From Bacillus cereus (GTDB lineage: Bacteria; Bacillota; Bacilli; Bacillales; Bacillaceae_G): a stretch of 64,000 nucleotides of DNA. The notes under the pieces are model-generated. The model made no database searches and was not told where the DNA came from. It was given only the letters and a program-made list of their open reading frames with translations. Below, one piece after another: positions 1 to 64,000 of the stretch (positions are counted from its first letter, which is position 1; every line of letters begins with the position of its first letter). The stretch is from positions 1 to 64,000 of the forward strand of contig NZ_NUOT01000029.1 of NCBI RefSeq assembly GCF_002584535.1. The letters run 5' to 3'. The translations under genes were made by a program, and so were the position numbers.

Positions 1-16
1 CCGTCCCGAGCCACCA
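1..16 (+). tRNA. tRNA 3' end, probably tRNA-Phe (partial)
   Basis: The first 16 bases are the 3' acceptor end of a tRNA ending in an encoded CCA. The acceptor strand CCGAGCC plus discriminator A fits a 5' half beginning GGCTCGG, as in B. subtilis tRNA-Phe. The anticodon lies outside the window, so identity is inferred from the acceptor and T-arm end only. Confidence 0.6.
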
Positions 17-31
17 TTTTTAAATAAATAC

Positions 32-107
<76 letters not shown>

Positions 108-117
108 TGTAAGTTTC

Positions 118-201
118 GGAGGGGTAGCGAAGTGGCTAAACGCGGCGGACTGTAAATCCGCTCCTTCGGGTTCGGCAGTTCGAATCTGCCCCCCTCCACC
201 A
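118..201 (+). tRNA. tRNA-Tyr (anticodon GTA)
   Basis: An 84-nt class II tRNA with a long variable arm (around CTCCTTCGGG). The acceptor stem is GGAGGGG/CCCCTCC, the anticodon loop CTGTAAA gives GTA, and CCA is encoded. Confidence 0.97.
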
Positions 202-266
202 TTTTAAAAAAACAACCTGATAAAGGTTTATTTTTTTAAAAAGACAAGCATACTAGTAAATATTAA

Positions 267-341
267 TGGGCTATAGCCAAGCGGTAAGGCAACGGACTTT
301 GACTCCGTCATGCGCTGGTTCGAATCCAGCTAGCCCAGCCA
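267..341 (+). tRNA. tRNA-Gln (anticodon TTG)
   Basis: The acceptor stem TGGGCTA/TAGCCCA begins with the U-A pair typical of Gln tRNAs. The anticodon loop CTTTGAC gives TTG, the T-loop is TTCGAAT, and CCA is encoded. Confidence 0.97.
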
Positions 342-346
342 TTTAC

Positions 347-422
347 GAGCCATTAGCTCAGTTGGTAGAGCATCTGACTTTTAATCAGAGGGTCGAAGGT
401 TCGAGTCCTTCATGGCTCACCA
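347..422 (+). tRNA. tRNA-Lys (anticodon TTT)
   Basis: The acceptor stem is GAGCCAT/ATGGCTC, the anticodon loop CTTTTAA gives TTT, and CCA is encoded. It follows tRNA-Gln by 5 nt, so the block is probably one transcript. Confidence 0.97.
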
Positions 423-427
423 TTTTC

Positions 428-499
428 GCGGAAGTAGTTCAGTGGTAGAATACAACCTTGCCAAGGTTGGGGTCGCGGGTTCGAATCCCGTCTTCCGCT
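428..499 (+). tRNA. tRNA-Gly (anticodon GCC)
   Basis: The acceptor stem is GCGGAAG/CTTCCGC, the anticodon loop TTGCCAA gives GCC, and the T-loop is TTCGAAT. No CCA is encoded; the sequence continues with T residues, so CCA must be added after transcription. Confidence 0.95.
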
Positions 500-509
500 T
501 TTTTACTTC

Positions 510-582
510 GGGGCCTTAGCTCAGCTGGGAGAGCGCCTGCCTTGCACGCAGGAGGTCAGCGGTTCGATCCCGCTAGGCTCCA
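510..582 (+). tRNA. tRNA-Ala (anticodon TGC)
   Basis: The acceptor stem GGGGCCT/AGGCTCC carries the G3-U70-type identity pair region. The anticodon loop CTTGCAC gives TGC. Only CA follows the acceptor strand, so the CCA tail is not fully encoded. It is the last tRNA of the block. Confidence 0.95.
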
Positions 583-594
583 TTATAAATTAGA

Positions 595-628
595 AAAAAC
601 CTTACATCTTTTGATGTAAGGTTTTTTG
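595..628 (+). terminator. Terminator of the tRNA block
   Basis: The stem AAAACCTTACATC / GATGTAAGGTTTT has a TTTT loop and is followed by a T-run, 13 nt after tRNA-Ala. Confidence 0.9.
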
Positions 629-743
629 TTTATTCTGCTTTAATAAGGACAAGTTTCCATTTATTTCGTTTACAATAGAAAAATAGAGTAAAATATAAGG
701 TTTGAATTAAAGCGTGTGTGGATACGGGGGAAGGGAGGAATAG

Positions 744-1892
744 GTGTTGAAAATTGTTATTGCATCTGATTCATATAAAGAAAGCTTACGAGCGATAGAA
801 GTATGTAAGGCCATTGAAAAAGGGTTTACTAAAGTTTTTCCTGAAGCTGAGTATGTGAAACTTCCAATTGGAGATGGAGGAGAAGGTACCGTTCAATCTC
901 TTGTTGATGCTACAGGAGGAAAGATCATTCAACTTTACGTAACAGGTCCACTTGGTGAACGTGTAGATGCATTCTACGGTATTTCTCAAGATAAAAGAAC
1001 AGCGTTTATTGAAATGGCAGCAGCGTCGGGGGTGCATCATGTTCCGGTTGAACAGCGAAACCCTCTCATCACCACAACAAAAGGAACGGGAGAGCTTATA
1101 TTAGATGCTTTAGATAAAGGTGTACAGCATATTATTTTAGGGCTTGGCGGAAGTGCTACGAACGATGGAGGGACAGGCATGCTCTCAGCCCTAGGTGTAA
1201 GGTTTTTAAGGAAAGATGGACGAATAATAGAACCTGTCGGTGGAAATTTACATTTTATTGATTCTTTAGACTTAGCTAAGTTGGATTCTCGTTTAGCGCA
1301 TGTGAAAATAGAAGCGGCATGTGATGTAGACAATCCTTTAACAGGACAAAAAGGAGCATCTTTTGTATTTGCAAAGCAAAAAGGAGCAAGTCCAGAAATG
1401 ATCACGCAGTTAGATGATAATTTAAAGCATTATGCCTATGTATTAAAACGGCATGTACACATTGATGTGGAAGAGATACCGGGTGCAGGAGCTGGGGGAG
1501 GATTAGGAGCTGCAGTTGTTGCTGTACTACAAGGTCAATTAAGAAAGGGAATTGAAATTGTATTAGACTATACAAATTTTGATGAACATATAAAAGAAGC
1601 AACTCTTGTTCTTACAGGTGAAGGAAGGATAGATGTGCAAACCGCTTATGGAAAAGCACCGGTTGGGGTTGCTAAACGTGCAAAGAGACTACATATACCT
1701 GTTATAGCTATTGGGGGTTCTGTACTTTCGAATCACATTTCAGTTTATAAAGAAGGAATAGATGCTGTGTTTGCTGCCACATCAAGTCCAATGACACTAG
1801 AGGAAGCATATATAGCAGCAAGAGAAAATATTGAAATGACTGCGCGGAATATCGCATCTGTATGGAAAATAGCTTCAGGAAAACGTCTCTAA
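744..1892 (+). CDS. glxK: Glycerate kinase (GlxK family)
   Basis: A 382-residue protein of the GlxK/GarK family, which phosphorylates D-glycerate with ATP in the cytosol and so feeds glyoxylate/glycerate carbon into glycolysis. Family hallmarks visible are the N-terminal IASDSYKES, PIGDGGEGT near residue 43, GLGGSATNDGGTG near 133, and LTGEGRIDVQT near 292. Length is normal for the family (about 380). The start is GTG, eight bases after a GGGAGGAAT ribosome site; the next codon, TTG, is an alternative. The gene stands alone between terminators. Confidence 0.93.
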   Translation: MLKIVIASDSYKESLRAIEVCKAIEKGFTKVFPEAEYVKLPIGDGGEGTVQSLVDATGGKIIQLYVTGPLGERVDAFYGISQDKRTAFIEMAAASGVHHVPVEQRNPLITTTKGTGELILDALDKGVQHIILGLGGSATNDGGTGMLSALGVRFLRKDGRIIEPVGGNLHFIDSLDLAKLDSRLAHVKIEAACDVDNPLTGQKGASFVFAKQKGASPEMITQLDDNLKHYAYVLKRHVHIDVEEIPGAGAGGGLGAAVVAVLQGQLRKGIEIVLDYTNFDEHIKEATLVLTGEGRIDVQTAYGKAPVGVAKRAKRLHIPVIAIGGSVLSNHISVYKEGIDAVFAATSSPMTLEEAYIAARENIEMTARNIASVWKIASGKRL

Positions 1893-1913
1893 TTATAGGA
1901 GACGTTTATTTTT
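1881..1913 (+). terminator. Terminator of glycerate kinase
   Basis: The stem AAACGTCTC / GAGACGTTT overlaps the stop codon of the kinase gene and is followed by TATTTTTC. Confidence 0.85.
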
Positions 1914-2109
1914 CATTATTTATGTGTACATGTGTAATGAGATTTTTTAGAAAACGGTTTATTTTATACATAAAACAGATGAAAAGTATAGATTTCTACG
2001 TAGATATTAGTGAATGGGGTGTATATACATACAAAAAAATGTCGAGTTGAGTCAGAGTATATAAAAGATTTAAAATATTTAGTGAAGGCATAAAAGGGGG
2101 AGACTATCT

Positions 2110-3003
2110 ATGAAGAAAGAAATTTCAATCGTTGGAGTTCCAATGGACTTAGGACAGATGCGTCGTGGAGTTGATATGGGCCCAAGTGCAATTCGTTATG
2201 CGGGAGTAATTGAAAGAATTCAAAACATCGGATATGACGTAGAAGATATTGGGGATATTTGTATCAAGAGAGAAAAAGAAGTAGCTGAAAATACAAATTT
2301 AAGAAACCTTACACAAGTTGCAAAAGTTTGTGATGAATTAGCAGGTAAGGTTGATCATATTATAGAAGAAGGTCGTTTTCCACTTGTACTAGGTGGCGAT
2401 CATAGTATTGCAATTGGGACACTTGCAGGAGTAGCAAAGCATTATAAAAATTTAGGTGTAATTTGGTATGATGCACACGGTGATTTAAATACAGAAGAAA
2501 CGTCACCGTCTGGAAATATTCATGGTATGTCACTTGCAGCAAGCTTAGGTTATGGTCATCCTTCATTAGTGAATTTATACGAAGCGTATCCGAAAGTGAA
2601 AAAGGAAAACGTCGTTATCATTGGTGCACGTGCATTAGATGAGGGAGAAAAAGACTTCATCCGCGATGAAGGAATTAAAGTATTTACAATGCATGAAATT
2701 GATCGTATGGGTATGACTGCGGTTATGGAAGAAACAATTGCATACTTATCACATACAGATGGTGTTCATTTATCATTAGATTTAGATGGACTAGACCCAC
2801 ATGATGCACCAGGAGTGGGAACACCTGTAATTGGTGGACTATCCTATCGTGAAAGTCATTTAGCAATGGAAATGCTAGCGGAGGCTGATATTATTACATC
2901 AGCTGAGTTTGTGGAAGTAAATACGATTTTAGATGAGAAAAACAGAACAGCAACAACAGCGGTAGCTTTAATGGGTTCTTTATTCGGTGAAAAACTAAAA
3001 TAA
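2110..3003 (+). CDS. rocF: Arginase
   Basis: A 297-residue ureohydrolase that cleaves L-arginine to ornithine and urea with a dinuclear manganese centre. The metal-binding motifs are all present: GGDHS (about residue 96), WYDAHGDLN (about 120) and SLDLDGLDP (about 222). Length matches B. subtilis RocF. A strong AAAAGGGGGAG ribosome site precedes the ATG. The gene is monocistronic, with its own terminator, and is not next to other roc genes here. Confidence 0.97.
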
Positions 3004-3012
3004 ATGTAAGAA

Positions 3013-3038
3013 AAGCAGCTAAAATGCTGCTTTTTTTA
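3013..3038 (+). terminator. Terminator of rocF
   Basis: The stem AAAGCAGC / GCTGCTTT has loop TAAAAT and is followed by a T7 run. Confidence 0.9.
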
Positions 3039-3137
3039 TTTTAAAATAAGAGTATAATAATAAGTTATATTATACTGCCTTACAATAAAGTTTGACATCT
3101 TACCAATTTACACCATGAGGGGTAACGTCGTTTGTAA

Positions 3138-3165
3138 TTGTCGTTTCTTTCATGTATGGTATAAT
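3138..3165 (+). promoter_or_regulatory. Candidate sigma-A promoter of cdaA-cdaR-glmM
   Basis: TTGTCG (3138-3143) and TATAAT (3160-3165) are 16 bp apart, with a TG dinucleotide one base upstream of the -10 hexamer (extended -10). The site lies about 95 bp before the cdaA start. Confidence 0.6.
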
Positions 3166-3257
3166 TAACTAGTTGTTGTAAATACATACATATAGAGCAG
3201 AATAATAATATTTCAGTATATGGATAAAATTGCTCATAAGTAGGAGGAAGGGTTAGC

Positions 3258-4085
3258 ATGCCTTTTGGAGATATGAACTTTTTGAAATATCTCAGTACGA
3301 TATTAGATATCGCCGTTGTGTGGTTTGTTATATATAAGCTAATTCATGTAATCCGAGGTACAAAAGCTGTTCAACTTTTGAAAGGGATTACAGTTATTAT
3401 TATCGTCCGTATATTAAGTTATTTATTTGAGTTGCATACGTTGCAGTGGCTCACGGACCAAGCTTTGACATGGGGATTCCTAGCAGTGATTATTATTTTT
3501 CAACCCGAGCTTAGAAGAGCGCTTGAACAATTAGGAAGAGGAAGTTTGTTCTCCCGTGCAATTGGTCAGGAAGAAGAAGAGTATGAAATGGTTGCGAATG
3601 CTGTGGCAAAGGCAACTGAATATATGGGTAAACGACGCATTGGTGCGCTTATTACATTATCTAGAGAGACTGGGATGGGAGATTATGTAGAAACCGGGAT
3701 TCCTTTAAATGCTAATGTGTCATCAGAACTGCTTATTAATATCTTTATCCCCAATACACCGCTTCATGATGGAGCGGTTATTATGCAAGGGAATACGATT
3801 AAAGCAGCAGCTTGTTACTTACCATTATCGGAAAGTCCATTCATATCAAAAGAATTAGGAACGCGTCACCGAGCTGCGATGGGAGTTAGTGAAGTAACTG
3901 ATAGCATTACAGTGGTTGTATCAGAAGAAACAGGTCAAATTTCTTTAACTAAAAATGGGGAATTACATCGTGATTTAAAAGTCGAACAGTTGAAAGAGAT
4001 GCTTTTAGCAGAGTTCAGTGGGAATGTGAAGACAACTTCTTCATCTTTATGGAATTGGAATTGGAGGAGAAAGCGTCATGGATAA
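3258..4085 (+). CDS. cdaA: Membrane diadenylate cyclase CdaA (c-di-AMP synthase)
   Basis: A 275-residue protein (also named DacA/YbbP) that makes the essential second messenger c-di-AMP from two ATP. Three membrane helices fill roughly residues 10-95, and a cytosolic DAC domain follows. The DGA motif (PLHDGAVI, about residue 172) and the RHR motif (GTRHRAAMG, about 205) of the active site are intact. It starts ATG after TAGGAGGAAGG. The end overlaps cdaR by 8 nt, and the conserved cdaA-cdaR-glmM operon couples c-di-AMP to cell-wall precursor synthesis. K-rich residues near the C terminus are usual. Confidence 0.96.
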   Translation: MPFGDMNFLKYLSTILDIAVVWFVIYKLIHVIRGTKAVQLLKGITVIIIVRILSYLFELHTLQWLTDQALTWGFLAVIIIFQPELRRALEQLGRGSLFSRAIGQEEEEYEMVANAVAKATEYMGKRRIGALITLSRETGMGDYVETGIPLNANVSSELLINIFIPNTPLHDGAVIMQGNTIKAAACYLPLSESPFISKELGTRHRAAMGVSEVTDSITVVVSEETGQISLTKNGELHRDLKVEQLKEMLLAEFSGNVKTTSSSLWNWNWRRKRHG

Positions 4086-5514
4086 GCTGATGGAGAACCA
4101 CTGGTTTTTAAAAGGAATTTCATTACTATTGGCGTTAATGCTTTACATGTCAACGAATTTGTCGGATAAAAACATGACAGAGAATAAGAATGCATCACCT
4201 TTTCCAACAAGTGATATAACAGAAACAGTGTCTAACATTGTAGCAGCAGTAAACTATGATGAAGATAAATATATTGTAAGTGGTATTCCAAAGTATGTAA
4301 AAGTAAAATTGGAAGGACCCAAAAACGTAATTACTGCAGCAAGGTCACAACGTGAGTTTGGTGTATCTGTAGATTTACGTGGATATTCTACAGGAACATA
4401 CGAAGTGCCTTTAAAGTATACCGGGATGGAAAATAACTTAAAAGTAACGGTTCAACCGGCGAAAGTTAAAGTTACAATCCAAAGTAAGGCGAAGAAGTCA
4501 TTTCCTGTGGAAGTGAAGTATTCGAATGAGGGTCAAATGCCAGGAGGTAGTATGGTTGAAAAGCCGACTATTAAACCAGGAACTGTTGAGGTTATTGGTA
4601 CAGAAGAGGAGCTAGCAAAAGTTGCTCTTGTCAGGGCATATGTTGATTTGAAGGGGATAACAAAAACAGTAACAAAGACAGCCGAAATTGTACTATATGA
4701 TGAAGATGGTAAGAAACTAGACTTACAAACAACACCTTCTAAAGTAAGTGTTACGATCCCAGTTTCAAATCCAACTACGACAAATAATATTGAAAAAACT
4801 GTGCCACTAACTTATTCGAAAAAAGGAAGTGTACCTGAAGGGTTAGCTGTTACAAAAATCGGTATCGAACCAAATGAAGTGACAATATCAGGACCAAAAG
4901 ATGTTTTGGACACTATAAAGTCCTTGGAGGGCGTCGAAGTAGATCTTAGTAAAATTACGGAATCTACAACATTCGATGCCTCTGTTTTATTACCGAAAGG
5001 TGTAACAAATGTAAACCCTAGTCAAGTGAAAGTTTCCGTCGAAGTACAAAAGCAAAAAAATACAAAGCATAAGACAATAGAGGGCATTTCTATACGAAAA
5101 AATGGATTGTCAGATGAATTCACCTTACAATTGCTTTCTCCACAAGGTGGAAAGATAAGCGTTGATATTTCAGGAGAAGCCAGTATAGTAGATAAAATAA
5201 CAGCAGAACAAATAACAGCGTCAATTAATCTACAAAATCTATCTTCTGGGACGCACGATATTCCAATTCAGGTTAGCGGCCCTAATAATGTTTCAATAGA
5301 GACAAAACAAAAAAATGCAAAGGTAACCCTTGTAAAAAAAGAAAATTCAGAGCAAGAAGTACAAGGAAGGCCAGAACAACCAGAACAACCAGATTCACCA
5401 GAAGACAAAGAGAATGAAATAGAAAAACCAAATGAGCAAGGCAAGGAACAAGGCAAACAGAATGAAGTAGAAAATCAAAAAGAGCAAGAAAAAGGAGCGA
5501 ATAGCAATGGGTAA
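4078..5514 (+). CDS. cdaR: CdaA regulatory protein CdaR (YbbR domains)
   Basis: A 478-residue protein with one N-terminal membrane helix (about residues 8-24) and an extracytoplasmic chain of YbbR repeats to about residue 415. It is known to bind CdaA at the membrane and modulate c-di-AMP synthesis. The C-terminal 60 residues are low-complexity, rich in E, Q, P, N and K ([20 protein letters not shown]), as in Bacillus homologues. Its start overlaps cdaA by 8 nt and its end overlaps glmM by 8 nt, which suggests translational coupling. Confidence 0.95.
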
Positions 5515-6853
5515 ATATTTTGGTACAGATGGTGTGCGCGGTGTCGCAAATGAGGAATTGACGCCTGAACTAGCATTTAAAATTGGACGTTTTGGAGGAT
5601 ATGTATTAACAAAAGATATAGATCGTCCAAAAGTTATTATTGGCCGAGATACACGTGTATCTGGTCACATGTTAGAAGGTGCATTAGTAGCAGGTCTATT
5701 ATCAACTGGAGCAGAAGTTATGCGTCTTGGTGTTATTTCAACTCCTGGGGTTGCGTATTTAACAAAGGCGCTAGATGCACAAGCGGGTGTTATGATTTCA
5801 GCATCTCATAACCCAGTGCAAGATAATGGAATTAAATTTTTTGGCTCAGATGGATTTAAACTAACTGATGAACAAGAAGCAGAAATTGAAGCTTTATTAG
5901 ATAAAGAAGTAGATGAATTACCACGTCCGACAGGAACAGAGCTTGGACAAGTGAACGATTACTTCGAAGGTGGACAAAAGTATTTACAATACATTAAACA
6001 AACTGTAGAAGAAGACTTCTCTGGTTTACATATTGCTTTAGATTGTGCACACGGAGCAACGTCTTCTTTAGCACCATATTTATTCGCAGACTTAGAAGCT
6101 GACATCTCTACGATGGGAACATCACCAAACGGTATGAACATTAACGAGGGTGTTGGCTCTACACATCCAGAAGGTTTAGCTGAACTAGTAAAAGAAAAAG
6201 GTGCGGATATTGGACTTGCATTTGATGGCGATGGAGACCGTTTAATTGCAGTAGATGAAAAAGGAAACATTGTTGATGGCGATCAAATTATGTACATTTG
6301 TGCGAAATATATGAAAGAAACTGGTCAGTTAAAACATAACACAGTTGTTTCAACTGTTATGAGTAACTTAGGATTCTATAAAGCACTAGAAGCAAACGGT
6401 ATTACAAGTAATAAGACAGCAGTTGGTGATCGCTACGTAATGGAAGAAATGAAGCGCGGCGGTTATAATCTTGGTGGGGAACAATCTGGTCATATTATCT
6501 TACTTGATTACATTACAACTGGAGACGGAATGTTAAGTGCGCTTCAACTTGTAAATATTATGAAGATGACGAAAAAGCCATTGTCTGAGCTTGCGAGTGA
6601 AATGACAAAGTTCCCTCAACTATTAGTAAACGTTCGTGTAACGGATAAAAAACTAGCATTAGAAAATGAAAAAATTAAAGAAATTATTCGTGTGGTGGAA
6701 GAAGAAATGAACGGAGACGGCCGTATTCTTGTTCGTCCTTCTGGAACAGAACCACTTATTCGTGTAATGGCAGAAGCACCAACACAAGAAATTTGTGATG
6801 GATATGTACATCGCATTGTAGAAGTTGTGAAAGCTGAAGTTGGAGCTGAATAA
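5507..6853 (+). CDS. glmM: Phosphoglucosamine mutase
   Basis: A 448-residue mutase that converts glucosamine-6-phosphate to glucosamine-1-phosphate for UDP-GlcNAc and peptidoglycan. The active-site phosphoserine loop ISASHNP places the catalytic serine at residue 100. The metal loop DGDGDR lies near residue 240, the sugar loop GGEQSGH near 325, and the phosphate-binding RPSGTEP near 409. Length equals B. subtilis GlmM. It is the third gene of the cda operon; the next step upstream in the pathway, glmS, follows separately. Confidence 0.98.
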
Positions 6854-6866
6854 TTAGCTGATTTTA

Positions 6867-6904
6867 TATGAAAAAGGAGCACGATTTGTGCTCCTTTTTC
6901 ATAT
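6867..6904 (+). terminator. Terminator of the cdaA-cdaR-glmM operon
   Basis: The long stem TATGAAAAAGGAGCAC / GTGCTCCTTTTTCATA has a 5-nt loop and sits 14 nt after the glmM stop. Confidence 0.85.
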
Positions 6905-6930
6905 GTTTTATAGACAATGAAAAAATTTTA

Positions 6931-6957
6931 TTGACGGTTTATGTTGTTTGTTATAAG
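6931..6957 (+). promoter_or_regulatory. Candidate promoter of glmS
   Basis: TTGACG (6931-6936) and TATAAG (6952-6957) are 15 bp apart, about 40 bp upstream of the glmS ribozyme. The spacing is slightly short for sigma-A. Confidence 0.5.
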
Positions 6958-7000
6958 ATGGTCTTGTTCTTTTTCTCAAAGTAAATATAAGGAATTATAA

Positions 7001-7175
7001 AAGCGCCAGAACTACAAGTTGTGTAGTTGACGAGGAGGAGTTTTATCGAGATTTCGGCGGATGACTCCCGGTTGTTCATCACAACCGAAAGCTTTTACTT
7101 AAATCACCAAGGTGACTCGGTGGACAAAGGTAAAGGTTTGATGAGAGAAAAGGAACGGATGAATACTAGCTGTAT
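7001..7175 (+). ncRNA. glmS ribozyme: glmS ribozyme/riboswitch
   Basis: A self-cleaving RNA activated by glucosamine-6-phosphate. The conserved core is present: AGCGCCAGAAC at the 5' end (cleavage just before GCGCC, near 7002/7003), GTTGACGAGG, GTTTTATCGAGATTTCGGCGG, ACTCCCGG, then the P3/P4 region ending near GGACAAAGG. (The long run here is given in parts; the core spans 7027-7071.) High GlcN6P triggers cleavage and degradation of the glmS mRNA. The 3' limit is approximate. About 165 nt of further leader separate it from glmS. Confidence 0.93.
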
Positions 7176-7340
7176 AAGTATATACGGACTGAAACCCAAT
7201 CGAGAGGAAGGTGAAAGCCGTTACAGACTTACAGGTCTAGCAATATGTAATCCGTTTTTTATATTTAAATAATGAATGGGATCGGACTATGTCGTTACAT
7301 GTTCGCAGAGCAATGTAAGCATTTGTAACGGCGACTAAAC

Positions 7341-9143
7341 ATGTGTGGAATCGTAGGATTTATTGGAGAGCAAGATGCAAAGGAAATTTTATTAAAAGGT
7401 TTAGAGAAACTAGAATACCGCGGATATGATTCAGCAGGTATTGCAGTACAGGCAGAGAACGGTATTGTTGTATACAAAGAAAAAGGCCGTATTGCAAAAC
7501 TTCGTGAAATCGTAGACGAGAACGTGGCAGCAAGCGTAGGAATCGGTCACACACGCTGGGCTACACATGGTGTTCCAAGCACTGTAAACGCACATCCGCA
7601 TCAAAGTACATCAAAGCGCTTTACGCTAGTTCATAATGGTGTAATTGAAAACTATGAATTAGTGAAAAAAGAATATCTTCAAGATGTAACGTTTGTAAGT
7701 GAGACTGATACAGAAGTTATCGTACAGCTTATGGAACAGCAAGTAAGCACAGGGTTAAGTGTGGAAGATGCATTCCGTAAAACGTTATCCATTTTACATG
7801 GTTCTTATGCGATTGGATTACTTGATGCTGAAAATCCAAACATGATTTATGTTGCTAAAAACAAAAGCCCGCTATTAGTAGGTGTTGGTGACAACTTTAA
7901 TGTTGTTGCGAGCGACGCAATGGCGATGTTACAAGTTACAGATCAATTTATCGAATTAATGGATAAAGAAATGGTAATTGTAACACAAGAAAGCATTACA
8001 ATTAAAAACTTACAAGGTGAAACGATTGAACGTGCACCGTTTACCGCGGAATTAGATGCAAGTGATATTGAAAAAGGAACATATCCTCATTTCATGCTTA
8101 AAGAAATTGATGAGCAACCACTTGTAATCCGTAATATCATTCAAAAATATCAAAATGAAAATGGCGAAATCGAATTAGATGGAGACATCCGTAATGCGAT
8201 TTTAGATAGCGATCGTATTTATATTATTGCATGTGGAACAAGTTACCATGCTGGTCTTGTTGGAAAGCAATTTATCGAGAAGTTTGCAAAAGTACCTGTA
8301 GAAGTACACGTAGCAAGTGAATTCTCTTACAATATGCCATTATTAACAGAAAGACCATTCTTCATTTACATTTCACAAAGTGGTGAAACTGCAGATAGCC
8401 GTGCAGTACTTGTACAAACAAATGAAATGGGTCATAAAGCATTAACAATTACAAACGTACCAGGTTCTACGCTTTCTCGTGAAGCTGACTATACACTACC
8501 TCTATATGCAGGGCCAGAAATCGCAGTTGCTTCTACGAAAGCTTACACAGCTCAACTTGCAGTGCTTTCAATCCTAGCAGCTGATATTGCGAAAGCAAAA
8601 GGCGAAGTTCTTGATTTTGATTTAACACACGAACTAGGTCTTGTAGCGAATGCAATGGTAGTACTTTGTGATCAAAAAGAAGAAATGGATGCACTTGCAA
8701 AACAATTTTTAGCAACAACACGCAACTGTTTCTTCATTGGACGCAGCGTAGACTTCTTCGTAGGATTAGAAGGTGCGTTAAAGCTAAAAGAAATTTCTTA
8801 CATCCAAGCAGAAGGATTTGCTGGTGGAGAATTAAAACACGGTACAATCGCGCTAATTGAACAAGGTACACCAGTTATCGCACTTGCTACGCAAGAGCAC
8901 GTAAACCTTGGAATTCGCGGTAACGTAAAAGAAGTAGTAGCACGTGGAGCAAACCCATGTATCATCTCAATGAAAGGCTTAGAAATGGAAGGAGACAGCT
9001 TCGTACTACCAGCTGTACATGAAGCATTAGCACCGCTTGTAGCAGTTGTTCCATTACAACTTATCTCATACTACGCAGCGCTTCACCGCGAGTGTGATGT
9101 TGATAAGCCTCGTAACTTAGCTAAGTCTGTTACTGTTGAGTAG
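7341..9143 (+). CDS. glmS: Glutamine-fructose-6-phosphate aminotransferase (isomerizing)
   Basis: A 600-residue enzyme that makes glucosamine-6-phosphate from fructose-6-phosphate and glutamine. The N-terminal glutaminase domain starts MCGIVGF, so Cys2 becomes the nucleophile after Met removal; this fixes the start. Two SIS domains (about residues 280-420 and 450-590) hold the sugar site, and the C terminus NLAKSVTVE is the family signature and also the DNA target read by Tn7 TnsD. No clear Shine-Dalgarno is visible before the ATG (the preceding bases are AACGGCGACTAAAC). Confidence 0.98.
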
Positions 9144-9163
9144 GAGATTGGGAAATTAATAAT

Positions 9164-9168
9164 TGTAT
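9164..9168. other. 5-bp target duplication (left copy) at attTn7
   Basis: TGTAT lies 21-25 bp after the glmS stop codon, where Tn7 transposons insert. The same TGTAT is found at 12137-12141 on the other side of the element. Confidence 0.85.
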
Positions 9169-9198
9169 TGTAGATTTGAAATAAAGTTGCACTGTTTC

Positions 9199-9235
9199 CA
9201 CCCCTTTAGATATGATTATCTAAAGGGGTGTTTTT
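9199..9235 (+). terminator. Terminator between glmS / Tn7 right end and tnsA remnant
   Basis: The 14-bp perfect stem CACCCCTTTAGATA / TATCTAAAGGGGTG has loop TGAT and a T5 run. It lies within the Tn7-like right end and probably now ends the glmS transcript. Confidence 0.85.
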
Positions 9236-9432
9236 ATGTCGAAAAGAAAAAGAATATCTGCGATCGAACAGTGGATTAAACAAGGTCGAGGAACCGGTAT
9301 GGAGTAGATTATAAACCTTGGTTAAAGATTCAAGATGTATCTTCGAAGGGTCGTTCAACTCGTTTAAAAGGAATAAAAACAAACAGACAGCATAAATTTC
9401 TGTCGGATTTGGGGAAAAATACATTTATTTAA
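9236..9432 (+). pseudogene. tnsA: TnsA transposase N-terminal fragment (frameshifted, truncated)
   Basis: The ATG at 9236 opens MSKRKRISAIEQWIKQGRG, then a stop arises from a one-base frameshift near 9303. In the shifted frame the sequence continues VDYKPWLKIQDVSSKGRST, RLKGIKTNRQHKFLSDLGK and stops at 9432. This is the conserved start of TnsA, the endonuclease-like subunit that cuts the 5' ends of Tn7 (typical DYKPWL.IQDV.S.GR pattern). The catalytic C-terminal two-thirds is missing. Confidence 0.88.
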
Positions 9433-9482
9433 CTGAATAATTGAACAAGTTAGATTACTAGACATTAAGAGGGGGGTTATTA

Positions 9483-11456
9483 ATGAAAATGAATGAAAAA
9501 ACATATCTAAGTATAGAAGAGATTATTTCATTGCCAACCTTATCAGATACAAACATAAGTGATGATGGCAAAAACGTAGCATTTGTCAAGAAGACAGCTA
9601 ACTGGAAAGACAATAAATATAGGAATCATGTATGGATATATGAAAAAGATAAGGGGCAGAGTTACCCATTAACAACTAAGGATATAGATAGTACATACCC
9701 ATTATGGTCTCCAGATTCTAGGAATATCGCATACCTTAGCCCAGTTGGTGACGGGGATAATAAGAAAAATCAGATCTTTGTTAAATCAATAGATGGTTAT
9801 AGTGGGGTTCAAATTACTGATGAGAAAGAAGGGGTCAGTAATTTCAAATGGGAGTCTACTGGCAAGGGTTTTTATTATGTTGCACAGTCAAAAGAATCTG
9901 AGGTGATAAAGAAACGTAAGGAACTATATGGAAATTTCCATCATATAGGTAAGGAATACGAGAATAATTGTTTATATTACATTGAAATAGAAAAAGTGAT
10001 ACAAAATGATAAATATGAACACGAAAATAGCGTTGTTTATCAACTAACTGATGGGAAGGATTTTCATATCCATGAATTTGATATTTCAAATGATGGGAAA
10101 AAGGTTGTATTTATGGCTACACCAAGCTCAGATATGGAAGATTATATTAATGGAGATCTATACATACTAGATATTAAAGCTGGAGAGCTACAAAAGATGA
10201 ATATAGATAAGTTGTTGGGAGGGAGCGTTTGCTTTTCTCCTGAAGGAAGCAAAATATGTTACTCAGCAAGCATAAGGGAGAAGGATTACTATAAGGCCCA
10301 TATACAAGACAGTACATTAGAGATATATGATATTAATAATGGAGAGCTAATTCAACCTTTAACAGATTTTGATAGTACGGTTATTCCATTACGGTGGACA
10401 GTTAGAGGAATTTTAATTAGATGGCAGAATAAAACGAATTATCTTATTGGGTTGTTATCTGAGGATGGCACTGTGGAAATGTTAAGTGAAAAAGTAGATA
10501 GCTTTATAGTGGATGCTTCTATAACAAGGGATGGAAATCATATATCTTATAATAAGGCTATAACAAATGAAACCTTTGAAATCTATTTAGACGATAAAAA
10601 AATAACGAATGAAAATAGCTTCTTCAAAGGAAAGCTTAAAAGTAACAGGGAGATAATCTCATGGAAAAGTAGTGATGGTCTTGAAATAGAGGGAGTTTTA
10701 TCAACCCCAGTAGAGTTTGACGCAAATAAAAAATATCCCTTATTAGTGGTAATCCATGGTGGTCCGGCTTGGGCGTCCTTTCCAATATTTTCAGACTGTT
10801 TTAATGAGAAATATCCTATTGAACAGTTTATCGAAAAAGGCTTTATAGTTTTAGAACCAAACTACAGGGGAAGTTCTGGTTATGGTAATGAATTCTTAAA
10901 AGCAAACTATAGAAAACTGGGAATTGCTAACTACGATGATGTTATATCTGGAGTGGATAAACTAGTTGACAAAGGGATTGCAGATAAAGATAGAGTAGGG
11001 GTTATGGGATGGAGCAACGGGGGATATATATCAGCTTTCTGTTCTACATTTAGTAGTAGATTTAAAGCTATTTCAGTTGGAGGTGGCATTACTAACTGGA
11101 GTACCCATTATGCAAATACAGATATACCTTACTTTATTAGGATGTATTTAGGAAATAATCCATGGAATGATCCAGAGATATATACTAAAACATCACCAAT
11201 GAAATATATTAAATCAGCCTGTACTCCCACCTTAATCCAACATGGTGAGAAGGATGCAAGAGTTCCAACTCCAAATGCATATGAGCTATATCAAGGGTTA
11301 AGGGATATGGAAGTTGATACAGAATTAATTATATTTAAAGGAATGGCATATAGTTCTGATCAGCCAGGAATTAATGTGGCTATTATGAAGCAGAATTTGA
11401 TGTGGTTTTCACACTATATTCTTGGAGAAAGTATGAAAGATTTTAGGGTTTTATGA
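9483..11456 (+). CDS. S9-family (prolyl oligopeptidase-like) peptidase, catalytic His replaced
   Basis: A 657-residue protein without a signal peptide, with an N-terminal beta-propeller-like half (TolB/WD40-like YPLWSPDSRNIAYLS repeats, about residues 15-380) and a C-terminal alpha/beta-hydrolase domain. Oxyanion motif HGGPAWA (about 425), nucleophile GWSNGGY (Ser511) and GEKDARVP (Asp591) are present. The family's final histidine, normally GxGH before a KP motif, reads GMAYSSDQP with Tyr623, so activity is doubtful. It starts at ATG 9483 after an AGAGGGGGG site. It is cargo of the Tn7-like element, with A+T-rich coding unlike glmS. Confidence 0.88.
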   Translation: MKMNEKTYLSIEEIISLPTLSDTNISDDGKNVAFVKKTANWKDNKYRNHVWIYEKDKGQSYPLTTKDIDSTYPLWSPDSRNIAYLSPVGDGDNKKNQIFVKSIDGYSGVQITDEKEGVSNFKWESTGKGFYYVAQSKESEVIKKRKELYGNFHHIGKEYENNCLYYIEIEKVIQNDKYEHENSVVYQLTDGKDFHIHEFDISNDGKKVVFMATPSSDMEDYINGDLYILDIKAGELQKMNIDKLLGGSVCFSPEGSKICYSASIREKDYYKAHIQDSTLEIYDINNGELIQPLTDFDSTVIPLRWTVRGILIRWQNKTNYLIGLLSEDGTVEMLSEKVDSFIVDASITRDGNHISYNKAITNETFEIYLDDKKITNENSFFKGKLKSNREIISWKSSDGLEIEGVLSTPVEFDANKKYPLLVVIHGGPAWASFPIFSDCFNEKYPIEQFIEKGFIVLEPNYRGSSGYGNEFLKANYRKLGIANYDDVISGVDKLVDKGIADKDRVGVMGWSNGGYISAFCSTFSSRFKAISVGGGITNWSTHYANTDIPYFIRMYLGNNPWNDPEIYTKTSPMKYIKSACTPTLIQHGEKDARVPTPNAYELYQGLRDMEVDTELIIFKGMAYSSDQPGINVAIMKQNLMWFSHYILGESMKDFRVL

Positions 11457-11490
11457 TTAATATTGGATTTATTAATAAGGGGTTTTTTAA

Positions 11491-11916
11491 ATGACGCCAG
11501 AACAAATTGTTAGAAAATTTTTTGAAGAAGTACGTTCGGGGAATAATCCTGACTATTCAAATCAATTAATGGCAGAAAAAGTATTGGCACATCAAATTGT
11601 ATCTGAAGAAGAACAAACAGTTTGCAGAACTCCTAAAGATTATGCTGAACATGTAAGAGAGATGATTGAAGTATATGGTAATTTTTCTTTAGAAATTCAA
11701 GAGTTTTTAGTACAAGGAAGTAAAGTATATGTACGTTGGAAACAAGTAGGTACACACCTAGGAGAAATCGATGGATATCAACCTACAGGACTCCCAATAA
11801 TTCAAATGGCAAGTGCGGTGTATAGAATAGACGATGGGAAAATTTCAGAGTATTGGATTCAAATTGATAGGTCAGGAATTCAAAATCAATTAGAGTTCAA
11901 TAGAAATATGCAGTAG
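11491..11916 (+). CDS. SnoaL-like / ester cyclase family protein
   Basis: A 141-residue single-domain NTF2-fold protein resembling the SnoaL-like polyketide cyclase/ester cyclase family. The pattern is an N-terminal helix (PEQIVRKFFEEVRSG), the strand VYVRWKQVGTHLGEIDGYQPTG, and the ending IDDGKISEYWIQIDRSG. Such proteins act on small molecules, but the substrate cannot be read from sequence. It lies 34 nt after the S9 peptidase with an AAGGGG ribosome site and is probably co-transcribed as transposon cargo. Confidence 0.75.
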   Translation: MTPEQIVRKFFEEVRSGNNPDYSNQLMAEKVLAHQIVSEEEQTVCRTPKDYAEHVREMIEVYGNFSLEIQEFLVQGSKVYVRWKQVGTHLGEIDGYQPTGLPIIQMASAVYRIDDGKISEYWIQIDRSGIQNQLEFNRNMQ

Positions 11917-12054
11917 TTAATTTTTAAGAGTATTAGAAAAATAAAGCACTAAACAAAACTTGTTAACAAAATCTTGTTAAGCGGAGTGCTTCTGCTGAAT
12001 AAGGGGTACAAAACGATTAAACTTTTTTTAAAAAGAATCATTCAAATTAAAACA

Positions 12055-12115
12055 AGAAGAGCATGTTTTGATCGATCTTTTTTTTAATACGCTCTTTTCT
12101 TTTGTTGGTTTATTT
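12055..12115 (+). terminator. Probable terminator inside the Tn7-like left end
   Basis: The imperfect stem AACAAGAAGAGC / GCTCTTTTCTTTTGTT brackets an A/T-rich loop and ends in T-rich sequence. It would end the cargo transcript. Confidence 0.45.
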
Positions 12116-12136
12116 AAACTTTATTTTAAAGCTACA

Positions 12137-12141
12137 TGTAT
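12137..12141. other. 5-bp target duplication (right copy)
   Basis: TGTAT directly follows the element's terminal ACA and matches 9164-9168 exactly. Confidence 0.85.
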
Positions 12142-12290
12142 TGTAGAGTGACAATAAAGTCGTTTAAATATAGAAGTTCAACATCCGTTTGCTTAGTATT
12201 AAAACAAGTGAACGGATGCTTTTGTTTTTTAAGAGTGAGAGCAGTGAAAATTACGGTATAATAATTGGAATCTTTTAAAGCAGATTTAAA
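12142..12290 (+). mobile_element. Solo right end of a second, older Tn7-like element
   Basis: TGTAGAGTGACAATAAAGTC at 12142 is a near-perfect Tn7-type terminus with the TnsB core GACAATAAAGTC. It abuts the target duplication of the first element and has the same orientation as that element's glmS-proximal end. A stem-loop (CATCCGTTTGCTT / CAAGTGAACGGATG) follows at 12181-12220, as in the first element. No tnsA or left end was found downstream; the 3' limit is arbitrary. Confidence 0.7.
12181..12230 (+). terminator. Stem-loop with T-run in the second Tn7-like end
   Basis: AACATCCGTTTGCTTAG pairs imperfectly with CAAGTGAACGGATG, followed by CTTTTGTTTTTT. Confidence 0.6.
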
Positions 12291-12295
12291 GTGAT

Positions 12296-12353
12296 ATGCT
12301 CCCCATTAGGTAGACGGATAAAAAATAAAAATCTGTTTATCTAAGGGGAGTAT
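12296..12353. repeat. 58-bp imperfect inverted repeat (IS-end-like or terminator)
   Basis: ATGCTCCCCATTAGGTAGAC near the left and CTGTTTATCTAAGGGGAGTAT (minus its last base) at the right form about 23-nt arms around an 11-nt A-rich centre. CTCCCC...TAGAC arms resemble IS3-family ends, and CTGTCTACTTGACAGGGGG follows directly. No transposase is present. The rest of the gap to 12600 shows nothing else. Confidence 0.4.
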
Positions 12354-12611
12354 TTTTACTGTCTACTTGACAGGGGGTAGTTCCCTTTTTGGTGGATTCT
12401 TCTTGTTTATTATAAATTAAAAGCTTATGAGGTGATTTTTATTAACTACTCTTTTACAAAAACTATTTCTCGATCTAAAATGCTCTTTAATTGAATATTG
12501 GAATAAAACATAACAGTCCTCATCTTAATTTTTTAAAAAGGGAGAATAGAAAGAAAAGTATGATATATTTATGATGTCTAATCATTTTTAAGAGAGATGG
12601 GGAGAAGAACA

Positions 12612-13256
12612 ATGGAAAATCAAAGAGTTGAAAATAAGGAACTAACGATTTTTAACCACATTGGAAACACAATTGTAACAGAAGATAGAGAAATCCAAAT
12701 TATTTCAAGATTAGAAGAGCCTCTTATTGTCGTGTTAGAAAATGTATTAAGTGATGAAGAGTGTGAAACGTTAATTGAAATGTCTAAAAATAAAATGAAA
12801 CGTTCTAAAATTGGTGTTTCGCGTGAAATAAATAACATTCGGACGAGTAGTGGTACGTTTTTAGAAGAAAGTGAGGTCGTTACTAGAATTGAAAGACGAA
12901 TCGCTTCAATTATGAATGTTCCTGTTGAAAATGGGGAAGGGTTACATATTTTAAAGTATACAGTTGGTCAAGAATATAAAGCGCATTATGATTTTTTTGC
13001 AGAAAACAGTGCGGCAGCAAACAATAATCGTATTAGTACCCTTGTCATGTACCTAAATCATGTAGAAGAAGGCGGAGAGACTGTCTTTCCCAAACTCAAT
13101 CTTTCTGTATCTCCGAAAAAAGGAATGGCGGTATATTTCGAATATTTTTATCAGGATGCATCATTAAACAAGCTCACTCTACATGGCGGTGAACCTGTTA
13201 TTAAAGGTGAAAAATGGGTTGCGACGCAATGGATAAGAAAAAGACCTTTGTATTAA
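12612..13256 (+). CDS. Prolyl 4-hydroxylase-type 2-oxoglutarate/Fe(II) dioxygenase
   Basis: A 214-residue cytosolic enzyme close in size and sequence to the B. anthracis prolyl 4-hydroxylase, which hydroxylates proline in peptides such as collagen-like chains. The iron triad is HYDFF (His and Asp, about residue 124) and a distal His in TLHGGEPV (about 190); the 2-oxoglutarate-binding Lys follows in VIKGEKW. The ATG at 12612 is preferred over 12597 because the GGGAGAAG ribosome site lies between them. It stands alone. Confidence 0.9.
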   Translation: MENQRVENKELTIFNHIGNTIVTEDREIQIISRLEEPLIVVLENVLSDEECETLIEMSKNKMKRSKIGVSREINNIRTSSGTFLEESEVVTRIERRIASIMNVPVENGEGLHILKYTVGQEYKAHYDFFAENSAAANNNRISTLVMYLNHVEEGGETVFPKLNLSVSPKKGMAVYFEYFYQDASLNKLTLHGGEPVIKGEKWVATQWIRKRPLY

Positions 13257-13427
13257 GATAGCACTCAATTACAAGTTTGTTATCGTTTTCCGACTTCTTG
13301 TTTAGTTAAGAAAAGGGAGCGATTGTTAGCAACACAGATAGAAACGGAAAAGTAAAGTGATAGAGACTCTATCGCTTTTTTCATTTCGTTATATAGAAAA
13401 GTACGATATACTTGACGTACATCAATG

Positions 13428-13448
13428 TTGTAACTGTAATTGTTACAA
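13428..13448. promoter_or_regulatory. Inverted repeat overlapping the Bcr/CflA promoter
   Basis: TTGTAAC and GTTACAA are separated by 7 bp, and TATAAT lies at 13458-13463. The placement just upstream of the -10 fits a repressor operator for the exporter gene; the regulator is unknown. Confidence 0.5.
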
Positions 13449-13474
13449 TTTAGAACTTATAATAGAAAGGGTGA

Positions 13475-14734
13475 ATGATGGAAGTGAATGAAATTAATCA
13501 CGATGTATATAAACCTGTAAAAGCCAACAGGTTATGGATGATTCTTGTATTAGGGACATTAACAGCAATCGGGCCATTGTCCATTGACATGTACTTGCCT
13601 TCGTTGCCAAAATTAACGGATGATTTACAAACAAATGCTTCTCTTGCTCAGCTTACTTTAACAGCATGTTTATTAGGGCTTTCGGTTGGACAATTATTTG
13701 TTGGCTCAATTAGTGACATTTATGGACGGCGTAAACCGCTTATTATTGCTCTTATTATGTATGTTGCATCTTCTTTACTTTGTGCGGTTGCGCCATCTAT
13801 TTGGAGTCTAGTTCTTTTACGTTTCTTACAAGGAGCTTCAGGTTCAGCTGGTATTGTTATATCTCGTGCTATGGTACGTGATATGTACTCAGGTTCTGAG
13901 ATGACAAAATTTTTCTCGCTGCTTATGTTAGTAAACGGAGCAGCACCAATTTTAGCGCCAATTATTGGAGGACAATTGTTACAATTTACATCGTGGCGCG
14001 GAGTTTTTATCGTCCTTGGAGCGATAAGTATATTTATGTTAGTATCCGCTACGTTTGTGTTACGTGAGACATTACCTCTTGAAGAGAGGGAAACAGGCGG
14101 TTTAGTAGGAACATTAGCGACATATAGGAATTTGCTGAAAGATCGCTTATTTATGGGGTATGCCTTGTCGCAGGGCTTAGTGTCAGCGGCAATGTTTGCT
14201 TATATTTCTGGTTCGCCGTTTGTGTTGCAAAATATATACGGGGCATCACCGCAAGAATTTAGCGTATTCTTTGCTATTAATGGTATTGGTATTATTATTG
14301 CCAGCCAAATTACCGGCCGTTTGGCAGGGAAGCTAAGTGAGAAAGCTTTATTTGTAGCTGGCATTGGAATTGCAGCTGCTGGTGGTATCTCCTTACTTCT
14401 CACAATTGTATTAGGAATTGGATTAATTGGTGTTTTATGTTCATTATTCCTTGTTGTATCAAGCGTTGGGGTTGTATCAACGACAGGTTTTTCACTAGCG
14501 ATGAAAAATCAAAAACAAGCTGCTGGAACAGCTTCAGCGTTGCTTGGATTGTTGCAGTTTATTTCTGGAGCGCTTGTTGCGCCTTTAGTAGGGATTGGAG
14601 GCAGTAATACAGCACTTCCTATGGGAATTGTGATTGCTTTATGTGAAGTGGGAGCAGTTTTATGTTATATCTTTATGGCAAAGCCTAGTGAAAAGAAGTT
14701 TGCACTGCAAGAAAAGCAAGATTTAGAGGAATAA
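13475..14734 (+). CDS. Bcr/CflA-family multidrug efflux transporter (MFS)
   Basis: A 419-residue, 12-helix major facilitator of the DHA1 Bcr/CflA group, proton-driven exporters of drugs such as bicyclomycin and chloramphenicol. The family signature SIDMYLPSLPKL follows helix 1, and the MFS motif GSISDIYGRRKPL lies after helix 2 (about residue 82). Two adjacent ATGs (13475 and 13478) follow GAAAGGG; either may start. The gene is monocistronic with its own promoter and terminator. Substrate cannot be assigned. Confidence 0.9.
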   Translation: MMEVNEINHDVYKPVKANRLWMILVLGTLTAIGPLSIDMYLPSLPKLTDDLQTNASLAQLTLTACLLGLSVGQLFVGSISDIYGRRKPLIIALIMYVASSLLCAVAPSIWSLVLLRFLQGASGSAGIVISRAMVRDMYSGSEMTKFFSLLMLVNGAAPILAPIIGGQLLQFTSWRGVFIVLGAISIFMLVSATFVLRETLPLEERETGGLVGTLATYRNLLKDRLFMGYALSQGLVSAAMFAYISGSPFVLQNIYGASPQEFSVFFAINGIGIIIASQITGRLAGKLSEKALFVAGIGIAAAGGISLLLTIVLGIGLIGVLCSLFLVVSSVGVVSTTGFSLAMKNQKQAAGTASALLGLLQFISGALVAPLVGIGGSNTALPMGIVIALCEVGAVLCYIFMAKPSEKKFALQEKQDLEE

Positions 14735-14768
14735 AAAAAGCTGCAACGTATGGTTGCAGCTTTTTTTA
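14735..14768 (+). terminator. Terminator of the Bcr/CflA gene
   Basis: The stem AAAAAGCTGCAAC / GTTGCAGCTTTTT has loop GTATG and a T7 run. The remaining gap to 15013 (about 240 bp) holds only A+T-rich sequence. Confidence 0.92.
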
Positions 14769-15012
14769 TTGTTTCTGAACGAACAAGTAACTAAATAAAA
14801 TATGGTTCACCAATAAAGGCTGTAAAGATCTTGGTTGAAATGTGAATATATAGAATCTAAAAAATCGCATTATTCGATAAATTAATTGTTTTTGTTCACT
14901 TATTTCCTTATAATGGATATGGGATCTAACTTATGGAATTCTTTGTATTTTATTATTCAATGAAACTATGAAATCCATAAACTAGGACAAAAATGAGATA
15001 AGGAGTGTTAGT

Positions 15013-16575
15013 ATGCTGAAGAAAGTAAGTGCCGTAACTCTTGTATCACTTTTAGCTTTTTCTCCTGTTGTGGCGTTGGCGGCACCTGAGGAAGTTGTAA
15101 AAGAAGCACAGATGCAAAATCAAGAAAAGGTAACTACAAAGCAAAATGACATCAAGAATCCGACAGTAAACGGTGAGCAAGTACAGCAGAAACAAGGTAA
15201 TACGGAAGTAAAGAAAGAAGAATCTAAAGATGTACAACAACAAGAGAAGACAGGCTCACAAAAACAACAGCCTGCTCCAGAGAAGAAAGTTGAACCAGTA
15301 AAAGAAGTTGAAAAAGAACAAAAGAACGAGTCGAATGTGAAGAGTGAACCAGAAAAAACACAAGCTGCAAATCAATCAAAACCAGCAAATACACCTCCAG
15401 CAGGAGAAGTAAAAAAGAATACTCAGATATCTACTGCTGAATTGAGTGGGAGTGTGGCAGGCAAAGCGAAATGGGATGCAGAAAAAAATCATTATGTATT
15501 AGATGTCACTGCAAATGTGACGAATAATTCAAAAGAAAAGGTAAGTGGTGTATATCTTGGTGTTGCTATCCCTAAGGGACTAGATGGAGAATTTAAAGAT
15601 GTTCGTTTATTAGAACTTGAAGATGGTTCTGAAGCTATCGCACTGCCATTACCAGATATGGAACCGGGACAAACTGTTAAAAAAGATGTGAAAATACCTG
15701 TACTTGGAAATGTAGCTGGAAAAGAAGTAAATAAAGATCTCGAACTATATTTAATTGATAAAGATGGATATGAATCTCTTGGCAAAATTAAAGGAAGTGC
15801 GAATATTGATTTTTCCGAGATGAATAAAGATTTACGTTTTGAAGGTAAGGCAAAAGCTACAACTTGTGTGCCGAATTTAAAGGAAAACCAATTTACATTA
15901 GATTTCTTATTAACGACTCAAAATTTAACAATGGATGAGTTAAAGGGCTTTGATGTGCAAATTGATGTTCCGCAAGATATTAAATTAACAATTCCAGATC
16001 ATTATACACAAGGAGAAATTCCGGATTATCTAAAAGATGGTTCTTTGCAAGGTGGAACTGGTAAAGGAACAATGAACTTAGATATTAAATGGAATGGAAA
16101 TACAGCAACAGTTCCAGTTAAAGCAATGGAAGGTGGAGAAGGATCCGCATTATATTTCCAAGTTGTTGGAGAAACAGCTAAAGATTTAAAGGATTTAAAA
16201 GTTACATTTACAGCAAAACGTGGAGATCAAACAATTACAAAACAAGTAGCAATTGAGAAAGTAGAACAAAAGGACTGTAAGAAACAAGATAATAAGAATA
16301 CAGGTGGAAATAATAATGGTGATGGTAAAGGGAATAGTGGCAACAAGCCTGATACACAAGTACCAAATCCAAATCAGGTAAATAATCAACAAACAAAGGT
16401 TACACCAACACCGACACCAACAAATGTTATTACAACAACGAATGTAGATCATACAAAATCTCTTCCAAAAACAGGTGCTTCAAGTAGTGATAACTTATTG
16501 ACATTACTTGGCGTTGTAATGCTTGCTGGTGGTGCTTTTGTATATAAACGCAGTCGTACAACTGTTAATAAATAA
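15013..16575 (+). CDS. LPXTG cell-wall-anchored surface protein
   Basis: A 520-residue sortase substrate. A signal peptide occupies about residues 1-23 (VSLLAFSPVVALAA), then a low-complexity region rich in K, E, Q and P runs to about 140, followed by two folded segments (about 145-265 and 270-420), an N/G/T/P-rich stalk, and a sorting signal LPKTG at 484-488 with a hydrophobic helix and KRSR tail. Sortase A-type linkage to peptidoglycan is expected. The folded part has a single Cys pair candidate (TTCVPN and KDCKKQ) but I do not recognise a named domain or ligand. Confidence 0.88.
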   Translation: MLKKVSAVTLVSLLAFSPVVALAAPEEVVKEAQMQNQEKVTTKQNDIKNPTVNGEQVQQKQGNTEVKKEESKDVQQQEKTGSQKQQPAPEKKVEPVKEVEKEQKNESNVKSEPEKTQAANQSKPANTPPAGEVKKNTQISTAELSGSVAGKAKWDAEKNHYVLDVTANVTNNSKEKVSGVYLGVAIPKGLDGEFKDVRLLELEDGSEAIALPLPDMEPGQTVKKDVKIPVLGNVAGKEVNKDLELYLIDKDGYESLGKIKGSANIDFSEMNKDLRFEGKAKATTCVPNLKENQFTLDFLLTTQNLTMDELKGFDVQIDVPQDIKLTIPDHYTQGEIPDYLKDGSLQGGTGKGTMNLDIKWNGNTATVPVKAMEGGEGSALYFQVVGETAKDLKDLKVTFTAKRGDQTITKQVAIEKVEQKDCKKQDNKNTGGNNNGDGKGNSGNKPDTQVPNPNQVNNQQTKVTPTPTPTNVITTTNVDHTKSLPKTGASSSDNLLTLLGVVMLAGGAFVYKRSRTTVNK

Positions 16576-16614
16576 TAAGCGGTAAAAATACATATCTGAT
16601 TTTTCCGTTTAAGA

Positions 16615-16642
16615 GAGCCCGGTATATTACCGGGTTTTTTAT
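16615..16642 (+). terminator. Terminator of the LPXTG gene
   Basis: The stem CCCGGTA / TTACCGGG is followed by a T6 run. Confidence 0.9.
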
Positions 16643-16876
16643 TGTTTTTTGAATGCATGATTTAATAACTCTATATCATATTATTCATTTCTTCCGCTAT
16701 TTCTGGAGTAATTAAAGTCTCACTTTATGGAGATACTGGCTATATAAAGTGACGATACTGTGACAAAAATGGTGATGTGTGTATAAAAATGGGATCATAA
16801 GTGCAAAGTTTGAATGGTTCTCGTTATAATAGCAAGTGGAGATAAGTAGTAGATGTAGATAAAAGGAGAGTAAGAG

Positions 16877-17380
16877 ATGAAGAAAGTGTGGAGTATTGCC
16901 TTGCTTGGAAGCATGCTTCTTTTAGCAGGGTGTAATGGAAACAAGGATACAAAAGAACCAAAAGAAAAAGTAGAACAATCGGCAGAGCAGCAAGAAGATA
17001 TGAAAGTATATCGTGATGTGCATAAGAAGTACGATGAGAAAATGAACAAAGAATTAAATGAAGCGGTAAAACTATGGGAAGAAGCAAAGGAAAAAGGCGG
17101 GAAGGCATTAGGGCACGCGCAGTTTAAAGAAGATGTTCAAAGGGTAACGAAAAGTATGCTAGAGGATATTGATCATATGCGTAAAGAAATTCGCGTGCCT
17201 AAGTCAAAAGAGCAAGAACATGAGCTATATGTTGGTTTCTTAAATGAGACAGAACAAGCAATGAAAAAGTTAGATAAATTAGCGAAAGATGAGGAATCAT
17301 CATTAATTCGTGATATAGAAGTTCACTTTTCAACAGCTTCAACGTACTATAAACGTTTTCAAAAAGAAGCACAAAAATAA
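16877..17380 (+). CDS. Putative lipoprotein, function unknown
   Basis: A 167-residue protein with a lipoprotein signal peptide and lipobox LLAGC (Cys19). The mature part is strongly charged and helical (EKVEQSAEQQEDMKVY, KKYDEKMNKELNEAVKLW), suggesting a coiled or helical-bundle exported domain. It starts after AAAGGAGAG. No family was recognised. It converges with a DUF3951 gene across a shared terminator. Confidence 0.8.
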   Translation: MKKVWSIALLGSMLLLAGCNGNKDTKEPKEKVEQSAEQQEDMKVYRDVHKKYDEKMNKELNEAVKLWEEAKEKGGKALGHAQFKEDVQRVTKSMLEDIDHMRKEIRVPKSKEQEHELYVGFLNETEQAMKKLDKLAKDEESSLIRDIEVHFSTASTYYKRFQKEAQK

Positions 17381-17407
17381 CCTTGCGATGCGCAAGGTTA
17401 TTTTTTC
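17377..17407. terminator. Bidirectional terminator
   Basis: AATAACCTTGCG / CGCAAGGTTATT with loop AT separates the convergent lipoprotein and DUF3951 genes; T- or A-runs flank both sides. Confidence 0.85.
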
Positions 17408-17613
17408 TTCTTTCCATCCCCATCTTCATCCTCAGCTACTAGGAGTTTTTGTTCCTCGTGAAATTCTGAAATTGTTTGGCCGGTAATGTTATCAAACGGG
17501 GTATAAAAGGAAGTGATATTTTTCTTTTTTACAAATAGTTTATAGAAGCCGATTACAACTAATATTACGATTGTTAATGGTAATCCTATAACTGCCATAA
17601 GTAATGGATCCAT
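17398..17613 (-). CDS. DUF3951-type small membrane protein
   Basis: A 71-residue protein with one membrane helix (about residues 5-24, VIGLPLTIVILVVIGFY), then FYKLFVKKKN and an acidic-basic tail ending GDGKKKK. The pattern matches the small Bacillus DUF3951 family, whose function is unknown. A GAAAGGAGA ribosome site precedes the ATG. Confidence 0.75.
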   Translation of the reverse strand: MDPLLMAVIGLPLTIVILVVIGFYKLFVKKKNITSFYTPFDNITGQTISEFHEEQKLLVAEDEDGDGKKKK

Positions 17614-17726
17614 GGTTAATCTCCTTTCTATTCATTTCAATTATATTCTTATTTGCAAAAATCATCTGTATTTGATCTAGAATATGTTAGTGATTCTAAA
17701 CCTAATTTACGATATGTGGTGAAAAA

Positions 17727-17764
17727 ATAAAGAAGTAGGCAAAATCGCCTACTTCTTTATTTTA
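17727..17764 (-). terminator. Terminator of the YusW-like gene
   Basis: AATAAAGAAGTAGGC / GCCTACTTCTTTATT has loop AAAATC and overlaps the stop of the gene on the minus strand. Confidence 0.85.
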
Positions 17765-18224
17765 CTTCCTTCTTATACTCTTTCTTCGTTCCATCTGAGA
17801 AAACAACTTCTAAATCGAATTTTTGGTAATCTTTATCAAGTTGAAATACGTCTACAACTTGATCAATCACTTCTTGGTCAGGTGTATTTTTATCAAATGT
17901 TAACTTTTGTAGAAGTGGACTGAGTTTGGCAATAGCTTTGTCACTTGTTAGTTTTACATCAGTCTTGTGATCCTCAATCTTTCCTTCCATCTTTTTGTCG
18001 GCACCTTTATTTTTGTACTCCGCTTCATAATCTTTCTTCGTATCTTGGTAGTCAGCATTTAGGTGAAAGTCGTTAAAGTTAAGTTTTAAGTCTTGAGGTG
18101 CTTCATTTTTAGCTTCGTCTGTTGTTTTCTTATCAGAAGTTGGAGTTTCCTTTTTTGGTGTAGTACAACCTGTTAACGCAGGTACTAGCATAAGTGCTAA
18201 TAAAGCCGAAAGTAGAATTCTCAT
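17757..18224 (-). CDS. YusW-like lipoprotein
   Basis: A 155-residue exported lipoprotein with lipobox ALTGC (Cys20), a Thr/Lys/Glu-rich linker to about residue 45, and a C-terminal domain (LKLNFNDFHLNADYQDTK onward, ending EVVFSDGTKKEYKKEV) that resembles Bacillus YusW. Its role is unknown. An AAGGAGGAATAT ribosome site precedes the ATG. Confidence 0.75.
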   Translation of the reverse strand: MRILLSALLALMLVPALTGCTTPKKETPTSDKKTTDEAKNEAPQDLKLNFNDFHLNADYQDTKKDYEAEYKNKGADKKMEGKIEDHKTDVKLTSDKAIAKLSPLLQKLTFDKNTPDQEVIDQVVDVFQLDKDYQKFDLEVVFSDGTKKEYKKEVK

Positions 18225-18317
18225 TATATATTCCTCCTTAGTGTATCGTTCCTTCTATATAAGTTTTTCCCATTTTTATGTAATTATGTATGTGTTTCGA
18301 ATAAATTATTTCCCGTA

Positions 18318-18470
18318 ATGTATGCAGCAAGTGGTTATTTCAAAATAGCATTTGGTGATGGGAATTTAAAAAAGAATATTATTTCTCTATTATTTATAAT
18401 TGTCACCAAACAAATTGTAACTTTAATCGCCGTGGGGGGTATTCTTCTGATTAAAGAGACGCATAGTTAA
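18318..18470 (+). CDS. Small hydrophobic ORF, possible remnant of a membrane protein
   Basis: A 50-codon ORF beginning MYAASGYFKIAFGDG and continuing through one hydrophobic segment (IISLLFIIVTKQIVTLIAVG) to KETHS. The reading frame stays open upstream for some codons and there is no ribosome site, so it looks like the tail of a lost membrane protein. A terminator follows directly. Low confidence that it is expressed. Confidence 0.35.
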   Translation: MYAASGYFKIAFGDGNLKKNIISLLFIIVTKQIVTLIAVGGILLIKETHS

Positions 18471-18484
18471 AGAAGCATAAAGAA

Positions 18485-18513
18485 ACAGGGTATCCTTCAA
18501 AAGGATACCCTGT
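18485..18513 (+). terminator. Terminator
   Basis: ACAGGGTATCCTT / AAGGATACCCTGT with a CAAA-type loop. It can also serve the minus-strand oppA remnant. Confidence 0.75.
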
Positions 18514-18517
18514 TCTC

Positions 18518-18687
18518 TTATAATTGAAGCTTTACTAATGCGTCATTTTCTACACAGAAGTATGTTCCATAAGGGCTTTTTACAAATTTAGCAGGAACAA
18601 ATTAGCGGCAAGAATAGCGTCATTATTCAAGATAGTATTTACATACGCTTTTTTGTTCATTGCTTGGTTAATAACATGTTGAGCATT
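18518..18687 (-). pseudogene. Fragment of an OppA-like peptide-binding protein
   Basis: On the minus strand, NAQHVINQAMNKKAYVNTIL is followed by NNDAIL and then, after a frameshift, VPAKFVKSPYGTYFCVENDA. This aligns with the segment VRQAIDKSIDKKAFVNILLN ... LVPKNFAKGPNGKDFREENG of the intact gene immediately upstream. It is the remnant of a tandem paralogue; the rest has been deleted. Confidence 0.75.
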
Positions 18688-18698
18688 TACGCTTCACT

Positions 18699-20339
18699 TT
18701 ATTTTTCAATGTTAGCCCATTTGAAGTTAAGTGGTCCCGCAAAATCAACTTCAACCACTCCTTTTACATAGGAACGTTCTAAGTATGTTGTTCCATTTTG
18801 GTAAAGAGGAGAGACAACGGCATCTTTAAATAAGATTTTTTCTGCTTGTTTCAAGGCTTCCCAACGTGCCTTTTCATCACCAGCTAAGTCGGTTTTCACT
18901 TTTTGGATTAAGTCATCGAATTCTTTGTTGGAATAGTGATCTAAATTATATGGGTTATCAGTTGTAAATAACTCTAAGAATGTAATTGGATCAGCAAAAT
19001 CAGGGCTCCAACCATCGATAGCAATATCATAATTTCCTTGTAATAATAATGTGACTTGTTGTTTGCGTGGCTGATGCTTAATACTTACTGTTAATCCTTC
19101 TAAATTTTTCTCTAGCTGTTCTTTTAAATATTCACCAGTTTTTTTCGAAAGGTCATTATCGCTTGTTAATAATTCAATTGAAATTTTATCAGAACCTAAT
19201 TCTTGTTTTGCTTGCTTCCAGGATTTTTGAGCATCTTTTGTATTTTCTTTCGTTAAATTGCCATTCTCCTCACGAAAATCTTTTCCATTTGGTCCCTTTG
19301 CAAAATTCTTTGGAACTAGAGAATAAGCAGGAAGAGAGCCATCATTTAAGAGAATATTTACAAATGCCTTTTTATCTATCGATTTATCAATAGCTTGGCG
19401 GACATTTATATTTTGTAACGTTTTATTTTTCTGGTTCATACGTACAAATTGTACCCCAACATCAGGACGTTCTTTAAAGTTACTATCTTTACGATATTTA
19501 TCAACAAGATCAGATGTTAAAGTAAGTCGATCAATTTGTTTTGATTCATATAAGTTAACGGCTGTTGAATGGTCTTTGACAATATTAAAGTTAATTTCTT
19601 CAAGTTTCACATTATTCTTATCCCAATAGTTGGTATTTTTCTTGAATTTAAAGCTTTGTTCATGTTTCCAATCACTTAGTGTAAAGGCTCCATTATAGAT
19701 AAGCTTATTATCTTCTAATGCATATTTATTACCTTGTGATTTAAAGAATTCTTCATTAATTGGTAAGAATGTTGGGAATGCAGTTAAGCTAATAAAGTAT
19801 GGGACTGGACGCTCTAATTCAACTTCAAAAATATGATCATTAATTGCTTTTACACCCAGCTGATCAGCCGGAAGCTCTTTACTATTAATTTTTTTTGCAT
19901 TTTTTATATCAAAGAATAAAAATGCATATTCAGAAGCTGTTGCCGGGTCAACTGCACGTTGCCAAGCAAAAACGAAATCATTCGCTGTGACAGGTGTGCC
20001 ATTTGACCATTTTGAATTTCGTAAATGAAATGTATATTTTGTCTTATCAGGACTTACCTCATGAGACTTTGCAACGCCAGGAACAGGTTTATTTCCTTCA
20101 CCGAGGTTATATAAACCTTCAAATACGTTTCTCATTGCTTGACCAGAGTCAGTATCTGTAGCGCGTGCAGTGTCCATTGTACGTATTTCTGTGCCAGTGG
20201 CTAAGTTCAATATTTGTTTATCAGGAGCTTTATCTTTTGCGTTTGCTCCGTTGGCCTCTTCTTTATAGCTACCGCATCCTGTTAATAAAATACTTGCTCC
20301 TAAAACGGATGCAACAGCAGGTACAAAATTTTTTTTCAT
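18699..20339 (-). CDS. Oligopeptide ABC transporter substrate-binding lipoprotein (OppA-like, SAM-riboswitch controlled)
   Basis: A 546-residue SBP family 5 lipoprotein, with a signal peptide and lipobox LLTGC (Cys22), that captures peptides outside the membrane for an Opp-type permease. Family patterns include the N-terminal IRTMDTARATDTDSGQAMRN, FHLRNSKWSNGTPVTANDFV and DGWSPDFADPITFLELF. The start is ATG 20339 after TAGGGAGGAA; a longer in-frame start at 20390 lacks a ribosome site. No permease or ATPase genes adjoin it. A SAM riboswitch upstream suggests a sulfur or methionine link. Confidence 0.92.
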   Translation of the reverse strand: MKKNFVPAVASVLGASILLTGCGSYKEEANGANAKDKAPDKQILNLATGTEIRTMDTARATDTDSGQAMRNVFEGLYNLGEGNKPVPGVAKSHEVSPDKTKYTFHLRNSKWSNGTPVTANDFVFAWQRAVDPATASEYAFLFFDIKNAKKINSKELPADQLGVKAINDHIFEVELERPVPYFISLTAFPTFLPINEEFFKSQGNKYALEDNKLIYNGAFTLSDWKHEQSFKFKKNTNYWDKNNVKLEEINFNIVKDHSTAVNLYESKQIDRLTLTSDLVDKYRKDSNFKERPDVGVQFVRMNQKNKTLQNINVRQAIDKSIDKKAFVNILLNDGSLPAYSLVPKNFAKGPNGKDFREENGNLTKENTKDAQKSWKQAKQELGSDKISIELLTSDNDLSKKTGEYLKEQLEKNLEGLTVSIKHQPRKQQVTLLLQGNYDIAIDGWSPDFADPITFLELFTTDNPYNLDHYSNKEFDDLIQKVKTDLAGDEKARWEALKQAEKILFKDAVVSPLYQNGTTYLERSYVKGVVEVDFAGPLNFKWANIEK

Positions 20340-20403
20340 GTAAAATTCCTCCCTAAATTGTTTGGGTATTAAAAAATGGTTAATGAACAACTTTGAGGGA
20401 AAG

Positions 20404-20448
20404 AAAAATTCCCTCTTTTCTTATCGAGAAAGAGGGAATTTTGTTTAC
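20404..20448 (-). terminator. Riboswitch-controlled terminator before the oppA-like gene
   Basis: AAAATTCCCTCTTTCTC / GAAAAGAGGGAATTTTTC (minus strand) with a short loop and T-run sits between the SAM aptamer and the gene. It is the likely off-state hairpin. Confidence 0.85.
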
Positions 20449-20477
20449 AAGGCACGTACCTGTATATAAACGAAGTC

Positions 20478-20592
20478 CCTCATTCTATCTTTCAAGCATA
20501 ATGCTTGCAGGAAGTGGCACAGTATTCAAAGTGAACCTGTTGCCGAGGTTTCAAAGGGCCAGTCCCTCCACCTCTCTTGATACAATGAGTAA
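20478..20592 (-). ncRNA. SAM-I riboswitch (S-box)
   Basis: On the minus strand the conserved S-box core is seen: ATCAAGAGAGGTGGAGGGAC, CTGGCCCTTTGAAACCTCGG, CAACAGGTTC, GTGCCACTTCC, and the 3' P1 strand GATAGAATGAGGGAC. SAM binding favours the terminator at 20404-20448. The only gene downstream is the oppA-like lipoprotein gene, so that gene is predicted to be on when SAM/methionine is low. Confidence 0.93.
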
Positions 20593-20716
20593 ACATAATT
20601 GTTCGTATTAATTTTTTGTTTCTTTGATTATTCAAAATCTTACACCTTGATGAATTGACTGTCAACGAAATGAAATATAGTTTAAATTTTCAGTTTTTTA
20701 AACAAGGACATAAAAA

Positions 20717-20750
20717 GGAAGAGCACTGTGTAATTACACAGTGCTCACGT
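20717..20750 (-). terminator. Terminator downstream of proC
   Basis: The perfect palindrome GAGCACTGTGTAATTACACA-GTGCTC (20721-20746) is followed on the minus strand by TTCCTTTTTATG. Confidence 0.8.
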
Positions 20751-20850
20751 TTTTAAAGTCGAAATTATCAAGGCCTGGACTAATGCGGTGATTTTCATTT
20801 AATGAATTGCTTTCATATCTTCAGTGCTTAACAGCCTTTTCATGTCGTAA

Positions 20851-21654
20851 TTATTTCCCACTAGCTTTTTTGTTTGTTGCTTCAATTGCTTGATGAAGCA
20901 ATTTCGAAAAATTATATTCATATAAAACTTTTAAGCCTTCTGCAGTTGCACCACCTGGTGTTGTCACTTGTTCACGAAGCATAGCTGGGTCTTGATCCTG
21001 TTCTAGCATGGCAGCAGAGCCAGCAATCATTTGAATGACAAGATGTTTTGCTGTTGTTTCATCGATTCCATAGTTTTTTGTTGCTTCAATTAAGCTTTCA
21101 GCAAAGTGGTAGAGGAAGGCAGGTGCACTTCCAGTAACAGCGGTAAGCTGATGAATTTCTTCTTCTGTGCAAAGCTGGGATGTGCCAATTCCTTTTAAGA
21201 GTAGTTGCAGTGTTTCTTGATGCTCTCCATTTAGGAAGTGCCCCATTGTATAAAGGGAAATAGACTTTCCAATCGTTGCTGCTGTATTTGGCATAATCCA
21301 GGCAACGGGTGTACCTTGAGGAAGTTTTTCTTCTAAATAAGATGGACCAATTCCCGCGGCAATTGTTACGACGAACTGATGGGTCAGAAGAGGTGATAAT
21401 TCCGCTAATAACTGCTCATGTGCAGCTGGTGGCATCGCTAAAACAATAGTATCTACTGTTTTAATGCACGGTTTCCAATCATGTATAATTGAGATTCCGT
21501 ATTTTTGTTTTAATTGCTCAAGTTTCTCTATGTTACTTCGATTGGATACAATAATTTCTTCGATGTGTTCATTACTTGTTTTAAGCAGTCCTACGAAGAT
21601 TGCTTCCGCCATACGACCGGCACCAATAAATAAAATTCTATTTTTCTTTGGCAT
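20851..21654 (-). CDS. proC: Pyrroline-5-carboxylate reductase
   Basis: A 267-residue NAD(P)H-dependent enzyme, the last step of proline synthesis. The N-terminal Rossmann motif is FIGAGRMAEAI, AAGIGPSYLEE and WIMPNTAATIG lie mid-protein, and the C-terminal signature reads EQVTTPGGATAEGLKVL. The start MPKKN (21654) is chosen over an upstream in-frame ATG at 21702 because AGGAAGGAATAAAGG lies directly before it. Bacilli often have several proC paralogues, so this may be a secondary copy. Confidence 0.93.
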   Translation of the reverse strand: MPKKNRILFIGAGRMAEAIFVGLLKTSNEHIEEIIVSNRSNIEKLEQLKQKYGISIIHDWKPCIKTVDTIVLAMPPAAHEQLLAELSPLLTHQFVVTIAAGIGPSYLEEKLPQGTPVAWIMPNTAATIGKSISLYTMGHFLNGEHQETLQLLLKGIGTSQLCTEEEIHQLTAVTGSAPAFLYHFAESLIEATKNYGIDETTAKHLVIQMIAGSAAMLEQDQDPAMLREQVTTPGGATAEGLKVLYEYNFSKLLHQAIEATNKKASGK

Positions 21655-21761
21655 ATCCTTTATTCCTTCCTGCTTAGAATATGGTATAAAAAACGATAAC
21701 ATTTTGGAGAGAGTGTTGTAAAAAGAAAAGTCTTATAAAGAGAGTTTCATAATGAATAATA

Positions 21762-21796
21762 GGAAACCCCCGAAGCAGATATGCTTCGAGGGTTTG
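21762..21796 (-). terminator. Terminator of glcU
   Basis: AAACCCTCGAAGCA / TGCTTCGGGGGTTT on the minus strand follows the glcU stop; the T-run is weak. Confidence 0.7.
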
Positions 21797-21813
21797 ATTC
21801 ATAGCTTGTGTAA

Positions 21814-22665
21814 TTATGCTTTTGTCATACCAAGTAGAACGGCACCACCGATAATTAAAACACTACCTAGTGCAATAAATACCATTTGGCGTTTCGTTTT
21901 CTTTTCTCCTAAGAAGACAATTGCACCGAATGTAGAGATAACGATACCAGTTTGAGATAATGGGAAACTTGTTGCTACTCCAACTCGTGGTAATGAAAGA
22001 AGTAAGAATAAGTTCCCTGTTCCCCATAGTAAACCAGACAATGTGTTACGAACTGCGTATTTGTTAAACGGTTTATGTTTAGCTGTCAGTACCACTGCAC
22101 CAACAAACATACCAACTGCTTGCGGTAAAATAGCAGACCAACCATCGATATTGTACCAACGAATGATAATTACATATACAAGGTAACCAAAAGTAGAAAC
22201 AATTAAAGTTAAAAGTCCTTTTTTCAGTTGTCCCGGTGGCTGTGCATTTTCTTTATCATCTAATGAAGTAAAGACAACACCAATTACAATTAACAGAATT
22301 GCAATCGTTCCCATAATAATCGTAGTAGTAGTAGTCCACTCATGAAAAGCAATAACTCCAAAGATAGAAGTCGCAACAAGTTGCATACCAGTAGAAATCG
22401 TTACGGTTGTTGAAACGCCTAGTTTTTCAACTGTTTTTAATTGATTTACTTGTCCTAAAGCCCAGAATAGACCTGAAATGAAGCCGACAATTAAGATTGT
22501 CATCGTTAAAGCTGGTTGAGTAAATACATACATGATTGTTGCGAAGAATAGAGCACCGATTGTCATACCCACCGTTTGGCTATATGCACCACCGCCCATT
22601 TTTACGCTTACTAATAAGATGTTTCCCCATGCAAGTGCAGGAAGAAGCGCTAATAAAATGTCCAT
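21814..22665 (-). CDS. glcU: Glucose uptake protein GlcU (GRP family)
   Basis: A 283-residue protein with about ten membrane helices, of the glucose/ribose porter family; B. subtilis and B. cereus GlcU import glucose without PTS phosphorylation. Recognisable segments are the N-terminal LLALLPALAWGNILLVSVK and GLFWALGQVNQLKTVEKLG in the middle. It starts ATG after AAAGGAGTC. A near-palindromic operator candidate lies upstream at 22716-22758. Confidence 0.9.
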   Translation of the reverse strand: MDILLALLPALAWGNILLVSVKMGGGAYSQTVGMTIGALFFATIMYVFTQPALTMTILIVGFISGLFWALGQVNQLKTVEKLGVSTTVTISTGMQLVATSIFGVIAFHEWTTTTTIIMGTIAILLIVIGVVFTSLDDKENAQPPGQLKKGLLTLIVSTFGYLVYVIIIRWYNIDGWSAILPQAVGMFVGAVVLTAKHKPFNKYAVRNTLSGLLWGTGNLFLLLSLPRVGVATSFPLSQTGIVISTFGAIVFLGEKKTKRQMVFIALGSVLIIGGAVLLGMTKA

Positions 22666-22715
22666 TACAAGACTCCTTTCTTTTTGTTATACTGATATAA
22701 TTAAGTTCGTTCTAC

Positions 22716-22758
22716 CGATCGGTAATTTCCCACCTAGAAAGTAGAAGATTACCGATCG
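22716..22758. promoter_or_regulatory. Inverted repeat upstream of glcU
   Basis: CGATCGGTAAT (22716-22726) and its reverse complement ATTACCGATCG (22748-22758) are 21 bp apart. A minus-strand -10-like TATAAT region lies between them and the glcU start. This looks like a regulator-binding site or looped operator. The gap from 22760 to 22915 shows nothing else. Confidence 0.5.
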
Positions 22759-22918
22759 CTAAAACAGGATGAAGAATTTACGATATAAATGCGTTTTCAT
22801 TTCTTCATCTTTTCAAACACCTTCATATGATAACAGGAAAGTGCCCTTTTTTGAAAGTAAATTCAAATAGAATGTATATTTCTATAAATATCAAGATTCT
22901 GTTATTTTTTAAATAAAA

Positions 22919-22942
22919 AAAGACCTCAAATTTGAGGTCTTC
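22919..22942 (-). terminator. Terminator of a gene-less conserved-promoter locus
   Basis: AGACCTCAAATTTGAGGTCT is a perfect palindrome followed on the minus strand by TTTTTTTATTT. It ends the transcript predicted from the promoter at 23050-23110. Confidence 0.8.
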
Positions 22943-23110
22943 TTTATAAAGGGGATTGGGGAAATAAAGTTGCTTAATTTTTTACTAATGGGAAGGGGGG
23001 GACAATCCAATTCCCATTCGCTTTACTTTATGACTTTATTATATAAAATACGGGTAATAGAAACTATCGAATTAGCTTACAGTAAGATTACAAATTTGTA
23101 AGGTGAGAAC
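22943..23110 (-). other. Decayed member of the small-peptide gene family (promoter and 3' flank remain)
   Basis: The minus strand has the full conserved 40-bp promoter element, starting CTTACA at about 23109 and ending CGATAGT near 23066, with TATAAT at the standard 59-bp offset. It also has the family's 3' flank (TTTCCCCAATCCCCTTTATA), but between them no peptide of the family can be read. The only ORF is about ten codons. A deletion of the coding part is the simplest reading. Confidence 0.6.
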
Positions 23111-23175
23111 AAAGTATTTCATTCTACAAAATAGTTTATTTTTCGGGAAATAAAAAAGCAGCTTTTTGTCGAAAG

Positions 23176-23853
23176 CTACTTTAAAGAAGTGATTCTTTTA
23201 TTAATGAATTGAATGCATAGTAAGAAAATGAGTGACATACCAACTGTTATGATAACTAGTGTCCAAGCTAACTGCATGTTACTTGCATCAATTGCCATAT
23301 AAATGGCTGTAGGAATTGTTTGTGTTTTTCCTGGAATGTTACCAGCAAACATAAGTGTTGCTCCAAATTCCCCAAGTGCACGTACAAAGCTTAAGATCAT
23401 TCCGCTAAGTAATGCGGGGAATGCCAGTGGCAATGTGACATGTACGAAGACTTGGTATTCACTAGCTCCAAGGTCACGGGCACCGTCCTCAATTTGCTCG
23501 TTTGCAATAGAAAACCCTGTCTTTGCCGATTGATACATAAGTGGGAATGAAACGATTGTTGAAGCGATGACAGCAGCCCACGATGTAAACATAATAGACT
23601 GTTGAAATAATGATTCAATCCACTTACCAACTGGGCTGTTATTCCCGAAAATAATAATGAGAAAAAACCCAATAACAGTTGGTGGAAGCACCATTGGTAA
23701 TAGAAAAATAGTTTCTAACAACACTTTATAACGCCGCGAAGAGCGCGCTAACACTCGTCCAATAACTGTGCCGAAAATCATAACAATAATGGTAGCGAGT
23801 GCGGCCACTCGTAAAGAAAGAAAAACAGGCGACCAAAGTGTATCAAATGTCAT
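23176..23853 (-). CDS. modB: Molybdate ABC transporter permease
   Basis: A 225-residue inner-membrane permease with five or six helices. The EAA loop EQIEDGARDLGASEYQVFVH (about residues 135-155) and the ending RALGEFGATLMFAGNIPGKT are typical of ModB. It starts 5 nt after the modA stop. No modC ATPase gene is in the neighbourhood, as in the B. subtilis yvgLM locus, so the ATPase must come from elsewhere. Confidence 0.93.
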   Translation of the reverse strand: MTFDTLWSPVFLSLRVAALATIIVMIFGTVIGRVLARSSRRYKVLLETIFLLPMVLPPTVIGFFLIIIFGNNSPVGKWIESLFQQSIMFTSWAAVIASTIVSFPLMYQSAKTGFSIANEQIEDGARDLGASEYQVFVHVTLPLAFPALLSGMILSFVRALGEFGATLMFAGNIPGKTQTIPTAIYMAIDASNMQLAWTLVIITVGMSLIFLLCIQFINKRITSLK

Positions 23854-23858
23854 AGTAG

Positions 23859-24665
23859 TTAAGGGAGGATTGTAAATCCATATTTTTTAAAGATAGATTG
23901 TGCATCTTTTGACTGTAAATATTCATAGAATGAAGTCGCCTCTTTCTTATGCTTGGATTCTTTTATAACTCCTGCAGGATAGTGGATAGGTTCATGAGAA
24001 ATAGCGGGTGCTGCAGCAGCTATTTTTACTTTATTTGAAATAAGAGCATCAGTTTTGTATACAATACCAGCGTCTACATTACCTGTTTCTACATATGTTA
24101 ACACTTGGCGGACGTCTTTTGTAAATACAATTTTGTTTTGTAGATCGTTCCATAGATTTTCATGTGTAAGAGAAGCCTTTGCGTATTTTCCAGCTGGTAC
24201 GGATTCAGGTGTACCGATTGCTAATTTCTTTACTTTATCTTCTTTCAACTCTTGAAATGTTTTAATAGAGCTTTCTTTTGGAACGACTAAAACAAGTTCA
24301 TTTCCAAGAAGATTTTTCCCCTCTTTTTCATTAATAATCCCTTTTTTTACAAGTGTTTGAAATTTATCTTCTGCTGCAGAGAAGAATAAATCAGCAGGGG
24401 CTCCTTGTTCAATCTGCTGCTGAAGTGCACCAGAACCGCCAAAGTTAAAGGAAAGCTTTATATTGGGTTCTTTTTGTTTATATTGTTTTTCGATTTCTTT
24501 GAAAGCATCTTGTAAACTGGCAGCTGCAGATATTGTAAGTTCAACTGTTTTGTTTTCTTTAGCATTTGTTTTTTCTTTCTTTTCTCCACTTGTACAAGCA
24601 GTGCTAAATATAAGAAGGAAAGAAAGCATGAATACCCCAATGTACCGTAATGTAAATTTGTTCAT
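23859..24665 (-). CDS. modA: Molybdate-binding lipoprotein
   Basis: A 268-residue periplasmic-type binding protein with signal peptide and lipobox FSTAC (Cys24). The mature domain begins VELTISAAASLQDAFKEIEK, with the oxyanion-binding serines in AAASL and NFGGSGALQQQIEQGAPADL, the family hallmark. It captures molybdate or tungstate for ModB. It is transcribed leftward from a promoter overlapping a long A/T palindrome. Confidence 0.94.
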   Translation of the reverse strand: MNKFTLRYIGVFMLSFLLIFSTACTSGEKKEKTNAKENKTVELTISAAASLQDAFKEIEKQYKQKEPNIKLSFNFGGSGALQQQIEQGAPADLFFSAAEDKFQTLVKKGIINEKEGKNLLGNELVLVVPKESSIKTFQELKEDKVKKLAIGTPESVPAGKYAKASLTHENLWNDLQNKIVFTKDVRQVLTYVETGNVDAGIVYKTDALISNKVKIAAAAPAISHEPIHYPAGVIKESKHKKEATSFYEYLQSKDAQSIFKKYGFTILP

Positions 24666-24707
24666 AAATAAAATCCCCTTTCTCTTTCTTCTGTTTAATT
24701 ATAACTA

Positions 24708-24744
24708 ATTATATTTAATTATAAATAGATATAATTAAATATAA
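24708..24744. promoter_or_regulatory. A/T palindrome between modA and its divergent regulator
   Basis: ATTATATTTAATTAT and ATAATTAAATATAAT flank a short ATAGAT centre. The near-perfect 37-bp inverted repeat lies in the divergent promoter region and is the likely operator of the adjacent molybdate-type regulator. Confidence 0.6.
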
Positions 24745-24825
24745 TGTGAAGTAAATCACTTTTTGAAAATATAGGAGAAATTTTCTTTCTTTGTTACAAT
24801 GAAAAGAGAAAGTGAGGAATCGTCT

Positions 24826-25746
24826 ATGGATCATCATTCCTACACAACGGAAGAAGTAGCAAACCGATTAAAAGTCTCAAAGTTAACAGTGTATGATTTA
24901 ATTAAAAAAGGTAAACTCCCTTCTTACAGAGTTGGTAGACAAATGCGCATTGATGCAGCGGATTTAGAACAATATATTAAGCAAATGAAAACTGGGAAGA
25001 TTCAAGATGTTTCTATAAAAATAGAGAAGAAGGATGGAAAAGCTTCCTGTGTCATTAGTGGGCAAGAGTTAACATTAGATATGCTAGCGAAGCATCTTGA
25101 AAGACTTTTACCAGGCTCTAGTATGCTCCGAGCTTATCAGGGGAGTTTAATGAGCTTAATTAAAATGTCTCAAGGAGAAGGAAGTATCGTTAGTTTACAT
25201 TTGTTTGATGGTGATACAAGGGAATATAACATTCCGTATGTAAAACGAATTTTAGTTGGACAGCCTTGTATTGTCATAAACTTACTAGCAAGAAATGTAG
25301 GGTTTTATGTCCAAAAAGGAAATCCAAAAGGAATACAAACGTGGGTTGACTTGAATCATTCATCGATTCAATTTGTGAATCGTGAAAAAGGATCAGGAAT
25401 TCGAGTGTTAGTAGATGAACAAGTGAGAATTCAAAATATAGCGAAAGCAAATATTCGAGGATATGATTGGGAAGAGTCAAATCACCTTGGAATTGCCTCG
25501 CAAATTGCTAACGGAAAAGCTGATGTTGGCGTAGGTTCAGAAAAGGTAGCGCAAATTGTGAATGTAGATTTTATTCCGCTGATGAAAGAACAATATGACT
25601 TGGTAATCTTAAAAAATAAAGAAAATGAACAACTTATTGAAGCAGTGAAAGAAATATTACAATCTACAGAATTTCAAAATGAACTGCGAGCAATTGGCGG
25701 ATATGATATAAGTAACACAGGTCAAATTATATATGAAACAAATTGA
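24826..25746 (+). CDS. Helix-turn-helix / substrate-binding-domain regulator of the mod genes (YvgK-like)
   Basis: A 306-residue protein: an N-terminal excisionase-type helix-turn-helix (YTTEEVANRLKVSKLTVYDL, KKGKLPSYRVGRQMRID, residues 4-50), a short middle domain, and a C-terminal periplasmic-binding-protein-like domain (about 115-300). The same architecture occurs in B. subtilis YvgK beside modA/modB. I infer that it senses molybdate or tungstate and represses modAB. Start 24826 has GTGAGGAAT upstream; the in-frame ATG at 24799 has no ribosome site. Confidence 0.82.
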   Translation: MDHHSYTTEEVANRLKVSKLTVYDLIKKGKLPSYRVGRQMRIDAADLEQYIKQMKTGKIQDVSIKIEKKDGKASCVISGQELTLDMLAKHLERLLPGSSMLRAYQGSLMSLIKMSQGEGSIVSLHLFDGDTREYNIPYVKRILVGQPCIVINLLARNVGFYVQKGNPKGIQTWVDLNHSSIQFVNREKGSGIRVLVDEQVRIQNIAKANIRGYDWEESNHLGIASQIANGKADVGVGSEKVAQIVNVDFIPLMKEQYDLVILKNKENEQLIEAVKEILQSTEFQNELRAIGGYDISNTGQIIYETN

Positions 25747-25788
25747 AAAAGCTGCTTGTCTATATAAGACGAGCAGCTTTTTCTATAT
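25746..25788. terminator. Bidirectional terminator
   Basis: AAAAAGCTGCTTGTCT / AGACGAGCAGCTTTTT with loop ATATA separates the regulator from the convergent small-peptide operon. Confidence 0.85.
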
Positions 25789-25810
25789 AAAGGGGATAGG
25801 GGAAACAATT

Positions 25811-25915
25811 TTATAAGACAAGTCCTTGAGCAAGTGCATAAATAAAAGCTGTAAGAAGAGCTGCACCGCTTGCAAGTCCGATAAAGTCAAATTTGTTAAA
25901 AGTAATGTTGTTCAT
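25811..25915 (-). CDS. Small hydrophobic peptide, class A (34 aa)
   Basis: The peptide begins MNNITFNKFDFIGLASGAAL and ends LTAFIYALAQGLVL. It has a short polar N terminus and one hydrophobic helix with a small-residue GLASGAA segment. Near-identical paralogues lie at 28387-28482 and 29452-29547, and the core (D-F/L-I/L-G-x-A-S-G-A-A-x-L-T-A) recurs in the array at 58231-58868. An AAGGAGAG ribosome site precedes the ATG. It is the second gene of a two-gene operon. Function is unknown; a membrane-active or signalling peptide is possible. Confidence 0.75.
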   Translation of the reverse strand: MNNITFNKFDFIGLASGAALLTAFIYALAQGLVL

Positions 25916-25927
25916 TGTAATCTCTCC

Positions 25928-26029
25928 TTATTTGTTTAATATAGTCGCAACCGCTTTTGCATCAATCAGAGCGGATAGCACCATGCTCATTGTATTTAGA
26001 AATTTGTTTGTTTTCATTTTGTTCATCAT
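25928..26029 (-). CDS. Small amphipathic peptide, class B (33 aa)
   Basis: The peptide begins MMNKMKTNKFLNTMSMVLSA and ends LIDAKAVATILNK. It is cationic at the N terminus and amphipathic after that. The SALIDAKAV core recurs in the peptides at 28496-28552 and 42433-42510. AAAAGGAGCGG precedes the ATG. It is the first gene behind the conserved promoter at 26104-26143; the class A gene follows 12 nt after its stop. Confidence 0.72.
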   Translation of the reverse strand: MMNKMKTNKFLNTMSMVLSALIDAKAVATILNK

Positions 26030-26078
26030 GCGTATCCGCTCCTTTTCGAATGTTTGTTGTTGCCCTGTTTCTGTCTTA

Positions 26079-26143
26079 ATTATATGAAATATAGGCAGGG
26101 GTAACTATCGAATTAGCTTACGTAAGAATTACAGTTTTGTAAG
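26079..26143 (-). promoter_or_regulatory. Conserved BceR/YxdJ-type promoter (copy 2)
   Basis: On the minus strand, CTTACA-AAAC-TGTAA-TTCTTA-CGTAAG (26143 downward) is followed by CTAATTCGATAGT, and TATAAT lies 59 bp from the first base. TTACA-N4-TGTAA is the operator core known for Bce-type response regulators; the element ends where a -35 box would be, so activation is expected. Confidence 0.75.
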
Positions 26144-26172
26144 AAAAAAAGACATTCGTGTAAGAATGTCTC

Positions 26173-27039
26173 TTAAAGCATATTGATATGATGATGCTCT
26201 TCAATTGTTTTTAAAAAGCTACGCATCGAATTTGTCATATAGGCATCTTTCCGGCGTATAAAGACAGTTGAAATGCTCCCGTACTTTTCAGGGATCGGAT
26301 GGCAGTGAACTTTGCCCATAGCAGAAAGATGCCTAACAGCCGATTGTGGTACAAGTGTAATCCCAAGGCCGAGTGCAACGCTATTTAAAATGGTCTCTAG
26401 TATGTTAAATTCCATAATTCTTTTTGGAAGCAATCCTTCATCTTTGAGCCAGCGTTCTAGTTTGGAACGATATCCACATCCTTGATTAAAGACAAGAAGT
26501 GGCGTTGTAATAAATTCCTCTATATGAAAAGCTTTATTTTGTGTGACGAGGACAAGTTGCTCTGTACAAACATCGTATTGTTCTAATAATGGATGTTTAA
26601 TAGGGCCTGATATAAAAGCGCCATCTAATTGATGATCGATTACTTCTTTAATAAGCGCCTCTGTTAAACCAGCTTGCAGTGATAAATCGACATTTGGGTA
26701 TTTTTTGTAATAAGAAGATAGGATAGTAGGTAACGTACGTACTGTTTCGACTGTACCGATTTTTAAAATGCCGGATGGAGTCTCATTATCTAGAAATACT
26801 TGTTTTAATTCTTCAATATCTTGCAAAATTTTATGAACGTAAACAAGCATTTTTCTGCCTTCTGCATTTAATGTCATCCCTTTTTTATGGCGATAAAAAA
26901 GGGGTGTTTTGAGCTCATTTTCTAATTGTTTAATGCGTGCTGTTACATTAGATTGTACATAATTCAGCTCTTTTGCTGCGTTGCTAACACTGCCGTGGTT
27001 TGCTACGCTTTGAAAGATTTGTAAGTCTCGTAATTCCAC
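26173..27039 (-). CDS. LysR-family transcriptional regulator
   Basis: A 288-residue regulator with the N-terminal winged helix ([40 protein letters not shown]) and a C-terminal effector domain. The start is the GTG at 27039, eight bases after AAGGAGGAA; an ATG at 27069 would place the ribosome site inside the gene. It is divergent from an EamA transporter, and a perfect palindrome between them is the likely autoregulatory and target site. The effector is unknown. Confidence 0.9.
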
Positions 27040-27060
27040 TACGTATTCCTCCTTGATATT

Positions 27061-27083
27061 AACTATCATTATAAATGATAGTT
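27061..27083. promoter_or_regulatory. Perfect palindrome between lysR and the EamA transporter
   Basis: AACTATCATT-ATA-AATGATAGTT is a perfect 23-bp inverted repeat containing a T-N11-A-type LysR site, about 22 bp upstream of the lysR start codon and in front of the divergent transporter gene. Confidence 0.7.
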
Positions 27084-27177
27084 AACATCATTTTGAATCA
27101 TTTTACGTGATATATTTTTTCTTTTACAATTCTCATTGTGCAATGCATCAAGAGTTACATAGAAGCGGGGGATTACG

Positions 27178-28146
27178 GTGAGAAAAGGCCAAATGATGAT
27201 AGGAGCGCTGGCATGTTTAATCGCAAGCATGTCATGGGGAGCAATGTTTCCAGTTGCAGATCATGCACTAGAGTATATAGATCCATTTTATTTTTCATTC
27301 ATTCGTTACGGGGCAGTAACGATAGCGTTAGTTTTACTATTATTGATGAAAGAAGGCAAGGAGGCATTTCGTTTAGAAGGAAAAGGAAAGCTACTCGTCT
27401 TCTTCGGAACAATGGCATTTACTGTATATAATGTACTTGTTTTCTTAGGACAAATGTTAATGGGGAAACCTGGGGTTATGGTAGCATCTATTATGGAAGC
27501 ACTTATGCCGATGATTTCAATTTGCATCTTATGGGGATATAAGCATATCAAACCGAAAAAATATATGATGACAGGTATGATCATAGCTTTTATTGGAGCT
27601 GTTTTTGTTATTACGAAAGGTGATATGAGTTTCTTTCTTACATTGAAAGATAATCTGTTTTCGTTAGCATTTATTTTTATCGGTGTTGTGGGATGGGTAG
27701 TTTATACGATGGGGGGTCAATCCTTTAGTGACTGGTCGACACTTCGCTATTCTACATTGACGTGTTTATTTGGGACTGCTGTAACAGGTGTCATAACGAT
27801 GATAATTACAATGTTAGGATATGTGCTGGTACCGAGTATGGAAACGATTTCTATCGTCAAGTACGATTTATTGTTTATGATGACATTACCAGGTATTGTA
27901 GCACTGCTTACTTGGAACTACGGCGTAAAAATTTTATCATCTATAAACGGGATTCTATTTATTAACTTTGTGCCAATTACTACATTGGTCATTATGATGA
28001 TACAAGGATATAAAATAACAATTTTTGATATAGTAGGAACACTGCTTGTTATTACAGCACTCATCCGAAATAATGTATGTCAGCGTAAAGAAGAAAATAA
28101 AAATAAGCATATTTTGCAAGAGGAGCAGTTACGCCAAGCTGTCTAA
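27178..28146 (+). CDS. EamA-family (DMT) transporter
   Basis: A 322-residue membrane protein with ten predicted helices in two EamA halves (ALACLIASMSWGAMFPVADH at the start; a repeat begins near residue 165 with FSLAFIFIGVVGWVVYTMGG, quoted from LFSLAF). The family exports amino acids or other metabolites. It starts GTG with GCGGGG upstream and has a charged C-terminal tail (CQRKEENKNKHILQEEQ). Control by the divergent LysR protein is likely. The substrate cannot be read. Confidence 0.88.
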   Translation: MRKGQMMIGALACLIASMSWGAMFPVADHALEYIDPFYFSFIRYGAVTIALVLLLLMKEGKEAFRLEGKGKLLVFFGTMAFTVYNVLVFLGQMLMGKPGVMVASIMEALMPMISICILWGYKHIKPKKYMMTGMIIAFIGAVFVITKGDMSFFLTLKDNLFSLAFIFIGVVGWVVYTMGGQSFSDWSTLRYSTLTCLFGTAVTGVITMIITMLGYVLVPSMETISIVKYDLLFMMTLPGIVALLTWNYGVKILSSINGILFINFVPITTLVIMMIQGYKITIFDIVGTLLVITALIRNNVCQRKEENKNKHILQEEQLRQAV

Positions 28147-28173
28147 TAGACAATGCATTTGGGGGATTTCTAT

Positions 28174-28314
28174 ATGTTAGAAAGTTTATTGTTTTTCTTT
28201 GCTGTTGGAATTGCCGGTGAGCTTGCAGCGATTAATCGAAATGGCCGTAAGAAGATAAAACAACAAGCAGAAATGATAAAATTGTTAAAAGAATTACATG
28301 AAAGAAAAGCATAA
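28174..28314 (+). CDS. Small protein with N-terminal membrane segment (46 aa)
   Basis: MLESLLFFFAVGIAGELAAI forms a membrane segment and is followed by a basic amphipathic tail (NRNGRKKIKQQAEMIKLLKE, ending LHERKA). A GGGGGAT site precedes the ATG, 27 nt after the EamA stop, and a terminator follows, so it is the second gene of that operon. No function is known. Confidence 0.65.
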   Translation: MLESLLFFFAVGIAGELAAINRNGRKKIKQQAEMIKLLKELHERKA

Positions 28315-28320
28315 TAAGAA

Positions 28321-28351
28321 AGACGACCGGGCATAGACGGTCGTCTTTTTA
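28321..28351. terminator. Terminator, EamA operon / convergent peptide operon
   Basis: AGACGACCG / CGGTCGTCT with loop GGCATAGA and T5. An almost identical hairpin is at 29385-29414, showing that the two peptide loci share flanking sequence by duplication. Confidence 0.85.
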
Positions 28352-28386
28352 TTACTATTTATATAAAGGGGAAAGGGGACACAAAT

Positions 28387-28482
28387 TTATATGAGCGTAG
28401 CAGCATAAATGAAAGCTGTAAGAAGAGTCGCGCCGCTAGCTAATCCAATAAAATCTTGTTTGTTAAAAGTAATGTTATTCAT
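28387..28482 (-). CDS. Small hydrophobic peptide, class A (31 aa)
   Basis: The sequence is MNNITFNKQDFIGLASGATL followed by LTAFIYAATLI. It differs from the paralogue at 29452-29547 by two residues (Gln9 for Phe, and Ala18-Thr19 for Ser18-Ala19 order) and from the 25811 copy mainly at the C terminus. A GGAAAGAATATCT leader, a weaker ribosome site than in the paralogues, precedes it. It is the second gene after the class B peptide at 28496. Confidence 0.7.
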   Translation of the reverse strand: MNNITFNKQDFIGLASGATLLTAFIYAATLI

Positions 28483-28495
28483 AGATATTCTTTCC

Positions 28496-28552
28496 TTACT
28501 TGTTTAATGAATGAGTAACTGCTTTTGCATCGATCAGAGCGGAGAACATCAT
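28496..28552 (-). CDS. Small peptide, class B, shortened (18 aa)
   Basis: MMFSALIDAKAVTHSLNK keeps the SALIDAKAV core but lacks the cationic N-terminal half of the 25928 paralogue. GAAAAAGAGC is a weak ribosome site. It could be a functional minimal form or a decaying copy. Confidence 0.5.
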   Translation of the reverse strand: MMFSALIDAKAVTHSLNK

Positions 28553-28599
28553 GCGTGTCTGCTCTTTTTCAAATGGTTGTTTGTTACTTTCTGACTTAA

Positions 28600-28663
28600 T
28601 TGTATAAAATGTAGAGAGCAGTTACTATCGAATTAGCTTACAGAAAGATTACACTTTTGTAAG
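28600..28663 (-). promoter_or_regulatory. Conserved BceR/YxdJ-type promoter (copy 3)
   Basis: On the minus strand, CTTACA-AAAG-TGTAA-TCTTTC-TGTAAG then CTAATTCGATAGT, and TACAAT 59 bp from the first base. Confidence 0.75.
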
Positions 28664-28775
28664 AATTAATTTTTACAAATTGTCACTTATTTTTAATACC
28701 AACTACTAAAACTTAGTGTTATAATTCTTGTAAGAGAATGATTAAACCTTTGATATGGAGAAAGGAACGAAACGA

Positions 28776-29381
28776 ATGTATAAGCCAATTACATTTTCGT
28801 TGAAATATATATTTAAAACGGTTGGAAAAGTAGAGATTCAGGGGAAAGAAAAGTTACCTGAAGGAGGACCATATGTTGTTGCTTGTACACATACAAGCTT
28901 TATGGATGTTTTAATGTTAGCTGCAGGCATGTATCCGACAGAAATTCATTATATGGCGAAAAAAGAATTGTTTGAAAGCAAGTTTACAAATTGGTTTTTT
29001 AAGAATGTGAATGCTTTCCCAGTGGATCGTGCAAATCCAGGGCCAAGTACACTAAAAATTCCCTCCCGTTTATTAAAAGAAGGTAAAGTAGTAGGGATTT
29101 TTCCAAGTGGAACGAGATCAACAGAAGATGTTTCTTTGAAAGCGGGAGCTGTTACAATTGCAATGCGTTCTAATGTTCCGTTAGTGCCAGCTGCTTATGT
29201 TGGGCCCTCTAGTGTAAAAGAATTAATGAAAGGGAAAAGAGCACAATTGATTTTCGGTGATCCAATTCAAGCGGAAGTGGGAGAAACAGTGGATCGAAAA
29301 ACAGCGATGAAAATGATGACGGATCAATTGAACGAAACATTTGAAAAATTAACAGAAACATTGAAAAAAAATAGCAAATAG
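28776..29381 (+). CDS. plsC: 1-acyl-sn-glycerol-3-phosphate acyltransferase (PlsC family)
   Basis: A 201-residue membrane-associated enzyme that adds the second acyl chain to lysophosphatidic acid in phospholipid synthesis. The catalytic box ACTHTSFMDVLML has the usual H-x4-D spacing (HTSFMD, about residue 38), and the second box IFPSGTRSTED (about 108) is present; NAFPVDR and VPLVPAAYVGP follow the family pattern. Start 28776 follows GGAGAAAGGAAC. Length is normal. The gene stands alone. Confidence 0.9.
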   Translation: MYKPITFSLKYIFKTVGKVEIQGKEKLPEGGPYVVACTHTSFMDVLMLAAGMYPTEIHYMAKKELFESKFTNWFFKNVNAFPVDRANPGPSTLKIPSRLLKEGKVVGIFPSGTRSTEDVSLKAGAVTIAMRSNVPLVPAAYVGPSSVKELMKGKRAQLIFGDPIQAEVGETVDRKTAMKMMTDQLNETFEKLTETLKKNSK

Positions 29382-29384
29382 GAA

Positions 29385-29415
29385 AAGACGACCGGGCATA
29401 GGCGGTCGTCTTTTC
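29385..29415. terminator. Terminator, plsC / convergent peptide gene
   Basis: AAGACGACCG / CGGTCGTCTT with loop GGCATAGG and a T-run. Confidence 0.85.
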
Positions 29416-29451
29416 TATTACTATCTATATAAAGGAGAAGGGGACACAAAA

Positions 29452-29547
29452 TTATATAAGCGTAGCAGCATAAATGAAAGCTGTAAGAAGAGCAGAGCCG
29501 CTAGCTAGTCCAATAAAGTCAAATTTGTTAAAAGTAATGTTGTTCAT
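29452..29547 (-). CDS. Small hydrophobic peptide, class A (31 aa)
   Basis: The sequence is MNNITFNKFDFIGLASGSAL followed by LTAFIYAATLI. An AAGGAGAG ribosome site precedes it. It is a paralogue of 25811 and 28387. Between its promoter and its start the class B gene has been lost: the leader CAGAAAGTAACAACAAACAT joins directly to CGAGTAAGGAGAG. Confidence 0.72.
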   Translation of the reverse strand: MNNITFNKFDFIGLASGSALLTAFIYAATLI

Positions 29548-29593
29548 TATATTCTCTCCTTACTCGAATGTTTGTTGTTACTTTCTGACTTAA

Positions 29594-29657
29594 TTGTATG
29601 GGATATAGAGAGTAGTCACTATCGAATTAGCTTACAGAAAGATTACATTTTTGTAAG
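29594..29657 (-). promoter_or_regulatory. Conserved BceR/YxdJ-type promoter (copy 4)
   Basis: On the minus strand, CTTACA-AAAA-TGTAA-TCTTTC-TGTAAG then CTAATTCGATAGT, and TACAAT 59 bp from the first base. It drives the single class A peptide. Confidence 0.75.
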
Positions 29658-29734
29658 AGATAATTCATTTTAGTAATCATTTTTATGATAAACTATATTG
29701 GTGGAATATTAAGGGAATTAAAAGGGGGAACATC

Positions 29735-30235
29735 ATGGGAAAATTAAGTAAGAAAAAATACGGAGTATTAACTTGTATGGTTTTTGCATTAGGGATAAGT
29801 GGCTGTGGTGTAGAAAAAAAGAAAGAAGATGAAAATGCAAAAGCAAAAAAAGAGGTAGAAAAAGTAATTTCAGACCAAGTAAAAGCATTTAATCAGAAAG
29901 ATACTGATGCTTATATGAAAACATATTCGAAAGATATATTTGTATATGATGCAATAAAAGAAGAGAATGAGAATTTATTAGATGAGTATGATGTCAAAAT
30001 TACAATTGATCGGATGAAGGTTTTATCTATAAATGATAAATATGCAACAATAGAGGCAAAAACAACAGCTAAAAATAAGGATAAGAGTGTAGAGTATACA
30101 GATAATGTTGTAAAGACGCGCTTTGTATTAGAAAAGGAAAAGGATAAATGGGTCATTACAAGTCAAGGGATGTTAACTGCTGAGACATTGGATGGGGAGT
30201 CTTTATTAAAAGAGAGAACTAAAAAAGAATCTTAA
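29735..30235 (+). CDS. NTF2-like lipoprotein
   Basis: A 166-residue lipoprotein with lipobox GISGC (Cys24) and an NTF2/SnoaL-like exported domain (KVISDQVKAFNQKDTDAYMK, strand-rich middle, DKWVITSQGMLTAETLDGES). It starts after AAAGGGGGAA. The domain is paralogous to the N-terminal half of the next gene, 115 nt downstream, with the same KAFNxxDxDxYxxT pattern. Function is unknown. Confidence 0.78.
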   Translation: MGKLSKKKYGVLTCMVFALGISGCGVEKKKEDENAKAKKEVEKVISDQVKAFNQKDTDAYMKTYSKDIFVYDAIKEENENLLDEYDVKITIDRMKVLSINDKYATIEAKTTAKNKDKSVEYTDNVVKTRFVLEKEKDKWVITSQGMLTAETLDGESLLKERTKKES

Positions 30236-30350
30236 CATTAAAATGTGGAATAAAGAAAGAGGAAATCTAGTAATAGCGTGCACCTAAAAATAACAGAAAA
30301 ATTCATATTGTTAATTAATTTTGAATTCTATAAAATAAAGGGGATTTAAT

Positions 30351-31430
30351 ATGAAAAAAGTAGTACATATAAAGTGGGGAATGTCGTTGTTAGCGGGTGT
30401 CTTATTACTTGGGACGATGGGATGTTCTACAAAAAGTAATGCGGAGCCTAAAGAGAGTAATGTAGAAAAAGAAGTGAAACAAGCATTAGAAGAGAATGTA
30501 GAAGCATTTAACAAAGAAGACTTGGACGGATATCTAGACACGCTTTCGAGTGAGGTTTATAGTTATGAAATTTCAAAAAAAACAACAAAACAGATGTTTG
30601 AAGCACTTGATTTAAAAGCCAGTTTAAAAAAGGTAAAAGTACTTTCTTATTCGGATGATTATGCAACTGTAGAAGTGAAACAAGAGACAAAGAGTAGAAT
30701 GAAAAATGAGTATTATAAAGATAATGTAACTGAATCCGTGCATACACTTGATAAGGAGGGTAAAAAATGGAAAATAAAAAGTACGGCAATAAAATCGATA
30801 AAAACATTGGATGGAAAAGAAATTAAATCTCTAAATGAATTATTTTCAGCGAATGAAAATAAAGGTAGTACAAGTTCTTCAAAATCTCCTGCTGCTCAAG
30901 ATAAAGAAAAGGATAGTTTGAAGGAGAAAGGTAATCAAAATCAACCTCCTCAATCAATTGAAAGTATAAGAGCGAAATATGTCGAGAATGCCGACGTTAT
31001 TAAAGGCGGAACAACTGTAAATGGAAATCGAATTGATTTTGAAGGGTATACTGTACAAATTTTAGAAGGCGAATTTGATTATAAAAAATTAACTGGGGAT
31101 CGAATTACACTAAAAGTAAGGATTGAGAATCGAACTGGACGGAAGATGGATACGTATCCAAACAGTACAGTTATTATACAAGATGGTAAAAAAATTCCTC
31201 CGTTAGACCGCGATAAGTTACCGAGAGTAAATGATGTATATGTTCAAGATGGTGAAGCAAAAGAGTATGTAATCAGTTTTCCAATGATCGAGGCAAAAGA
31301 GTTTGCTATTAAATTTGTAGCCGGAGCAACTTTTGAAGGTGATAAAAAAAGCCGATTTGAGGAGCATGTATTTCTCTATCAGCCTGAAAAGAAAGAGCAA
31401 GATAGCAAAAAGGATGTAAATACGTTATAA
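30351..31430 (+). CDS. Two-domain lipoprotein: NTF2-like plus DUF4352-like
   Basis: A 359-residue lipoprotein with lipobox TMGC (Cys25). The N-terminal domain (about 40-165) matches the neighbouring 166-residue lipoprotein. A Ser/Lys/Gln-rich linker follows (about 170-205), then a C-terminal beta-sandwich-type domain (about 210-350) with NGNRIDFEGYTVQILEGEFD and VRIENRTGRKMDTYPNSTVI, resembling DUF4352 immunoglobulin-like domains. The two genes look like a duplication followed by domain gain. Role unknown. Confidence 0.78.
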   Translation: MKKVVHIKWGMSLLAGVLLLGTMGCSTKSNAEPKESNVEKEVKQALEENVEAFNKEDLDGYLDTLSSEVYSYEISKKTTKQMFEALDLKASLKKVKVLSYSDDYATVEVKQETKSRMKNEYYKDNVTESVHTLDKEGKKWKIKSTAIKSIKTLDGKEIKSLNELFSANENKGSTSSSKSPAAQDKEKDSLKEKGNQNQPPQSIESIRAKYVENADVIKGGTTVNGNRIDFEGYTVQILEGEFDYKKLTGDRITLKVRIENRTGRKMDTYPNSTVIIQDGKKIPPLDRDKLPRVNDVYVQDGEAKEYVISFPMIEAKEFAIKFVAGATFEGDKKSRFEEHVFLYQPEKKEQDSKKDVNTL

Positions 31431-31432
31431 AA

Positions 31433-31470
31433 TAAAAAAGATGAACGAGAGGATTCGTTCATCTTTTTTA
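31433..31470. terminator. Bidirectional terminator
   Basis: AAAAAAGATGAACGA / TCGTTCATCTTTTTT with loop GAGGAT separates the lipoprotein gene from the convergent siroheme/nitrite operon. Confidence 0.92.
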
Positions 31471-31917
31471 TTTTATAATTTGAGGAAGGCTCTTTATTAG
31501 TTTTTGTTTGATTCGTTTTGCAAAGGAGGGGCTTTTCCCCGATGTGGATATGCTTATTACATATTCATCACTGCGAATAACTGCGGGGGTATGAAAGGAT
31601 GATTCTTTACCATCACTTACGACATTAATCCATTGAAATTCGTGTGCGGCCTGTTTAACCATCATATTTATATCATGGTGATTTGTAGCAGCGTAGACGA
31701 GGTGCGCATCTTTAATGTCTTCTTCTGCAAATGTTTTTTGTTTCCATTTAATATAGGGAAGGGTCTTCATTTCTTCACAAATATTTGGGCTCACCACAGT
31801 GACAAAAGCTCCTGTGTTTTTTAATCCAGCTGCCTTTCTATATGCAATTTTTCCACCACCGATAATCACAACCTTTTTCCCCTGTAGATTACACATAATA
31901 GGATACATGTTATGCAT
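31468..31917 (-). CDS. sirC: Precorrin-2 dehydrogenase / sirohydrochlorin synthase SirC (YlnF-like)
   Basis: A 149-residue NAD-dependent enzyme that oxidises precorrin-2 to sirohydrochlorin. The Rossmann start PIMCNLQGKKVVIIGGGKIA is typical, and YAATNHHDINMMV and SISTSGKSPSFAKRIKQKL match the CysG N-terminal family. The stand-alone length is short compared with the B. subtilis YlnF (about 160). It overlaps sirB by 8 nt as last gene of the operon. Confidence 0.88.
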   Translation of the reverse strand: MHNMYPIMCNLQGKKVVIIGGGKIAYRKAAGLKNTGAFVTVVSPNICEEMKTLPYIKWKQKTFAEEDIKDAHLVYAATNHHDINMMVKQAAHEFQWINVVSDGKESSFHTPAVIRSDEYVISISTSGKSPSFAKRIKQKLIKSLPQIIK

Positions 31918-32620
31918 ATACGTATCCCTCCATTCGTTCTAATAAAGCGGCCTTCATGTAGGAATCAAATTGAAGACAATTACAAGTTGTAACGTTAGGG
32001 TATTTGTTTGCATACCGATTTATTTTCTGAAGTAATAAGCCGGTGAAAAGAAGATATGGCATGACATATACATGCCTTGCAGATGCTGCCTTTTCCTTGA
32101 GTTCATCAGTAAAAGAAGGTGTTCCCTTTGTTAAAAAGGAACAGGAAACAGGCAAGCAGAGTTTTTGCTCGACTACTGATCCAATTTGCTTTAATTCATG
32201 TATAGGCTGAGGATCACTACTACCACGGCCGACAAGTAAGATTTCACTACTTTCTATGGGCATAGCTTCACGTATTCGTTTTATTACAAGTTCAATCATA
32301 AGCGGATGCGTACTGAAAGGTGGTACAACTGAAATTGTAATGTGTGGATAGTGCCTTTTTATTTTTTCAATTTCAAAAGGAACATCACGCTTATAATGGG
32401 CCGCCGCAAATAATAAAACAGGGACAATTAAAATCTCAGTTGCACCTTCAGTGATTGCTTCTACAATCGCATCTTGGGCGGTTGGGGTTGTTAGCTCAAG
32501 AAATCCAATTTTTTGGATGTTTTCACTTCGCTCGTTTATAACGGACTTAACAAAGTGAATAAATTGTTCATTGCCTTCTTGTAACCTGCTACCGTGTCCA
32601 ATATAAACGATGCCTTTCAT
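31910..32620 (-). CDS. sirB: Sirohydrochlorin ferrochelatase SirB (CbiX family)
   Basis: A 236-residue chelatase that inserts iron into sirohydrochlorin to give siroheme. It has the family start IVYIGHGSRLQEGNEQF, with the His ligand, and two CbiX-like halves; the second contains LLVGRGSSDPQ. It overlaps sumT at its start (4 nt) and sirC at its end (8 nt). Confidence 0.9.
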   Translation of the reverse strand: MKGIVYIGHGSRLQEGNEQFIHFVKSVINERSENIQKIGFLELTTPTAQDAIVEAITEGATEILIVPVLLFAAAHYKRDVPFEIEKIKRHYPHITISVVPPFSTHPLMIELVIKRIREAMPIESSEILLVGRGSSDPQPIHELKQIGSVVEQKLCLPVSCSFLTKGTPSFTDELKEKAASARHVYVMPYLLFTGLLLQKINRYANKYPNVTTCNCLQFDSYMKAALLERMEGYVYA

Positions 32621-34041
32621 GGTGCCACCACTTCTTTCTCATCGATGATAGCTTGCAGCTGATGATCGATATGATGGAATCCGACTTTATTTGCATATTG
32701 TAAAGTAGGTGCATCGATATAGGAAAATGGTAAATTCAAAATATCTGTGAAGCCAAGGCGGTTTACTTCTGTTATAAACGTATCAATTGCGGCACGGCCT
32801 TCAAATATGATGCTATCCCATGAGAATTCAGTCAGTGTACGTGTATGAATCTCATCAAAACGATGATCAACTTTATATTCATGTGTCATGATATAAGAAC
32901 CTGTACCAATTTTTTCTTGAATGATAGCAATTCGATTAATATTTCGCCCTAAATATACGGTTGTTTCGCTTTTAAGTGTTGCAGGTACACTTAAAATCCC
33001 ATACTGCATAAGTGCTTTCTGTGTAGCGACATTCATATACTGCAATGTTGCTTGTAAGGAACGAATATCTTTTTGATATTGTGCACATGATTGGAATAAG
33101 ATTGCTACACTTTCAGCTGAGCAGAAAACAAGGCGCTCAGCATTAAAAATTTCACTAATCTGCGCAGGTGTTAATACATATTTTTGTTTTTTGAAGGTTG
33201 GTATTTGATGTATTTCTGCGCCCGCTGTTTGTAACTTTTGTGCTAGTATACTTGTTTTGTTTGTTGCAGAGGAAAGTAAAACTTTTTTTCCGTGTAGTGG
33301 CTTGTGCTCTTTCCAGGCAATTTGTTTTCGTAAGGACACCACTTCACCAACAATTGTCATCGATGGATTTGAAATTTGTTCTTTTTTTACATCATCCAAG
33401 ATTGTGGAGAGTGTACCTGTAACAACTCGTTGTTTTCCAGTTGTACCCCATTCAATGACTGCTACTGGTGTATCTTTTTTTCTTCCTGTTTGTAATAAAT
33501 TTTCACAAATTACGGGTAGATTTTTAACCCCCATGTAGAAGGCAATTGTATCGCTATTTAAAAGAGCACTGTAATTTACTTGGGCGCTAATCGCTCCTTT
33601 TGTATGACCGGTTAACAAAGTTACACTATTGCTGTAGTTTCGGTGGGTGAGAGGAATGCCGGCATACGCACTAGCGGCAATACTAGATGTAATACCTGGA
33701 ACAATCTCGTATAGAATGTTTTCTGCTGCTAAAGTTACCGCTTCTTCGCCAACGCGGCCAAAAATCGATGGATCTCCGCCTTTTAAGCGGACGACTGTTT
33801 TACCTTCTTTTGCAAACTGAATTAAATGAGCGTTAATCATTTCTTGTCGCATAATATGATTCGTTGGCATTTTCCCGCAGTATACGAGTTCACATGTTGG
33901 CTTTGTATAGCGAAGTAAATTTTGATTCAATAAGCGATCATATAAAACAACATCAGCTTTCTTTAGGCAATCTATTGCTTTTTTTGTAATCAGTCCTTCA
34001 TCACCAGGTCCCGCGCCAACTAAATATACGTATCCGTTCAT
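32617..34041 (-). CDS. sumT: Uroporphyrinogen-III C-methyltransferase fused to a HemD-like domain
   Basis: A 474-residue two-domain protein. Residues 1-245 form a SAM-dependent methylase (VYLVGAGPGDEGLITKKAID, VVRLKGGDPSIFGRVGEEA, TLLTGHTKGA) that makes precorrin-2. Residues 250-470 resemble uroporphyrinogen-III synthase (LHGKKVLLSSATNKTSILAQ at the junction). Such fusions are known in Bacillaceae. It supplies siroheme for NirB. Confidence 0.9.
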   Translation of the reverse strand: MNGYVYLVGAGPGDEGLITKKAIDCLKKADVVLYDRLLNQNLLRYTKPTCELVYCGKMPTNHIMRQEMINAHLIQFAKEGKTVVRLKGGDPSIFGRVGEEAVTLAAENILYEIVPGITSSIAASAYAGIPLTHRNYSNSVTLLTGHTKGAISAQVNYSALLNSDTIAFYMGVKNLPVICENLLQTGRKKDTPVAVIEWGTTGKQRVVTGTLSTILDDVKKEQISNPSMTIVGEVVSLRKQIAWKEHKPLHGKKVLLSSATNKTSILAQKLQTAGAEIHQIPTFKKQKYVLTPAQISEIFNAERLVFCSAESVAILFQSCAQYQKDIRSLQATLQYMNVATQKALMQYGILSVPATLKSETTVYLGRNINRIAIIQEKIGTGSYIMTHEYKVDHRFDEIHTRTLTEFSWDSIIFEGRAAIDTFITEVNRLGFTDILNLPFSYIDAPTLQYANKVGFHHIDHQLQAIIDEKEVVAP

Positions 34042-34069
34042 CTCTACACCTCATCTGTTTTTACTTGAA

Positions 34070-34093
34070 AGGAAGCCTAAAAGGGGCTTCCTT
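34070..34093 (-). terminator. Small hairpin between nirD and sumT
   Basis: GGAAGCCCC / GGGGCTTCC-type pairing (GGAAGCC TAAAAGG GGCTTCC) with a weak T-rich tail on the minus strand. It may reduce read-through from nirBD into the siroheme genes. Confidence 0.45.
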
Positions 34094-34100
34094 GTACAAG

Positions 34101-34418
34101 CTACATGTATATATAAATATCACCATCAATAACTTCTACTTCATATGTTTGAATACAGCCATCATCAGGCTTTTGAACTTCACCTGTTAGTAATGAAATT
34201 TTCCAGTCATGCAATGGACAGAAGACGAATTCTCCAGAAACAATCCCTTCAGCTAAAGGTCCATTTTTATGAGGACACCGATTTTCTACAGCGTGAATAT
34301 CACCATTTGAAAGACGAAATAAGGCGATGGATATATCTTTAATTCGCACTTCCTTACCGATTTGCACTGGAAGGTCTTCTGCATGCATTATTTTTATTTT
34401 TTCTTTTGTTTGCAACAT
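34101..34418 (-). CDS. nirD: Nitrite reductase (NADH) small subunit, Rieske type
   Basis: A 105-residue Rieske [2Fe-2S] protein and partner of NirB. The ligand motifs CPHKNGP and CPLHDWK are both complete, unlike E. coli NirD, where they are lost. It lies 12 nt after nirB on the minus strand. Confidence 0.93.
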   Translation of the reverse strand: MLQTKEKIKIMHAEDLPVQIGKEVRIKDISIALFRLSNGDIHAVENRCPHKNGPLAEGIVSGEFVFCPLHDWKISLLTGEVQKPDDGCIQTYEVEVIDGDIYIYM

Positions 34419-34430
34419 GTAGATCGCTCC

Positions 34431-36836
34431 TTACTTTACAGTTTCTACTTCATACATGGCTTTTAATGATTTGGTTTCTAGCGCTTGTCCCCAAGCTTCT
34501 TCATATGTGTTGCGGGCCTGCTGGAAACGTTCATTTAGCGTAGTGACCATGTTTTCATCTTGCAGCATTTCTTTTATATGATCTAATCCCATTCGTTCTA
34601 CCCAAGGGGCTGTTCGTTCACCGTAAATACCGGTTTCACGGTAATATTGTACATAAGCTGTAGCGATGCGAAGCACATCTTCTTCTGTAGGGACAATCAT
34701 TACAAAATCAGCTTCGCGAACTTCTGTACCACCGTTACCACCAATATAAAGTTGGAATCCATTTTCAACACAAACGACACCGAAGTCTTTCGTTAATGCT
34801 TCTGCACAGTTACGTGGACAACCGGTTACACCCATTTTCATTTTGTGCGGTGTATCTACCATTTCTAACGATTGTTCAAGTAACATACCAAGGCCTAATG
34901 AATCTTTTGTACCGAAGCGGCAGAAACGAGAACCGACGCATGATTTTACATTGCGAAGGGATTTCGAATAGGCATAACCAGAAGTCATATCGAGGTCAGC
35001 CCAAACTTTTGGTAAATCCTCTTTCTTAACACCGTATAAGCCGATTCGACTTGCACCTGTTATTTTAACGAGCGGCACATCGTATTTTTTCGCAACTTCA
35101 GCAATTTTCATTAAATCATCTGCAGTAGTAACACCGCCGTACATACGAGGAATAACGGAAAATGTGCCATCATGCTGAATATTACCGTTCATTCTTTCAT
35201 TAACGAAGCGGGATGATTTATCATCTGCATATTCTTCTGGACGTGCCATACGCAAATAGTAGTTTAATGCAGGACGGCATTTGGAACAGCCGTCTTCATG
35301 TGCGAAACTAAGGACGTTTCGTACTTCTTTTGGTGATTTTAATCCTTTCTCATGAATTGCTGCGACAACTTCGTCACGCGACAAAGTTGTACATCCGCAC
35401 ATACCTACATTTTGAGCAGATGCATCAAAGCTATCACCGAGTGTATGGGATAAAATTTGTTCGACAATAGGACGGCATTTTCCGCATGAACCAGCAGCTT
35501 TTGTACACCCTTTTACTTCTTCAAAGGTGTTTAAATCTTGTTCTAAAATGGCATGAACAATTGTTCCTTTTGTAACACCATTACATCCACAAACAGTGTC
35601 GTCAGCACTCATACTTGCAACGTCAAGGCCATTCTCTTCGCCAGCTCTATGAAGAAGAGAAGCTGGTGTGTATTCTTGTATATCTTCTTCCTTTTTTAAC
35701 ATACTAAAGAGGCGTGTACTGTCAGCAGTATCTCCATATAAAACAACGCCAACGACTTTATTGTCACGAATTAATACTTTTTTATAGGAACGAGTACATT
35801 CATTAAAGACGGAGATTGCTTTTGCCCTATCATCTTCATAAATTTGTCCAGCAGAAAATAAATCACATCCTGCAACTTTAAGTTGTGTACCCACAATACT
35901 TCCTGCATATCCATCTGTTTGTGAGTTCGTTATATGTTTTGCTAATACGGTTCCTTGTTCATATAGAGGAGCAACAAGACCATAAGCAATCCCATCATGC
36001 TCTGCGCATTCACCAACGGCATAGATGGATTCATCATCTGTTTGCATGTAATCATTTGTAACGATGCCGCGATTTACAATTAAACCAGCATCTTTTGCTA
36101 ACTGTGTATTAGGTCGTATTCCAACAGCCATTACCACTAAATCGCATGCTACAATACTATTGTCTTCAAATTGAATTCCTTCAACATGGTCAGTACCAAG
36201 AATTTTCACCGTTTTCTTTTCCATAAGAAATTTCATGCCTTGTGCTTCTAAGTCTTCACGTAGTAATGAAGCAGCTTTAGCATCAAGTTGTTGCTCCATT
36301 AAGTAAGGCATTAAATGAACAACGTGTACATCCATTCCTAAGTCAATAAGCCCGCGTGCTGCTTCTAAACCGAGCAATCCTCCGCCAATGACAACGGCTT
36401 TTTTATATTGCTTAGCAGCATCTATCATAAATTGGGTATCTTCTATTGTCCGAAAACCTGTTACACCTGGAAGTTCTGAACCTTCAATAGGTAAAATAAA
36501 AGCGCTAGAGCCCGTTGCAATAATGAGTTTGTCGTACATAACAATTCGATTCTTTTCTGTAGCAATAACTTGTTCTTCACGATCAATATTTTTTACCTTT
36601 TCATTTGTATACAGTGTAATATCATTTTCTTCGTACCAACTGTATTCGTTCATAATGATATCTTGGATATTTGTTTTTCCTTGTAAGACGTGAGATAGCA
36701 TAATACGATTGTAGTTTGGATGAGGTTCATCACCAAAAATAGTAATGTCATAAAGCTTCGTATCTTGTTTTAAAATTTCTTCAATGCAGCGAATGCCGGC
36801 CATGCCATTCCCGATCATGACTAAACGTTTTTTCAT
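34431..36836 (-). CDS. nirB: Assimilatory nitrite reductase (NADH) large subunit
   Basis: An 801-residue flavoprotein that reduces nitrite to ammonium. In order: FAD-binding start (VMIGNGMAGIRCIEEI), NAD-binding AVVIGGGLLGLEAARGL near residue 140, two BFD-like [2Fe-2S] domains (VCGCNGVTKG...CGKCRP; CGCTTLS...CSKCRP), and the siroheme/4Fe-4S half with SCVGSRFCRFGT and GVTGCPRNCAEA. The start is uncertain between ATGs at 36842 and 36836; the latter fits the AAGAGGGGAA site better. A candidate FNR box lies upstream. Confidence 0.95.
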   Translation of the reverse strand: MKKRLVMIGNGMAGIRCIEEILKQDTKLYDITIFGDEPHPNYNRIMLSHVLQGKTNIQDIIMNEYSWYEENDITLYTNEKVKNIDREEQVIATEKNRIVMYDKLIIATGSSAFILPIEGSELPGVTGFRTIEDTQFMIDAAKQYKKAVVIGGGLLGLEAARGLIDLGMDVHVVHLMPYLMEQQLDAKAASLLREDLEAQGMKFLMEKKTVKILGTDHVEGIQFEDNSIVACDLVVMAVGIRPNTQLAKDAGLIVNRGIVTNDYMQTDDESIYAVGECAEHDGIAYGLVAPLYEQGTVLAKHITNSQTDGYAGSIVGTQLKVAGCDLFSAGQIYEDDRAKAISVFNECTRSYKKVLIRDNKVVGVVLYGDTADSTRLFSMLKKEEDIQEYTPASLLHRAGEENGLDVASMSADDTVCGCNGVTKGTIVHAILEQDLNTFEEVKGCTKAAGSCGKCRPIVEQILSHTLGDSFDASAQNVGMCGCTTLSRDEVVAAIHEKGLKSPKEVRNVLSFAHEDGCSKCRPALNYYLRMARPEEYADDKSSRFVNERMNGNIQHDGTFSVIPRMYGGVTTADDLMKIAEVAKKYDVPLVKITGASRIGLYGVKKEDLPKVWADLDMTSGYAYSKSLRNVKSCVGSRFCRFGTKDSLGLGMLLEQSLEMVDTPHKMKMGVTGCPRNCAEALTKDFGVVCVENGFQLYIGGNGGTEVREADFVMIVPTEEDVLRIATAYVQYYRETGIYGERTAPWVERMGLDHIKEMLQDENMVTTLNERFQQARNTYEEAWGQALETKSLKAMYEVETVK

Positions 36837-36913
36837 ATTCATTTCCCCTCTTAAATGTGAAATGTTTAACAATCTTTTATACTCGTATTATAAAATCTTT
36901 GGAAAATGGAGGG

Positions 36914-36929
36914 TGTGATGTTTATCACA
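36914..36929. promoter_or_regulatory. FNR/CRP-type box upstream of nirB
   Basis: TGTGATGTTTATCACA is a near-perfect match to the TGTGA-N6-TCACA consensus, about 80 bp before the nirB start. It suggests oxygen-limitation control by Fnr. Confidence 0.7.
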
Positions 36930-36981
36930 GTTTTGGAGGATTCACAAATTGTTAAAAATAATATAAAACCTCACTTGAATT

Positions 36982-37046
36982 CTTACAAAAATGTAAGGGA
37001 AATGTAAGAGGATTGAATGGCATAATTGAGCGCTTCTCTTTAAAAT
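36982..37046 (+). promoter_or_regulatory. Conserved BceR/YxdJ-type promoter (copy 5, before yxeA)
   Basis: CTTACA-AAAA-TGTAA-GGGAAA-TGTAAG then AGGATTGAATGGC, with TAAAAT 59 bp from the first base. It points at the YxeA-family gene. Confidence 0.7.
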
Positions 37047-37085
37047 AAGTTTATAGAACACATATTGTGTGAGGAGGTTACTACC

Positions 37086-37457
37086 TTGGGGTGGGAAAAA
37101 GTAAAAAAGCGAGTGATTATTACTGGAATTGCGATAGTAGCTGCGATTGTACTGCTCCTACCAACACAGTTTGGTCCAGTAATTGATAAATATAATCCAT
37201 TTTATAAAACGAAGGAATATTATACGGTTGTAAATAGTATCGGTCAGCACATTGGCGATGATTGGTACGAATATGAATTTGTTGCATATGACGAAAAAGG
37301 AAGAGAACAAAAGATAAAGAAAACTGTAAAACATATGCTAAAAAAGGATGAAACATTGAAAGTTTTCGCAAAAGGACGTTATGGTGAATCGTTAGTAGAG
37401 ATTGAGCCTCAAAATATACCTGTGCAGGCGAGAAGTAAGATTATAGAGACGAGATAA
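37086..37457 (+). CDS. yxeA: YxeA-family small exported protein
   Basis: A 123-residue protein with one N-terminal membrane or signal segment (VIITGIAIVAAIVLLLPTQF) and a compact exported domain (TKEYYTVVNSIGQHIGDDWY, GREQKIKKTVKHMLKKDETL, ending near VEIEPQNIP) typical of the YxeA (DUF1093) family. In B. subtilis yxeA sits in the Yxd antimicrobial-peptide-response regulon. The start is TTG 37086, eight bases after GAGGAGG. Confidence 0.85.
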   Translation: MGWEKVKKRVIITGIAIVAAIVLLLPTQFGPVIDKYNPFYKTKEYYTVVNSIGQHIGDDWYEYEFVAYDEKGREQKIKKTVKHMLKKDETLKVFAKGRYGESLVEIEPQNIPVQARSKIIETR

Positions 37458-37492
37458 AGTAAACTTTTCATGTGCGAAATACTTGTAAGAGT

Positions 37493-37557
37493 AACTATTA
37501 AATTACATTACAGGTACCTTACAGTTTTGTAATGTATGTGTAAGATAATTCAATAGT
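37493..37557 (+). promoter_or_regulatory. Conserved promoter (copy 6) with an overlapping inverted copy of the element
   Basis: On the plus strand, CTTACA-GTTT-TGTAA-TGTATG-TGTAAG then ATAATTCAATAGT (37518-37557), with TACAAT 59 bp from the first base. On the minus strand the same TTACA-N4-TGTAA core is reused in an element from 37533 to 37494 (ending TTTAATAGT), but no -10 is found at the right place there. Confidence 0.65.
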
Positions 37558-37576
37558 TGTTATTTATGAATTCTAT

Positions 37577-37697
37577 TACAATACAAGTAGAAAGTTTAAA
37601 AATATAACTTTCTGTTTGAAATGATGATGAATGTTTGAAAACCAACTAACTATTGAATAAGCCTTATCTCATAGAGAGATGGGGCTATTTTTTTAAA
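37577..37697 (+). ncRNA. Predicted short transcript without a clear peptide
   Basis: From the promoter at 37518-37582 to the terminator at 37658-37696 only about 100 nt would be transcribed. The only ATG ORF is six codons (MMMNV-type). It may be a decayed peptide gene or a small RNA. Confidence 0.35.
37658..37697 (+). terminator. Terminator
   Basis: AAGCCTTATCTC / AGAGATGGGGCT with loop ATAG is followed by ATTTTTTT. Confidence 0.75.
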
Positions 37698-37698
37698 C

Positions 37699-37763
37699 CT
37701 TACAACATTGTAAGGTTTACGTAAGTTAATTCGATGGCTTGTTTGTCATATTTTTTGCATAAT
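37699..37763 (+). promoter_or_regulatory. Conserved BceR/YxdJ-type promoter (copy 7)
   Basis: CTTACA-ACAT-TGTAA-GGTTTA-CGTAAG then TTAATTCGATGGC, with CATAAT 59 bp from the first base. Confidence 0.75.
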
Positions 37764-37811
37764 AGAAAAAGATAAGAAATTAGGGAGATACGAAGAAGGG
37801 AGAAGAATGGG

Positions 37812-37925
37812 ATGCGAAAAGAAGAAGTAGTGAAGTTTCAGATAAAAGATTTCTGTAGCTACTTTACTGTTGCCGCAATATGTATTGGACTTTTTGATAT
37901 AATTACAAACTTAATTGTTAAATAA
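37812..37925 (+). CDS. Small hydrophobic peptide, class C (37 aa)
   Basis: The peptide begins MRKEEVVKFQIKDFCSYFTV and ends AAICIGLFDIITNLIVK. It has a charged N terminus, then one membrane-length helix with two cysteines. GGGAGAAGAATGGG precedes the ATG, and a terminator follows at once. It is not clearly homologous to class A or B but shares promoter, size and layout. Confidence 0.68.
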   Translation: MRKEEVVKFQIKDFCSYFTVAAICIGLFDIITNLIVK

Positions 37926-37937
37926 TATAGATGATAA

Positions 37938-37968
37938 AACAAGAAGGAGATCCCTTCTTGTTTTTTTA
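37938..37968 (+). terminator. Terminator of the class C peptide gene
   Basis: AACAAGAAGG / CCTTCTTGTT with loop AGATC and a T7 run. Confidence 0.88.
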
Positions 37969-38019
37969 TTGCTTTTCATGTGGAATAGCATATTAAAATA
38001 GATGTGAGAGGTGATAGGA

Positions 38020-38784
38020 ATGAAGTGGATTGATAGTCATATACATTTGGACCAATATGAGAATAAAGAGCAAATGAAATTAATTGATGATGTGAAAAGA
38101 AGTGGTGAGATTGATGGATTAGTTGCAGTATCAATGAACTATCATTCTTGTCAAAAAACATTATCTTTAGCAAAACAATATCCATTTGTATATCCGGCAC
38201 TGGGGTTTCATCCAGAACAGATGATTAATAAAAAAGAATGTGGACAAATTTATAAGTTAATTGAAGCAAATGTAGAACGACTTGTTGCGATAGGTGAGAT
38301 TGGCTTACCATATTATTTACGGCAAGAAAAGAAAGATATTGCAATAGACCCTTACATTGAAATATTGGAGAGGTTTGTGGCTTTAGCAAAACGGTACGAC
38401 TTACCAATTGTGTTACATGCAGTTTATGAAGATGCTGATATTGTATGTGATGTACTTGAACAGTATGAGATTTCACGTGCGCATTTTCATTGGTTTAAGG
38501 GAAGTAATGAAACGATGGAACGAATGATTCAAAATGGGTACTATATTTCTATTACACCGGATATTATACAGAAGGAGAAAATTAGAAAAATCGTATCGTT
38601 CTATCCGCTAGAATATATAATGGTAGAAACTGATGGACCATGGCGGTTTTATGAGAATGTCATGACGCATCCAAGTATGATTCAAGATGTATTAAAAGAA
38701 ATAAGTTTGATAAAAAATATTCCTATAGATAAGGTTGCAGAGAAAATTTATGAAAATACAGTTCAATTTTATTTGAAAAGGTAG
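38020..38784 (+). CDS. TatD-family metal-dependent hydrolase
   Basis: A 254-residue TIM-barrel hydrolase of the TatD (DNase/amidohydrolase-like) family. The metal motif IDSHIHLDQY is N-terminal, AIGEIGLPY carries the bridging Glu (about 91), LPIVLHAV and RAHFHWFKG carry histidines, and VETDGPW the final Asp (about 207). It starts at ATG 38020 with GAGAGGTGAT upstream rather than GTG 38011. The substrate is not known. Confidence 0.88.
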   Translation: MKWIDSHIHLDQYENKEQMKLIDDVKRSGEIDGLVAVSMNYHSCQKTLSLAKQYPFVYPALGFHPEQMINKKECGQIYKLIEANVERLVAIGEIGLPYYLRQEKKDIAIDPYIEILERFVALAKRYDLPIVLHAVYEDADIVCDVLEQYEISRAHFHWFKGSNETMERMIQNGYYISITPDIIQKEKIRKIVSFYPLEYIMVETDGPWRFYENVMTHPSMIQDVLKEISLIKNIPIDKVAEKIYENTVQFYLKR

Positions 38785-38816
38785 TAGATAAAAGGTCTCG
38801 CTTATATTTGGAATAA

Positions 38817-38852
38817 ACAATGCCAAGCACGAGTTGATGCTTGGTATTGTTC
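38817..38852. terminator. Bidirectional terminator
   Basis: CAATGCCAAGCA / TGCTTGGTATTG around CGAGTTGA lies between the tatD-family gene and the convergent DUF2334 gene. Confidence 0.8.
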
Positions 38853-40498
38853 TAGGATTCAAGTTGTTTTGCACGTTGTATTAATAAAAGAAATACAATC
38901 AAGAAAACTCCAAGGATGAGAAAAAAGCCATACTTTTGTAGGGTGTTCATCGTGTTACTTAAGGAAAAAGGCTTATCAATCTCGATCCCATCTTTATTAG
39001 AAGTAATGTGGATATCCCTCGTCTTCACTTTATTCGATTCTGTTTGTAAATCGATCCATTCTATATTTGGAATACTTTCTAATTCACTTAATAGTTCTTT
39101 GAAAGGTTTAATCCCTAAGTATGGATGATAGAAGGCACCGATTATCCCATCTGATAGCTTTGTAAATGATAATGCACGTTCCTTCATTTCAGTAGAAGCA
39201 TGAGTGTTTCCCTCTTCTATAAAACCGACTGTTTCAGGAAGCAACTTCATTCCATGCAAAAATGATGGTGTACTTGTAAAGGCTGGTGAGTGCATAGTTT
39301 TCCATGTTGTATCACCTAATTGTAATTGCCCTATATAAGTTGAAAAGTAACGTGATAATATTTCGTATCCTTTTTGTGATATTGCATAGTGCGGTGCTTC
39401 AAAAGCGAGTGGGTATAATTTAGCTACTGTGAGTTCTTCAATTCCTTTTTCAATATGTTCTGTTATATATGTTTCTTCGAATTTTTTACCGTTTTCTATG
39501 TATTCGTTATAAGAAGCATCTGATTCAAAATCCTGTCTCGTTTTCAATTGTTCATGATTGGGATAAAGGATAGGTTGATCCGTTTTTACATCCCAAAATT
39601 CAAAACCCTCACCTGTTTCACTATCATAAAATTGATGGGTATAGCCATGCATCACAATGGAGCCACCGTTGTCCTGCATAAAACGTAATACGTCTATTAA
39701 TTCTGGTTTATCTTGTAAATGGATTGTTTTTCCTGTATCTGGATCTGTGTAGACTGGGATAACAGTGAGCATATAGGGGATTTTTTTTCCCTTTAATAAC
39801 TCGGCAATCTCTTTTAATTGTTTTATATCTGATGCCGGATGAATATCTTCTAAGCGTAAATAAGCTCTATGTTTATTTGTTTCAGGACTTTGCTGAAAAT
39901 AAGAAAAGAGCATTTCACCAACATAATGAGATGTCCAATCAAAAAGCTGAGATGTCGCTACATAATAGGATTGATTTTGTTTCACGATAAAGGGATATGT
40001 CCCGTTTGAGCTTAGCGCATATGCAAGAGGTTTTTCGGTTGTATCAAGTTGTCTAATTAATCGTTCCTCATGTAATTTATTTTTAAGTTGATGTGTTGGG
40101 TACGTTATAGTGTTAATTCCTATATCTTCTTTTTTTAATGTAATAAAAGAAAAACGATTAGGTAATTGTTCTATGTTTTGACCAAGAAATAGTACAGGCC
40201 CTGAAAAGCTCTCTAGAAATTGTTTCGTTTCAGCAGAGATTTGCTCTTTTTTTTCGCCCACGTAAATCACATGCGTATAAGAAGGGGTAGTAACTTCATT
40301 TGCTTTTTTTGAATTTTTTATGGTTATATCATTTGTAAAATGGCCTATTAAAGTATTTAAAATCTGTATATCATTTGTAATTTGTCCGTTTTCTGCGCTG
40401 TATAAAACCAATACTTTTGGTTTTTTTGTTGTTTGAGCAGAGGTATGGATAGGAATGAGTAGTAAAGTAGTGAGAAAAAGTAATAACTTTCTTTTCAT
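38852..40498 (-). CDS. DUF2334 polysaccharide-deacetylase-like membrane protein
   Basis: A 548-residue exported protein: signal peptide (LLLFLTTLLLIPIHTSAQTT), a domain with VLVLYSAENGQITNDIQILN at the start, then a DUF2334 deacetylase-like region (about 205-420) with RLEDIHPASD, VIPVYTDP, VMHGYTHQF and FEAPHYAIS, which hold the Asp/His metal-ligand pattern of carbohydrate esterase 4 relatives. A C-terminal membrane helix (YGFFLILGVFLIVFLLLIQR) anchors it outside. It may act on a cell-surface polysaccharide; the substrate is unknown. Confidence 0.82.
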   Translation of the reverse strand: MKRKLLLFLTTLLLIPIHTSAQTTKKPKVLVLYSAENGQITNDIQILNTLIGHFTNDITIKNSKKANEVTTPSYTHVIYVGEKKEQISAETKQFLESFSGPVLFLGQNIEQLPNRFSFITLKKEDIGINTITYPTHQLKNKLHEERLIRQLDTTEKPLAYALSSNGTYPFIVKQNQSYYVATSQLFDWTSHYVGEMLFSYFQQSPETNKHRAYLRLEDIHPASDIKQLKEIAELLKGKKIPYMLTVIPVYTDPDTGKTIHLQDKPELIDVLRFMQDNGGSIVMHGYTHQFYDSETGEGFEFWDVKTDQPILYPNHEQLKTRQDFESDASYNEYIENGKKFEETYITEHIEKGIEELTVAKLYPLAFEAPHYAISQKGYEILSRYFSTYIGQLQLGDTTWKTMHSPAFTSTPSFLHGMKLLPETVGFIEEGNTHASTEMKERALSFTKLSDGIIGAFYHPYLGIKPFKELLSELESIPNIEWIDLQTESNKVKTRDIHITSNKDGIEIDKPFSLSNTMNTLQKYGFFLILGVFLIVFLLLIQRAKQLES

Positions 40499-40782
40499 GT
40501 AGATAGTCTCCTATTCTTTGTGTGGAATTCAATTTACAATTATATATAAAGGAAAAGATGGAATCCATTTGAAATGGATATTGGAAAACATTACATATAG
40601 AAAAGATGGGAAGGAATGTTACATTTTTTATAAAGTTTCATAATTTGTTTTTCAGAAAACCAGTCTAAAGCATGATGTGAAGGTGGATGATTGTTTGGTA
40701 TGATTTAAGAGTAATAGAATGCAGGTGATTGTAAGGAAAGGCTGAAAGGGGACAAATTTCAGCATAGAAAGAGGTAGAGGTA

Positions 40783-41316
40783 GTGAAAAAATTCTTTGTA
40801 GGGTTTTTAGTTGTTCTTGGGGTGTATTTGTATTTTCAAGGAGAGTCTGAAGGAATGGAAAGATTCATGAATCAAACAAGTTATGTTGATTCAGAGGAAG
40901 TAAAACAAATGAAGCAAATTATTACTGAAGAAGCAAAGAAAGTAAATCTGCCAGAATGGATACCTCTTACAATTGCCGAGCATGAAAGTCGTTTCAACCC
41001 ACGGAGTGTTGGAGACAATGGCACTTCTTTTGGATTGTTTCAGTTACATAGAGGTGGGGGGCTTGCTCCTGATAACTTAACGGACGAGCAGTTGAAAGAT
41101 CCACGGACAAATGCCCAAATTGCAATGCCTCATTTAATGAAAGGGTATAAAAGAGGTGTACAAAAAGGACTGACAGACCTTGAATTACTAAAATATATAG
41201 CAAATACGTCCGGTTGGCCTGGCAATCTAGGGACTGAGTGGACGGATCAAAATATGAAGTATAACGTTGGGCTAGAGGACGTGTACTATCGAAATAAAGG
41301 GACAATGAAGGAGTAG
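40783..41316 (+). CDS. Lytic transglycosylase-like (SLT domain) protein
   Basis: A 177-residue protein with an N-terminal membrane segment (FFVGFLVVLGVYLYFQG) and a lysozyme-like SLT domain (about 45-165). IAEHESRFNPRSVGDNGTSF carries the catalytic Glu, and GLFQLHRGGG follows. It starts at GTG 40783 after AGAGGTAGAGGTA. It probably cuts peptidoglycan glycan strands at the outer face of the membrane. The upstream gap (40500-40782) shows no other feature. Confidence 0.85.
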   Translation: MKKFFVGFLVVLGVYLYFQGESEGMERFMNQTSYVDSEEVKQMKQIITEEAKKVNLPEWIPLTIAEHESRFNPRSVGDNGTSFGLFQLHRGGGLAPDNLTDEQLKDPRTNAQIAMPHLMKGYKRGVQKGLTDLELLKYIANTSGWPGNLGTEWTDQNMKYNVGLEDVYYRNKGTMKE

Positions 41317-41343
41317 GTGCTAAACACCTACTCTGTTTTTTTA
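41311..41343 (+). terminator. Terminator of the SLT gene
   Basis: GAGTAGGTG / CACCTACTC with loop CTAAA is followed by TGTTTTTTT and includes the stop codon. Confidence 0.85.
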
Positions 41344-41356
41344 TGAAGAAAGTTCA

Positions 41357-42130
41357 TCATTCTTTATCTGTATGTATAAAATATCGTTCAAGTTGCTCTT
41401 TTACATCTTCTAATTTGGTAGAAACCTGTGGAATTTTGTAACCGACATATAATGGTGAAACAACAAAACGAGGAACCACTTTACAAATAATCTTTCCGGA
41501 AAGATGATAGAAGAATAAGTTATAGCTGCTACATCCTTTATGAAAATCTGCTAGTATGTAACGCACAGTTTGCTGAATATAATGTGCCATCATATCGATT
41601 GCTTTTATGTCTTCAATGATAATGTTAAACTCGGTGAAACCAATAATTGGTCGTGTAGAGATATTAAGTTCAATTTGGTCGTCTTTTCTTACAGTCACGC
41701 CTTGAAAGTTTTCAGGTGCTATGTTTTCCTGGTAGTCTACATATTTCATTCCGATGATTTGCATATGCGCATGATGCAAACTTCCACCTGAAAATGGACC
41801 ATGATTTTTATACAAAATAACAGATGTAAATTTATTGCTATTTTCTAACGCTAGCCAATGTTTAATAGAGAAGCGAATTAACTTTCTCATGTGTTCGGAT
41901 GTGTAGGTCGCAATATGATCATCACAATTATCCGTTTCGATAAGAACTGTCTGGAACGTATCTTTCAGTGTTGGAAATTTATTTTGTAACCAGATGATAG
42001 AGCTGTCTGTTTCTAAAAGATCAGTAAGGTTTTCCGTATCGCAAAAAGGACAAGCTGTATTTTTATTACGGATGCTTTCCGGTTTTTGCTTGCCGATATC
42101 ATTTAAAAAATAAAGTTGTTGTGTATCCAT
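41357..42130 (-). CDS. DUF4931 / galactose-1-phosphate uridylyltransferase-like HIT protein
   Basis: A 257-residue protein with a zinc-type CPFCDTENL motif (about residue 27) and GGSLHHAHMQIIG (about 115), the HxHxQ active-site pattern of the GalT branch of the HIT superfamily. It resembles the DUF4931 family of bacilli. It may transfer or hydrolyse a nucleotide, but the substrate is unknown. It starts at ATG 42130 with AAAGGGGCA upstream. Confidence 0.78.
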   Translation of the reverse strand: MDTQQLYFLNDIGKQKPESIRNKNTACPFCDTENLTDLLETDSSIIWLQNKFPTLKDTFQTVLIETDNCDDHIATYTSEHMRKLIRFSIKHWLALENSNKFTSVILYKNHGPFSGGSLHHAHMQIIGMKYVDYQENIAPENFQGVTVRKDDQIELNISTRPIIGFTEFNIIIEDIKAIDMMAHYIQQTVRYILADFHKGCSSYNLFFYHLSGKIICKVVPRFVVSPLYVGYKIPQVSTKLEDVKEQLERYFIHTDKE

Positions 42131-42251
42131 TCGTATATGCCCCTTTGAAAGTATATGTAAAATTCCCGTCTACTATATTCGTGAAAAGAAAGGAGAAATC
42201 CTTTATAGTGAGAAAATGAGAAGGAAGGGGCCACAACTTTTAATAGAAAAA

Positions 42252-42299
42252 ACAAAAGACCAAATATCCTAATTATATGAGGGTATCTGGTCTTTTATT
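42252..42299 (-). terminator. Terminator of the three-peptide operon
   Basis: AAAGACCAGATACCCT / AGGATATTTGGTCTTT on the minus strand is followed by TGTTTTTTC. Confidence 0.8.
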
Positions 42300-42417
42300 T
42301 TTTCTGTAATAATGTGTATGGATAATATAGCGTATTTTCATTCTGTTTCTTTTTTCTATTTTTCAGTGTGTGTAAGGCAAAGATTGTACCTACAATTGTA
42401 AAGATGGCTTTCTTCAT
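42295..42417 (-). CDS. Small cationic peptide (40 aa), third gene of peptide operon
   Basis: The peptide begins MKKAIFTIVGTIFALHTLKN, a short hydrophobic helix, and continues RKKKQNENTLYYPYTLLQKK. AAAGGGGAAATG precedes the ATG, 15 nt after the class B gene. No relative was recognised in the window. Confidence 0.68.
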   Translation of the reverse strand: MKKAIFTIVGTIFALHTLKNRKKKQNENTLYYPYTLLQKK

Positions 42418-42432
42418 ATTCATTTCCCCTTT

Positions 42433-42510
42433 CTATTGTTCATTTAATTCTTGGCTAACTGCTTTGGCGTCAATTAAAGCATGTAGAATCATTTTTACCA
42501 TGTTCATCAT
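42433..42510 (-). CDS. Small amphipathic peptide, class B (25 aa)
   Basis: The sequence is MMNMVKMILHALIDAKAVSQ plus ELNEQ. The ALIDAKAV core matches the peptides at 25928 and 28496. AAAAAGGAGTGA precedes it; an in-frame ATG two codons upstream (42516) is an alternative start but is very close to the ribosome site. Confidence 0.72.
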   Translation of the reverse strand: MMNMVKMILHALIDAKAVSQELNEQ

Positions 42511-42526
42511 TTTCATTCACTCCTTT

Positions 42527-42607
42527 TTATAGTAGGTTTAGTTCTTTTACAACTGCTTGTCCATTTACTAATACCTCGAAGATTGCTTTTACGATATCTT
42601 TTATCAT
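42527..42607 (-). CDS. Small amphipathic peptide, class B-like (26 aa)
   Basis: The sequence is MIKDIVKAIFEVLVNGQAVV plus KELNLL. It aligns with class B (VLVNGQAVVKELN against ALIDAKAVSQELN), so the operon carries two diverged copies in tandem. GGGAGGAATTAATC precedes the ATG. It is the first gene after the conserved promoter. Confidence 0.7.
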   Translation of the reverse strand: MIKDIVKAIFEVLVNGQAVVKELNLL

Positions 42608-42647
42608 GATTAATTCCTCCCGTTATCTGTCTCTTGTTTACATCTTT

Positions 42648-42712
42648 ATTGTATAAGGAGGAGTCATTTCGTACTATCGCTTTCCATTACGTGAACATAA
42701 CAGTTTTGTAAG
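42648..42712 (-). promoter_or_regulatory. Conserved BceR/YxdJ-type promoter (copy 8)
   Basis: On the minus strand, CTTACA-AAAC-TGTTA-TGTTCA-CGTAAT then GGAAAGCGATAGT, with TACAAT 59 bp from the first base. Confidence 0.72.
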
Positions 42713-42751
42713 ATTGGATGTAATTTGTTGAAATGTTTAGTCTATCTTCAT

Positions 42752-42798
42752 TATTTTCAGAAAAATGACTATTCAAACATCAAATGGGAAAGTATAAT
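42752..42798 (+). promoter_or_regulatory. Promoter region of the ABC-F leader, with CodY-like box
   Basis: TATAAT lies at 42793-42798, 43 bp before the leader peptide. TATTTTCAGAAAAAT at 42752-42766 matches the CodY consensus AATTTTCWGAAAATT at 13 of 15 positions; whether it is used is uncertain. Confidence 0.4.
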
Positions 42799-42840
42799 AA
42801 AGAAGTAAGTATTAAATTCCGTACGAAAGGAGTGAATGAG

Positions 42841-42975
42841 ATGAAACGTTCTTTAGCTGCGCGCGCAAAATTTTTAGATTTTATCTATTTTTGTCGTGCG
42901 ATTTTTCATGATGTGATTGCTAACGGGATACGTATGCCCTTTTTTAGTAATTGCATAGTAGCTATTGAACGATAG
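42841..42975 (+). CDS. Leader peptide upstream of the ABC-F gene (44 aa)
   Basis: The peptide begins MKRSLAARAKFLDFIYFCRA and ends near PFFSNCIVAIER. GAAAGGAG precedes the ATG. Two stem-loops with T-runs follow before the ABC-F start. ABC-F antibiotic-resistance genes are often controlled by ribosome stalling on such a leader with transcription attenuation, which is the inferred role. Part of it (AIFHDVIANG) resembles AIFEVLVNG of the divergent peptide at 42527, so descent from that family is also possible. Confidence 0.6.
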   Translation: MKRSLAARAKFLDFIYFCRAIFHDVIANGIRMPFFSNCIVAIER

Positions 42976-43008
42976 AAATCTCTTCACCCATTTTATAAGA
43001 CGTGTGAA

Positions 43009-43036
43009 AAGGGGGCTATTTTGCTTCCTTTTTCTA
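43009..43036 (+). terminator. First attenuator-like hairpin
   Basis: AAAAGGGGGC / GCTTCCTTTT (with G-U pairs) and loop TATTTT is followed by TCTATG. It could be a terminator or part of a switch. Confidence 0.5.
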
Positions 43037-43039
43037 TGC

Positions 43040-43080
43040 CAAAAACCATGGGGAAAGTTTCTTTCCTCATGGTTTTTTAC
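43040..43080 (+). terminator. Attenuator terminator directly before the ABC-F gene
   Basis: AAAAACCATGGGGAAAG / CTTTCCTCATGGTTTTTT has a short TTT loop and a T-run that ends just 6 nt before the ABC-F ribosome site. Its place between leader peptide and gene suggests conditional termination. Confidence 0.8.
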
Positions 43081-43099
43081 GTTGAAAGGAGTATGGAAA

Positions 43100-44974
43100 A
43101 TGACAATCTGTAATGTAAATAATGTAACGAAATCTTTTGGTGGAAACATCATATTTGAAAATATATCGCTTGAAATAAAGAGTGGCGAACGAATTGGATT
43201 AGTTGGACGAAATGGTAGTGGAAAGACAACGATTTTTCAGTTGTTAACAGGAATTGAGGGCGTAGATGCTGGTGTAATTCATATGAAGAAAGGAACTCGT
43301 ATTGGTCACGTAGCACAAATTCCGAAGTTTGATGATGAAATAACTGTATATGATGTATTAAGCTCTGCCTTTGTAAAAGAGAAAGAACTAGAGATAGAAA
43401 TGCGTAGTTTAGAGAAACGTATGGCAGAGGAACAGGATTCAACAGATTTAGAAAGGTTAATGGAGAAGTATGGGGCAATACAAGAGCAATTTTCGTTTTT
43501 AGGCGGTTATGAAATAGAGGCAAATATTATGAAGGTAGCAAATGGTTTACAAGTAACGGAGCTATTTTCTCGAGTTTTCACTGAGTTGAGCGGTGGGGAG
43601 CAAACGAAAGTAAGTCTTGCCTATATGCTATTACAGAAACCGGACTTACTCCTGTTAGATGAGCCGACAAACCATTTAGATTTATTTGCGGTAGAGTGGC
43701 TTGAACAATTTTTGAAAGAGTATACGGGAACAGTTGTGATCATTTCGCATGATCGTTATTTTTTAGATGAAGTTGTTACGAAAATTTTTGATTTAGAAGA
43801 TGGAGAACTTCATGTGTATCAAACCAATTACTCGCAGTTTGTGAAGGAAAAGGAAGAAAGGCTACTGCAAGAATTTCAATCTTATCAGGAACAACAAAAG
43901 AAGATAAAGAAAATGAAAGAAGCAATTAAACGCTTAAGAGAATGGGCGAATCAAGCTAATCCGCCGAATGAAGGATTGCATAAACGTGCTAGAAATATGG
44001 AGCGCGCGTTAGAACGGATGGAAAAATTGAAGAAGCCAATTTTAGAAAGAAAGCAGATGGGACTTCAGTTTGAAGGGCAAGAGAGAAGTGGAAAAGATGT
44101 TGTTGTAATGAAAGAAGTTAGTAAAGGTTTTGCTAATCGTACCTTATTCCAGAAAGCAAATTTACATGTTCGTTTTCAAGAGCGAGCAGCTATTGTTGGG
44201 CGCAATGGTACAGGGAAAACAACATTATTAAAGCTATTGTTAGAGGAAATGAGACCGGATGCTGGCGAGGTTCGAATTGGTAGTGGTGTGAAGATCGGTT
44301 ATTTATCGCAGCATGCATATGAGAACGTGAAATATAATGTATTGGAAGCATTTAGGGAGCATGTAGTTGTAACAGAAGGAGAAGCTCGCCATATATTAGC
44401 TCGCTTTTTATTTTATGGTCCAGCTGTTTTTAAAAAGGTTAATCAGCTTAGCGGTGGTGAAAGAATGAGATTACGGTTGGCACAGCTTATGTATCAAGAT
44501 GTAAACTTCCTTGTGTTAGATGAGCCGACAAACCATCTTGATATTGAATCAAGGGAAGTGCTAGAAGAAGCTCTCGAACAATATAATGGAACAGTCCTTG
44601 CTGTTTCACACGATCGTTACTTTTTAAATAAATTGTTTGAGAAAACATATTGGATTGATGAGCACACATTGTTTGAATTTGTTGGGAATTATGCTTGGGC
44701 ACGTCAGAAATGGGCAGAAAGAATAGAGAAAAAAGAAGTGAAACGACAAGAGGTTCCAAAAATAAAGGTGATGAATGTAAAGAAGAAAGAAGCGAGTAGT
44801 GTAGAAGAAATTGAAGATAAGCTAATATATATAGAAGAAGATATATATATGCTGGAGTGTGCAATGGAAGAAACAAGCAATGTTGAAATACTCGAACAGT
44901 TATATAAAGAAAAAAAGGAAAAAGAACGATTACGGGCGGAATTATATAATCGATTGGATAGTGTGATGGAATAG
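43100..44974 (+). CDS. ABC-F family ATPase (ribosome-associated, possible antibiotic resistance)
   Basis: A 624-residue soluble protein with two ABC ATPase domains and no membrane domain. Walker A motifs are GRNGSGKTT and GRNGTGKTT, signatures LSGGEQTKV and LSGGERMRL, and both DEPTNHLD boxes are intact. The inter-domain linker (about 240-320) is helical and charged, and the C-terminal about 75 residues form a coiled coil (EIEDKLIYIEEDIYMLECAM). ABC-F proteins act at the ribosomal E site. The start is ATG 43100 after AAAGGAG. The leader peptide and attenuator suggest drug-inducible expression. Confidence 0.9.
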   Translation: MTICNVNNVTKSFGGNIIFENISLEIKSGERIGLVGRNGSGKTTIFQLLTGIEGVDAGVIHMKKGTRIGHVAQIPKFDDEITVYDVLSSAFVKEKELEIEMRSLEKRMAEEQDSTDLERLMEKYGAIQEQFSFLGGYEIEANIMKVANGLQVTELFSRVFTELSGGEQTKVSLAYMLLQKPDLLLLDEPTNHLDLFAVEWLEQFLKEYTGTVVIISHDRYFLDEVVTKIFDLEDGELHVYQTNYSQFVKEKEERLLQEFQSYQEQQKKIKKMKEAIKRLREWANQANPPNEGLHKRARNMERALERMEKLKKPILERKQMGLQFEGQERSGKDVVVMKEVSKGFANRTLFQKANLHVRFQERAAIVGRNGTGKTTLLKLLLEEMRPDAGEVRIGSGVKIGYLSQHAYENVKYNVLEAFREHVVVTEGEARHILARFLFYGPAVFKKVNQLSGGERMRLRLAQLMYQDVNFLVLDEPTNHLDIESREVLEEALEQYNGTVLAVSHDRYFLNKLFEKTYWIDEHTLFEFVGNYAWARQKWAERIEKKEVKRQEVPKIKVMNVKKKEASSVEEIEDKLIYIEEDIYMLECAMEETSNVEILEQLYKEKKEKERLRAELYNRLDSVME

Positions 44975-44979
44975 ATAAA

Positions 44980-45028
44980 AGGAAAACAAGTCATCCCTGT
45001 AGAATATGCGAGGGTGGCTTGTTTTGTA
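44980..45028 (+). terminator. Terminator of the ABC-F gene
   Basis: AAAACAAGTCATCCCT / AGGGTGGCTTGTTTT is followed by GTATG; the T-run is within the stem. Confidence 0.75.
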
Positions 45029-45146
45029 TGACTACCCTTTAGCTTAAAATGAAAATAGTATAATTTTCTTGCAGTTATATTATGAAAACACTTTTCAAAA
45101 TGTTGGTGTGACTGAAAGAATATTTCAAAAATGCGAGGAGAATTTT

Positions 45147-46340
45147 ATGTTAGGATACGCACGTATCATTACAATTGTTATGATTTGCATGGTATATATA
45201 AATCATGTTTCACGTGAAACAGAAAATTTACAAATCTTTGTTGGAATTGCGTGTTTAATTTATGTTATAAATCACATTTTACTGATCAAACCACATCAAG
45301 GGAGAAGGGGAGAATTTTATGTATTCCTTTCAAACGGGGTAGTTACAGCACTATTAGGTTTCTTATTTCCTGAGACATGTTTATATTTAATTATATTTGG
45401 GATTGATGCCGTAGGTGTGTTTATTCATAACTGGCGGAAAGTAGTTGTATATTTTTTTATTGTTTTTTTCTTTGTTTGTTGGTTTGCTATTTTACTATAT
45501 ACGTATCAACATACTGGAAAGATAGAAGTGGATAGTAATGCTATTAATTTTATGTTCGTTGTCTTCAGTGCTTTAGCCGGGAACCTAATTAAAAAGCTGA
45601 CAGTGGCCCATCAAACCGTCGATGATCAATACGAAAAATTGACATTATCACACAAGGCTTTAAAAGAAGCACATGAACAGCTACAGCTATATGCGAAGGA
45701 AGTGGAAGAATTAACCGCAGTACGGGAAAGGAACGATATTGCCCGAGAAATTCATGATACAGTTGGTCATAATATGACAGCTTTACTTGTTCAGTTACAA
45801 CTTGCGGAAGCCTTATGGAAGCAAAAATCGGATGTTACAGAAGAAGTTTTACATACATGTTATGAATTAGCTAGAAAATCCCTGCAAGAAGTAAGGGCGT
45901 CAGTCCGTGCACTGAAGGAAGAAAAGGATTTAGGAAACATCATAGAAGGTATGAAGGGGATGCTACATGATTTTTCAAAGGTAACAAAAGTACAAGTAGC
46001 TTTTCATTTACAAGGAGATCCAATTATCATTCCGTTGTCATTACAGCCTACCTTGTTGCGTATTATGCAAGAGTCATTAACGAATGCAAAACGCCATGGA
46101 AAAGCTAGTTTATGTGAAGTGAAGTTATCTTGCCTGGATGAGAAAGTGGTATTATCAATCTCTGATAATGGCATCGGTGTAAATGAAGTGAGTCCTGGTT
46201 TTGGATTAATGAATATGAAAGAACGTGTAGAGGAACATGGCGGCATGATTCGATTTGAGAGCGAAAAGGAAAAGGGATTTCGATTAAAGGTTGAGTTCCC
46301 ACTGAAGGAAAAGATATGGATAGTAGGAGGAACAAGATGA
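45147..46340 (+). CDS. Sensor histidine kinase, LnrJ/YfiJ-like (NarL-type partner)
   Basis: A 397-residue kinase with about five or six membrane helices in residues 1-165, a coiled-coil linker, a HisKA_3 dimerisation domain with phosphorylated His in EIHDTVGHNMTALL (about 209), and an HATPase domain (LRIMQESLTNAKRHGKA, ISDNGIGV, GFGLMNMKERVEEHGG). Start 45147 has GAGGAG upstream; the in-frame start at 45069 has none. It overlaps its response regulator by 4 nt. The following ABC-2 exporter matches the linearmycin-resistance layout of B. subtilis LnrJK-LMN. Confidence 0.88.
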   Translation: MLGYARIITIVMICMVYINHVSRETENLQIFVGIACLIYVINHILLIKPHQGRRGEFYVFLSNGVVTALLGFLFPETCLYLIIFGIDAVGVFIHNWRKVVVYFFIVFFFVCWFAILLYTYQHTGKIEVDSNAINFMFVVFSALAGNLIKKLTVAHQTVDDQYEKLTLSHKALKEAHEQLQLYAKEVEELTAVRERNDIAREIHDTVGHNMTALLVQLQLAEALWKQKSDVTEEVLHTCYELARKSLQEVRASVRALKEEKDLGNIIEGMKGMLHDFSKVTKVQVAFHLQGDPIIIPLSLQPTLLRIMQESLTNAKRHGKASLCEVKLSCLDEKVVLSISDNGIGVNEVSPGFGLMNMKERVEEHGGMIRFESEKEKGFRLKVEFPLKEKIWIVGGTR

Positions 46341-46999
46341 TTCGTATTATGATCGTTGATGATCAGTCACTTATTCGTGATGGTTTAGCAATGCTATTAA
46401 ATTTACGTCCAGAACTTGAAGTGGTAGGAACAGCTAGTGATGGAGATGAAGTGGTTGACAAGGTAGAAAAATTACAACCTGAAATTATTTTGATGGATAT
46501 TCGAATGCCTCGTATCAATGGTGTCGAAGGGACTCGTTTAATAAGGAAAAGGTTTCCTGACATGAAGGTTCTTATGTTAACGACATTTAATGATAGTGAA
46601 CTTATTTTTGAAGCTTTGGAACAAGGAGCAAGCGGTTATTTATTAAAAGACATGGAGACAGGTGCAATAGTTCAGGCAATATTGACAGTCTATGGAGGAG
46701 GGGCTGTTCTTCCGCAGGATACAACAGCTCAAATTGTGAAGGAATTAAAAAGAACAAAAACAATGGATATATCAGAGGGAAATCAGCCGAAGCAAATGGA
46801 ACAACTAACAGGGCGCGAAGTAGATGTATTAAGGGAGCTTGGATTTGGATTGAGCAATAAAGAAATTGCTAAAAAATTGTTCATTACAGAGGGGACTGTA
46901 AAAAATCATGTTTCTAATTTAATTAGTAAGCTAGAGCTGAGGGATCGGACACAAGCCGCTATATATGCGGTGAGATATGGTATTACAACATACACATGA
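46337..46999 (+). CDS. NarL/LuxR-type response regulator, LnrK/YfiK-like
   Basis: A 220-residue regulator with a receiver domain (phospho-acceptor Asp54 in ILMDIRMP, Lys near 104 in GYLLKDM) and a C-terminal LuxR helix-turn-helix (LTGREVDVLRELGFGLSNKE, KLFITEGTVKNHVSNLISKL). The ATG at 46337 overlaps the kinase stop in ATGA after GTAGGAGG. A terminator follows, so the exporter genes have their own promoter, probably this protein's target. Confidence 0.92.
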   Translation: MIRIMIVDDQSLIRDGLAMLLNLRPELEVVGTASDGDEVVDKVEKLQPEIILMDIRMPRINGVEGTRLIRKRFPDMKVLMLTTFNDSELIFEALEQGASGYLLKDMETGAIVQAILTVYGGGAVLPQDTTAQIVKELKRTKTMDISEGNQPKQMEQLTGREVDVLRELGFGLSNKEIAKKLFITEGTVKNHVSNLISKLELRDRTQAAIYAVRYGITTYT

Positions 47000-47018
47000 C
47001 TTTTGGCATAGAGAAGAA

Positions 47019-47050
47019 TCAAAAAGTAGCAGATTACGCTACTTTTTTTA
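47019..47050 (+). terminator. Terminator of the two-component operon
   Basis: AAAAAGTAGC / GCTACTTTTT with loop AGATTAC and a T7 run. Confidence 0.9.
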
Positions 47051-47138
47051 TTTTGTATTTCTATCTTAAGGATGATGGAAGAAAGAGGATGCTTTTTTAC
47101 AATGAGATTGAAGATGAATGTAAAGGGGCTGAATCGAC

Positions 47139-48071
47139 ATGTTAGTCGTAGATCATATTACAAAATCGTTTGGGAAGAAAGAAGTTGTAAAGAATGTATC
47201 TTTTGAAGTGAAGAAGGGGGAAACGTTTGGTTTGCTTGGCCCAAACGGTGCAGGGAAATCAACGACAATATCAATGATTTGTGGGCTGATTCCATATGAT
47301 GGTGGCGACATCAAAGTTGGAGGGAAGTCCGTAAAAGAATATCCATTAGATGCGAAAAGGAAGATTGGTATTGTTCCGCAAGATATTGCCTTATACCCTA
47401 CACTTTCAGCCAAAGAAAATTTAATCTTTTGGGGAAAAATGTATGGTTTAAGTGGGGCGATTGCGAAGAAACGAGCTGATGAGGTATTAGTATATGTTGG
47501 TTTACAAGATCGAGCAAAAGAAAAAATTGAAACATTTTCAGGTGGAATGAAACGCCGGATTAATATAGGTGTGGCACTTATGCACGAACCAGAGTTATTA
47601 ATTATGGATGAGCCGACGGTTGGGATTGATCCACAATCACGGAACCATATTCTAGAAACGGTAAAAGGATTAAATGAGAAAGGTATGACGGTCATTTATA
47701 CGAGCCATTACATGGAAGAAGTGGAGTATTTATGTGAACGAATTGCTATTGTTGACCATGGAAAGGTGATTGCATTAGGAACGAAAATGGAGCTATGTAA
47801 TCGTCTTGCTGATGGCTTTATGGTGAAGTTACAACTGAATCGTTATAAAGAGGAGCTGCTGCAGAAAATAAAAGAAATACCAACTGTAGAACGGATTGTC
47901 ATCGAAGAGGATACAAATACGTTTGATATTGGACTACAGAATGGAGAAGCTGTCGGTACAGTTGTTTCGGTAGTTGTAGAAAATCATGTGCAAATTTTAA
48001 AGCTTGAAGTGCAAGAACCAAATTTAGAGGCTCTCTTTTTACAGTTAACAGGGCGTTCACTTCGTGATTAA
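47139..48071 (+). CDS. ABC transporter ATP-binding protein, LnrL/YfiL-like
   Basis: A 310-residue ATPase of the DrrA/CcmA-type drug-export group. Walker A is GPNGAGKST (about 37), signature FSGGMKRRINIG, Walker B LLIMDEPTVGID, and YTSHYMEEVEYLC holds the H-loop. A C-terminal domain of about 95 residues is usual for this group. It is the first gene of a three-gene exporter operon. Confidence 0.9.
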   Translation: MLVVDHITKSFGKKEVVKNVSFEVKKGETFGLLGPNGAGKSTTISMICGLIPYDGGDIKVGGKSVKEYPLDAKRKIGIVPQDIALYPTLSAKENLIFWGKMYGLSGAIAKKRADEVLVYVGLQDRAKEKIETFSGGMKRRINIGVALMHEPELLIMDEPTVGIDPQSRNHILETVKGLNEKGMTVIYTSHYMEEVEYLCERIAIVDHGKVIALGTKMELCNRLADGFMVKLQLNRYKEELLQKIKEIPTVERIVIEEDTNTFDIGLQNGEAVGTVVSVVVENHVQILKLEVQEPNLEALFLQLTGRSLRD

Positions 48072-48086
48072 GGAGGTTAGGAACTC

Positions 48087-49283
48087 ATGAAAAGTTTTAT
48101 TGTTGCATGGAAAGATTTAAAAATTCGTTTAATAGACCGACGTGGATTTATGATGATGTTACTTATGCCACTTCTATTAACGGCTATTTTAGGATCAGCA
48201 CTAAGTAACACATTCGATAGTGGAGGATTACCTAGAACAGTAATTGGTTATTATCAAGAAGGAACAGATGAGTTTGCAGATATATTTCAAAAAGATGTAT
48301 TGCAGTCAAAGGAAATAAAAGATGATGTAAAGATAGAAGTCGTAACCTCACAAAAAGAGTTAGAGGATATGATAAGAGAGCAGAAAATTGATGTTGGAAT
48401 TATGATTTCGAATGGGTGGAGTGAACATATACAACACGGAAAATTAAAAGAAGCAAAATTAATTACAGATCCATCAAAAGATATACAAGCAAAAATAGCT
48501 GAAACGTTTATCCGTTCTTTCTCAGAGCGTGTGCAAACAGTTGCAGTTTCTACTGAGACCGTCGTAACAGATCTAGCAAAATCACGGCCGGAGAATATTG
48601 AACAGTTTGCAAAACAGGTAAGCGCTAATCTACAAACAGTAGCGACTTCAAATATAGAGGGAATTGAAAAAGGAACAGTCGGCCCAAAAACAGTTGCTGC
48701 GATGCAATATTATGCTGCGGCAATGTTAGTCATGTTTTTATTATTTAACATAACAGTTGGAGCAAAATCTATTATAACAGAGCAGCGAACGGAAACATTA
48801 GCAAGGCTATTAAGTACACCGACAAGTTCATTTGCCATTCTCATAGGGAAGTTTTTTGGAACGTTATTGTTCGCATACCTTCAATTTGAGGTATTTGTAG
48901 TTGCTACTCATTATGCTTTTGATGTGAATTGGGGAGAAGATATCTCCCAGGTTACCGTAGTCGGAATTTCTTATGGGATCTGCGTAGCAGGTTTATCTAT
49001 GCTCATCGCAGCATTTATTCGTGAGGAAAAAACAGCGGATTTAATGGGGGGAATCGGAATTCAGTTGTTAGCCATACTAGGAGGATCTATGTTACCAATC
49101 TATACATTTCCAGATATCCTGCAAACCATTGCTAATATCGCTCCAAATAAATGGGCGCTTACAAGTTTTTTAAATATCATGTCGGGTACATCGTGGTATA
49201 CGTTATTTCCAGTTATCTTAAGTTTATCTAGTGTGGGTATTATATCCGTTATCATCGGAACTTTCCGTTTGCGTATGAGATAG
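48087..49283 (+). CDS. ABC-2 permease, LnrM/YfiM-like
   Basis: A 398-residue ABC-2 type permease with one N-terminal helix (GFMMMLLMPLLLTAILGSAL), a large extracytoplasmic domain (about 45-215) and five C-terminal helices with the TEQRTETLARLLSTPTSSFA coupling segment. AAGGAGGTTAGG precedes the ATG. It should pair with the next permease as a heterodimer. Confidence 0.88.
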   Translation: MKSFIVAWKDLKIRLIDRRGFMMMLLMPLLLTAILGSALSNTFDSGGLPRTVIGYYQEGTDEFADIFQKDVLQSKEIKDDVKIEVVTSQKELEDMIREQKIDVGIMISNGWSEHIQHGKLKEAKLITDPSKDIQAKIAETFIRSFSERVQTVAVSTETVVTDLAKSRPENIEQFAKQVSANLQTVATSNIEGIEKGTVGPKTVAAMQYYAAAMLVMFLLFNITVGAKSIITEQRTETLARLLSTPTSSFAILIGKFFGTLLFAYLQFEVFVVATHYAFDVNWGEDISQVTVVGISYGICVAGLSMLIAAFIREEKTADLMGGIGIQLLAILGGSMLPIYTFPDILQTIANIAPNKWALTSFLNIMSGTSWYTLFPVILSLSSVGIISVIIGTFRLRMR

Positions 49284-49294
49284 GGGGAGAAATC

Positions 49295-50440
49295 ATGAAA
49301 AAAATTTGGGCGCTTTGCTGGCTAGAGTTAAAACAAATCTTAATTAAGCCACAAAGCTATATGCTTATGTTCGGAATGCCTATTATTTTTACAATTATTT
49401 TTGGAGGGCTTTTAGGGGAGAGTGGAAATACGAAAGTGAATATTAGTTTAGTAGATCAAGATGGATCTATATTATCTAACTCCTATTATAAAGAAATAAA
49501 GAAAAGTGATTTAATTTCTATAGAGAAGGTAACGTATGAAGAAGCAAAACAGAAAATTGAAAAGAAGAAGTCCTCAGGTATTGTGACAATTCCAAAAGAT
49601 TTTCAAAAGAGTATGGCAGCCGGGAAAATAGAGAAGGTTAAATTTCAATCGAGCGCTGATTTTACCGGGGGAGCATCTGTAGAACAGATATTACAAAGTG
49701 CAATAAAAAAGATGGAAATAGAAGTAGCGGCAGCAAGAGATTCAGAGCAAATAGGGGGGATGTCTTGGGAGAAGGTGTATGAAACGATTCATACAAAGGT
49801 AGAACCGGTTTCACTTCAAAAAGAATCCATTGCACTAGGGGAGAAAAAAATGAATAACGTAACAGGGCGGGCTGCAGGATTTTCTATTCTTTTTGTAATG
49901 ATTGTAATGCTAAGTGCAACAGGAACAATTTTAAAAGCAAGACAACTGGGCGTTTGGTATCGTCTATTAGGAACGCCTGTTTCAAAGGCTCAAATACTAG
50001 GAGGATATATACTTTCTTTCTTTTTAATCGGATGGATTCAATTTGGTACTTTAATGGTATTAACGAATGTCCTGTTCGGTGTACAGTGGGGAAATTTATT
50101 AGGGACGATCATACTTGTTTCGGTATTATTACTAGCAGTCATTGGTTTAGCTTTATTCTTAGCCAGTATTGTGAAGACAACGGATCAGCAGTCAGCTTCA
50201 GGTAATCTCGTTGTTGTTTCAACTTGTATGATTAGTGGGTTGTATTGGCCTATTGAAATTGAACCTGAATGGATGCAAAAAGTAGCAAACTTTGTTCCAC
50301 AAACTTGGGCAATGCGCGGGTTTACCGAATTGATTGCAAGAGGAGGAACGTTAGCAGATATAGCAGGATATGTTGGTATACTTATGCTATTTGCTGGTGT
50401 ATTCTTCATAGTTGGTTTAACAAGAATACGTTATGATTGA
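49295..50440 (+). CDS. ABC-2 permease, LnrN/YfiN-like
   Basis: A 381-residue ABC-2 permease with the same layout as its neighbour: N-terminal helix (MLMFGMPIIFTIIFGGLLG), an external domain to about 185, then five helices with KARQLGVWYRLLGTPVSKAQ. GGGGGAGA precedes the ATG, 11 nt after the previous stop. With the ATPase it probably exports a lipophilic antibiotic. Confidence 0.88.
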   Translation: MKKIWALCWLELKQILIKPQSYMLMFGMPIIFTIIFGGLLGESGNTKVNISLVDQDGSILSNSYYKEIKKSDLISIEKVTYEEAKQKIEKKKSSGIVTIPKDFQKSMAAGKIEKVKFQSSADFTGGASVEQILQSAIKKMEIEVAAARDSEQIGGMSWEKVYETIHTKVEPVSLQKESIALGEKKMNNVTGRAAGFSILFVMIVMLSATGTILKARQLGVWYRLLGTPVSKAQILGGYILSFFLIGWIQFGTLMVLTNVLFGVQWGNLLGTIILVSVLLLAVIGLALFLASIVKTTDQQSASGNLVVVSTCMISGLYWPIEIEPEWMQKVANFVPQTWAMRGFTELIARGGTLADIAGYVGILMLFAGVFFIVGLTRIRYD

Positions 50441-50441
50441 A

Positions 50442-50492
50442 AAAAGAAAGCAGAGTTTACAGCTTCGAACGCTGAACTCTGCTTTCTTTTTG
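50442..50492. terminator. Bidirectional terminator
   Basis: AAAGAAAGCAGAGTT / AACTCTGCTTTCTTT encloses an inner stem CAGC..GCTG. It sits between the exporter operon and the convergent small membrane protein gene, overlapping that gene's end. Confidence 0.85.
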
Positions 50493-50654
50493 TGTATCGT
50501 CTTCTCCTATAGAAATGCTAATTGCAATTCCGAGCATAAAGAGAAATGCTAAAAAGAGGACGAACTTTGGGAAGAACGGAAACAGTAGCAATGCCCCGAC
50601 TATCATGAATGTCAAAGCAACATAGTGCAAGACATATAGGAATAGTTTGTCCAT
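50457..50654 (-). CDS. Small membrane protein (65 aa)
   Basis: Two membrane helices (FLYVLHYVALTFMIVGALLL and FVLFLAFLFMLGIAISISIG) are followed by a charged tail (EDDTQKESRVQRSKL). AAAAAGGGGGCG precedes the ATG. No function was recognised. Confidence 0.65.
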   Translation of the reverse strand: MDKLFLYVLHYVALTFMIVGALLLFPFFPKFVLFLAFLFMLGIAISISIGEDDTQKESRVQRSKL

Positions 50655-50885
50655 ATTTTCGCCCCCTTTTTGGTAATTTGTTATTAGCCTATGCCTGTCG
50701 ATGGAATAATAGACTGATTTTTAAACAGTTTCTTTCGTGCGTATAAAATGAATAATTGACAGGGTAAAGGGGGCTACTACTTCGTTATATAGGTAGAAAA
50801 TATATGGTATATTATTAAATTTACCCAAATTAAAGATTTAACAACATTTTCGTGAAGGTTATTGAAATATTTAGTGTAGAAAGAA

Positions 50886-51002
50886 TTGACAAAATATTAT
50901 GAAGGGTATAATCTAATAACCATAAAGTCTACCGGAAAAGTTGGAATAAAGATGTTACCCCTCATAAATATCTATTTTTTGTATTTAAAACCGACTTTTC
51001 CG
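50886..51002 (+). promoter_or_regulatory. Promoter and leader hairpin of the oligopeptide transporter operon
   Basis: TTGACA (50886-50891) and TATAAT (50907-50912) are 15 bp apart. The leader then contains CCGGAAAAGTTGG (50931 on) able to pair with CCGACTTTTCCG (ending 51002) around a loop of about 45 nt. No known riboswitch was recognised in it. Confidence 0.5.
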
Positions 51003-51089
51003 ATGTGTTATAAAATGTTGCTGTGGGAGGTATACATAAGGCAAGCAGTTCATAAAGTGTAATTATTAAAAAAAGTTAGGGTGGGGACA

Positions 51090-52817
51090 ATGAAGAAAAA
51101 GACAAAAAAATGGGCTGGTGTATTTTCAGTATTACTGAGTAGTTCGCTTGTGTTATCTGCTTGTGGGGGACAGGAGGATAAGGCTTCAACGGAACCAGCA
51201 AAACAACAGGATGTAAAAGATTTAAAGATAGAGAAGGTTACAGCGACAGATAAGTCGAAAAATCCTGAGAAAGCGAAGCAGAGAAAAGATACACTTATTG
51301 TAGGAATTTCAAAGCCTGGTGGTGTGTTCTTACCATATTTCCAAGAGAATGGTTGGGACGGTAACGTAACATCAGTTATATTTGCGTCTCTTGTATCAAC
51401 AGATAAACAAGGGAAGCCAGTTCCAGAGCTTGCAGAGAAATGGGATGTATCTTCTGATCAATTAAAGTACACGTTCCACTTACGAAAAAATTTAAAATTT
51501 AGTGATGGTTCACCGTTAACAGCAGATGATGTGGCATTTACATTAACATTGCTACATGATAAGGCTTATGAGGGTGGTACAGATATTTTACAATATGCAA
51601 TTAAAGGCGGAAAAAATTATAAAGAAGGAAAAGCTACGTCTATTGAAGGAATTAAAGTAGTTAATCCACAAACAATTGAAATTACGACAGAAAAAGTAAA
51701 CTCACAAGCATTAGTAAGCTTGGGGGGACCTGTCTTATCTAAGGATTATTATGGAAAAGATTATAAGCAAAATACAAGCTTAAACTATTTAAAAGATTTA
51801 TATGGTAAACCAATTGCGGCAGGGCCTTATAAATTTGAAAAGTATGTCCCAGGTCAAGAAGTACGATTTGTGGCAAATGAACATTATTATGCTGGTAAAC
51901 CAAAAGTTAAAAACTTTATTTATAAAATTACAACACCAGACACGAATTTCCAGCTATTCCAAACAGGAGAAACCGACTATGATGGGTTTGCTGCTAATAA
52001 TGACAACATTGAACAATTAAAGAGCTTAGGCTTTGCTAACTTCAATATTGAAACAGTGAGCTCATACTCATTCGTTTACCTTAATAATAAGAAGCCATAT
52101 TTAAAAGACAAAAAAGTACGACAAGCGCTTATTTACGGATTAGATCGTAAAAAATATGTAGATACATACTTCCAAGGGAATGCTTCTGTTGCGAATATAC
52201 CGATTTCACCGACATCATGGGCATATGATGATAAGGGTATAAATCAATATGAGTACAATTTAGAGAAAGCGAAAAAATTGTTAGATGAAGCTGGTTGGAA
52301 AGTTGGATCTGATGGCATTCGTGAAAAAGATGGACAGAAATTAAAGTTGAGTTATTATGCGGCAAGTGGAAGAAAGCAAGAAGAGGTATTTATACCAATT
52401 GCGAAAGAGAATTATAAGGCGTTAGGTGTGGAGTTTAATCCGGAAATCATGGACTTTAATACACTTGTTTCGAAGCTTAAAAAGTTTGATTATGATTTAG
52501 CAGCTGTTGCGACACCTATTATTTCTGATCCGAGTGAAACTGTAGATGAGTTTGAATCTACGCATCCAGATAACTCGGCTGGTTATAGTAATCCCAAAGT
52601 AGATGAATTAATTAAAAAAGGTATTGAAACGGTAGATATTGAAAAAAGAAAACCTATTTATAAAGAATTATATAAAGAATTAAGCGATGATCCCCCTGTC
52701 ATTTTATTAAATTACCGTAAAAGCATTTCAGCACACAATTCACGTGTAAAAGGAATTAATCCAGAAAAATACGATAGCATTAGTTCAAACTTACCTGTTT
52801 TATCTATTGAACAATAG
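51090..52817 (+). CDS. Oligopeptide ABC transporter substrate-binding lipoprotein (AppA-like)
   Basis: A 575-residue SBP family 5 lipoprotein with lipobox LSACG (Cys near 25). Family patterns include FASLVSTDKQGKPVPELAEK, YTFHLRKNLKFSDGSPLTAD and YSFVYLNNKKPYLKDKKVRQ. It binds peptides for the permease genes that follow. The start is ATG 51090 after GGTGGGGA; GTG 51081 is in frame but overlaps the ribosome site. Confidence 0.92.
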   Translation: MKKKTKKWAGVFSVLLSSSLVLSACGGQEDKASTEPAKQQDVKDLKIEKVTATDKSKNPEKAKQRKDTLIVGISKPGGVFLPYFQENGWDGNVTSVIFASLVSTDKQGKPVPELAEKWDVSSDQLKYTFHLRKNLKFSDGSPLTADDVAFTLTLLHDKAYEGGTDILQYAIKGGKNYKEGKATSIEGIKVVNPQTIEITTEKVNSQALVSLGGPVLSKDYYGKDYKQNTSLNYLKDLYGKPIAAGPYKFEKYVPGQEVRFVANEHYYAGKPKVKNFIYKITTPDTNFQLFQTGETDYDGFAANNDNIEQLKSLGFANFNIETVSSYSFVYLNNKKPYLKDKKVRQALIYGLDRKKYVDTYFQGNASVANIPISPTSWAYDDKGINQYEYNLEKAKKLLDEAGWKVGSDGIREKDGQKLKLSYYAASGRKQEEVFIPIAKENYKALGVEFNPEIMDFNTLVSKLKKFDYDLAAVATPIISDPSETVDEFESTHPDNSAGYSNPKVDELIKKGIETVDIEKRKPIYKELYKELSDDPPVILLNYRKSISAHNSRVKGINPEKYDSISSNLPVLSIEQ

Positions 52818-52926
52818 GGATAAGTAATTAATGAATAGAAGACGTTTTTTCATACAGTTGTTAGTTCTTGCTGTTTTGAAAAAATGTTCTTCTATTTTTA
52901 AGTAAATATGATTGGGGAGACAAAAG

Positions 52927-53883
52927 GTGAAAACATATATCATTCGTAGGTTTTTACAAATGATTCCTACATTGCTTGGTACATCTATTATTATCTTTTT
53001 CTTATTTGCCCTCCTGCCAGGCGATTATGTTGATTCGAATCCAAAGTTAACACCAGAACGCGCACAGGAATTAAGAGAATTGTATGGATTAAATAAACCT
53101 ATTCTAGAAAGATACTTTCATTGGTTAGGTAATGCACTACATGGTGATTTTGGTTTTTCGTTGCAATATCAAGAACCTGTCACATCATTGCTTAATAAAT
53201 TTATTTGGAATACCTTCATTGTTGCTGCTGCAGCTTTATTTTTTACTTGGATTATTGCACTTATTGTTGGGGTTGTTTCAGCAACAAAGCAACATTCGTG
53301 GTTTGACGCACTGGTAACAATCGGTGTTTTTGCAGCGATGTCATTTCCATCATTCTTTATCGGTCTATTTTTAATTAAAGTATTTGCTGTTGATCTTCAT
53401 GTATTACCGATTGGTGGGATGATTAATATAGGAAGTAATTCGACAGGTTTTACGTACATATTGGAAGTACTTAGGCACATGATTTTGCCAGTGTTTATTT
53501 TAACACTCCTTGGTGTCGGCTCATTGACTCGTTATTTTAGAACGGGAATGCTTGAAGTTGTAAGACAAGATTATATCCGAACTGCTCGGGCAAAAGGGTT
53601 GAAAGAAAGAGTCGTTATTTATAAACATGCACTAAAAAATGCGATTTTACCAGCAATCACATTGCTTGCATTTGAATTACCAGGATTGTTCTCTGGTGCA
53701 ATTATTATTGAACAAATTTTTAATTGGCCAGGAATTGGGACCATTCAATTAGAAGCGTTGAGTTTTCGAGATTATACAGTATTAATGGCATTTACAATGT
53801 TTCTCTCTTGCCTAACAATTATCGCAAACTTTTTAGCGGACATCGTTTATGCGATTGTCGATCCGCGTATTCGATTAAAGTAA
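52927..53883 (+). CDS. Oligopeptide ABC transporter permease (AppB/OppB-like)
   Basis: A 318-residue inner-membrane permease of the DppB/OppB family with six helices (YIIRRFLQMIPTLLGTSIII at the start) and the EAA loop RQDYIRTARAKGLKERVVIY (about 215). The start is GTG 52927 after GGGGAGACAAAAG; TTG 52912 would overlap this site. It lies 109 nt after the binding-protein gene. Confidence 0.93.
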   Translation: MKTYIIRRFLQMIPTLLGTSIIIFFLFALLPGDYVDSNPKLTPERAQELRELYGLNKPILERYFHWLGNALHGDFGFSLQYQEPVTSLLNKFIWNTFIVAAAALFFTWIIALIVGVVSATKQHSWFDALVTIGVFAAMSFPSFFIGLFLIKVFAVDLHVLPIGGMINIGSNSTGFTYILEVLRHMILPVFILTLLGVGSLTRYFRTGMLEVVRQDYIRTARAKGLKERVVIYKHALKNAILPAITLLAFELPGLFSGAIIIEQIFNWPGIGTIQLEALSFRDYTVLMAFTMFLSCLTIIANFLADIVYAIVDPRIRLK

Positions 53884-53895
53884 GGGGGGAGAAAG

Positions 53896-54813
53896 ATGGA
53901 GACTATTGTAACAGTAAAGAAGAAAAATAAGAAAAAAGGAAATGTAACTTCACCATGGCGACAGGCATTTACTAGAATTAAGAAAAATAAATTAGCGCTA
54001 TTTGGATTTTATATTTTGATTTTTATGTTTGTATTTTGTTTTATCGGGCCATTTTTTTCACCATATGTTTCTGGAACAATTCAAGTAACACAAATTAATA
54101 AGCCACCAAGTTTTTCTCATTGGCTTGGTACAGATCCGCTTGGAAGAGATATTTTAACACGATTGATGCAGGCGGGAAGAATTTCATTAACAATTGGTTT
54201 AGCTTCGATGGTACTATCTGTCATACTTGGCGCGTTATTAGGGGCTATATCTGGTTTTTATCGTGGTGTTGTAGATCATATTATTATGCGTATTGCGGAT
54301 GTGTTAATGTCTATTCCAGGATTGCCATTACTTATCATTATGGGTGCTATTTTATCAGAATGGAAACTTCCATCTGAATATCGACTTTATGTTGTTATGA
54401 TTATGCTAAGTTTGATTGGATGGCCGGGGCTTGCACGCTTAGTGCGAGGGCAAATTTTAACACTTCGGGAACAATCATTTATGCAAGCTGCTGATGTATT
54501 AGGATTAAAGGATTATCGAAAGATTTTACATCATTTAATTCCGAATGTATTCCCTTTATTAATTGTTGTGGCAACGTTAGGCGTAGCGGGAGCTATTTTA
54601 AGTGAATCTGCATTAAGTTATCTAGGCCTTGGGGTTGTTCCACCAACACCATCATGGGGAAATATGATTAGTGCGGCAAACTCATTAATTGATTTCCAAA
54701 AACGTCCATGGTTATGGATTCCGCCCGGTTTTGCGATTTTTATAACAGTTGTATCAATTAACTTACTTGGTGATGCACTTCGTGATGCATTGGATCCAAA
54801 GATGAAGCGGTAG
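53896..54813 (+). CDS. Oligopeptide ABC transporter permease (AppC/OppC-like)
   Basis: A 305-residue permease with a Lys-rich cytosolic N terminus (VKKKNKKKGN), the OppC N-terminal domain, six helices, and the EAA loop REQSFMQAADVLGLKDYRKI (about 200). It begins 12 nt after AppB with AAGGGGGGAGA before the ATG. Confidence 0.93.
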   Translation: METIVTVKKKNKKKGNVTSPWRQAFTRIKKNKLALFGFYILIFMFVFCFIGPFFSPYVSGTIQVTQINKPPSFSHWLGTDPLGRDILTRLMQAGRISLTIGLASMVLSVILGALLGAISGFYRGVVDHIIMRIADVLMSIPGLPLLIIMGAILSEWKLPSEYRLYVVMIMLSLIGWPGLARLVRGQILTLREQSFMQAADVLGLKDYRKILHHLIPNVFPLLIVVATLGVAGAILSESALSYLGLGVVPPTPSWGNMISAANSLIDFQKRPWLWIPPGFAIFITVVSINLLGDALRDALDPKMKR

Positions 54814-54823
54814 GTGAGGAAGC

Positions 54824-55801
54824 GTGAGTAGAGCAGTAGTAGAGTTAAAGGATTTACAAACCCACTTTCATACGGAGGAAGGTACAGTAAAAGCTGTGAA
54901 TCATGTTAGCTTTTCTGTACGAGAAGGTGAAACGGTTTGTGTAGTGGGGGAATCAGGATGCGGAAAAAGTGTAACGGCTTTATCTATTATGGGACTCATT
55001 GCTGAATCTGGAGGTATTGTTGGTGGTGATATCCTTTATGAAGGCAAAAGTCTTTTAGGAATGAAAGAGCAGGAACTTCGCAGTTTAAGAGGAAATGAGA
55101 TTGCGATGATTTTCCAGGAACCGATGACATCTCTTAATCCAGTATTTACTGTTGGAGAACAAATTGTAGAAACGTTAAGGGAACATGAATTGCTTAGTAA
55201 AAATGAGGCGTATAAAAAAGCAATTGAATTCATTCGTAAGGTCGGTATTGCACGTGCCGATGAAATTGTGCATTCATATCCACACGAGTTAAGTGGTGGA
55301 ATGTTGCAACGGATTATGATTGCGATTGCACTGAGTTGTAATCCTAAACTATTAATTGCTGACGAGCCTACAACGGCTCTTGATGTTACAATCCAAGCAC
55401 AAATATTAGATTTACTGAGACAGGTAAAAGAAGAATTTAAAACATCGATTTTATTAATTACACATGATTTAGGTGTTGTAGCAGAAATGGCAGATTATGT
55501 TGTAGTTATGTACGGTGGTAAAGTAATTGAAGAAGCGCCTGTGCTAGAGTTATTTCAAAATCCTAAACATCCATATACAAAAGGTCTACTAAAATCAAAA
55601 CCAGTAATGGGAAAGCGAACAGATAAACTTTATTCTATCCCAGGGCAAGTTCCAAACTTAGCTGGCTTAGGGGAATTTTGCTACTTTAGTGGTCGCTGTG
55701 AACATTGCATGGAAATATGCAAAAATGAAGCACCCGGTCTTTTGATACATGAAGATCATCATAAAGTAGCTTGCTGGTTATATGAGGAGCGTGCTGAGTA
55801 A
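54824..55801 (+). CDS. Oligopeptide ABC transporter ATPase (AppD/OppD-like)
   Basis: A 325-residue ATPase with Walker A GESGCGKS, signature LSGGMLQR, Walker B LLIADEPTTALD, and the C-terminal OppD tail with a cysteine cluster (CYFSGRCEHCMEICKNEAPG), which in Opp/Dpp ATPases can hold an iron-sulfur cluster. It starts at GTG after GTGAGGAAGC and shares its stop base with the next ATG. Confidence 0.93.
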   Translation: MSRAVVELKDLQTHFHTEEGTVKAVNHVSFSVREGETVCVVGESGCGKSVTALSIMGLIAESGGIVGGDILYEGKSLLGMKEQELRSLRGNEIAMIFQEPMTSLNPVFTVGEQIVETLREHELLSKNEAYKKAIEFIRKVGIARADEIVHSYPHELSGGMLQRIMIAIALSCNPKLLIADEPTTALDVTIQAQILDLLRQVKEEFKTSILLITHDLGVVAEMADYVVVMYGGKVIEEAPVLELFQNPKHPYTKGLLKSKPVMGKRTDKLYSIPGQVPNLAGLGEFCYFSGRCEHCMEICKNEAPGLLIHEDHHKVACWLYEERAE

Positions 55802-56766
55802 TGAGTGAACCATTATTAGAGGTAAAGAATTTAAAAACGTATTTTCCAATTAAAGGTGGCATATTTAGTAGAACAATTGGGCATGTAAAAGCAGTAGATG
55901 GGGTAAGCTTCACTATTAATAAGGGTGAAGTGTTTGGACTAGTAGGTGAATCGGGAAGTGGAAAGACGACGATTGGGAAAACTATCCTGCGCCTTGTTCA
56001 AAAAACGGAGGGCGAAGTAAAATTTAAAGGGCAAGATGTTCACGTGTTATCAAAAGAGGAATTGCGAAAGCATCGTCCTAATATGCAACTTGTATTCCAA
56101 GATCCATTTAGTTCATTGAATCCACGAATGAGAATTGGAGAAGCACTTGGTGAACCAATGTTAGCACATGGTTTAGCTACGAAAGAGAATGTTCGTGAAA
56201 AAGTGCTAGAAGTACTAGAGTTATGTGGTTTAGCACCATATCATATTGATCGTTATCCGCATGAATTCTCTGGGGGACAACGTCAGCGTATCGTCATTGC
56301 AAGAGCGATGGTACTAAATCCAGAATTTATTGTTGCTGATGAACCTGTTGCAGCGTTAGATGTATCTATTCAAGCACAAATTATAAACTTGTTTAGTGAA
56401 TTACAAGAAAAAAAGGGTTTATCCTATTTATTTATTTCACATGATTTAAGTGTTGTCGAACACTTATGTACAACAATTGGGATTATGTATTTAGGGACCA
56501 TCGTGGAAACAGCCAATCGTGATGAATTGTTTGCAAATCCGCTTCATCCATATACGAAGGCGTTGTTATCAGCTGTACCAATTCCCGATCCAACTGTTAA
56601 GCGTGAAAGAATTATTCTTCAAGGAGATATTCCAAGTCCAGTAAATCCACCATCAGGCTGTCGTTTTCATACACGCTGCCCGTTTGTAACAGATATTTGT
56701 AAGCAGGCAGTGCCGGAATTCCGTGATGTTGGAGAAGGACATCTTGTTGCCTGTCATCATGTGTAA
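55801..56766 (+). CDS. Oligopeptide ABC transporter ATPase (AppF/OppF-like)
   Basis: A 321-residue ATPase, the partner of the preceding one: Walker A GESGSGKTT, signature FSGGQRQR, Walker B FIVADEPVAALD, and a C-terminal tail with CRFHTRCPFVTDICKQ. Its ATG overlaps the previous TAA by one base (TAATG). It completes the ABCDF-type operon. Confidence 0.94.
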   Translation: MSEPLLEVKNLKTYFPIKGGIFSRTIGHVKAVDGVSFTINKGEVFGLVGESGSGKTTIGKTILRLVQKTEGEVKFKGQDVHVLSKEELRKHRPNMQLVFQDPFSSLNPRMRIGEALGEPMLAHGLATKENVREKVLEVLELCGLAPYHIDRYPHEFSGGQRQRIVIARAMVLNPEFIVADEPVAALDVSIQAQIINLFSELQEKKGLSYLFISHDLSVVEHLCTTIGIMYLGTIVETANRDELFANPLHPYTKALLSAVPIPDPTVKRERIILQGDIPSPVNPPSGCRFHTRCPFVTDICKQAVPEFRDVGEGHLVACHHV

Positions 56767-56767
56767 A

Positions 56768-56802
56768 AAAAGGGCTCTTCCAAATACGGAAGAGTCCGTT
56801 TC
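56768..56802. terminator. Terminator of the oligopeptide operon
   Basis: GGGCTCTTCC / GGAAGAGTCC with loop AAATAC and a T-rich tail. The convergent HAD gene ends next to it. Confidence 0.8.
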
Positions 56803-56804
56803 TC

Positions 56805-57677
56805 TTATTTACTTGCTGATGGCTGTTTTAGTACATACTGCTCAATTGCATGTGCAACACCATGCTTATCATTTGTTAATGTAACAACATCACATAATCT
56901 CTTTACATCTTCTTCAGCATTCCCCATCGCAACCGATAAGCCGGCTACTTCTAACATTGGTACATCGTTAAAGTTGTCCCCAATGGCAATGGTATCTTGA
57001 AGTGGAATATTGAAATAAGATGCCATTTCTTGTAATCCATTTCCTTTATGACCATGTTTGTCCATAATTTCTAAATTCGTCGGAGCTGATGCTGTAACCA
57101 TAATTTCTTTATCTTCTTGTAAAGATTGCAGTAATTGTGAGCGATGCTCTGCATCAAACGTCAAAATAAAGAATTTCGATATTTCTAATTCGGGATTATT
57201 TACGACGTCTTCGATCTTTTGAAAATCGGTAATTAAGTTCGATTTTTTTTGCTTCTCTGTAATCCGTTCAAGTTCTTCAATTGTAACATCCAGCGTATGT
57301 TTATTTTTTTCGAATGCATGCATTACTTGTTCTTTCCAATTATCAGGAGAATAAACGCCTTTATTTGTGTACAGCTTATATGGAAAACCTTCAGATTCTA
57401 GTAATTTAGCAAGCTTGTATACTTTATCATTTTGTAAACAACGTGCGTTAATTACTTTTCCATCAACGTAAACAATTGCTCCATTGCTTGCTCCAACTGG
57501 AAGTGATAATTGGTACTCTTCCAATAGTTTTAAGGCATCTTCTTTTGCACGACCAGAACAAATCATGACAACATGACCGGCTGCTTTAGCATCAAGAATA
57601 GCTTGTAAATTTTCTTTGGAGATTTCAAGGTTAGATGATAATAGTGTACCATCCATATCTAGTGCGATTAATTTCAA
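56805..57677 (-). CDS. HAD-superfamily (Cof-type) sugar-phosphate phosphatase
   Basis: A 290-residue cytosolic phosphatase: catalytic DMDGTLL near residue 7 (nucleophile and acid/base Asp), ICSGRAKED for motif II, a C2B cap, and DTIAIGDNFNDVPML for the metal site. The start is TTG 57677 after AGAGGTGGTCAG; an upstream ATG at 57707 has no ribosome site. Substrates of Cof-type enzymes vary. Confidence 0.9.
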   Translation of the reverse strand: MKLIALDMDGTLLSSNLEISKENLQAILDAKAAGHVVMICSGRAKEDALKLLEEYQLSLPVGASNGAIVYVDGKVINARCLQNDKVYKLAKLLESEGFPYKLYTNKGVYSPDNWKEQVMHAFEKNKHTLDVTIEELERITEKQKKSNLITDFQKIEDVVNNPELEISKFFILTFDAEHRSQLLQSLQEDKEIMVTASAPTNLEIMDKHGHKGNGLQEMASYFNIPLQDTIAIGDNFNDVPMLEVAGLSVAMGNAEEDVKRLCDVVTLTNDKHGVAHAIEQYVLKQPSASK

Positions 57678-57737
57678 ACTGACCACCTCTTTGCTTTTAT
57701 TATACATAGTTATCTTGAGGAAACATATAAACTTATC

Positions 57738-57929
57738 TTGGGCTTTATGGAAATGTTAATGAAACAAATCTTTAAAACGATTTCGAAAGGGTATGATGAG
57801 ATAGAAAAAATGGAAGAGCGTTCATTCTTGCAAATTATGAAGAAGATAGATATTCCGTTGGATAAGATCTCAAATAGTGTAGAAAGAGAATATAAGGATG
57901 ATATTTTTGTAACAAAAAGTAGTAGATGA
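57738..57929 (+). CDS. Small charged ORF (up to 63 aa), uncertain
   Basis: The frame reads MLMKQIFKTISKGYDEIEKM from an internal start and continues with a charged helical segment to TKSSR. No ribosome site is seen before TTG 57738 or the ATGs at 57747-57762. The composition is protein-like, but expression is uncertain. Confidence 0.35.
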   Translation: MGFMEMLMKQIFKTISKGYDEIEKMEERSFLQIMKKIDIPLDKISNSVEREYKDDIFVTKSSR

Positions 57930-57979
57930 GATACTCCATACTTTTGTTGCTACGTTTATTGCGTTTTGTAACTCAAATA

Positions 57980-58176
57980 TTACATTAATGTTACAAACGT
58001 GTGCGTGTTAGAAAACGCCATACAAAGGGATTTATAAATGTTTTTTGATCGTATCGTAAAAAAAATGTAATAAATTTTATGTATTTATATTGCAGTATGA
58101 AAAAAGTTATGTTACATTAATGTTACAAACGTTACACGAATTAATTTAATGTAACGTTAAGATAAAAACTATGAAT
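57980..58176 (+). promoter_or_regulatory. Repeat-bearing promoter region of the tandem peptide array
   Basis: An exact 21-bp direct repeat, TTACATTAATGTTACAAACG plus T, occurs at 57980-58000 and 58112-58132. The second copy starts a region that aligns with the conserved 40-bp element (GTTACA-TTAA-TGTTA, then GAATTAATTTAAT), has TATGAA at the 59-bp offset, and lies 120 bp before the first ATG, close to the 105-114 bp of the other loci. I read it as a diverged relative. Confidence 0.5.
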
Positions 58177-58230
58177 TAATCATTTCTTAGAAATTACATA
58201 TAAATACCGATTGATAAGGAGAGAGTAACC

Positions 58231-58341
58231 ATGAAAAACGAACAAGTATTACAAGTAACAAAAATGGATTTATTAGGATCAGCAGGTGGAGCAGCAGTAT
58301 TAACAGCATTGATCGTACTTCTTTCTAACGTTTTAGTATAA
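58231..58341 (+). CDS. Small hydrophobic peptide, class A' copy 1 (36 aa)
   Basis: The sequence begins MKNEQVLQVTKMDLLGSAGG and ends AAVLTALIVLLSNVLV. It has a polar N terminus and one membrane-length helix. The core LLGSAGGAAVLTALI matches the class A peptides near 25811, 28387 and 29452. AAGGAGAGAG precedes the ATG. It is the first of four tandem copies. Confidence 0.78.
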   Translation: MKNEQVLQVTKMDLLGSAGGAAVLTALIVLLSNVLV

Positions 58342-58418
58342 TAGAAACTTTGTACAAGCAGTAGAACGGATTATTGTATCAAATAAAAAAGTTGTGAACG
58401 GAAGGGAGAATGAAAAGC

Positions 58419-58529
58419 ATGGAAAACAAAGAAGTATTACACGTAACAAAAATGGATTTATTAGGATCAGCGAGTGGAGCAGCAGTATTAACAGCATTGA
58501 TCGTATTTCTTGCTAATGCATTAGTATAA
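58419..58529 (+). CDS. Small hydrophobic peptide, class A' copy 2 (36 aa)
   Basis: The sequence begins MENKEVLHVTKMDLLGSASG and ends AAVLTALIVFLANALV. GAAGGGAG precedes it. An in-frame ATG three codons upstream (58410) is not conserved in copy 3, so 58419 is preferred. Confidence 0.78.
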   Translation: MENKEVLHVTKMDLLGSASGAAVLTALIVFLANALV

Positions 58530-58605
58530 TAGAGGTTTTGTACAGAGAGTGGAATAAGTATTACAACAGGAAAAATAGTTGTGAATTGAAGGGAGAATAA
58601 GAGAA

Positions 58606-58716
58606 ATGGAAAATAAAGAAGTATTAAAACTAACAAAAATGGATTTATTAGGATCAGCGAGTGGAGCAGCAGTATTAACAGCATTGATCGTATTTCTTTC
58701 AAGTGCATTAGTATAA
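58606..58716 (+). CDS. Small hydrophobic peptide, class A' copy 3 (36 aa)
   Basis: The sequence begins MENKEVLKLTKMDLLGSASG and ends AAVLTALIVFLSSALV. GAAGGGAG precedes it. It differs from copy 2 at four residues; the spacer between copies 2 and 3 is also similar to that before copy 2, showing recent tandem duplication. Confidence 0.78.
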   Translation: MENKEVLKLTKMDLLGSASGAAVLTALIVFLSSALV

Positions 58717-58763
58717 TAGAATAGTATAAAGAGTTACAAAAAGCTGAAAGGAGAATGAGGAGT

Positions 58764-58868
58764 ATGGAACAGGTATTACAAGTAACAAAGATGGATTTAT
58801 TAGGGGCAGCAGGTGGAGCAGCAGTATTAACAGCGCTTATTGTATTCCTTGCAAATGTATTAGTATGA
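58764..58868 (+). CDS. Small hydrophobic peptide, class A' copy 4 (34 aa)
   Basis: The sequence begins MEQVLQVTKMDLLGAAGGAA and ends VLTALIVFLANVLV. AAAGGAGAATGAGG precedes it. It is the most diverged copy, two residues shorter at the N terminus, and ends the array before a terminator. Confidence 0.78.
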   Translation: MEQVLQVTKMDLLGAAGGAAVLTALIVFLANVLV

Positions 58869-58926
58869 TAGGTATAGATAAGAGGGAATTCCCATATATT
58901 ATTCGTACCATTATTCAAAAAAAATA

Positions 58927-58974
58927 AAGACTCTAACATATTATAGGTAGTTAATATGTTAGGGTCTTTTTTGT
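58927..58974 (+). terminator. Terminator of the tandem peptide array
   Basis: AAGACTCTAACATATTA / TAATATGTTAGGGTCTT with loop TAGGTAGT and a T6 run. Confidence 0.9.
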
Positions 58975-59164
58975 ATTCTAATCGTTTTTTATTTGTTCTA
59001 GATCCACATCAGTAAATTATATCCTTATATGCATGGATTCCCTGTTATCTTAAAGAGAAAAAAGTCGAATTTTATATGGAAGAAAAAAGAGGTATTTAAC
59101 AGAAAAGATAGAAAATTTTAAAAGTTAGAAATTTGTTAGCTTGCTAACTATTTTTTAAGTGGTA

Positions 59165-59180
59165 TTTGGAAGCGCTTTCG
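59165..59180 (+). promoter_or_regulatory. Candidate CcpA cre site upstream of hpd
   Basis: TTTGGAAGCGCTTTCG matches WWTGNAARCGNWWWCA except for the last base, and lies about 55 bp before the hpd start. It suggests carbon catabolite control of tyrosine breakdown. The rest of the gap 58975-59232 shows nothing else clear. Confidence 0.6.
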
Positions 59181-59232
59181 ATTAGTTCTCAGTATGTAAC
59201 ATTCAATTTATTTACAGGGGGATGAGGAATTT

Positions 59233-60351
59233 ATGAAACAAAAATCTATGGATACGTTAGCTGCACAAATGGAAGATTTCTTTCCGGTACGTGATGTTGA
59301 TCATTTAGAATTTTATGTGGGAAATGCAAAGCAATCAAGCTATTACCTTGCGAGAGCGTTCGGATTTAAAATTGTTGCTTATTCTGGATTAGAAACAGGA
59401 AACCGTGAAAAGGTTTCTTATGTTCTTGTGCAAAAAAACATGCGTTTTGTTGTGTCTGGGACTTTAAATAGTGATAGCCGTATTGCGGAATTTGTAAAGA
59501 TCCATGGTGATGGAGTAAAAGATGTAGCTTTACTCGTTGATGATGTTGAAAAGGCCTATTCAGAGGCTGTAAAACGAGGTGCTGTTGCGATTGCTCCACC
59601 GGAAGAATTAACGGATGAACATGGGACATTAAAAAAGGCGGTTATCGGTACGTATGGTGATACAATCCATACCCTTGTGGAGCGTAAAAATTATAAAGGT
59701 AAATTTATGCCTGGTTATGAAGAAGTTGAATTTAATATTCCGAGTGAAGAAACAGGATTAATCGCTGTAGACCACGTTGTCGGCAACGTTGAAAAAATGG
59801 AAGAGTGGGTTAGCTATTACGAAAACGTTATGGGCTTTAAACAAATGATTCATTTTGATGACGATGATATTAGCACAGAGTATTCCGCATTAATGTCAAA
59901 AGTTATGACAAATGGAAGTCGTATTAAGTTTCCAATTAATGAACCGGCAGATGGAAAGCGAAAATCACAAATTCAGGAGTACTTAGAGTTTTATAATGGT
60001 GCGGGTGTACAGCATCTTGCGTTATTAACAAATGATATTGTGAAAACAGTTGAAGCGCTTCGTTCAAACGGAGTGGAGTTTTTGGATACACCAGATACGT
60101 ATTACGAAGAGTTAACGGCGCGTGTTGGGAAAATCGATGAAGAAATTGACAAGTTAAAAGAGCTTAAGATTCTTGTAGATCGTGATGATGAAGGCTACTT
60201 ACTACAAATTTTCACAAAGCCAATTGTAGATCGCCCAACATTATTTGTCGAAATTATTCAGCGTAAAGGTTCTCGTGGATTTGGCGAAGGAAACTTTAAA
60301 GCATTATTTGAATCCATTGAAAGAGAACAAGAGCGACGTGGAAATCTATAA
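59233..60351 (+). CDS. hpd: 4-hydroxyphenylpyruvate dioxygenase
   Basis: A 372-residue non-heme iron enzyme that converts 4-hydroxyphenylpyruvate to homogentisate, the second step of tyrosine breakdown. It has two vicinal-oxygen-chelate halves; the iron ligands lie in IAVDHVVGNV (about 178), GVQHLALLTND (about 258) and LFVEIIQRKG (about 340). ACAGGGGGATGAGG precedes the ATG. It heads the hpd-fah-hmgA cluster. Confidence 0.96.
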   Translation: MKQKSMDTLAAQMEDFFPVRDVDHLEFYVGNAKQSSYYLARAFGFKIVAYSGLETGNREKVSYVLVQKNMRFVVSGTLNSDSRIAEFVKIHGDGVKDVALLVDDVEKAYSEAVKRGAVAIAPPEELTDEHGTLKKAVIGTYGDTIHTLVERKNYKGKFMPGYEEVEFNIPSEETGLIAVDHVVGNVEKMEEWVSYYENVMGFKQMIHFDDDDISTEYSALMSKVMTNGSRIKFPINEPADGKRKSQIQEYLEFYNGAGVQHLALLTNDIVKTVEALRSNGVEFLDTPDTYYEELTARVGKIDEEIDKLKELKILVDRDDEGYLLQIFTKPIVDRPTLFVEIIQRKGSRGFGEGNFKALFESIEREQERRGNL

Positions 60352-60361
60352 AATTTTTTAC

Positions 60362-60393
60362 TGATCAGTGGGAGCTATGTCTCCCACTGATTC
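60362..60393 (+). other. Intergenic hairpin between hpd and the fah gene
   Basis: GATCAGTGGGAG / CTCCCACTGATT with loop CTATGT has no T-run, so it is more likely an mRNA stabilising or processing element than a terminator. A similar hairpin follows hmgA at about 62536. Confidence 0.6.
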
Positions 60394-60430
60394 AAGTTGT
60401 ACTTTATATGAACAGTAAGGAGGGAAAGTG

Positions 60431-61387
60431 ATGAAATTTATTACATTTCGTCTTCCTTCAGAGGGAATGCGTGCTGGTTGGCTTGAAGGTGACAAAGTAA
60501 TTGATATGAATATAGCAAGTAATGGCACTCTTCCTTCATCTATGCTCGCTTTTTTAGAGAAAGCGGATGAGTATGCAGAAATAGTGCGTGGTATTCGAGA
60601 ACCAACAAGTGGTGTGTACTCACTGGAAGATGTGGAGCTTTGTGCAGCCATTCCAAATCCAGGTAGTATTCGTGACTTTTATGCGTTTGAACAACATGTC
60701 AAAACGGCTCGTGGGCGTCGTGGTTTAGATGTCGTTCCAGAGTGGTATGATATTCCTGTTTTTTATTTTACAAATCACCGTGCCGTTATTGGGCCGGAAG
60801 CTTCTGTTTCTTGCCCGAAACAATCCCAAAAGCTTGATTACGAATTAGAAATTGCTTGTGTGATTGGGAAAGAAGGAAGAAATATTTCACGTGAACAAGC
60901 AGAAGAATATATTTTCGGTTATTGTATTATGAATGACTGGAGTGCAAGAGATTTGCAAGCCGAGGAGATGAAAGTAGGACTCGGTCCAGCAAAAGGAAAG
61001 GACTTCGCTACTTCATTAGGAGCTTATCTTGTTACAAAAGAGGAATTAGATGTTTATCGCACTGGTGAACGTTATAACTTAGAAATGACTGCTCATGTGA
61101 ACGGAGAACTTTTGTCTAAAGGGAATTTCCGAGACATTTACTATACGTTTGCAGAAATGATAGAACGTGCTTCAGAGGATGTTACCTTATACCCAGGAGA
61201 TGTAATCGGTTCTGGCACGGTTGGAACTGGATGTATTTTAGAACTTGGTACAGAAAAGTGGTTACAAGATGGTGACGTTGTAGAACTTACGATCACTGGG
61301 CTAGGCACAATGCGTAATACAGTGAAAAAAGAAATGAAAGCAGGTGATGGGCATGTATTATCGTCACATGGGGGAGCTTCCTCATAA
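60431..61387 (+). CDS. Fumarylacetoacetate hydrolase family protein
   Basis: A 318-residue member of the FAH family, placed between hpd and hmgA, so it probably cleaves fumarylacetoacetate to fumarate and acetoacetate. Signature segments are KLDYELEIACVIGKEG (metal-ligand Glu), YCIMNDWSARDLQAEEM, GPAKGKDFATSLGAYLV, and GDVIGSGTVGTGCILELG near the C terminus. The start is ATG 60431 after AAGGAGGGA; GTG 60428 is adjacent. It overlaps hmgA. Confidence 0.9.
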   Translation: MKFITFRLPSEGMRAGWLEGDKVIDMNIASNGTLPSSMLAFLEKADEYAEIVRGIREPTSGVYSLEDVELCAAIPNPGSIRDFYAFEQHVKTARGRRGLDVVPEWYDIPVFYFTNHRAVIGPEASVSCPKQSQKLDYELEIACVIGKEGRNISREQAEEYIFGYCIMNDWSARDLQAEEMKVGLGPAKGKDFATSLGAYLVTKEELDVYRTGERYNLEMTAHVNGELLSKGNFRDIYYTFAEMIERASEDVTLYPGDVIGSGTVGTGCILELGTEKWLQDGDVVELTITGLGTMRNTVKKEMKAGDGHVLSSHGGASS

Positions 61388-62525
61388 GCGACACGTACAA
61401 TTTCGTAAAGAAGATGGATCACTTTATCGTGAACAGGTGATGGGAACGAAAGGTTTCTCTGGTACACAATCTATTTTGTATCATCATTATATGCCAACAG
61501 AAGTAGGGCATGCTGCATTAGCATATTCTTGTCAGTTGCAGTATGAAGAAGACGTAGCGCTCGCCCATCGTCACTTTCGTACGAAAGAAAACAAGAAAAC
61601 TGGAGATGTGATAAACGGAAGGAATTTTATATTAGGAAATGAAGATTTGTTAATTGGTGTTGTTAACCCAACAGAAAAAATGGATTATTTCTATCGTAAT
61701 GGTGATGGAGATGAAATGTTATTTGTTCATTATGGAACTGGGAAAATTGAGACGATGTTCGGAACGATTCATTACCGGAAAGGTGATTATGTAACAATCC
61801 CAATCGGAACAATTTACCGAGTTATTCCAGATGAGGGAGAGTCTAAGTTTCTTGTTGTAGAAGCAAATAGCCAAATTACAACACCGCGTCGTTATCGTAA
61901 TGAGTATGGTCAATTGTTAGAACATAGTCCTTTCTGTGAAAGAGATATCAGGGGGCCAGAGAAGTTAGAGACATACGATGAAAAAGGCGAGTTTGTCGTG
62001 ATGACAAAGTCGAGAGGTTATATGCATAAGCATGTTATGCAGCATCATCCGTTAGATGTTGTCGGTTGGGATGGATATTTATATCCTTGGGTCTTTAATG
62101 TAGAAGATTTTGAACCGATTACTGGCCGTGTTCATCAGCCACCGCCAGTCCATCAAACTTTTGAAGGGCATAACTTTGTTATTTGTTCTTTTGTGCCGCG
62201 TTTATATGATTACCATCCAGAGGCAATCCCGGCACCGTATTATCATAGTAACGTAAATAGTGATGAAGTTCTTTATTATGTAGAAGGGAACTTTATGAGC
62301 AGAAAAGGCGTAGAAGAAGGCTCAATTACACTCCACCCGAGTGGTATTCCACACGGACCGCATCCTGGAAAAACAGAAGCAAGCTTAGGGAAAAAAGAAA
62401 CAATTGAATTAGCGGTTATGATCGATACATTCCGTCCGCTCCGTATTGTGAAACAAGCACATGCGACGGAAGATGAGAAGTATATGTATAGCTGGATTGA
62501 AGAGGGTTCATATAATACGAAATAA
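61353..62525 (+). CDS. hmgA: Homogentisate 1,2-dioxygenase
   Basis: A 390-residue cupin-type iron dioxygenase that opens the homogentisate ring to maleylacetoacetate. The C-terminal metal site is seen in YYHSNVNSDEVLYYVEG (His, Glu) and LHPSGIPHGPHPG (His). The length fits the Bacillus-type HmgA, shorter than the eukaryotic form. The start ATG 61353 lies inside the fah gene after AGGTGATGGG, so translation is coupled. Confidence 0.92.
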   Translation: MYYRHMGELPHKRHVQFRKEDGSLYREQVMGTKGFSGTQSILYHHYMPTEVGHAALAYSCQLQYEEDVALAHRHFRTKENKKTGDVINGRNFILGNEDLLIGVVNPTEKMDYFYRNGDGDEMLFVHYGTGKIETMFGTIHYRKGDYVTIPIGTIYRVIPDEGESKFLVVEANSQITTPRRYRNEYGQLLEHSPFCERDIRGPEKLETYDEKGEFVVMTKSRGYMHKHVMQHHPLDVVGWDGYLYPWVFNVEDFEPITGRVHQPPPVHQTFEGHNFVICSFVPRLYDYHPEAIPAPYYHSNVNSDEVLYYVEGNFMSRKGVEEGSITLHPSGIPHGPHPGKTEASLGKKETIELAVMIDTFRPLRIVKQAHATEDEKYMYSWIEEGSYNTK

Positions 62526-62609
62526 AGTGAAACTCTAATCAGTGGGAGTCTATTCCCAGTTGATTATTAGCTCTCACGGGTAGCAATACTGCCCGCAAAT
62601 GGCTAGATA

Positions 62610-62652
62610 AGAAGAGGCATACTCATAAAATGAGTTTGCCTCTTTCTTTAGT
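62610..62652 (+). terminator. Terminator of the tyrosine-catabolic operon
   Basis: AAGAGGCA-TACTCAT / ATGAGTT-TGCCTCTT followed by TCTTTAG. Confidence 0.8.
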
Positions 62653-62750
62653 TGGAATCGACAATTTATAGAATATCAAAAATAATCATAAAAAGATATA
62701 GAGATATAGTTATATACAGTATTTACATATTGTTTATTGCTTGTTGATTA

Positions 62751-62835
62751 TATAATTTTCTGTTTATTCCGACAAAGGTATTGACTAAGAAGTGTGTTGT
62801 AAGTAAAATAAAAATAATTAAATTTTCAGAAAATT
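62751..62835 (+). promoter_or_regulatory. CodY box(es) upstream of the amino-acid permease
   Basis: AATTTTCAGAAAATT at 62821-62835 is a perfect match to the CodY consensus, 20 bp before the permease start. A weaker copy, AATTTTCTGTTTATT (12 of 15), lies near 62754-62768. Repression by CodY in amino-acid-rich conditions is expected. Confidence 0.8.
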
Positions 62836-62855
62836 GAAACTTAGAGGTGCATGCT

Positions 62856-64000
62856 ATGAAGCAAATTTTTCAGAAAAAGCCAATTGCAAAATTACTGCAG
62901 GAAAGTAAACAGAAAACATTAGCAAGAACATTGGGAGCGCTAGATTTAACAATGCTTGGGATTGGGGCTATTGTTGGAACGGGGATTTTTGTTCTTACTG
63001 GTGTTGTGGCAGCGAAACATTCTGGACCAGCTATCATCTTGTCATTCGCTATAGCTGCATTAGCTTGTGCTTTTGCTGCATTCTGTTATGCAGAATTTGC
63101 ATCTTCTGTTCCCGTTTCGGGAAGTGTTTACACGTATACATACGCGACGATGGGAGAGATATTTGCATTTTTAATTGGATGGGATTTAATGTTGGAATAT
63201 TTATTAGCAACATCTGCGGTAGCTAATGGATGGTCTGCTTATTTCCAATCTTTATTAAAAGGCTTTGGAATTCACATTCCGACCATTCTATCTTCTGCTC
63301 CTGGAACGGGAAAGGGTGGCCTTATTGATTTACCAGCTGTCATTATCATTTTAATTATGACTGTTCTTTTATCTAGAGGTGTACGTGAAAGTGCTCGCGT
63401 AAACAATATTATGGTTTTTATTAAGATAGCAGTTGTATTACTCTTTATCTTTGCTGGTTTTACTTATGTAAAGCCGGAAAACTGGACACCGTTTATGCCG
63501 TTTGGTCTCGATGGCGTAATGGCTGGGGCTGCAACAGTATTCTTTGCATTCATTGGATTTGATGCTGTATCGACAGCAGCGGAGGAGGTAAAACGTCCGC
63601 AACGTGATTTACCAATTGGTATTATAGCATCCTTACTCATTTGTACCATTCTTTATATCGTTGTTTCACTTATTTTGACAGGGATTGTACCTTATGGTGA
63701 GCTGAATATTTCTGATCCGGTAGCTTTTGCACTTCAGTTTATTGGACAAGATGGTTTAGCAGGTGTTATCTCGGTAGGAGCAATTACAGGAATTACAACT
63801 GTAATGTTAGTTATGATGTATGGGCAGGTACGTGTTTCATATGCAATGAGTCGTGATGGATTACTGCCGAAGCGTCTTGCGAAAGTTCATCCGAAATTTA
63901 AAACACCATTTTTAAATACATGGACAACAGGTATTATAGCAGCGCTTATTTCAGGTCTTATTGATTTAAATGTACTAGCCCATCTTGTAAATATGGGGAC
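62856..64000 (+). CDS. APC-family amino-acid permease (partial, runs off the window)
   Basis: The first 381 residues of a cationic/branched amino-acid permease of the YfnA/CAT type. After a short cytosolic start (MKQIFQKKPIAKLLQESKQK), helix 1 has the signature TMLGIGAIVGTGIFVLTGVV, followed by further helices and FFAFIGFDAVSTAAEEVKRP in helix 6. Start ATG 62856 has AGAGGTG upstream; an ATG at 62851 stops at once. No stop is reached at the window end. Confidence 0.9.
   Translation, partial: MKQIFQKKPIAKLLQESKQKTLARTLGALDLTMLGIGAIVGTGIFVLTGVVAAKHSGPAIILSFAIAALACAFAAFCYAEFASSVPVSGSVYTYTYATMGEIFAFLIGWDLMLEYLLATSAVANGWSAYFQSLLKGFGIHIPTILSSAPGTGKGGLIDLPAVIIILIMTVLLSRGVRESARVNNIMVFIKIAVVLLFIFAGFTYVKPENWTPFMPFGLDGVMAGAATVFFAFIGFDAVSTAAEEVKRPQRDLPIGIIASLLICTILYIVVSLILTGIVPYGELNISDPVAFALQFIGQDGLAGVISVGAITGITTVMLVMMYGQVRVSYAMSRDGLLPKRLAKVHPKFKTPFLNTWTTGIIAALISGLIDLNVLAHLVNMG

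What the first reader, a model, noticed from the sequence alone, without database searches (positions are those of the whole stretch)
23050..42712. A dispersed regulon: eight promoters with one 40-bp element at fixed distance from the -10
Copies near 23110(-), 26143(-), 28663(-), 29657(-), 36982(+), 37518(+), 37699(+) and 42712(-) share CTTACA-N4-TGTAA-N6-TGTAAG plus a TAATTCGATAGT-like tail, and in every copy a -10 hexamer begins exactly 59 bp from the first base. The element ends where a -35 would be, which predicts activator dependence. TNACA-N4-TGTAA is the known operator core of BceR/PsdR/YxdJ response regulators, and one target is a YxeA-family gene, as in the Yxd regulon of B. subtilis. 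The other targets are nearly all tiny peptides. That a Bce-type system controls them is inference; no such regulator is in the window.
Basis: partly seen in the sequence, partly recalled or inferred. Interest (0 to 1): 0.92.

Follow-up and report, generated by a model that had tools for sequence, protein, structure and literature searches.

The report
Peptide-stress promoter driving tiny genes
Eight look-alike promoters in a Bacillus-like window match the switch that many Gram-positive bacteria put in front of pumps against antimicrobial peptides, but here they stand before tiny membrane peptides and possible small RNAs.

Summary
All eight copies are real and lie outside the main genes, each with a -10 at offset 59 and no good -35; one start is 23102, not 23110. 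A matrix built only from 71 foreign promoters ranks exactly these eight first in the window (36-53 bits; best of 100 simulated windows 8.5). Conversely, 27 of 30 BceA genes picked by protein alone carry it upstream. YxeA genes are the next commonest targets, and one window target is a YxeA gene. So this is a dispersed Bce/Yxd-type promoter set. Its output is unusual: three DUF3948 peptides, other micropeptides, and two ORF-less units that may be small RNAs. Against a simple 'DUF3948 regulon': four more DUF3948 genes in tandem (58231-58868) lack this promoter, and the one published DUF3948 expression result probably concerns that cluster. The regulator is not in the window and no genome of this group could be reached; which Bce-type system acts, and what the peptides do, remain inference.

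The parts
23037..23102 (-). Bce-type extended promoter, copy 1
   Evidence: (53.2 bits)
22913..23031 (-). candidate C-rich small RNA, about 119 nt: hairpin with C-rich loop, unpaired CCCCAAUCCCC, terminator hairpin about 22945-22916; no credible ORF
   Evidence: whole fold z -4.49, 0 of 200 shuffles as stable; 100 nt without the whole terminator z -1.58
26078..26143 (-). promoter copy 2
   Evidence: (49.3 bits)
25928..26029 (-). 33-aa peptide with the ALIDAKAV motif
   Evidence: no family
25811..25915 (-). 34-aa DUF3948 peptide (PF13134)
   Evidence: E 1e-16; pN below pS
28598..28663 (-). promoter copy 3
   Evidence: (50.7 bits)
28496..28552 (-). 18-aa peptide, short form of the ALIDAKAV peptide
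28387..28482 (-). 31-aa DUF3948 peptide; terminator-like stem 28348-28319 follows
   Evidence: E 7.7e-15
29592..29657 (-). promoter copy 4
   Evidence: (49.7 bits)
29452..29547 (-). 31-aa DUF3948 peptide; terminator-like stem 29415-29382 follows
   Evidence: E 2.8e-12
36982..37047 (+). promoter copy 5, upstream of the YxeA-family gene
   Evidence: (50.0 bits)
37086..37457 (+). YxeA-family (DUF1093) protein; TTG start after GAGGAGG read from the sequence
   Evidence: TIGR01655 E 2.7e-13; PF06486 E 3.4e-13 (37089-37454 scanned)
37518..37583 (+). promoter copy 6
   Evidence: (44.6 bits)
37589..37690 (+). candidate structured small RNA: 5' hairpin and terminator-like stem 37660-37686; no credible ORF
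   Evidence: z -3.57
37699..37764 (+). promoter copy 7
   Evidence: (49.7 bits)
37812..37925 (+). 37-aa hydrophobic peptide; terminator-like stem 37936-37964 follows
42647..42712 (-). promoter copy 8, the most divergent
   Evidence: (36.2 bits)
42527..42607 (-). 26-aa peptide
42433..42516 (-). 27-aa ALIDAKAV peptide
42295..42423 (-). 42-aa basic peptide with a hydrophobic start
58231..58868 (+). contrast: four tandem DUF3948 genes (58231-58341, 58410-58529, 58606-58716, 58755-58868) WITHOUT the extended promoter
   Evidence: E 1e-19 to 9.8e-16; best score upstream 3.9 bits against 42.6-60.7 for the eight copies

Best explanation
The eight copies are one type of activator-dependent promoter, controlled by a Bce/Yxd-type (OmpR-family) response regulator of an antimicrobial-peptide-sensing two-component system encoded elsewhere in the genome. 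Anatomy: an inverted pair of half-sites (CTTACA-N4-TGTAA[G/T]), then half-sites in direct repeat 11 bp apart ([T/C]GTAAG at offset 21 and a degenerate one around TCGATG at offset 32, next to a non-consensus -35), then a -10 at offset 59. I infer that two regulator dimers bind side by side and that the downstream one recruits RNA polymerase. On attack by a peptide antibiotic the regulator would switch on eight small units together: one YxeA protein, five micropeptide units (three with DUF3948) and two candidate small RNAs. Shown: the element, its spacing, its match to BceAB promoters elsewhere, the YxeA and DUF3948 identities, purifying selection on the three DUF3948 genes. Inferred: dimers, inducer, regulator, small RNAs and the function of the peptides, most likely membrane-acting accessories or protectants.
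For: (element, spacing, top eight by a foreign matrix); gap to the -10 is 32 in 96 of 120 foreign loci although 30-34 was allowed. BceA-like ORF downstream in 64 of 120 (random mean 2.6; opposite strand 0); 27 of 30 protein-picked BceA genes carry it; AT at offsets 35-36 in 26 of 27; TANNNT at offset 59 in 16 and at 58 or 60 only in the other 11. YxeA family in 9 of 48 other first ORFs, BacA/UppP in 2, PAP2 in 2; window target is YxeA; 46 of 120 loci hold an ORF of 200-260 aa like an OmpR-type regulator; one was compared with solved structures (PhoB family on top); 97 of 398 Bacilli genomes have a copy; reversed-pattern control 0 in the rows listed. (PMC3128592, passages): likely GraR operator ACAAATTTGT with weak -35s. 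(PMC7438565, passages): YxeA-type proteins go with Bce modules. DUF3948 pairs pS 0.476/0.375/0.234, pN 0.167/0.112/0.070.
Against: No Bce-type regulator or permease in the window, and its genome could not be searched. In the protein-picked BceA promoters the third half-site is TGAAAG in 16 of 27, TGTAAT in 4, TGTAAG in 2, other in 5, whereas 7 of 8 window copies have [T/C]GTAAG: a different Bce-type regulator may be involved. Four of the window's seven DUF3948 genes lack the promoter. The scans imposed much of the pattern, so agreement at imposed bases is no evidence. 46 of 120 loci had no target recognised by my six seed proteins and 35 held neither BceA-like nor regulator-like ORFs. With 2 mismatches (and a tail misplaced by one base) the reversed control did give hits in 2 of 6 genomes. 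No expression data under peptide stress were seen. Helical moments of the peptides do not exceed shuffles. Four units are duplicates.
Confidence: 0.8

Rival explanations
1. The element belongs to another OmpR-family regulator, above all WalR (YycF), whose recalled consensus TGTWAH-N5-TGTWAH overlaps the two direct half-sites TGTAAT-N5-TGTAAG.
For: Two direct half-sites at 11-bp spacing fit the recalled WalR box (recalled, no call). PMC3128592 reports overlap of the GraR and WalR regulons (passages).
Against: The inverted CTTACA half is in all eight copies and a CGAT-like tail in most, and the whole layout goes with BceA and YxeA genes.
Confidence: 0.08
2. The copies are a dispersed repeat (duplication or MITE-like) whose promoter likeness is ancestry only, with no shared regulation.
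For: Copies 1-4 share sequence beyond the promoter, including a 3' UTR motif. B. cereus has the known bcr1-bcr18 repeats (PMC3446304, passages).
Against: Copies 5-8 drive different genes and align poorly downstream but keep the same promoter columns, and so do foreign BceA promoters.
Confidence: 0.05
3. The tiny hydrophobic peptides are toxins of type I toxin-antitoxin pairs or competition peptides rather than stress protectants; the promoter merely times them.
For: 31-37 aa hydrophobic peptides in paralogous sets, some with strong terminators. One promoter-like match on the opposite strand, 29525-29553(+), lies inside the 29547 gene.
Against: That match is weak (9 of 12) and such matches are no more frequent than in shuffles (37 against 30.7); I saw none at the same place in the other two paralogues (by eye). 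No toxin family matched the peptides scanned. Not tested experimentally.
Confidence: 0.2
4. The two ORF-less units are decayed peptide units, not small RNAs.
For: Copy 1 shares promoter and 3' UTR motif with the DUF3948 units but lacks their ORFs. A 14-codon frame exists without a good ribosome site (read by eye).
Against: Both keep a strong element and a terminator-like stem and fold better than shuffles (z -4.49 and -3.57), although much of the first value comes from the terminator (z -1.58 without all of it). Three other genomes have a conserved stretch without a nearby ORF behind the same promoter.
Confidence: 0.35

Closest known systems
BceR/PsdR/YxdJ operators of Bacillus (consensus of Dintner 2011, cited in PMC7438565, passages; core TNACA-N4-TGTAA from the finding and recall)
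   Same: inverted core, BceA and YxeA targets, poor -35
   Different: third half-site [T/C]GTAAG rather than the TGAAAG commonest in the BceA promoters sampled here; eight promoters in 20 kb; targets are micropeptides and ORF-less units
GraR regulon of Staphylococcus aureus (PMC3128592, passages)
   Same: ACA-N4-TGT palindrome, weak -35, several dispersed targets
   Different: targets there include dlt, mprF and vraFG, not micropeptides
MadRS (YxdJK) regulon of Enterococcus faecalis (PMC10614854, passages)
   Same: Bce-type system with several target operons
   Different: targets are transporters and envelope-modifying genes
VraH of the VraDEH module (named in PMC7438565, passages, as a small membrane protein)
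   Same: a small membrane protein belonging to a Bce-type module
   Different: encoded with its transporter, not dispersed; no sequence comparison made
DUF3948 genes of B. cereus G9241 (PMC10196113, one passage)
   Same: same Pfam family; five adjacent genes of about 110 nt strongly changed together
   Different: most like the four-gene tandem cluster at 58231-58868, which lacks this promoter; the passage names no regulator or operator

Membership tests
Bce-type (BceR/YxdJ/GraR-like) regulon promoter | inverted TNACA-N4-TGTAA core | tested here: met
   seven of eight exact, 42712 has TGTTA
Bce-type (BceR/YxdJ/GraR-like) regulon promoter | same layout upstream of BceAB-type operons elsewhere | tested here: met
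   64 of 120 and 27 of 30
Bce-type (BceR/YxdJ/GraR-like) regulon promoter | poor -35 and fixed -10, so an activator is needed | tested here: met
   for the sequence; dependence itself not tested
Bce-type (BceR/YxdJ/GraR-like) regulon promoter | cognate BceRS/BceAB encoded in the same genome | not testable with these tools
   no genome held for the window; none in the window
Bce-type (BceR/YxdJ/GraR-like) regulon promoter | induction by peptide antibiotics | not testable with these tools
   needs RNA data
YxeA family | match to TIGR01655 above its cut-off | tested here: met
   50.6 bits against 29.65
DUF3948 (PF13134) | match above gathering score | tested here: met
   all seven copies: searches (60.7 bits; 54.7, 46.5; 70.3, 61.4, 57.6, 66.4), cut-off 25
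WalR (YycF) regulon | TGTWAH-N5-TGTWAH direct repeat (recalled) | tested here: inconclusive
   half-sites resemble it, but the sixth base of the second is G in seven copies and its first base is C in three
C-rich regulatory small RNA | own promoter, unpaired C-rich stretch, intrinsic terminator, no ORF (recalled) | tested here: inconclusive
   anatomy present for 23102; no Rfam family; transcript not shown

The most novel reading that the evidence does not exclude
In this group a peptide-antibiotic sensing system has been rewired from its own resistance pump to a dispersed set of effectors: membrane-inserting micropeptides, with a C-rich 3' UTR shared between DUF3948 messages and a stand-alone small RNA, so that one regulator delivers both peptide protection and RNA-level control of translation. 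DUF3948 genes would form two regulatory groups, one Bce-type and one not. Small RNAs under Bce-type promoters would also exist in another lineage (G766, G774, G781).
Probability: 0.3. Interest if true: 0.85.

Novelty: new variant of a known kind. Interest (0 to 1): 0.6.

Why it matters
DUF3948 genes have no known function. A shared Bce-type promoter in front of three of them, and not in front of the four-gene cluster in the same window, gives a likely trigger and a built-in control. It extends Bce-type regulons from pumps and surface charge to micropeptides and possibly small RNAs. The extended layout (inverted pair, third half-site, CGAT-like tail, -10 at offset 59) held before 27 of 30 independently picked BceA genes, so it can be used to find such targets in other Firmicutes.

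Tried and rejected
Own-genome scan: not possible. Finding a B. cereus-group genome: the best DNA identity for the nitrite reductase-like gene (34431-36872, named by reading) was 71% in 397 genomes of the order; the copy-rich genomes G489, G523 and G553 match 37000-38784 only in short pieces. Plasmids and viral contigs gave no relative; phages gave three weak matches (about 67% identity) to a part of the query outside the units. DUF3948 elsewhere: 0 of 10 genomes and 0 of 14 controls; 1 of 397, borderline, with no element found beside it. The two TTACA-N4-TGTTA cores before that cluster (57980, 58112) score -6.8 and -8.6 bits with the matrix. Helical-moment test: no excess over shuffles. Rfam: no relevant match in 22600-43000 or in L222/L223. 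A first upstream scan of the BceA genes read minus-strand loci the wrong way round; one search replaces it. One search used a pattern with the tail one base off. Papers: de Been 2008 on response-regulator sites in B. cereus, which may already list this motif, is not held, nor was the BceR wiring paper found, so priority of the motif cannot be judged. The listings showed no paper that links DUF3948 or these peptides to a Bce-type regulator; most of those papers were not opened.


Full report
What is there. From the first base they read CTTACA-N4-TGTAA[T/G]-N5-[T/C]GTAAG, then a tail CGATAG/CGATGG (CAATAG in 37518, GAATGG in 36982), then a -10 at offset 59; copy 42712 is the most divergent. The -35 is poor (at most 3 of 6 matches in seven copies, 4 of 6 in 36982). 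The copies lie outside the 14 main ORFs listed. Six of the eight units have a terminator-like stem downstream in a scan or fold (23102, 26143, 28663, 29657, 37518, 37699); 36982 and 42712 have none by these tests. The gene content suggests the Bacillus cereus group; that is inference, and the species is not known.

More than chance. Dinucleotide shuffles give 0.26 matches where 15 were found. A stronger test uses nothing from the window: a matrix from 71 non-redundant foreign promoters, out of 96 with the commonest spacing, ranks exactly these eight first, 36 to 53 bits, against 8.5 for the best of 100 simulated windows. The ninth, 37533(-), scores 20.6 and overlaps copy 37518 on the other strand.

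What it is. By their titles all but three are Firmicutes or their uncultured kin; the three are titled Treponema, Micavibrio and Bacteroidales. The spacing was 32 in 96, 33 in 16, 31 in 5, 30 in 2 and 34 in 1. A BceA-like ORF starts 40-500 bp downstream in 64 of 120, against mean 2.6 and maximum 8 for random places and 0 for the opposite strand. For 111 of the 120 a ribosome-site-led first ORF could be named: 63 BceA-type, 48 others. Of those 48, 9 are YxeA family, 5 CmpB-like, 4 more ABC ATPases, 2 BacA/UppP, 2 PAP2, 2 transglycosylases, 1 with an MprF-type domain; singles include a sugar nucleotidyltransferase and a methyltransferase with no obvious link. Much of this is the repertoire of peptide-antibiotic defence.

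The reverse test. Because the scan imposed its pattern, I also picked BceA genes by protein alone: 52 of 150 genomes of the order had one at E 1e-80, 65 matches in all. The 30 loci handed back, the best match of 30 genomes, were read 300 bp upstream. 27 carry the extended element above 10 bits; stretches elsewhere in the same loci reach at most 8.8. AT at offsets 35-36 is present in 26 of 27. TANNNT stands at offset 59 in 16 and only at 58 or 60 in the other 11. The third half-site is TGAAAG in 16, TGTAAT in 4, TGTAAG in 2 and other in 5. The window's copies, seven of eight with [T/C]GTAAG, are therefore a sub-type, and the regulator may not be the commonest BceR of the order.

How common. In 398 genomes of the class, 97 have at least one copy with at most 1 mismatch; the reversed-pattern control is 0 in the rows listed. 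With 2 mismatches, and a tail one base off, the control hit in 2 of 6 genomes. Most have one to three copies; G489 has 10, G523 and G553 9 each, G766 6, G774 and G001 5. In G523 the targets, named by reading the sequences, include a BceA gene, a YxeA-like gene, a lysozyme-like gene and a DUF418-like gene. A dispersed set is thus not unique to this window, but eight copies in 20 kb is extreme.

What it drives here. Copy 36982 drives a YxeA-family gene. Copies 26143, 28663 and 29657 drive DUF3948 peptides of 31-34 aa, the first two behind a short peptide with an ALIDAKAV motif; that motif recurs in the 42712 unit, which has three tiny ORFs. Copy 37699 drives a 37-aa hydrophobic peptide. The three DUF3948 genes differ mostly at silent sites (pN/pS about 0.3 in all three pairs), which speaks for translation and selection. 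Copies 23102 and 37518 have no credible ORF. The 23102 unit would be a 119-nt RNA with a C-rich hairpin loop, an unpaired CCCCAAUCCCC and a terminator (z -4.49; z -1.58 for 100 nt without the whole terminator). The motif TCCCC-N2-TCCCCTTTATA recurs exactly in the 3' UTRs of the 26143 and 28663 units (chance 0.02) and in altered form in 29657. The 37518 unit folds with z -3.57.

Four more DUF3948 genes stand in tandem at 58231-58868(+). They lack the extended promoter: the best upstream score is 3.9 bits where the eight copies score 42.6 to 60.7 on the same scale. Two exact copies of TTACATTAATGTTACAAACGT precede the cluster at 57980 and 58112; they hold the bare TNACA-N4-TGTNA core but not the rest, and may answer to another regulator. 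So three of seven DUF3948 genes in the window are behind the Bce-type promoter. The published result that five adjacent DUF3948 transcripts had the highest relative abundance in plasmid-cured B. cereus G9241 at 37 C (PMC10196113, one passage) most likely concerns a cluster like this one and does not support Bce-type control.

Support from elsewhere for RNA and micropeptide outputs. In G766 and G774 a copy is followed by a stretch with no ribosome-site-led ORF listed within 350 bp in L223 and the first at offset 299 in L222. The two are nearly identical for about 155 bp from the start of the element and then diverge into different hairpins; the RNAs fold with z -4.2 and -4.1. L223's hairpin passes a terminator test, L222's does not. 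G781 has the stretch too, so 3 of 61 genomes searched hold it at length, G766 itself included. Rfam has no family for L222 and L223. Among the 120 loci, eight first ORFs are hydrophobic proteins of 35-73 aa (L011, L015, L023, L028, L061, L067, L078, L100; peak hydropathy 1.6 or more), so small membrane proteins recur behind this promoter. VraH is a described small membrane protein of such a module (PMC7438565, passages).

How it most likely works. Half-sites at offsets 10, 21 and (degenerate) 32 follow one another every 11 bp, with an inverted half at offset 0 (information content). I infer two dimers of a Bce-type OmpR-family regulator, the second touching the -35 region and recruiting polymerase. 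The trigger would be a peptide antibiotic sensed through a BceAB-type transporter. That the promoter is Bce-type is well supported; which regulator, what induces it and what the peptides do are not shown.

Limits. De Been 2008 was not readable and may have listed the motif. Four of the eight units are duplicates.

Noticed in passing
window 58231-58868(+), with 57980-58000 and 58112-58132: Four tandem DUF3948 genes without the Bce-type promoter, preceded by two exact copies of TTACATTAATGTTACAAACGT; terminator-like stem at 58926-58969.
   Followed up: partly
L222, L223 (G774, G766), also G781: Bce-type promoter followed by a conserved structured stretch without a nearby ORF, ending at non-homologous hairpins; no Rfam family for L222 and L223.
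   Followed up: partly
window 22945-22962, 25786-25803, 28362-28379 (all -): Exact repeat of TCCCC-N2-TCCCCTTTATA in 3' UTRs; chance 0.02. AAAGGGGA, complementary to part of it and like a ribosome site, also stands before the third ORF of the 42712 unit at 42425-42432(-).
   Followed up: partly
window 42784-42975(+): RAxF-45 family protein (NF041642, E 2e-20), divergent from the 42712 unit.
   Followed up: no
window 37507-37533(-): Second, overlapping copy of the element on the other strand of 37518, 20.6 bits, poor -10.
   Followed up: no
L180-L209 against the window: Third half-site is mostly TGAAAG before the BceA genes sampled but [T/C]GTAAG in seven of the eight window copies: a possible specificity code between Bce-type paralogues.
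   Followed up: no
window 45069-48071(+): Histidine kinase (HisKA_3) and LuxR-type response regulator next to an ABC transporter gene: a two-component system of another kind than Bce.
   Followed up: no
window 6991-7146(+), 20482-20586(-): glmS ribozyme and SAM riboswitch.
   Followed up: no
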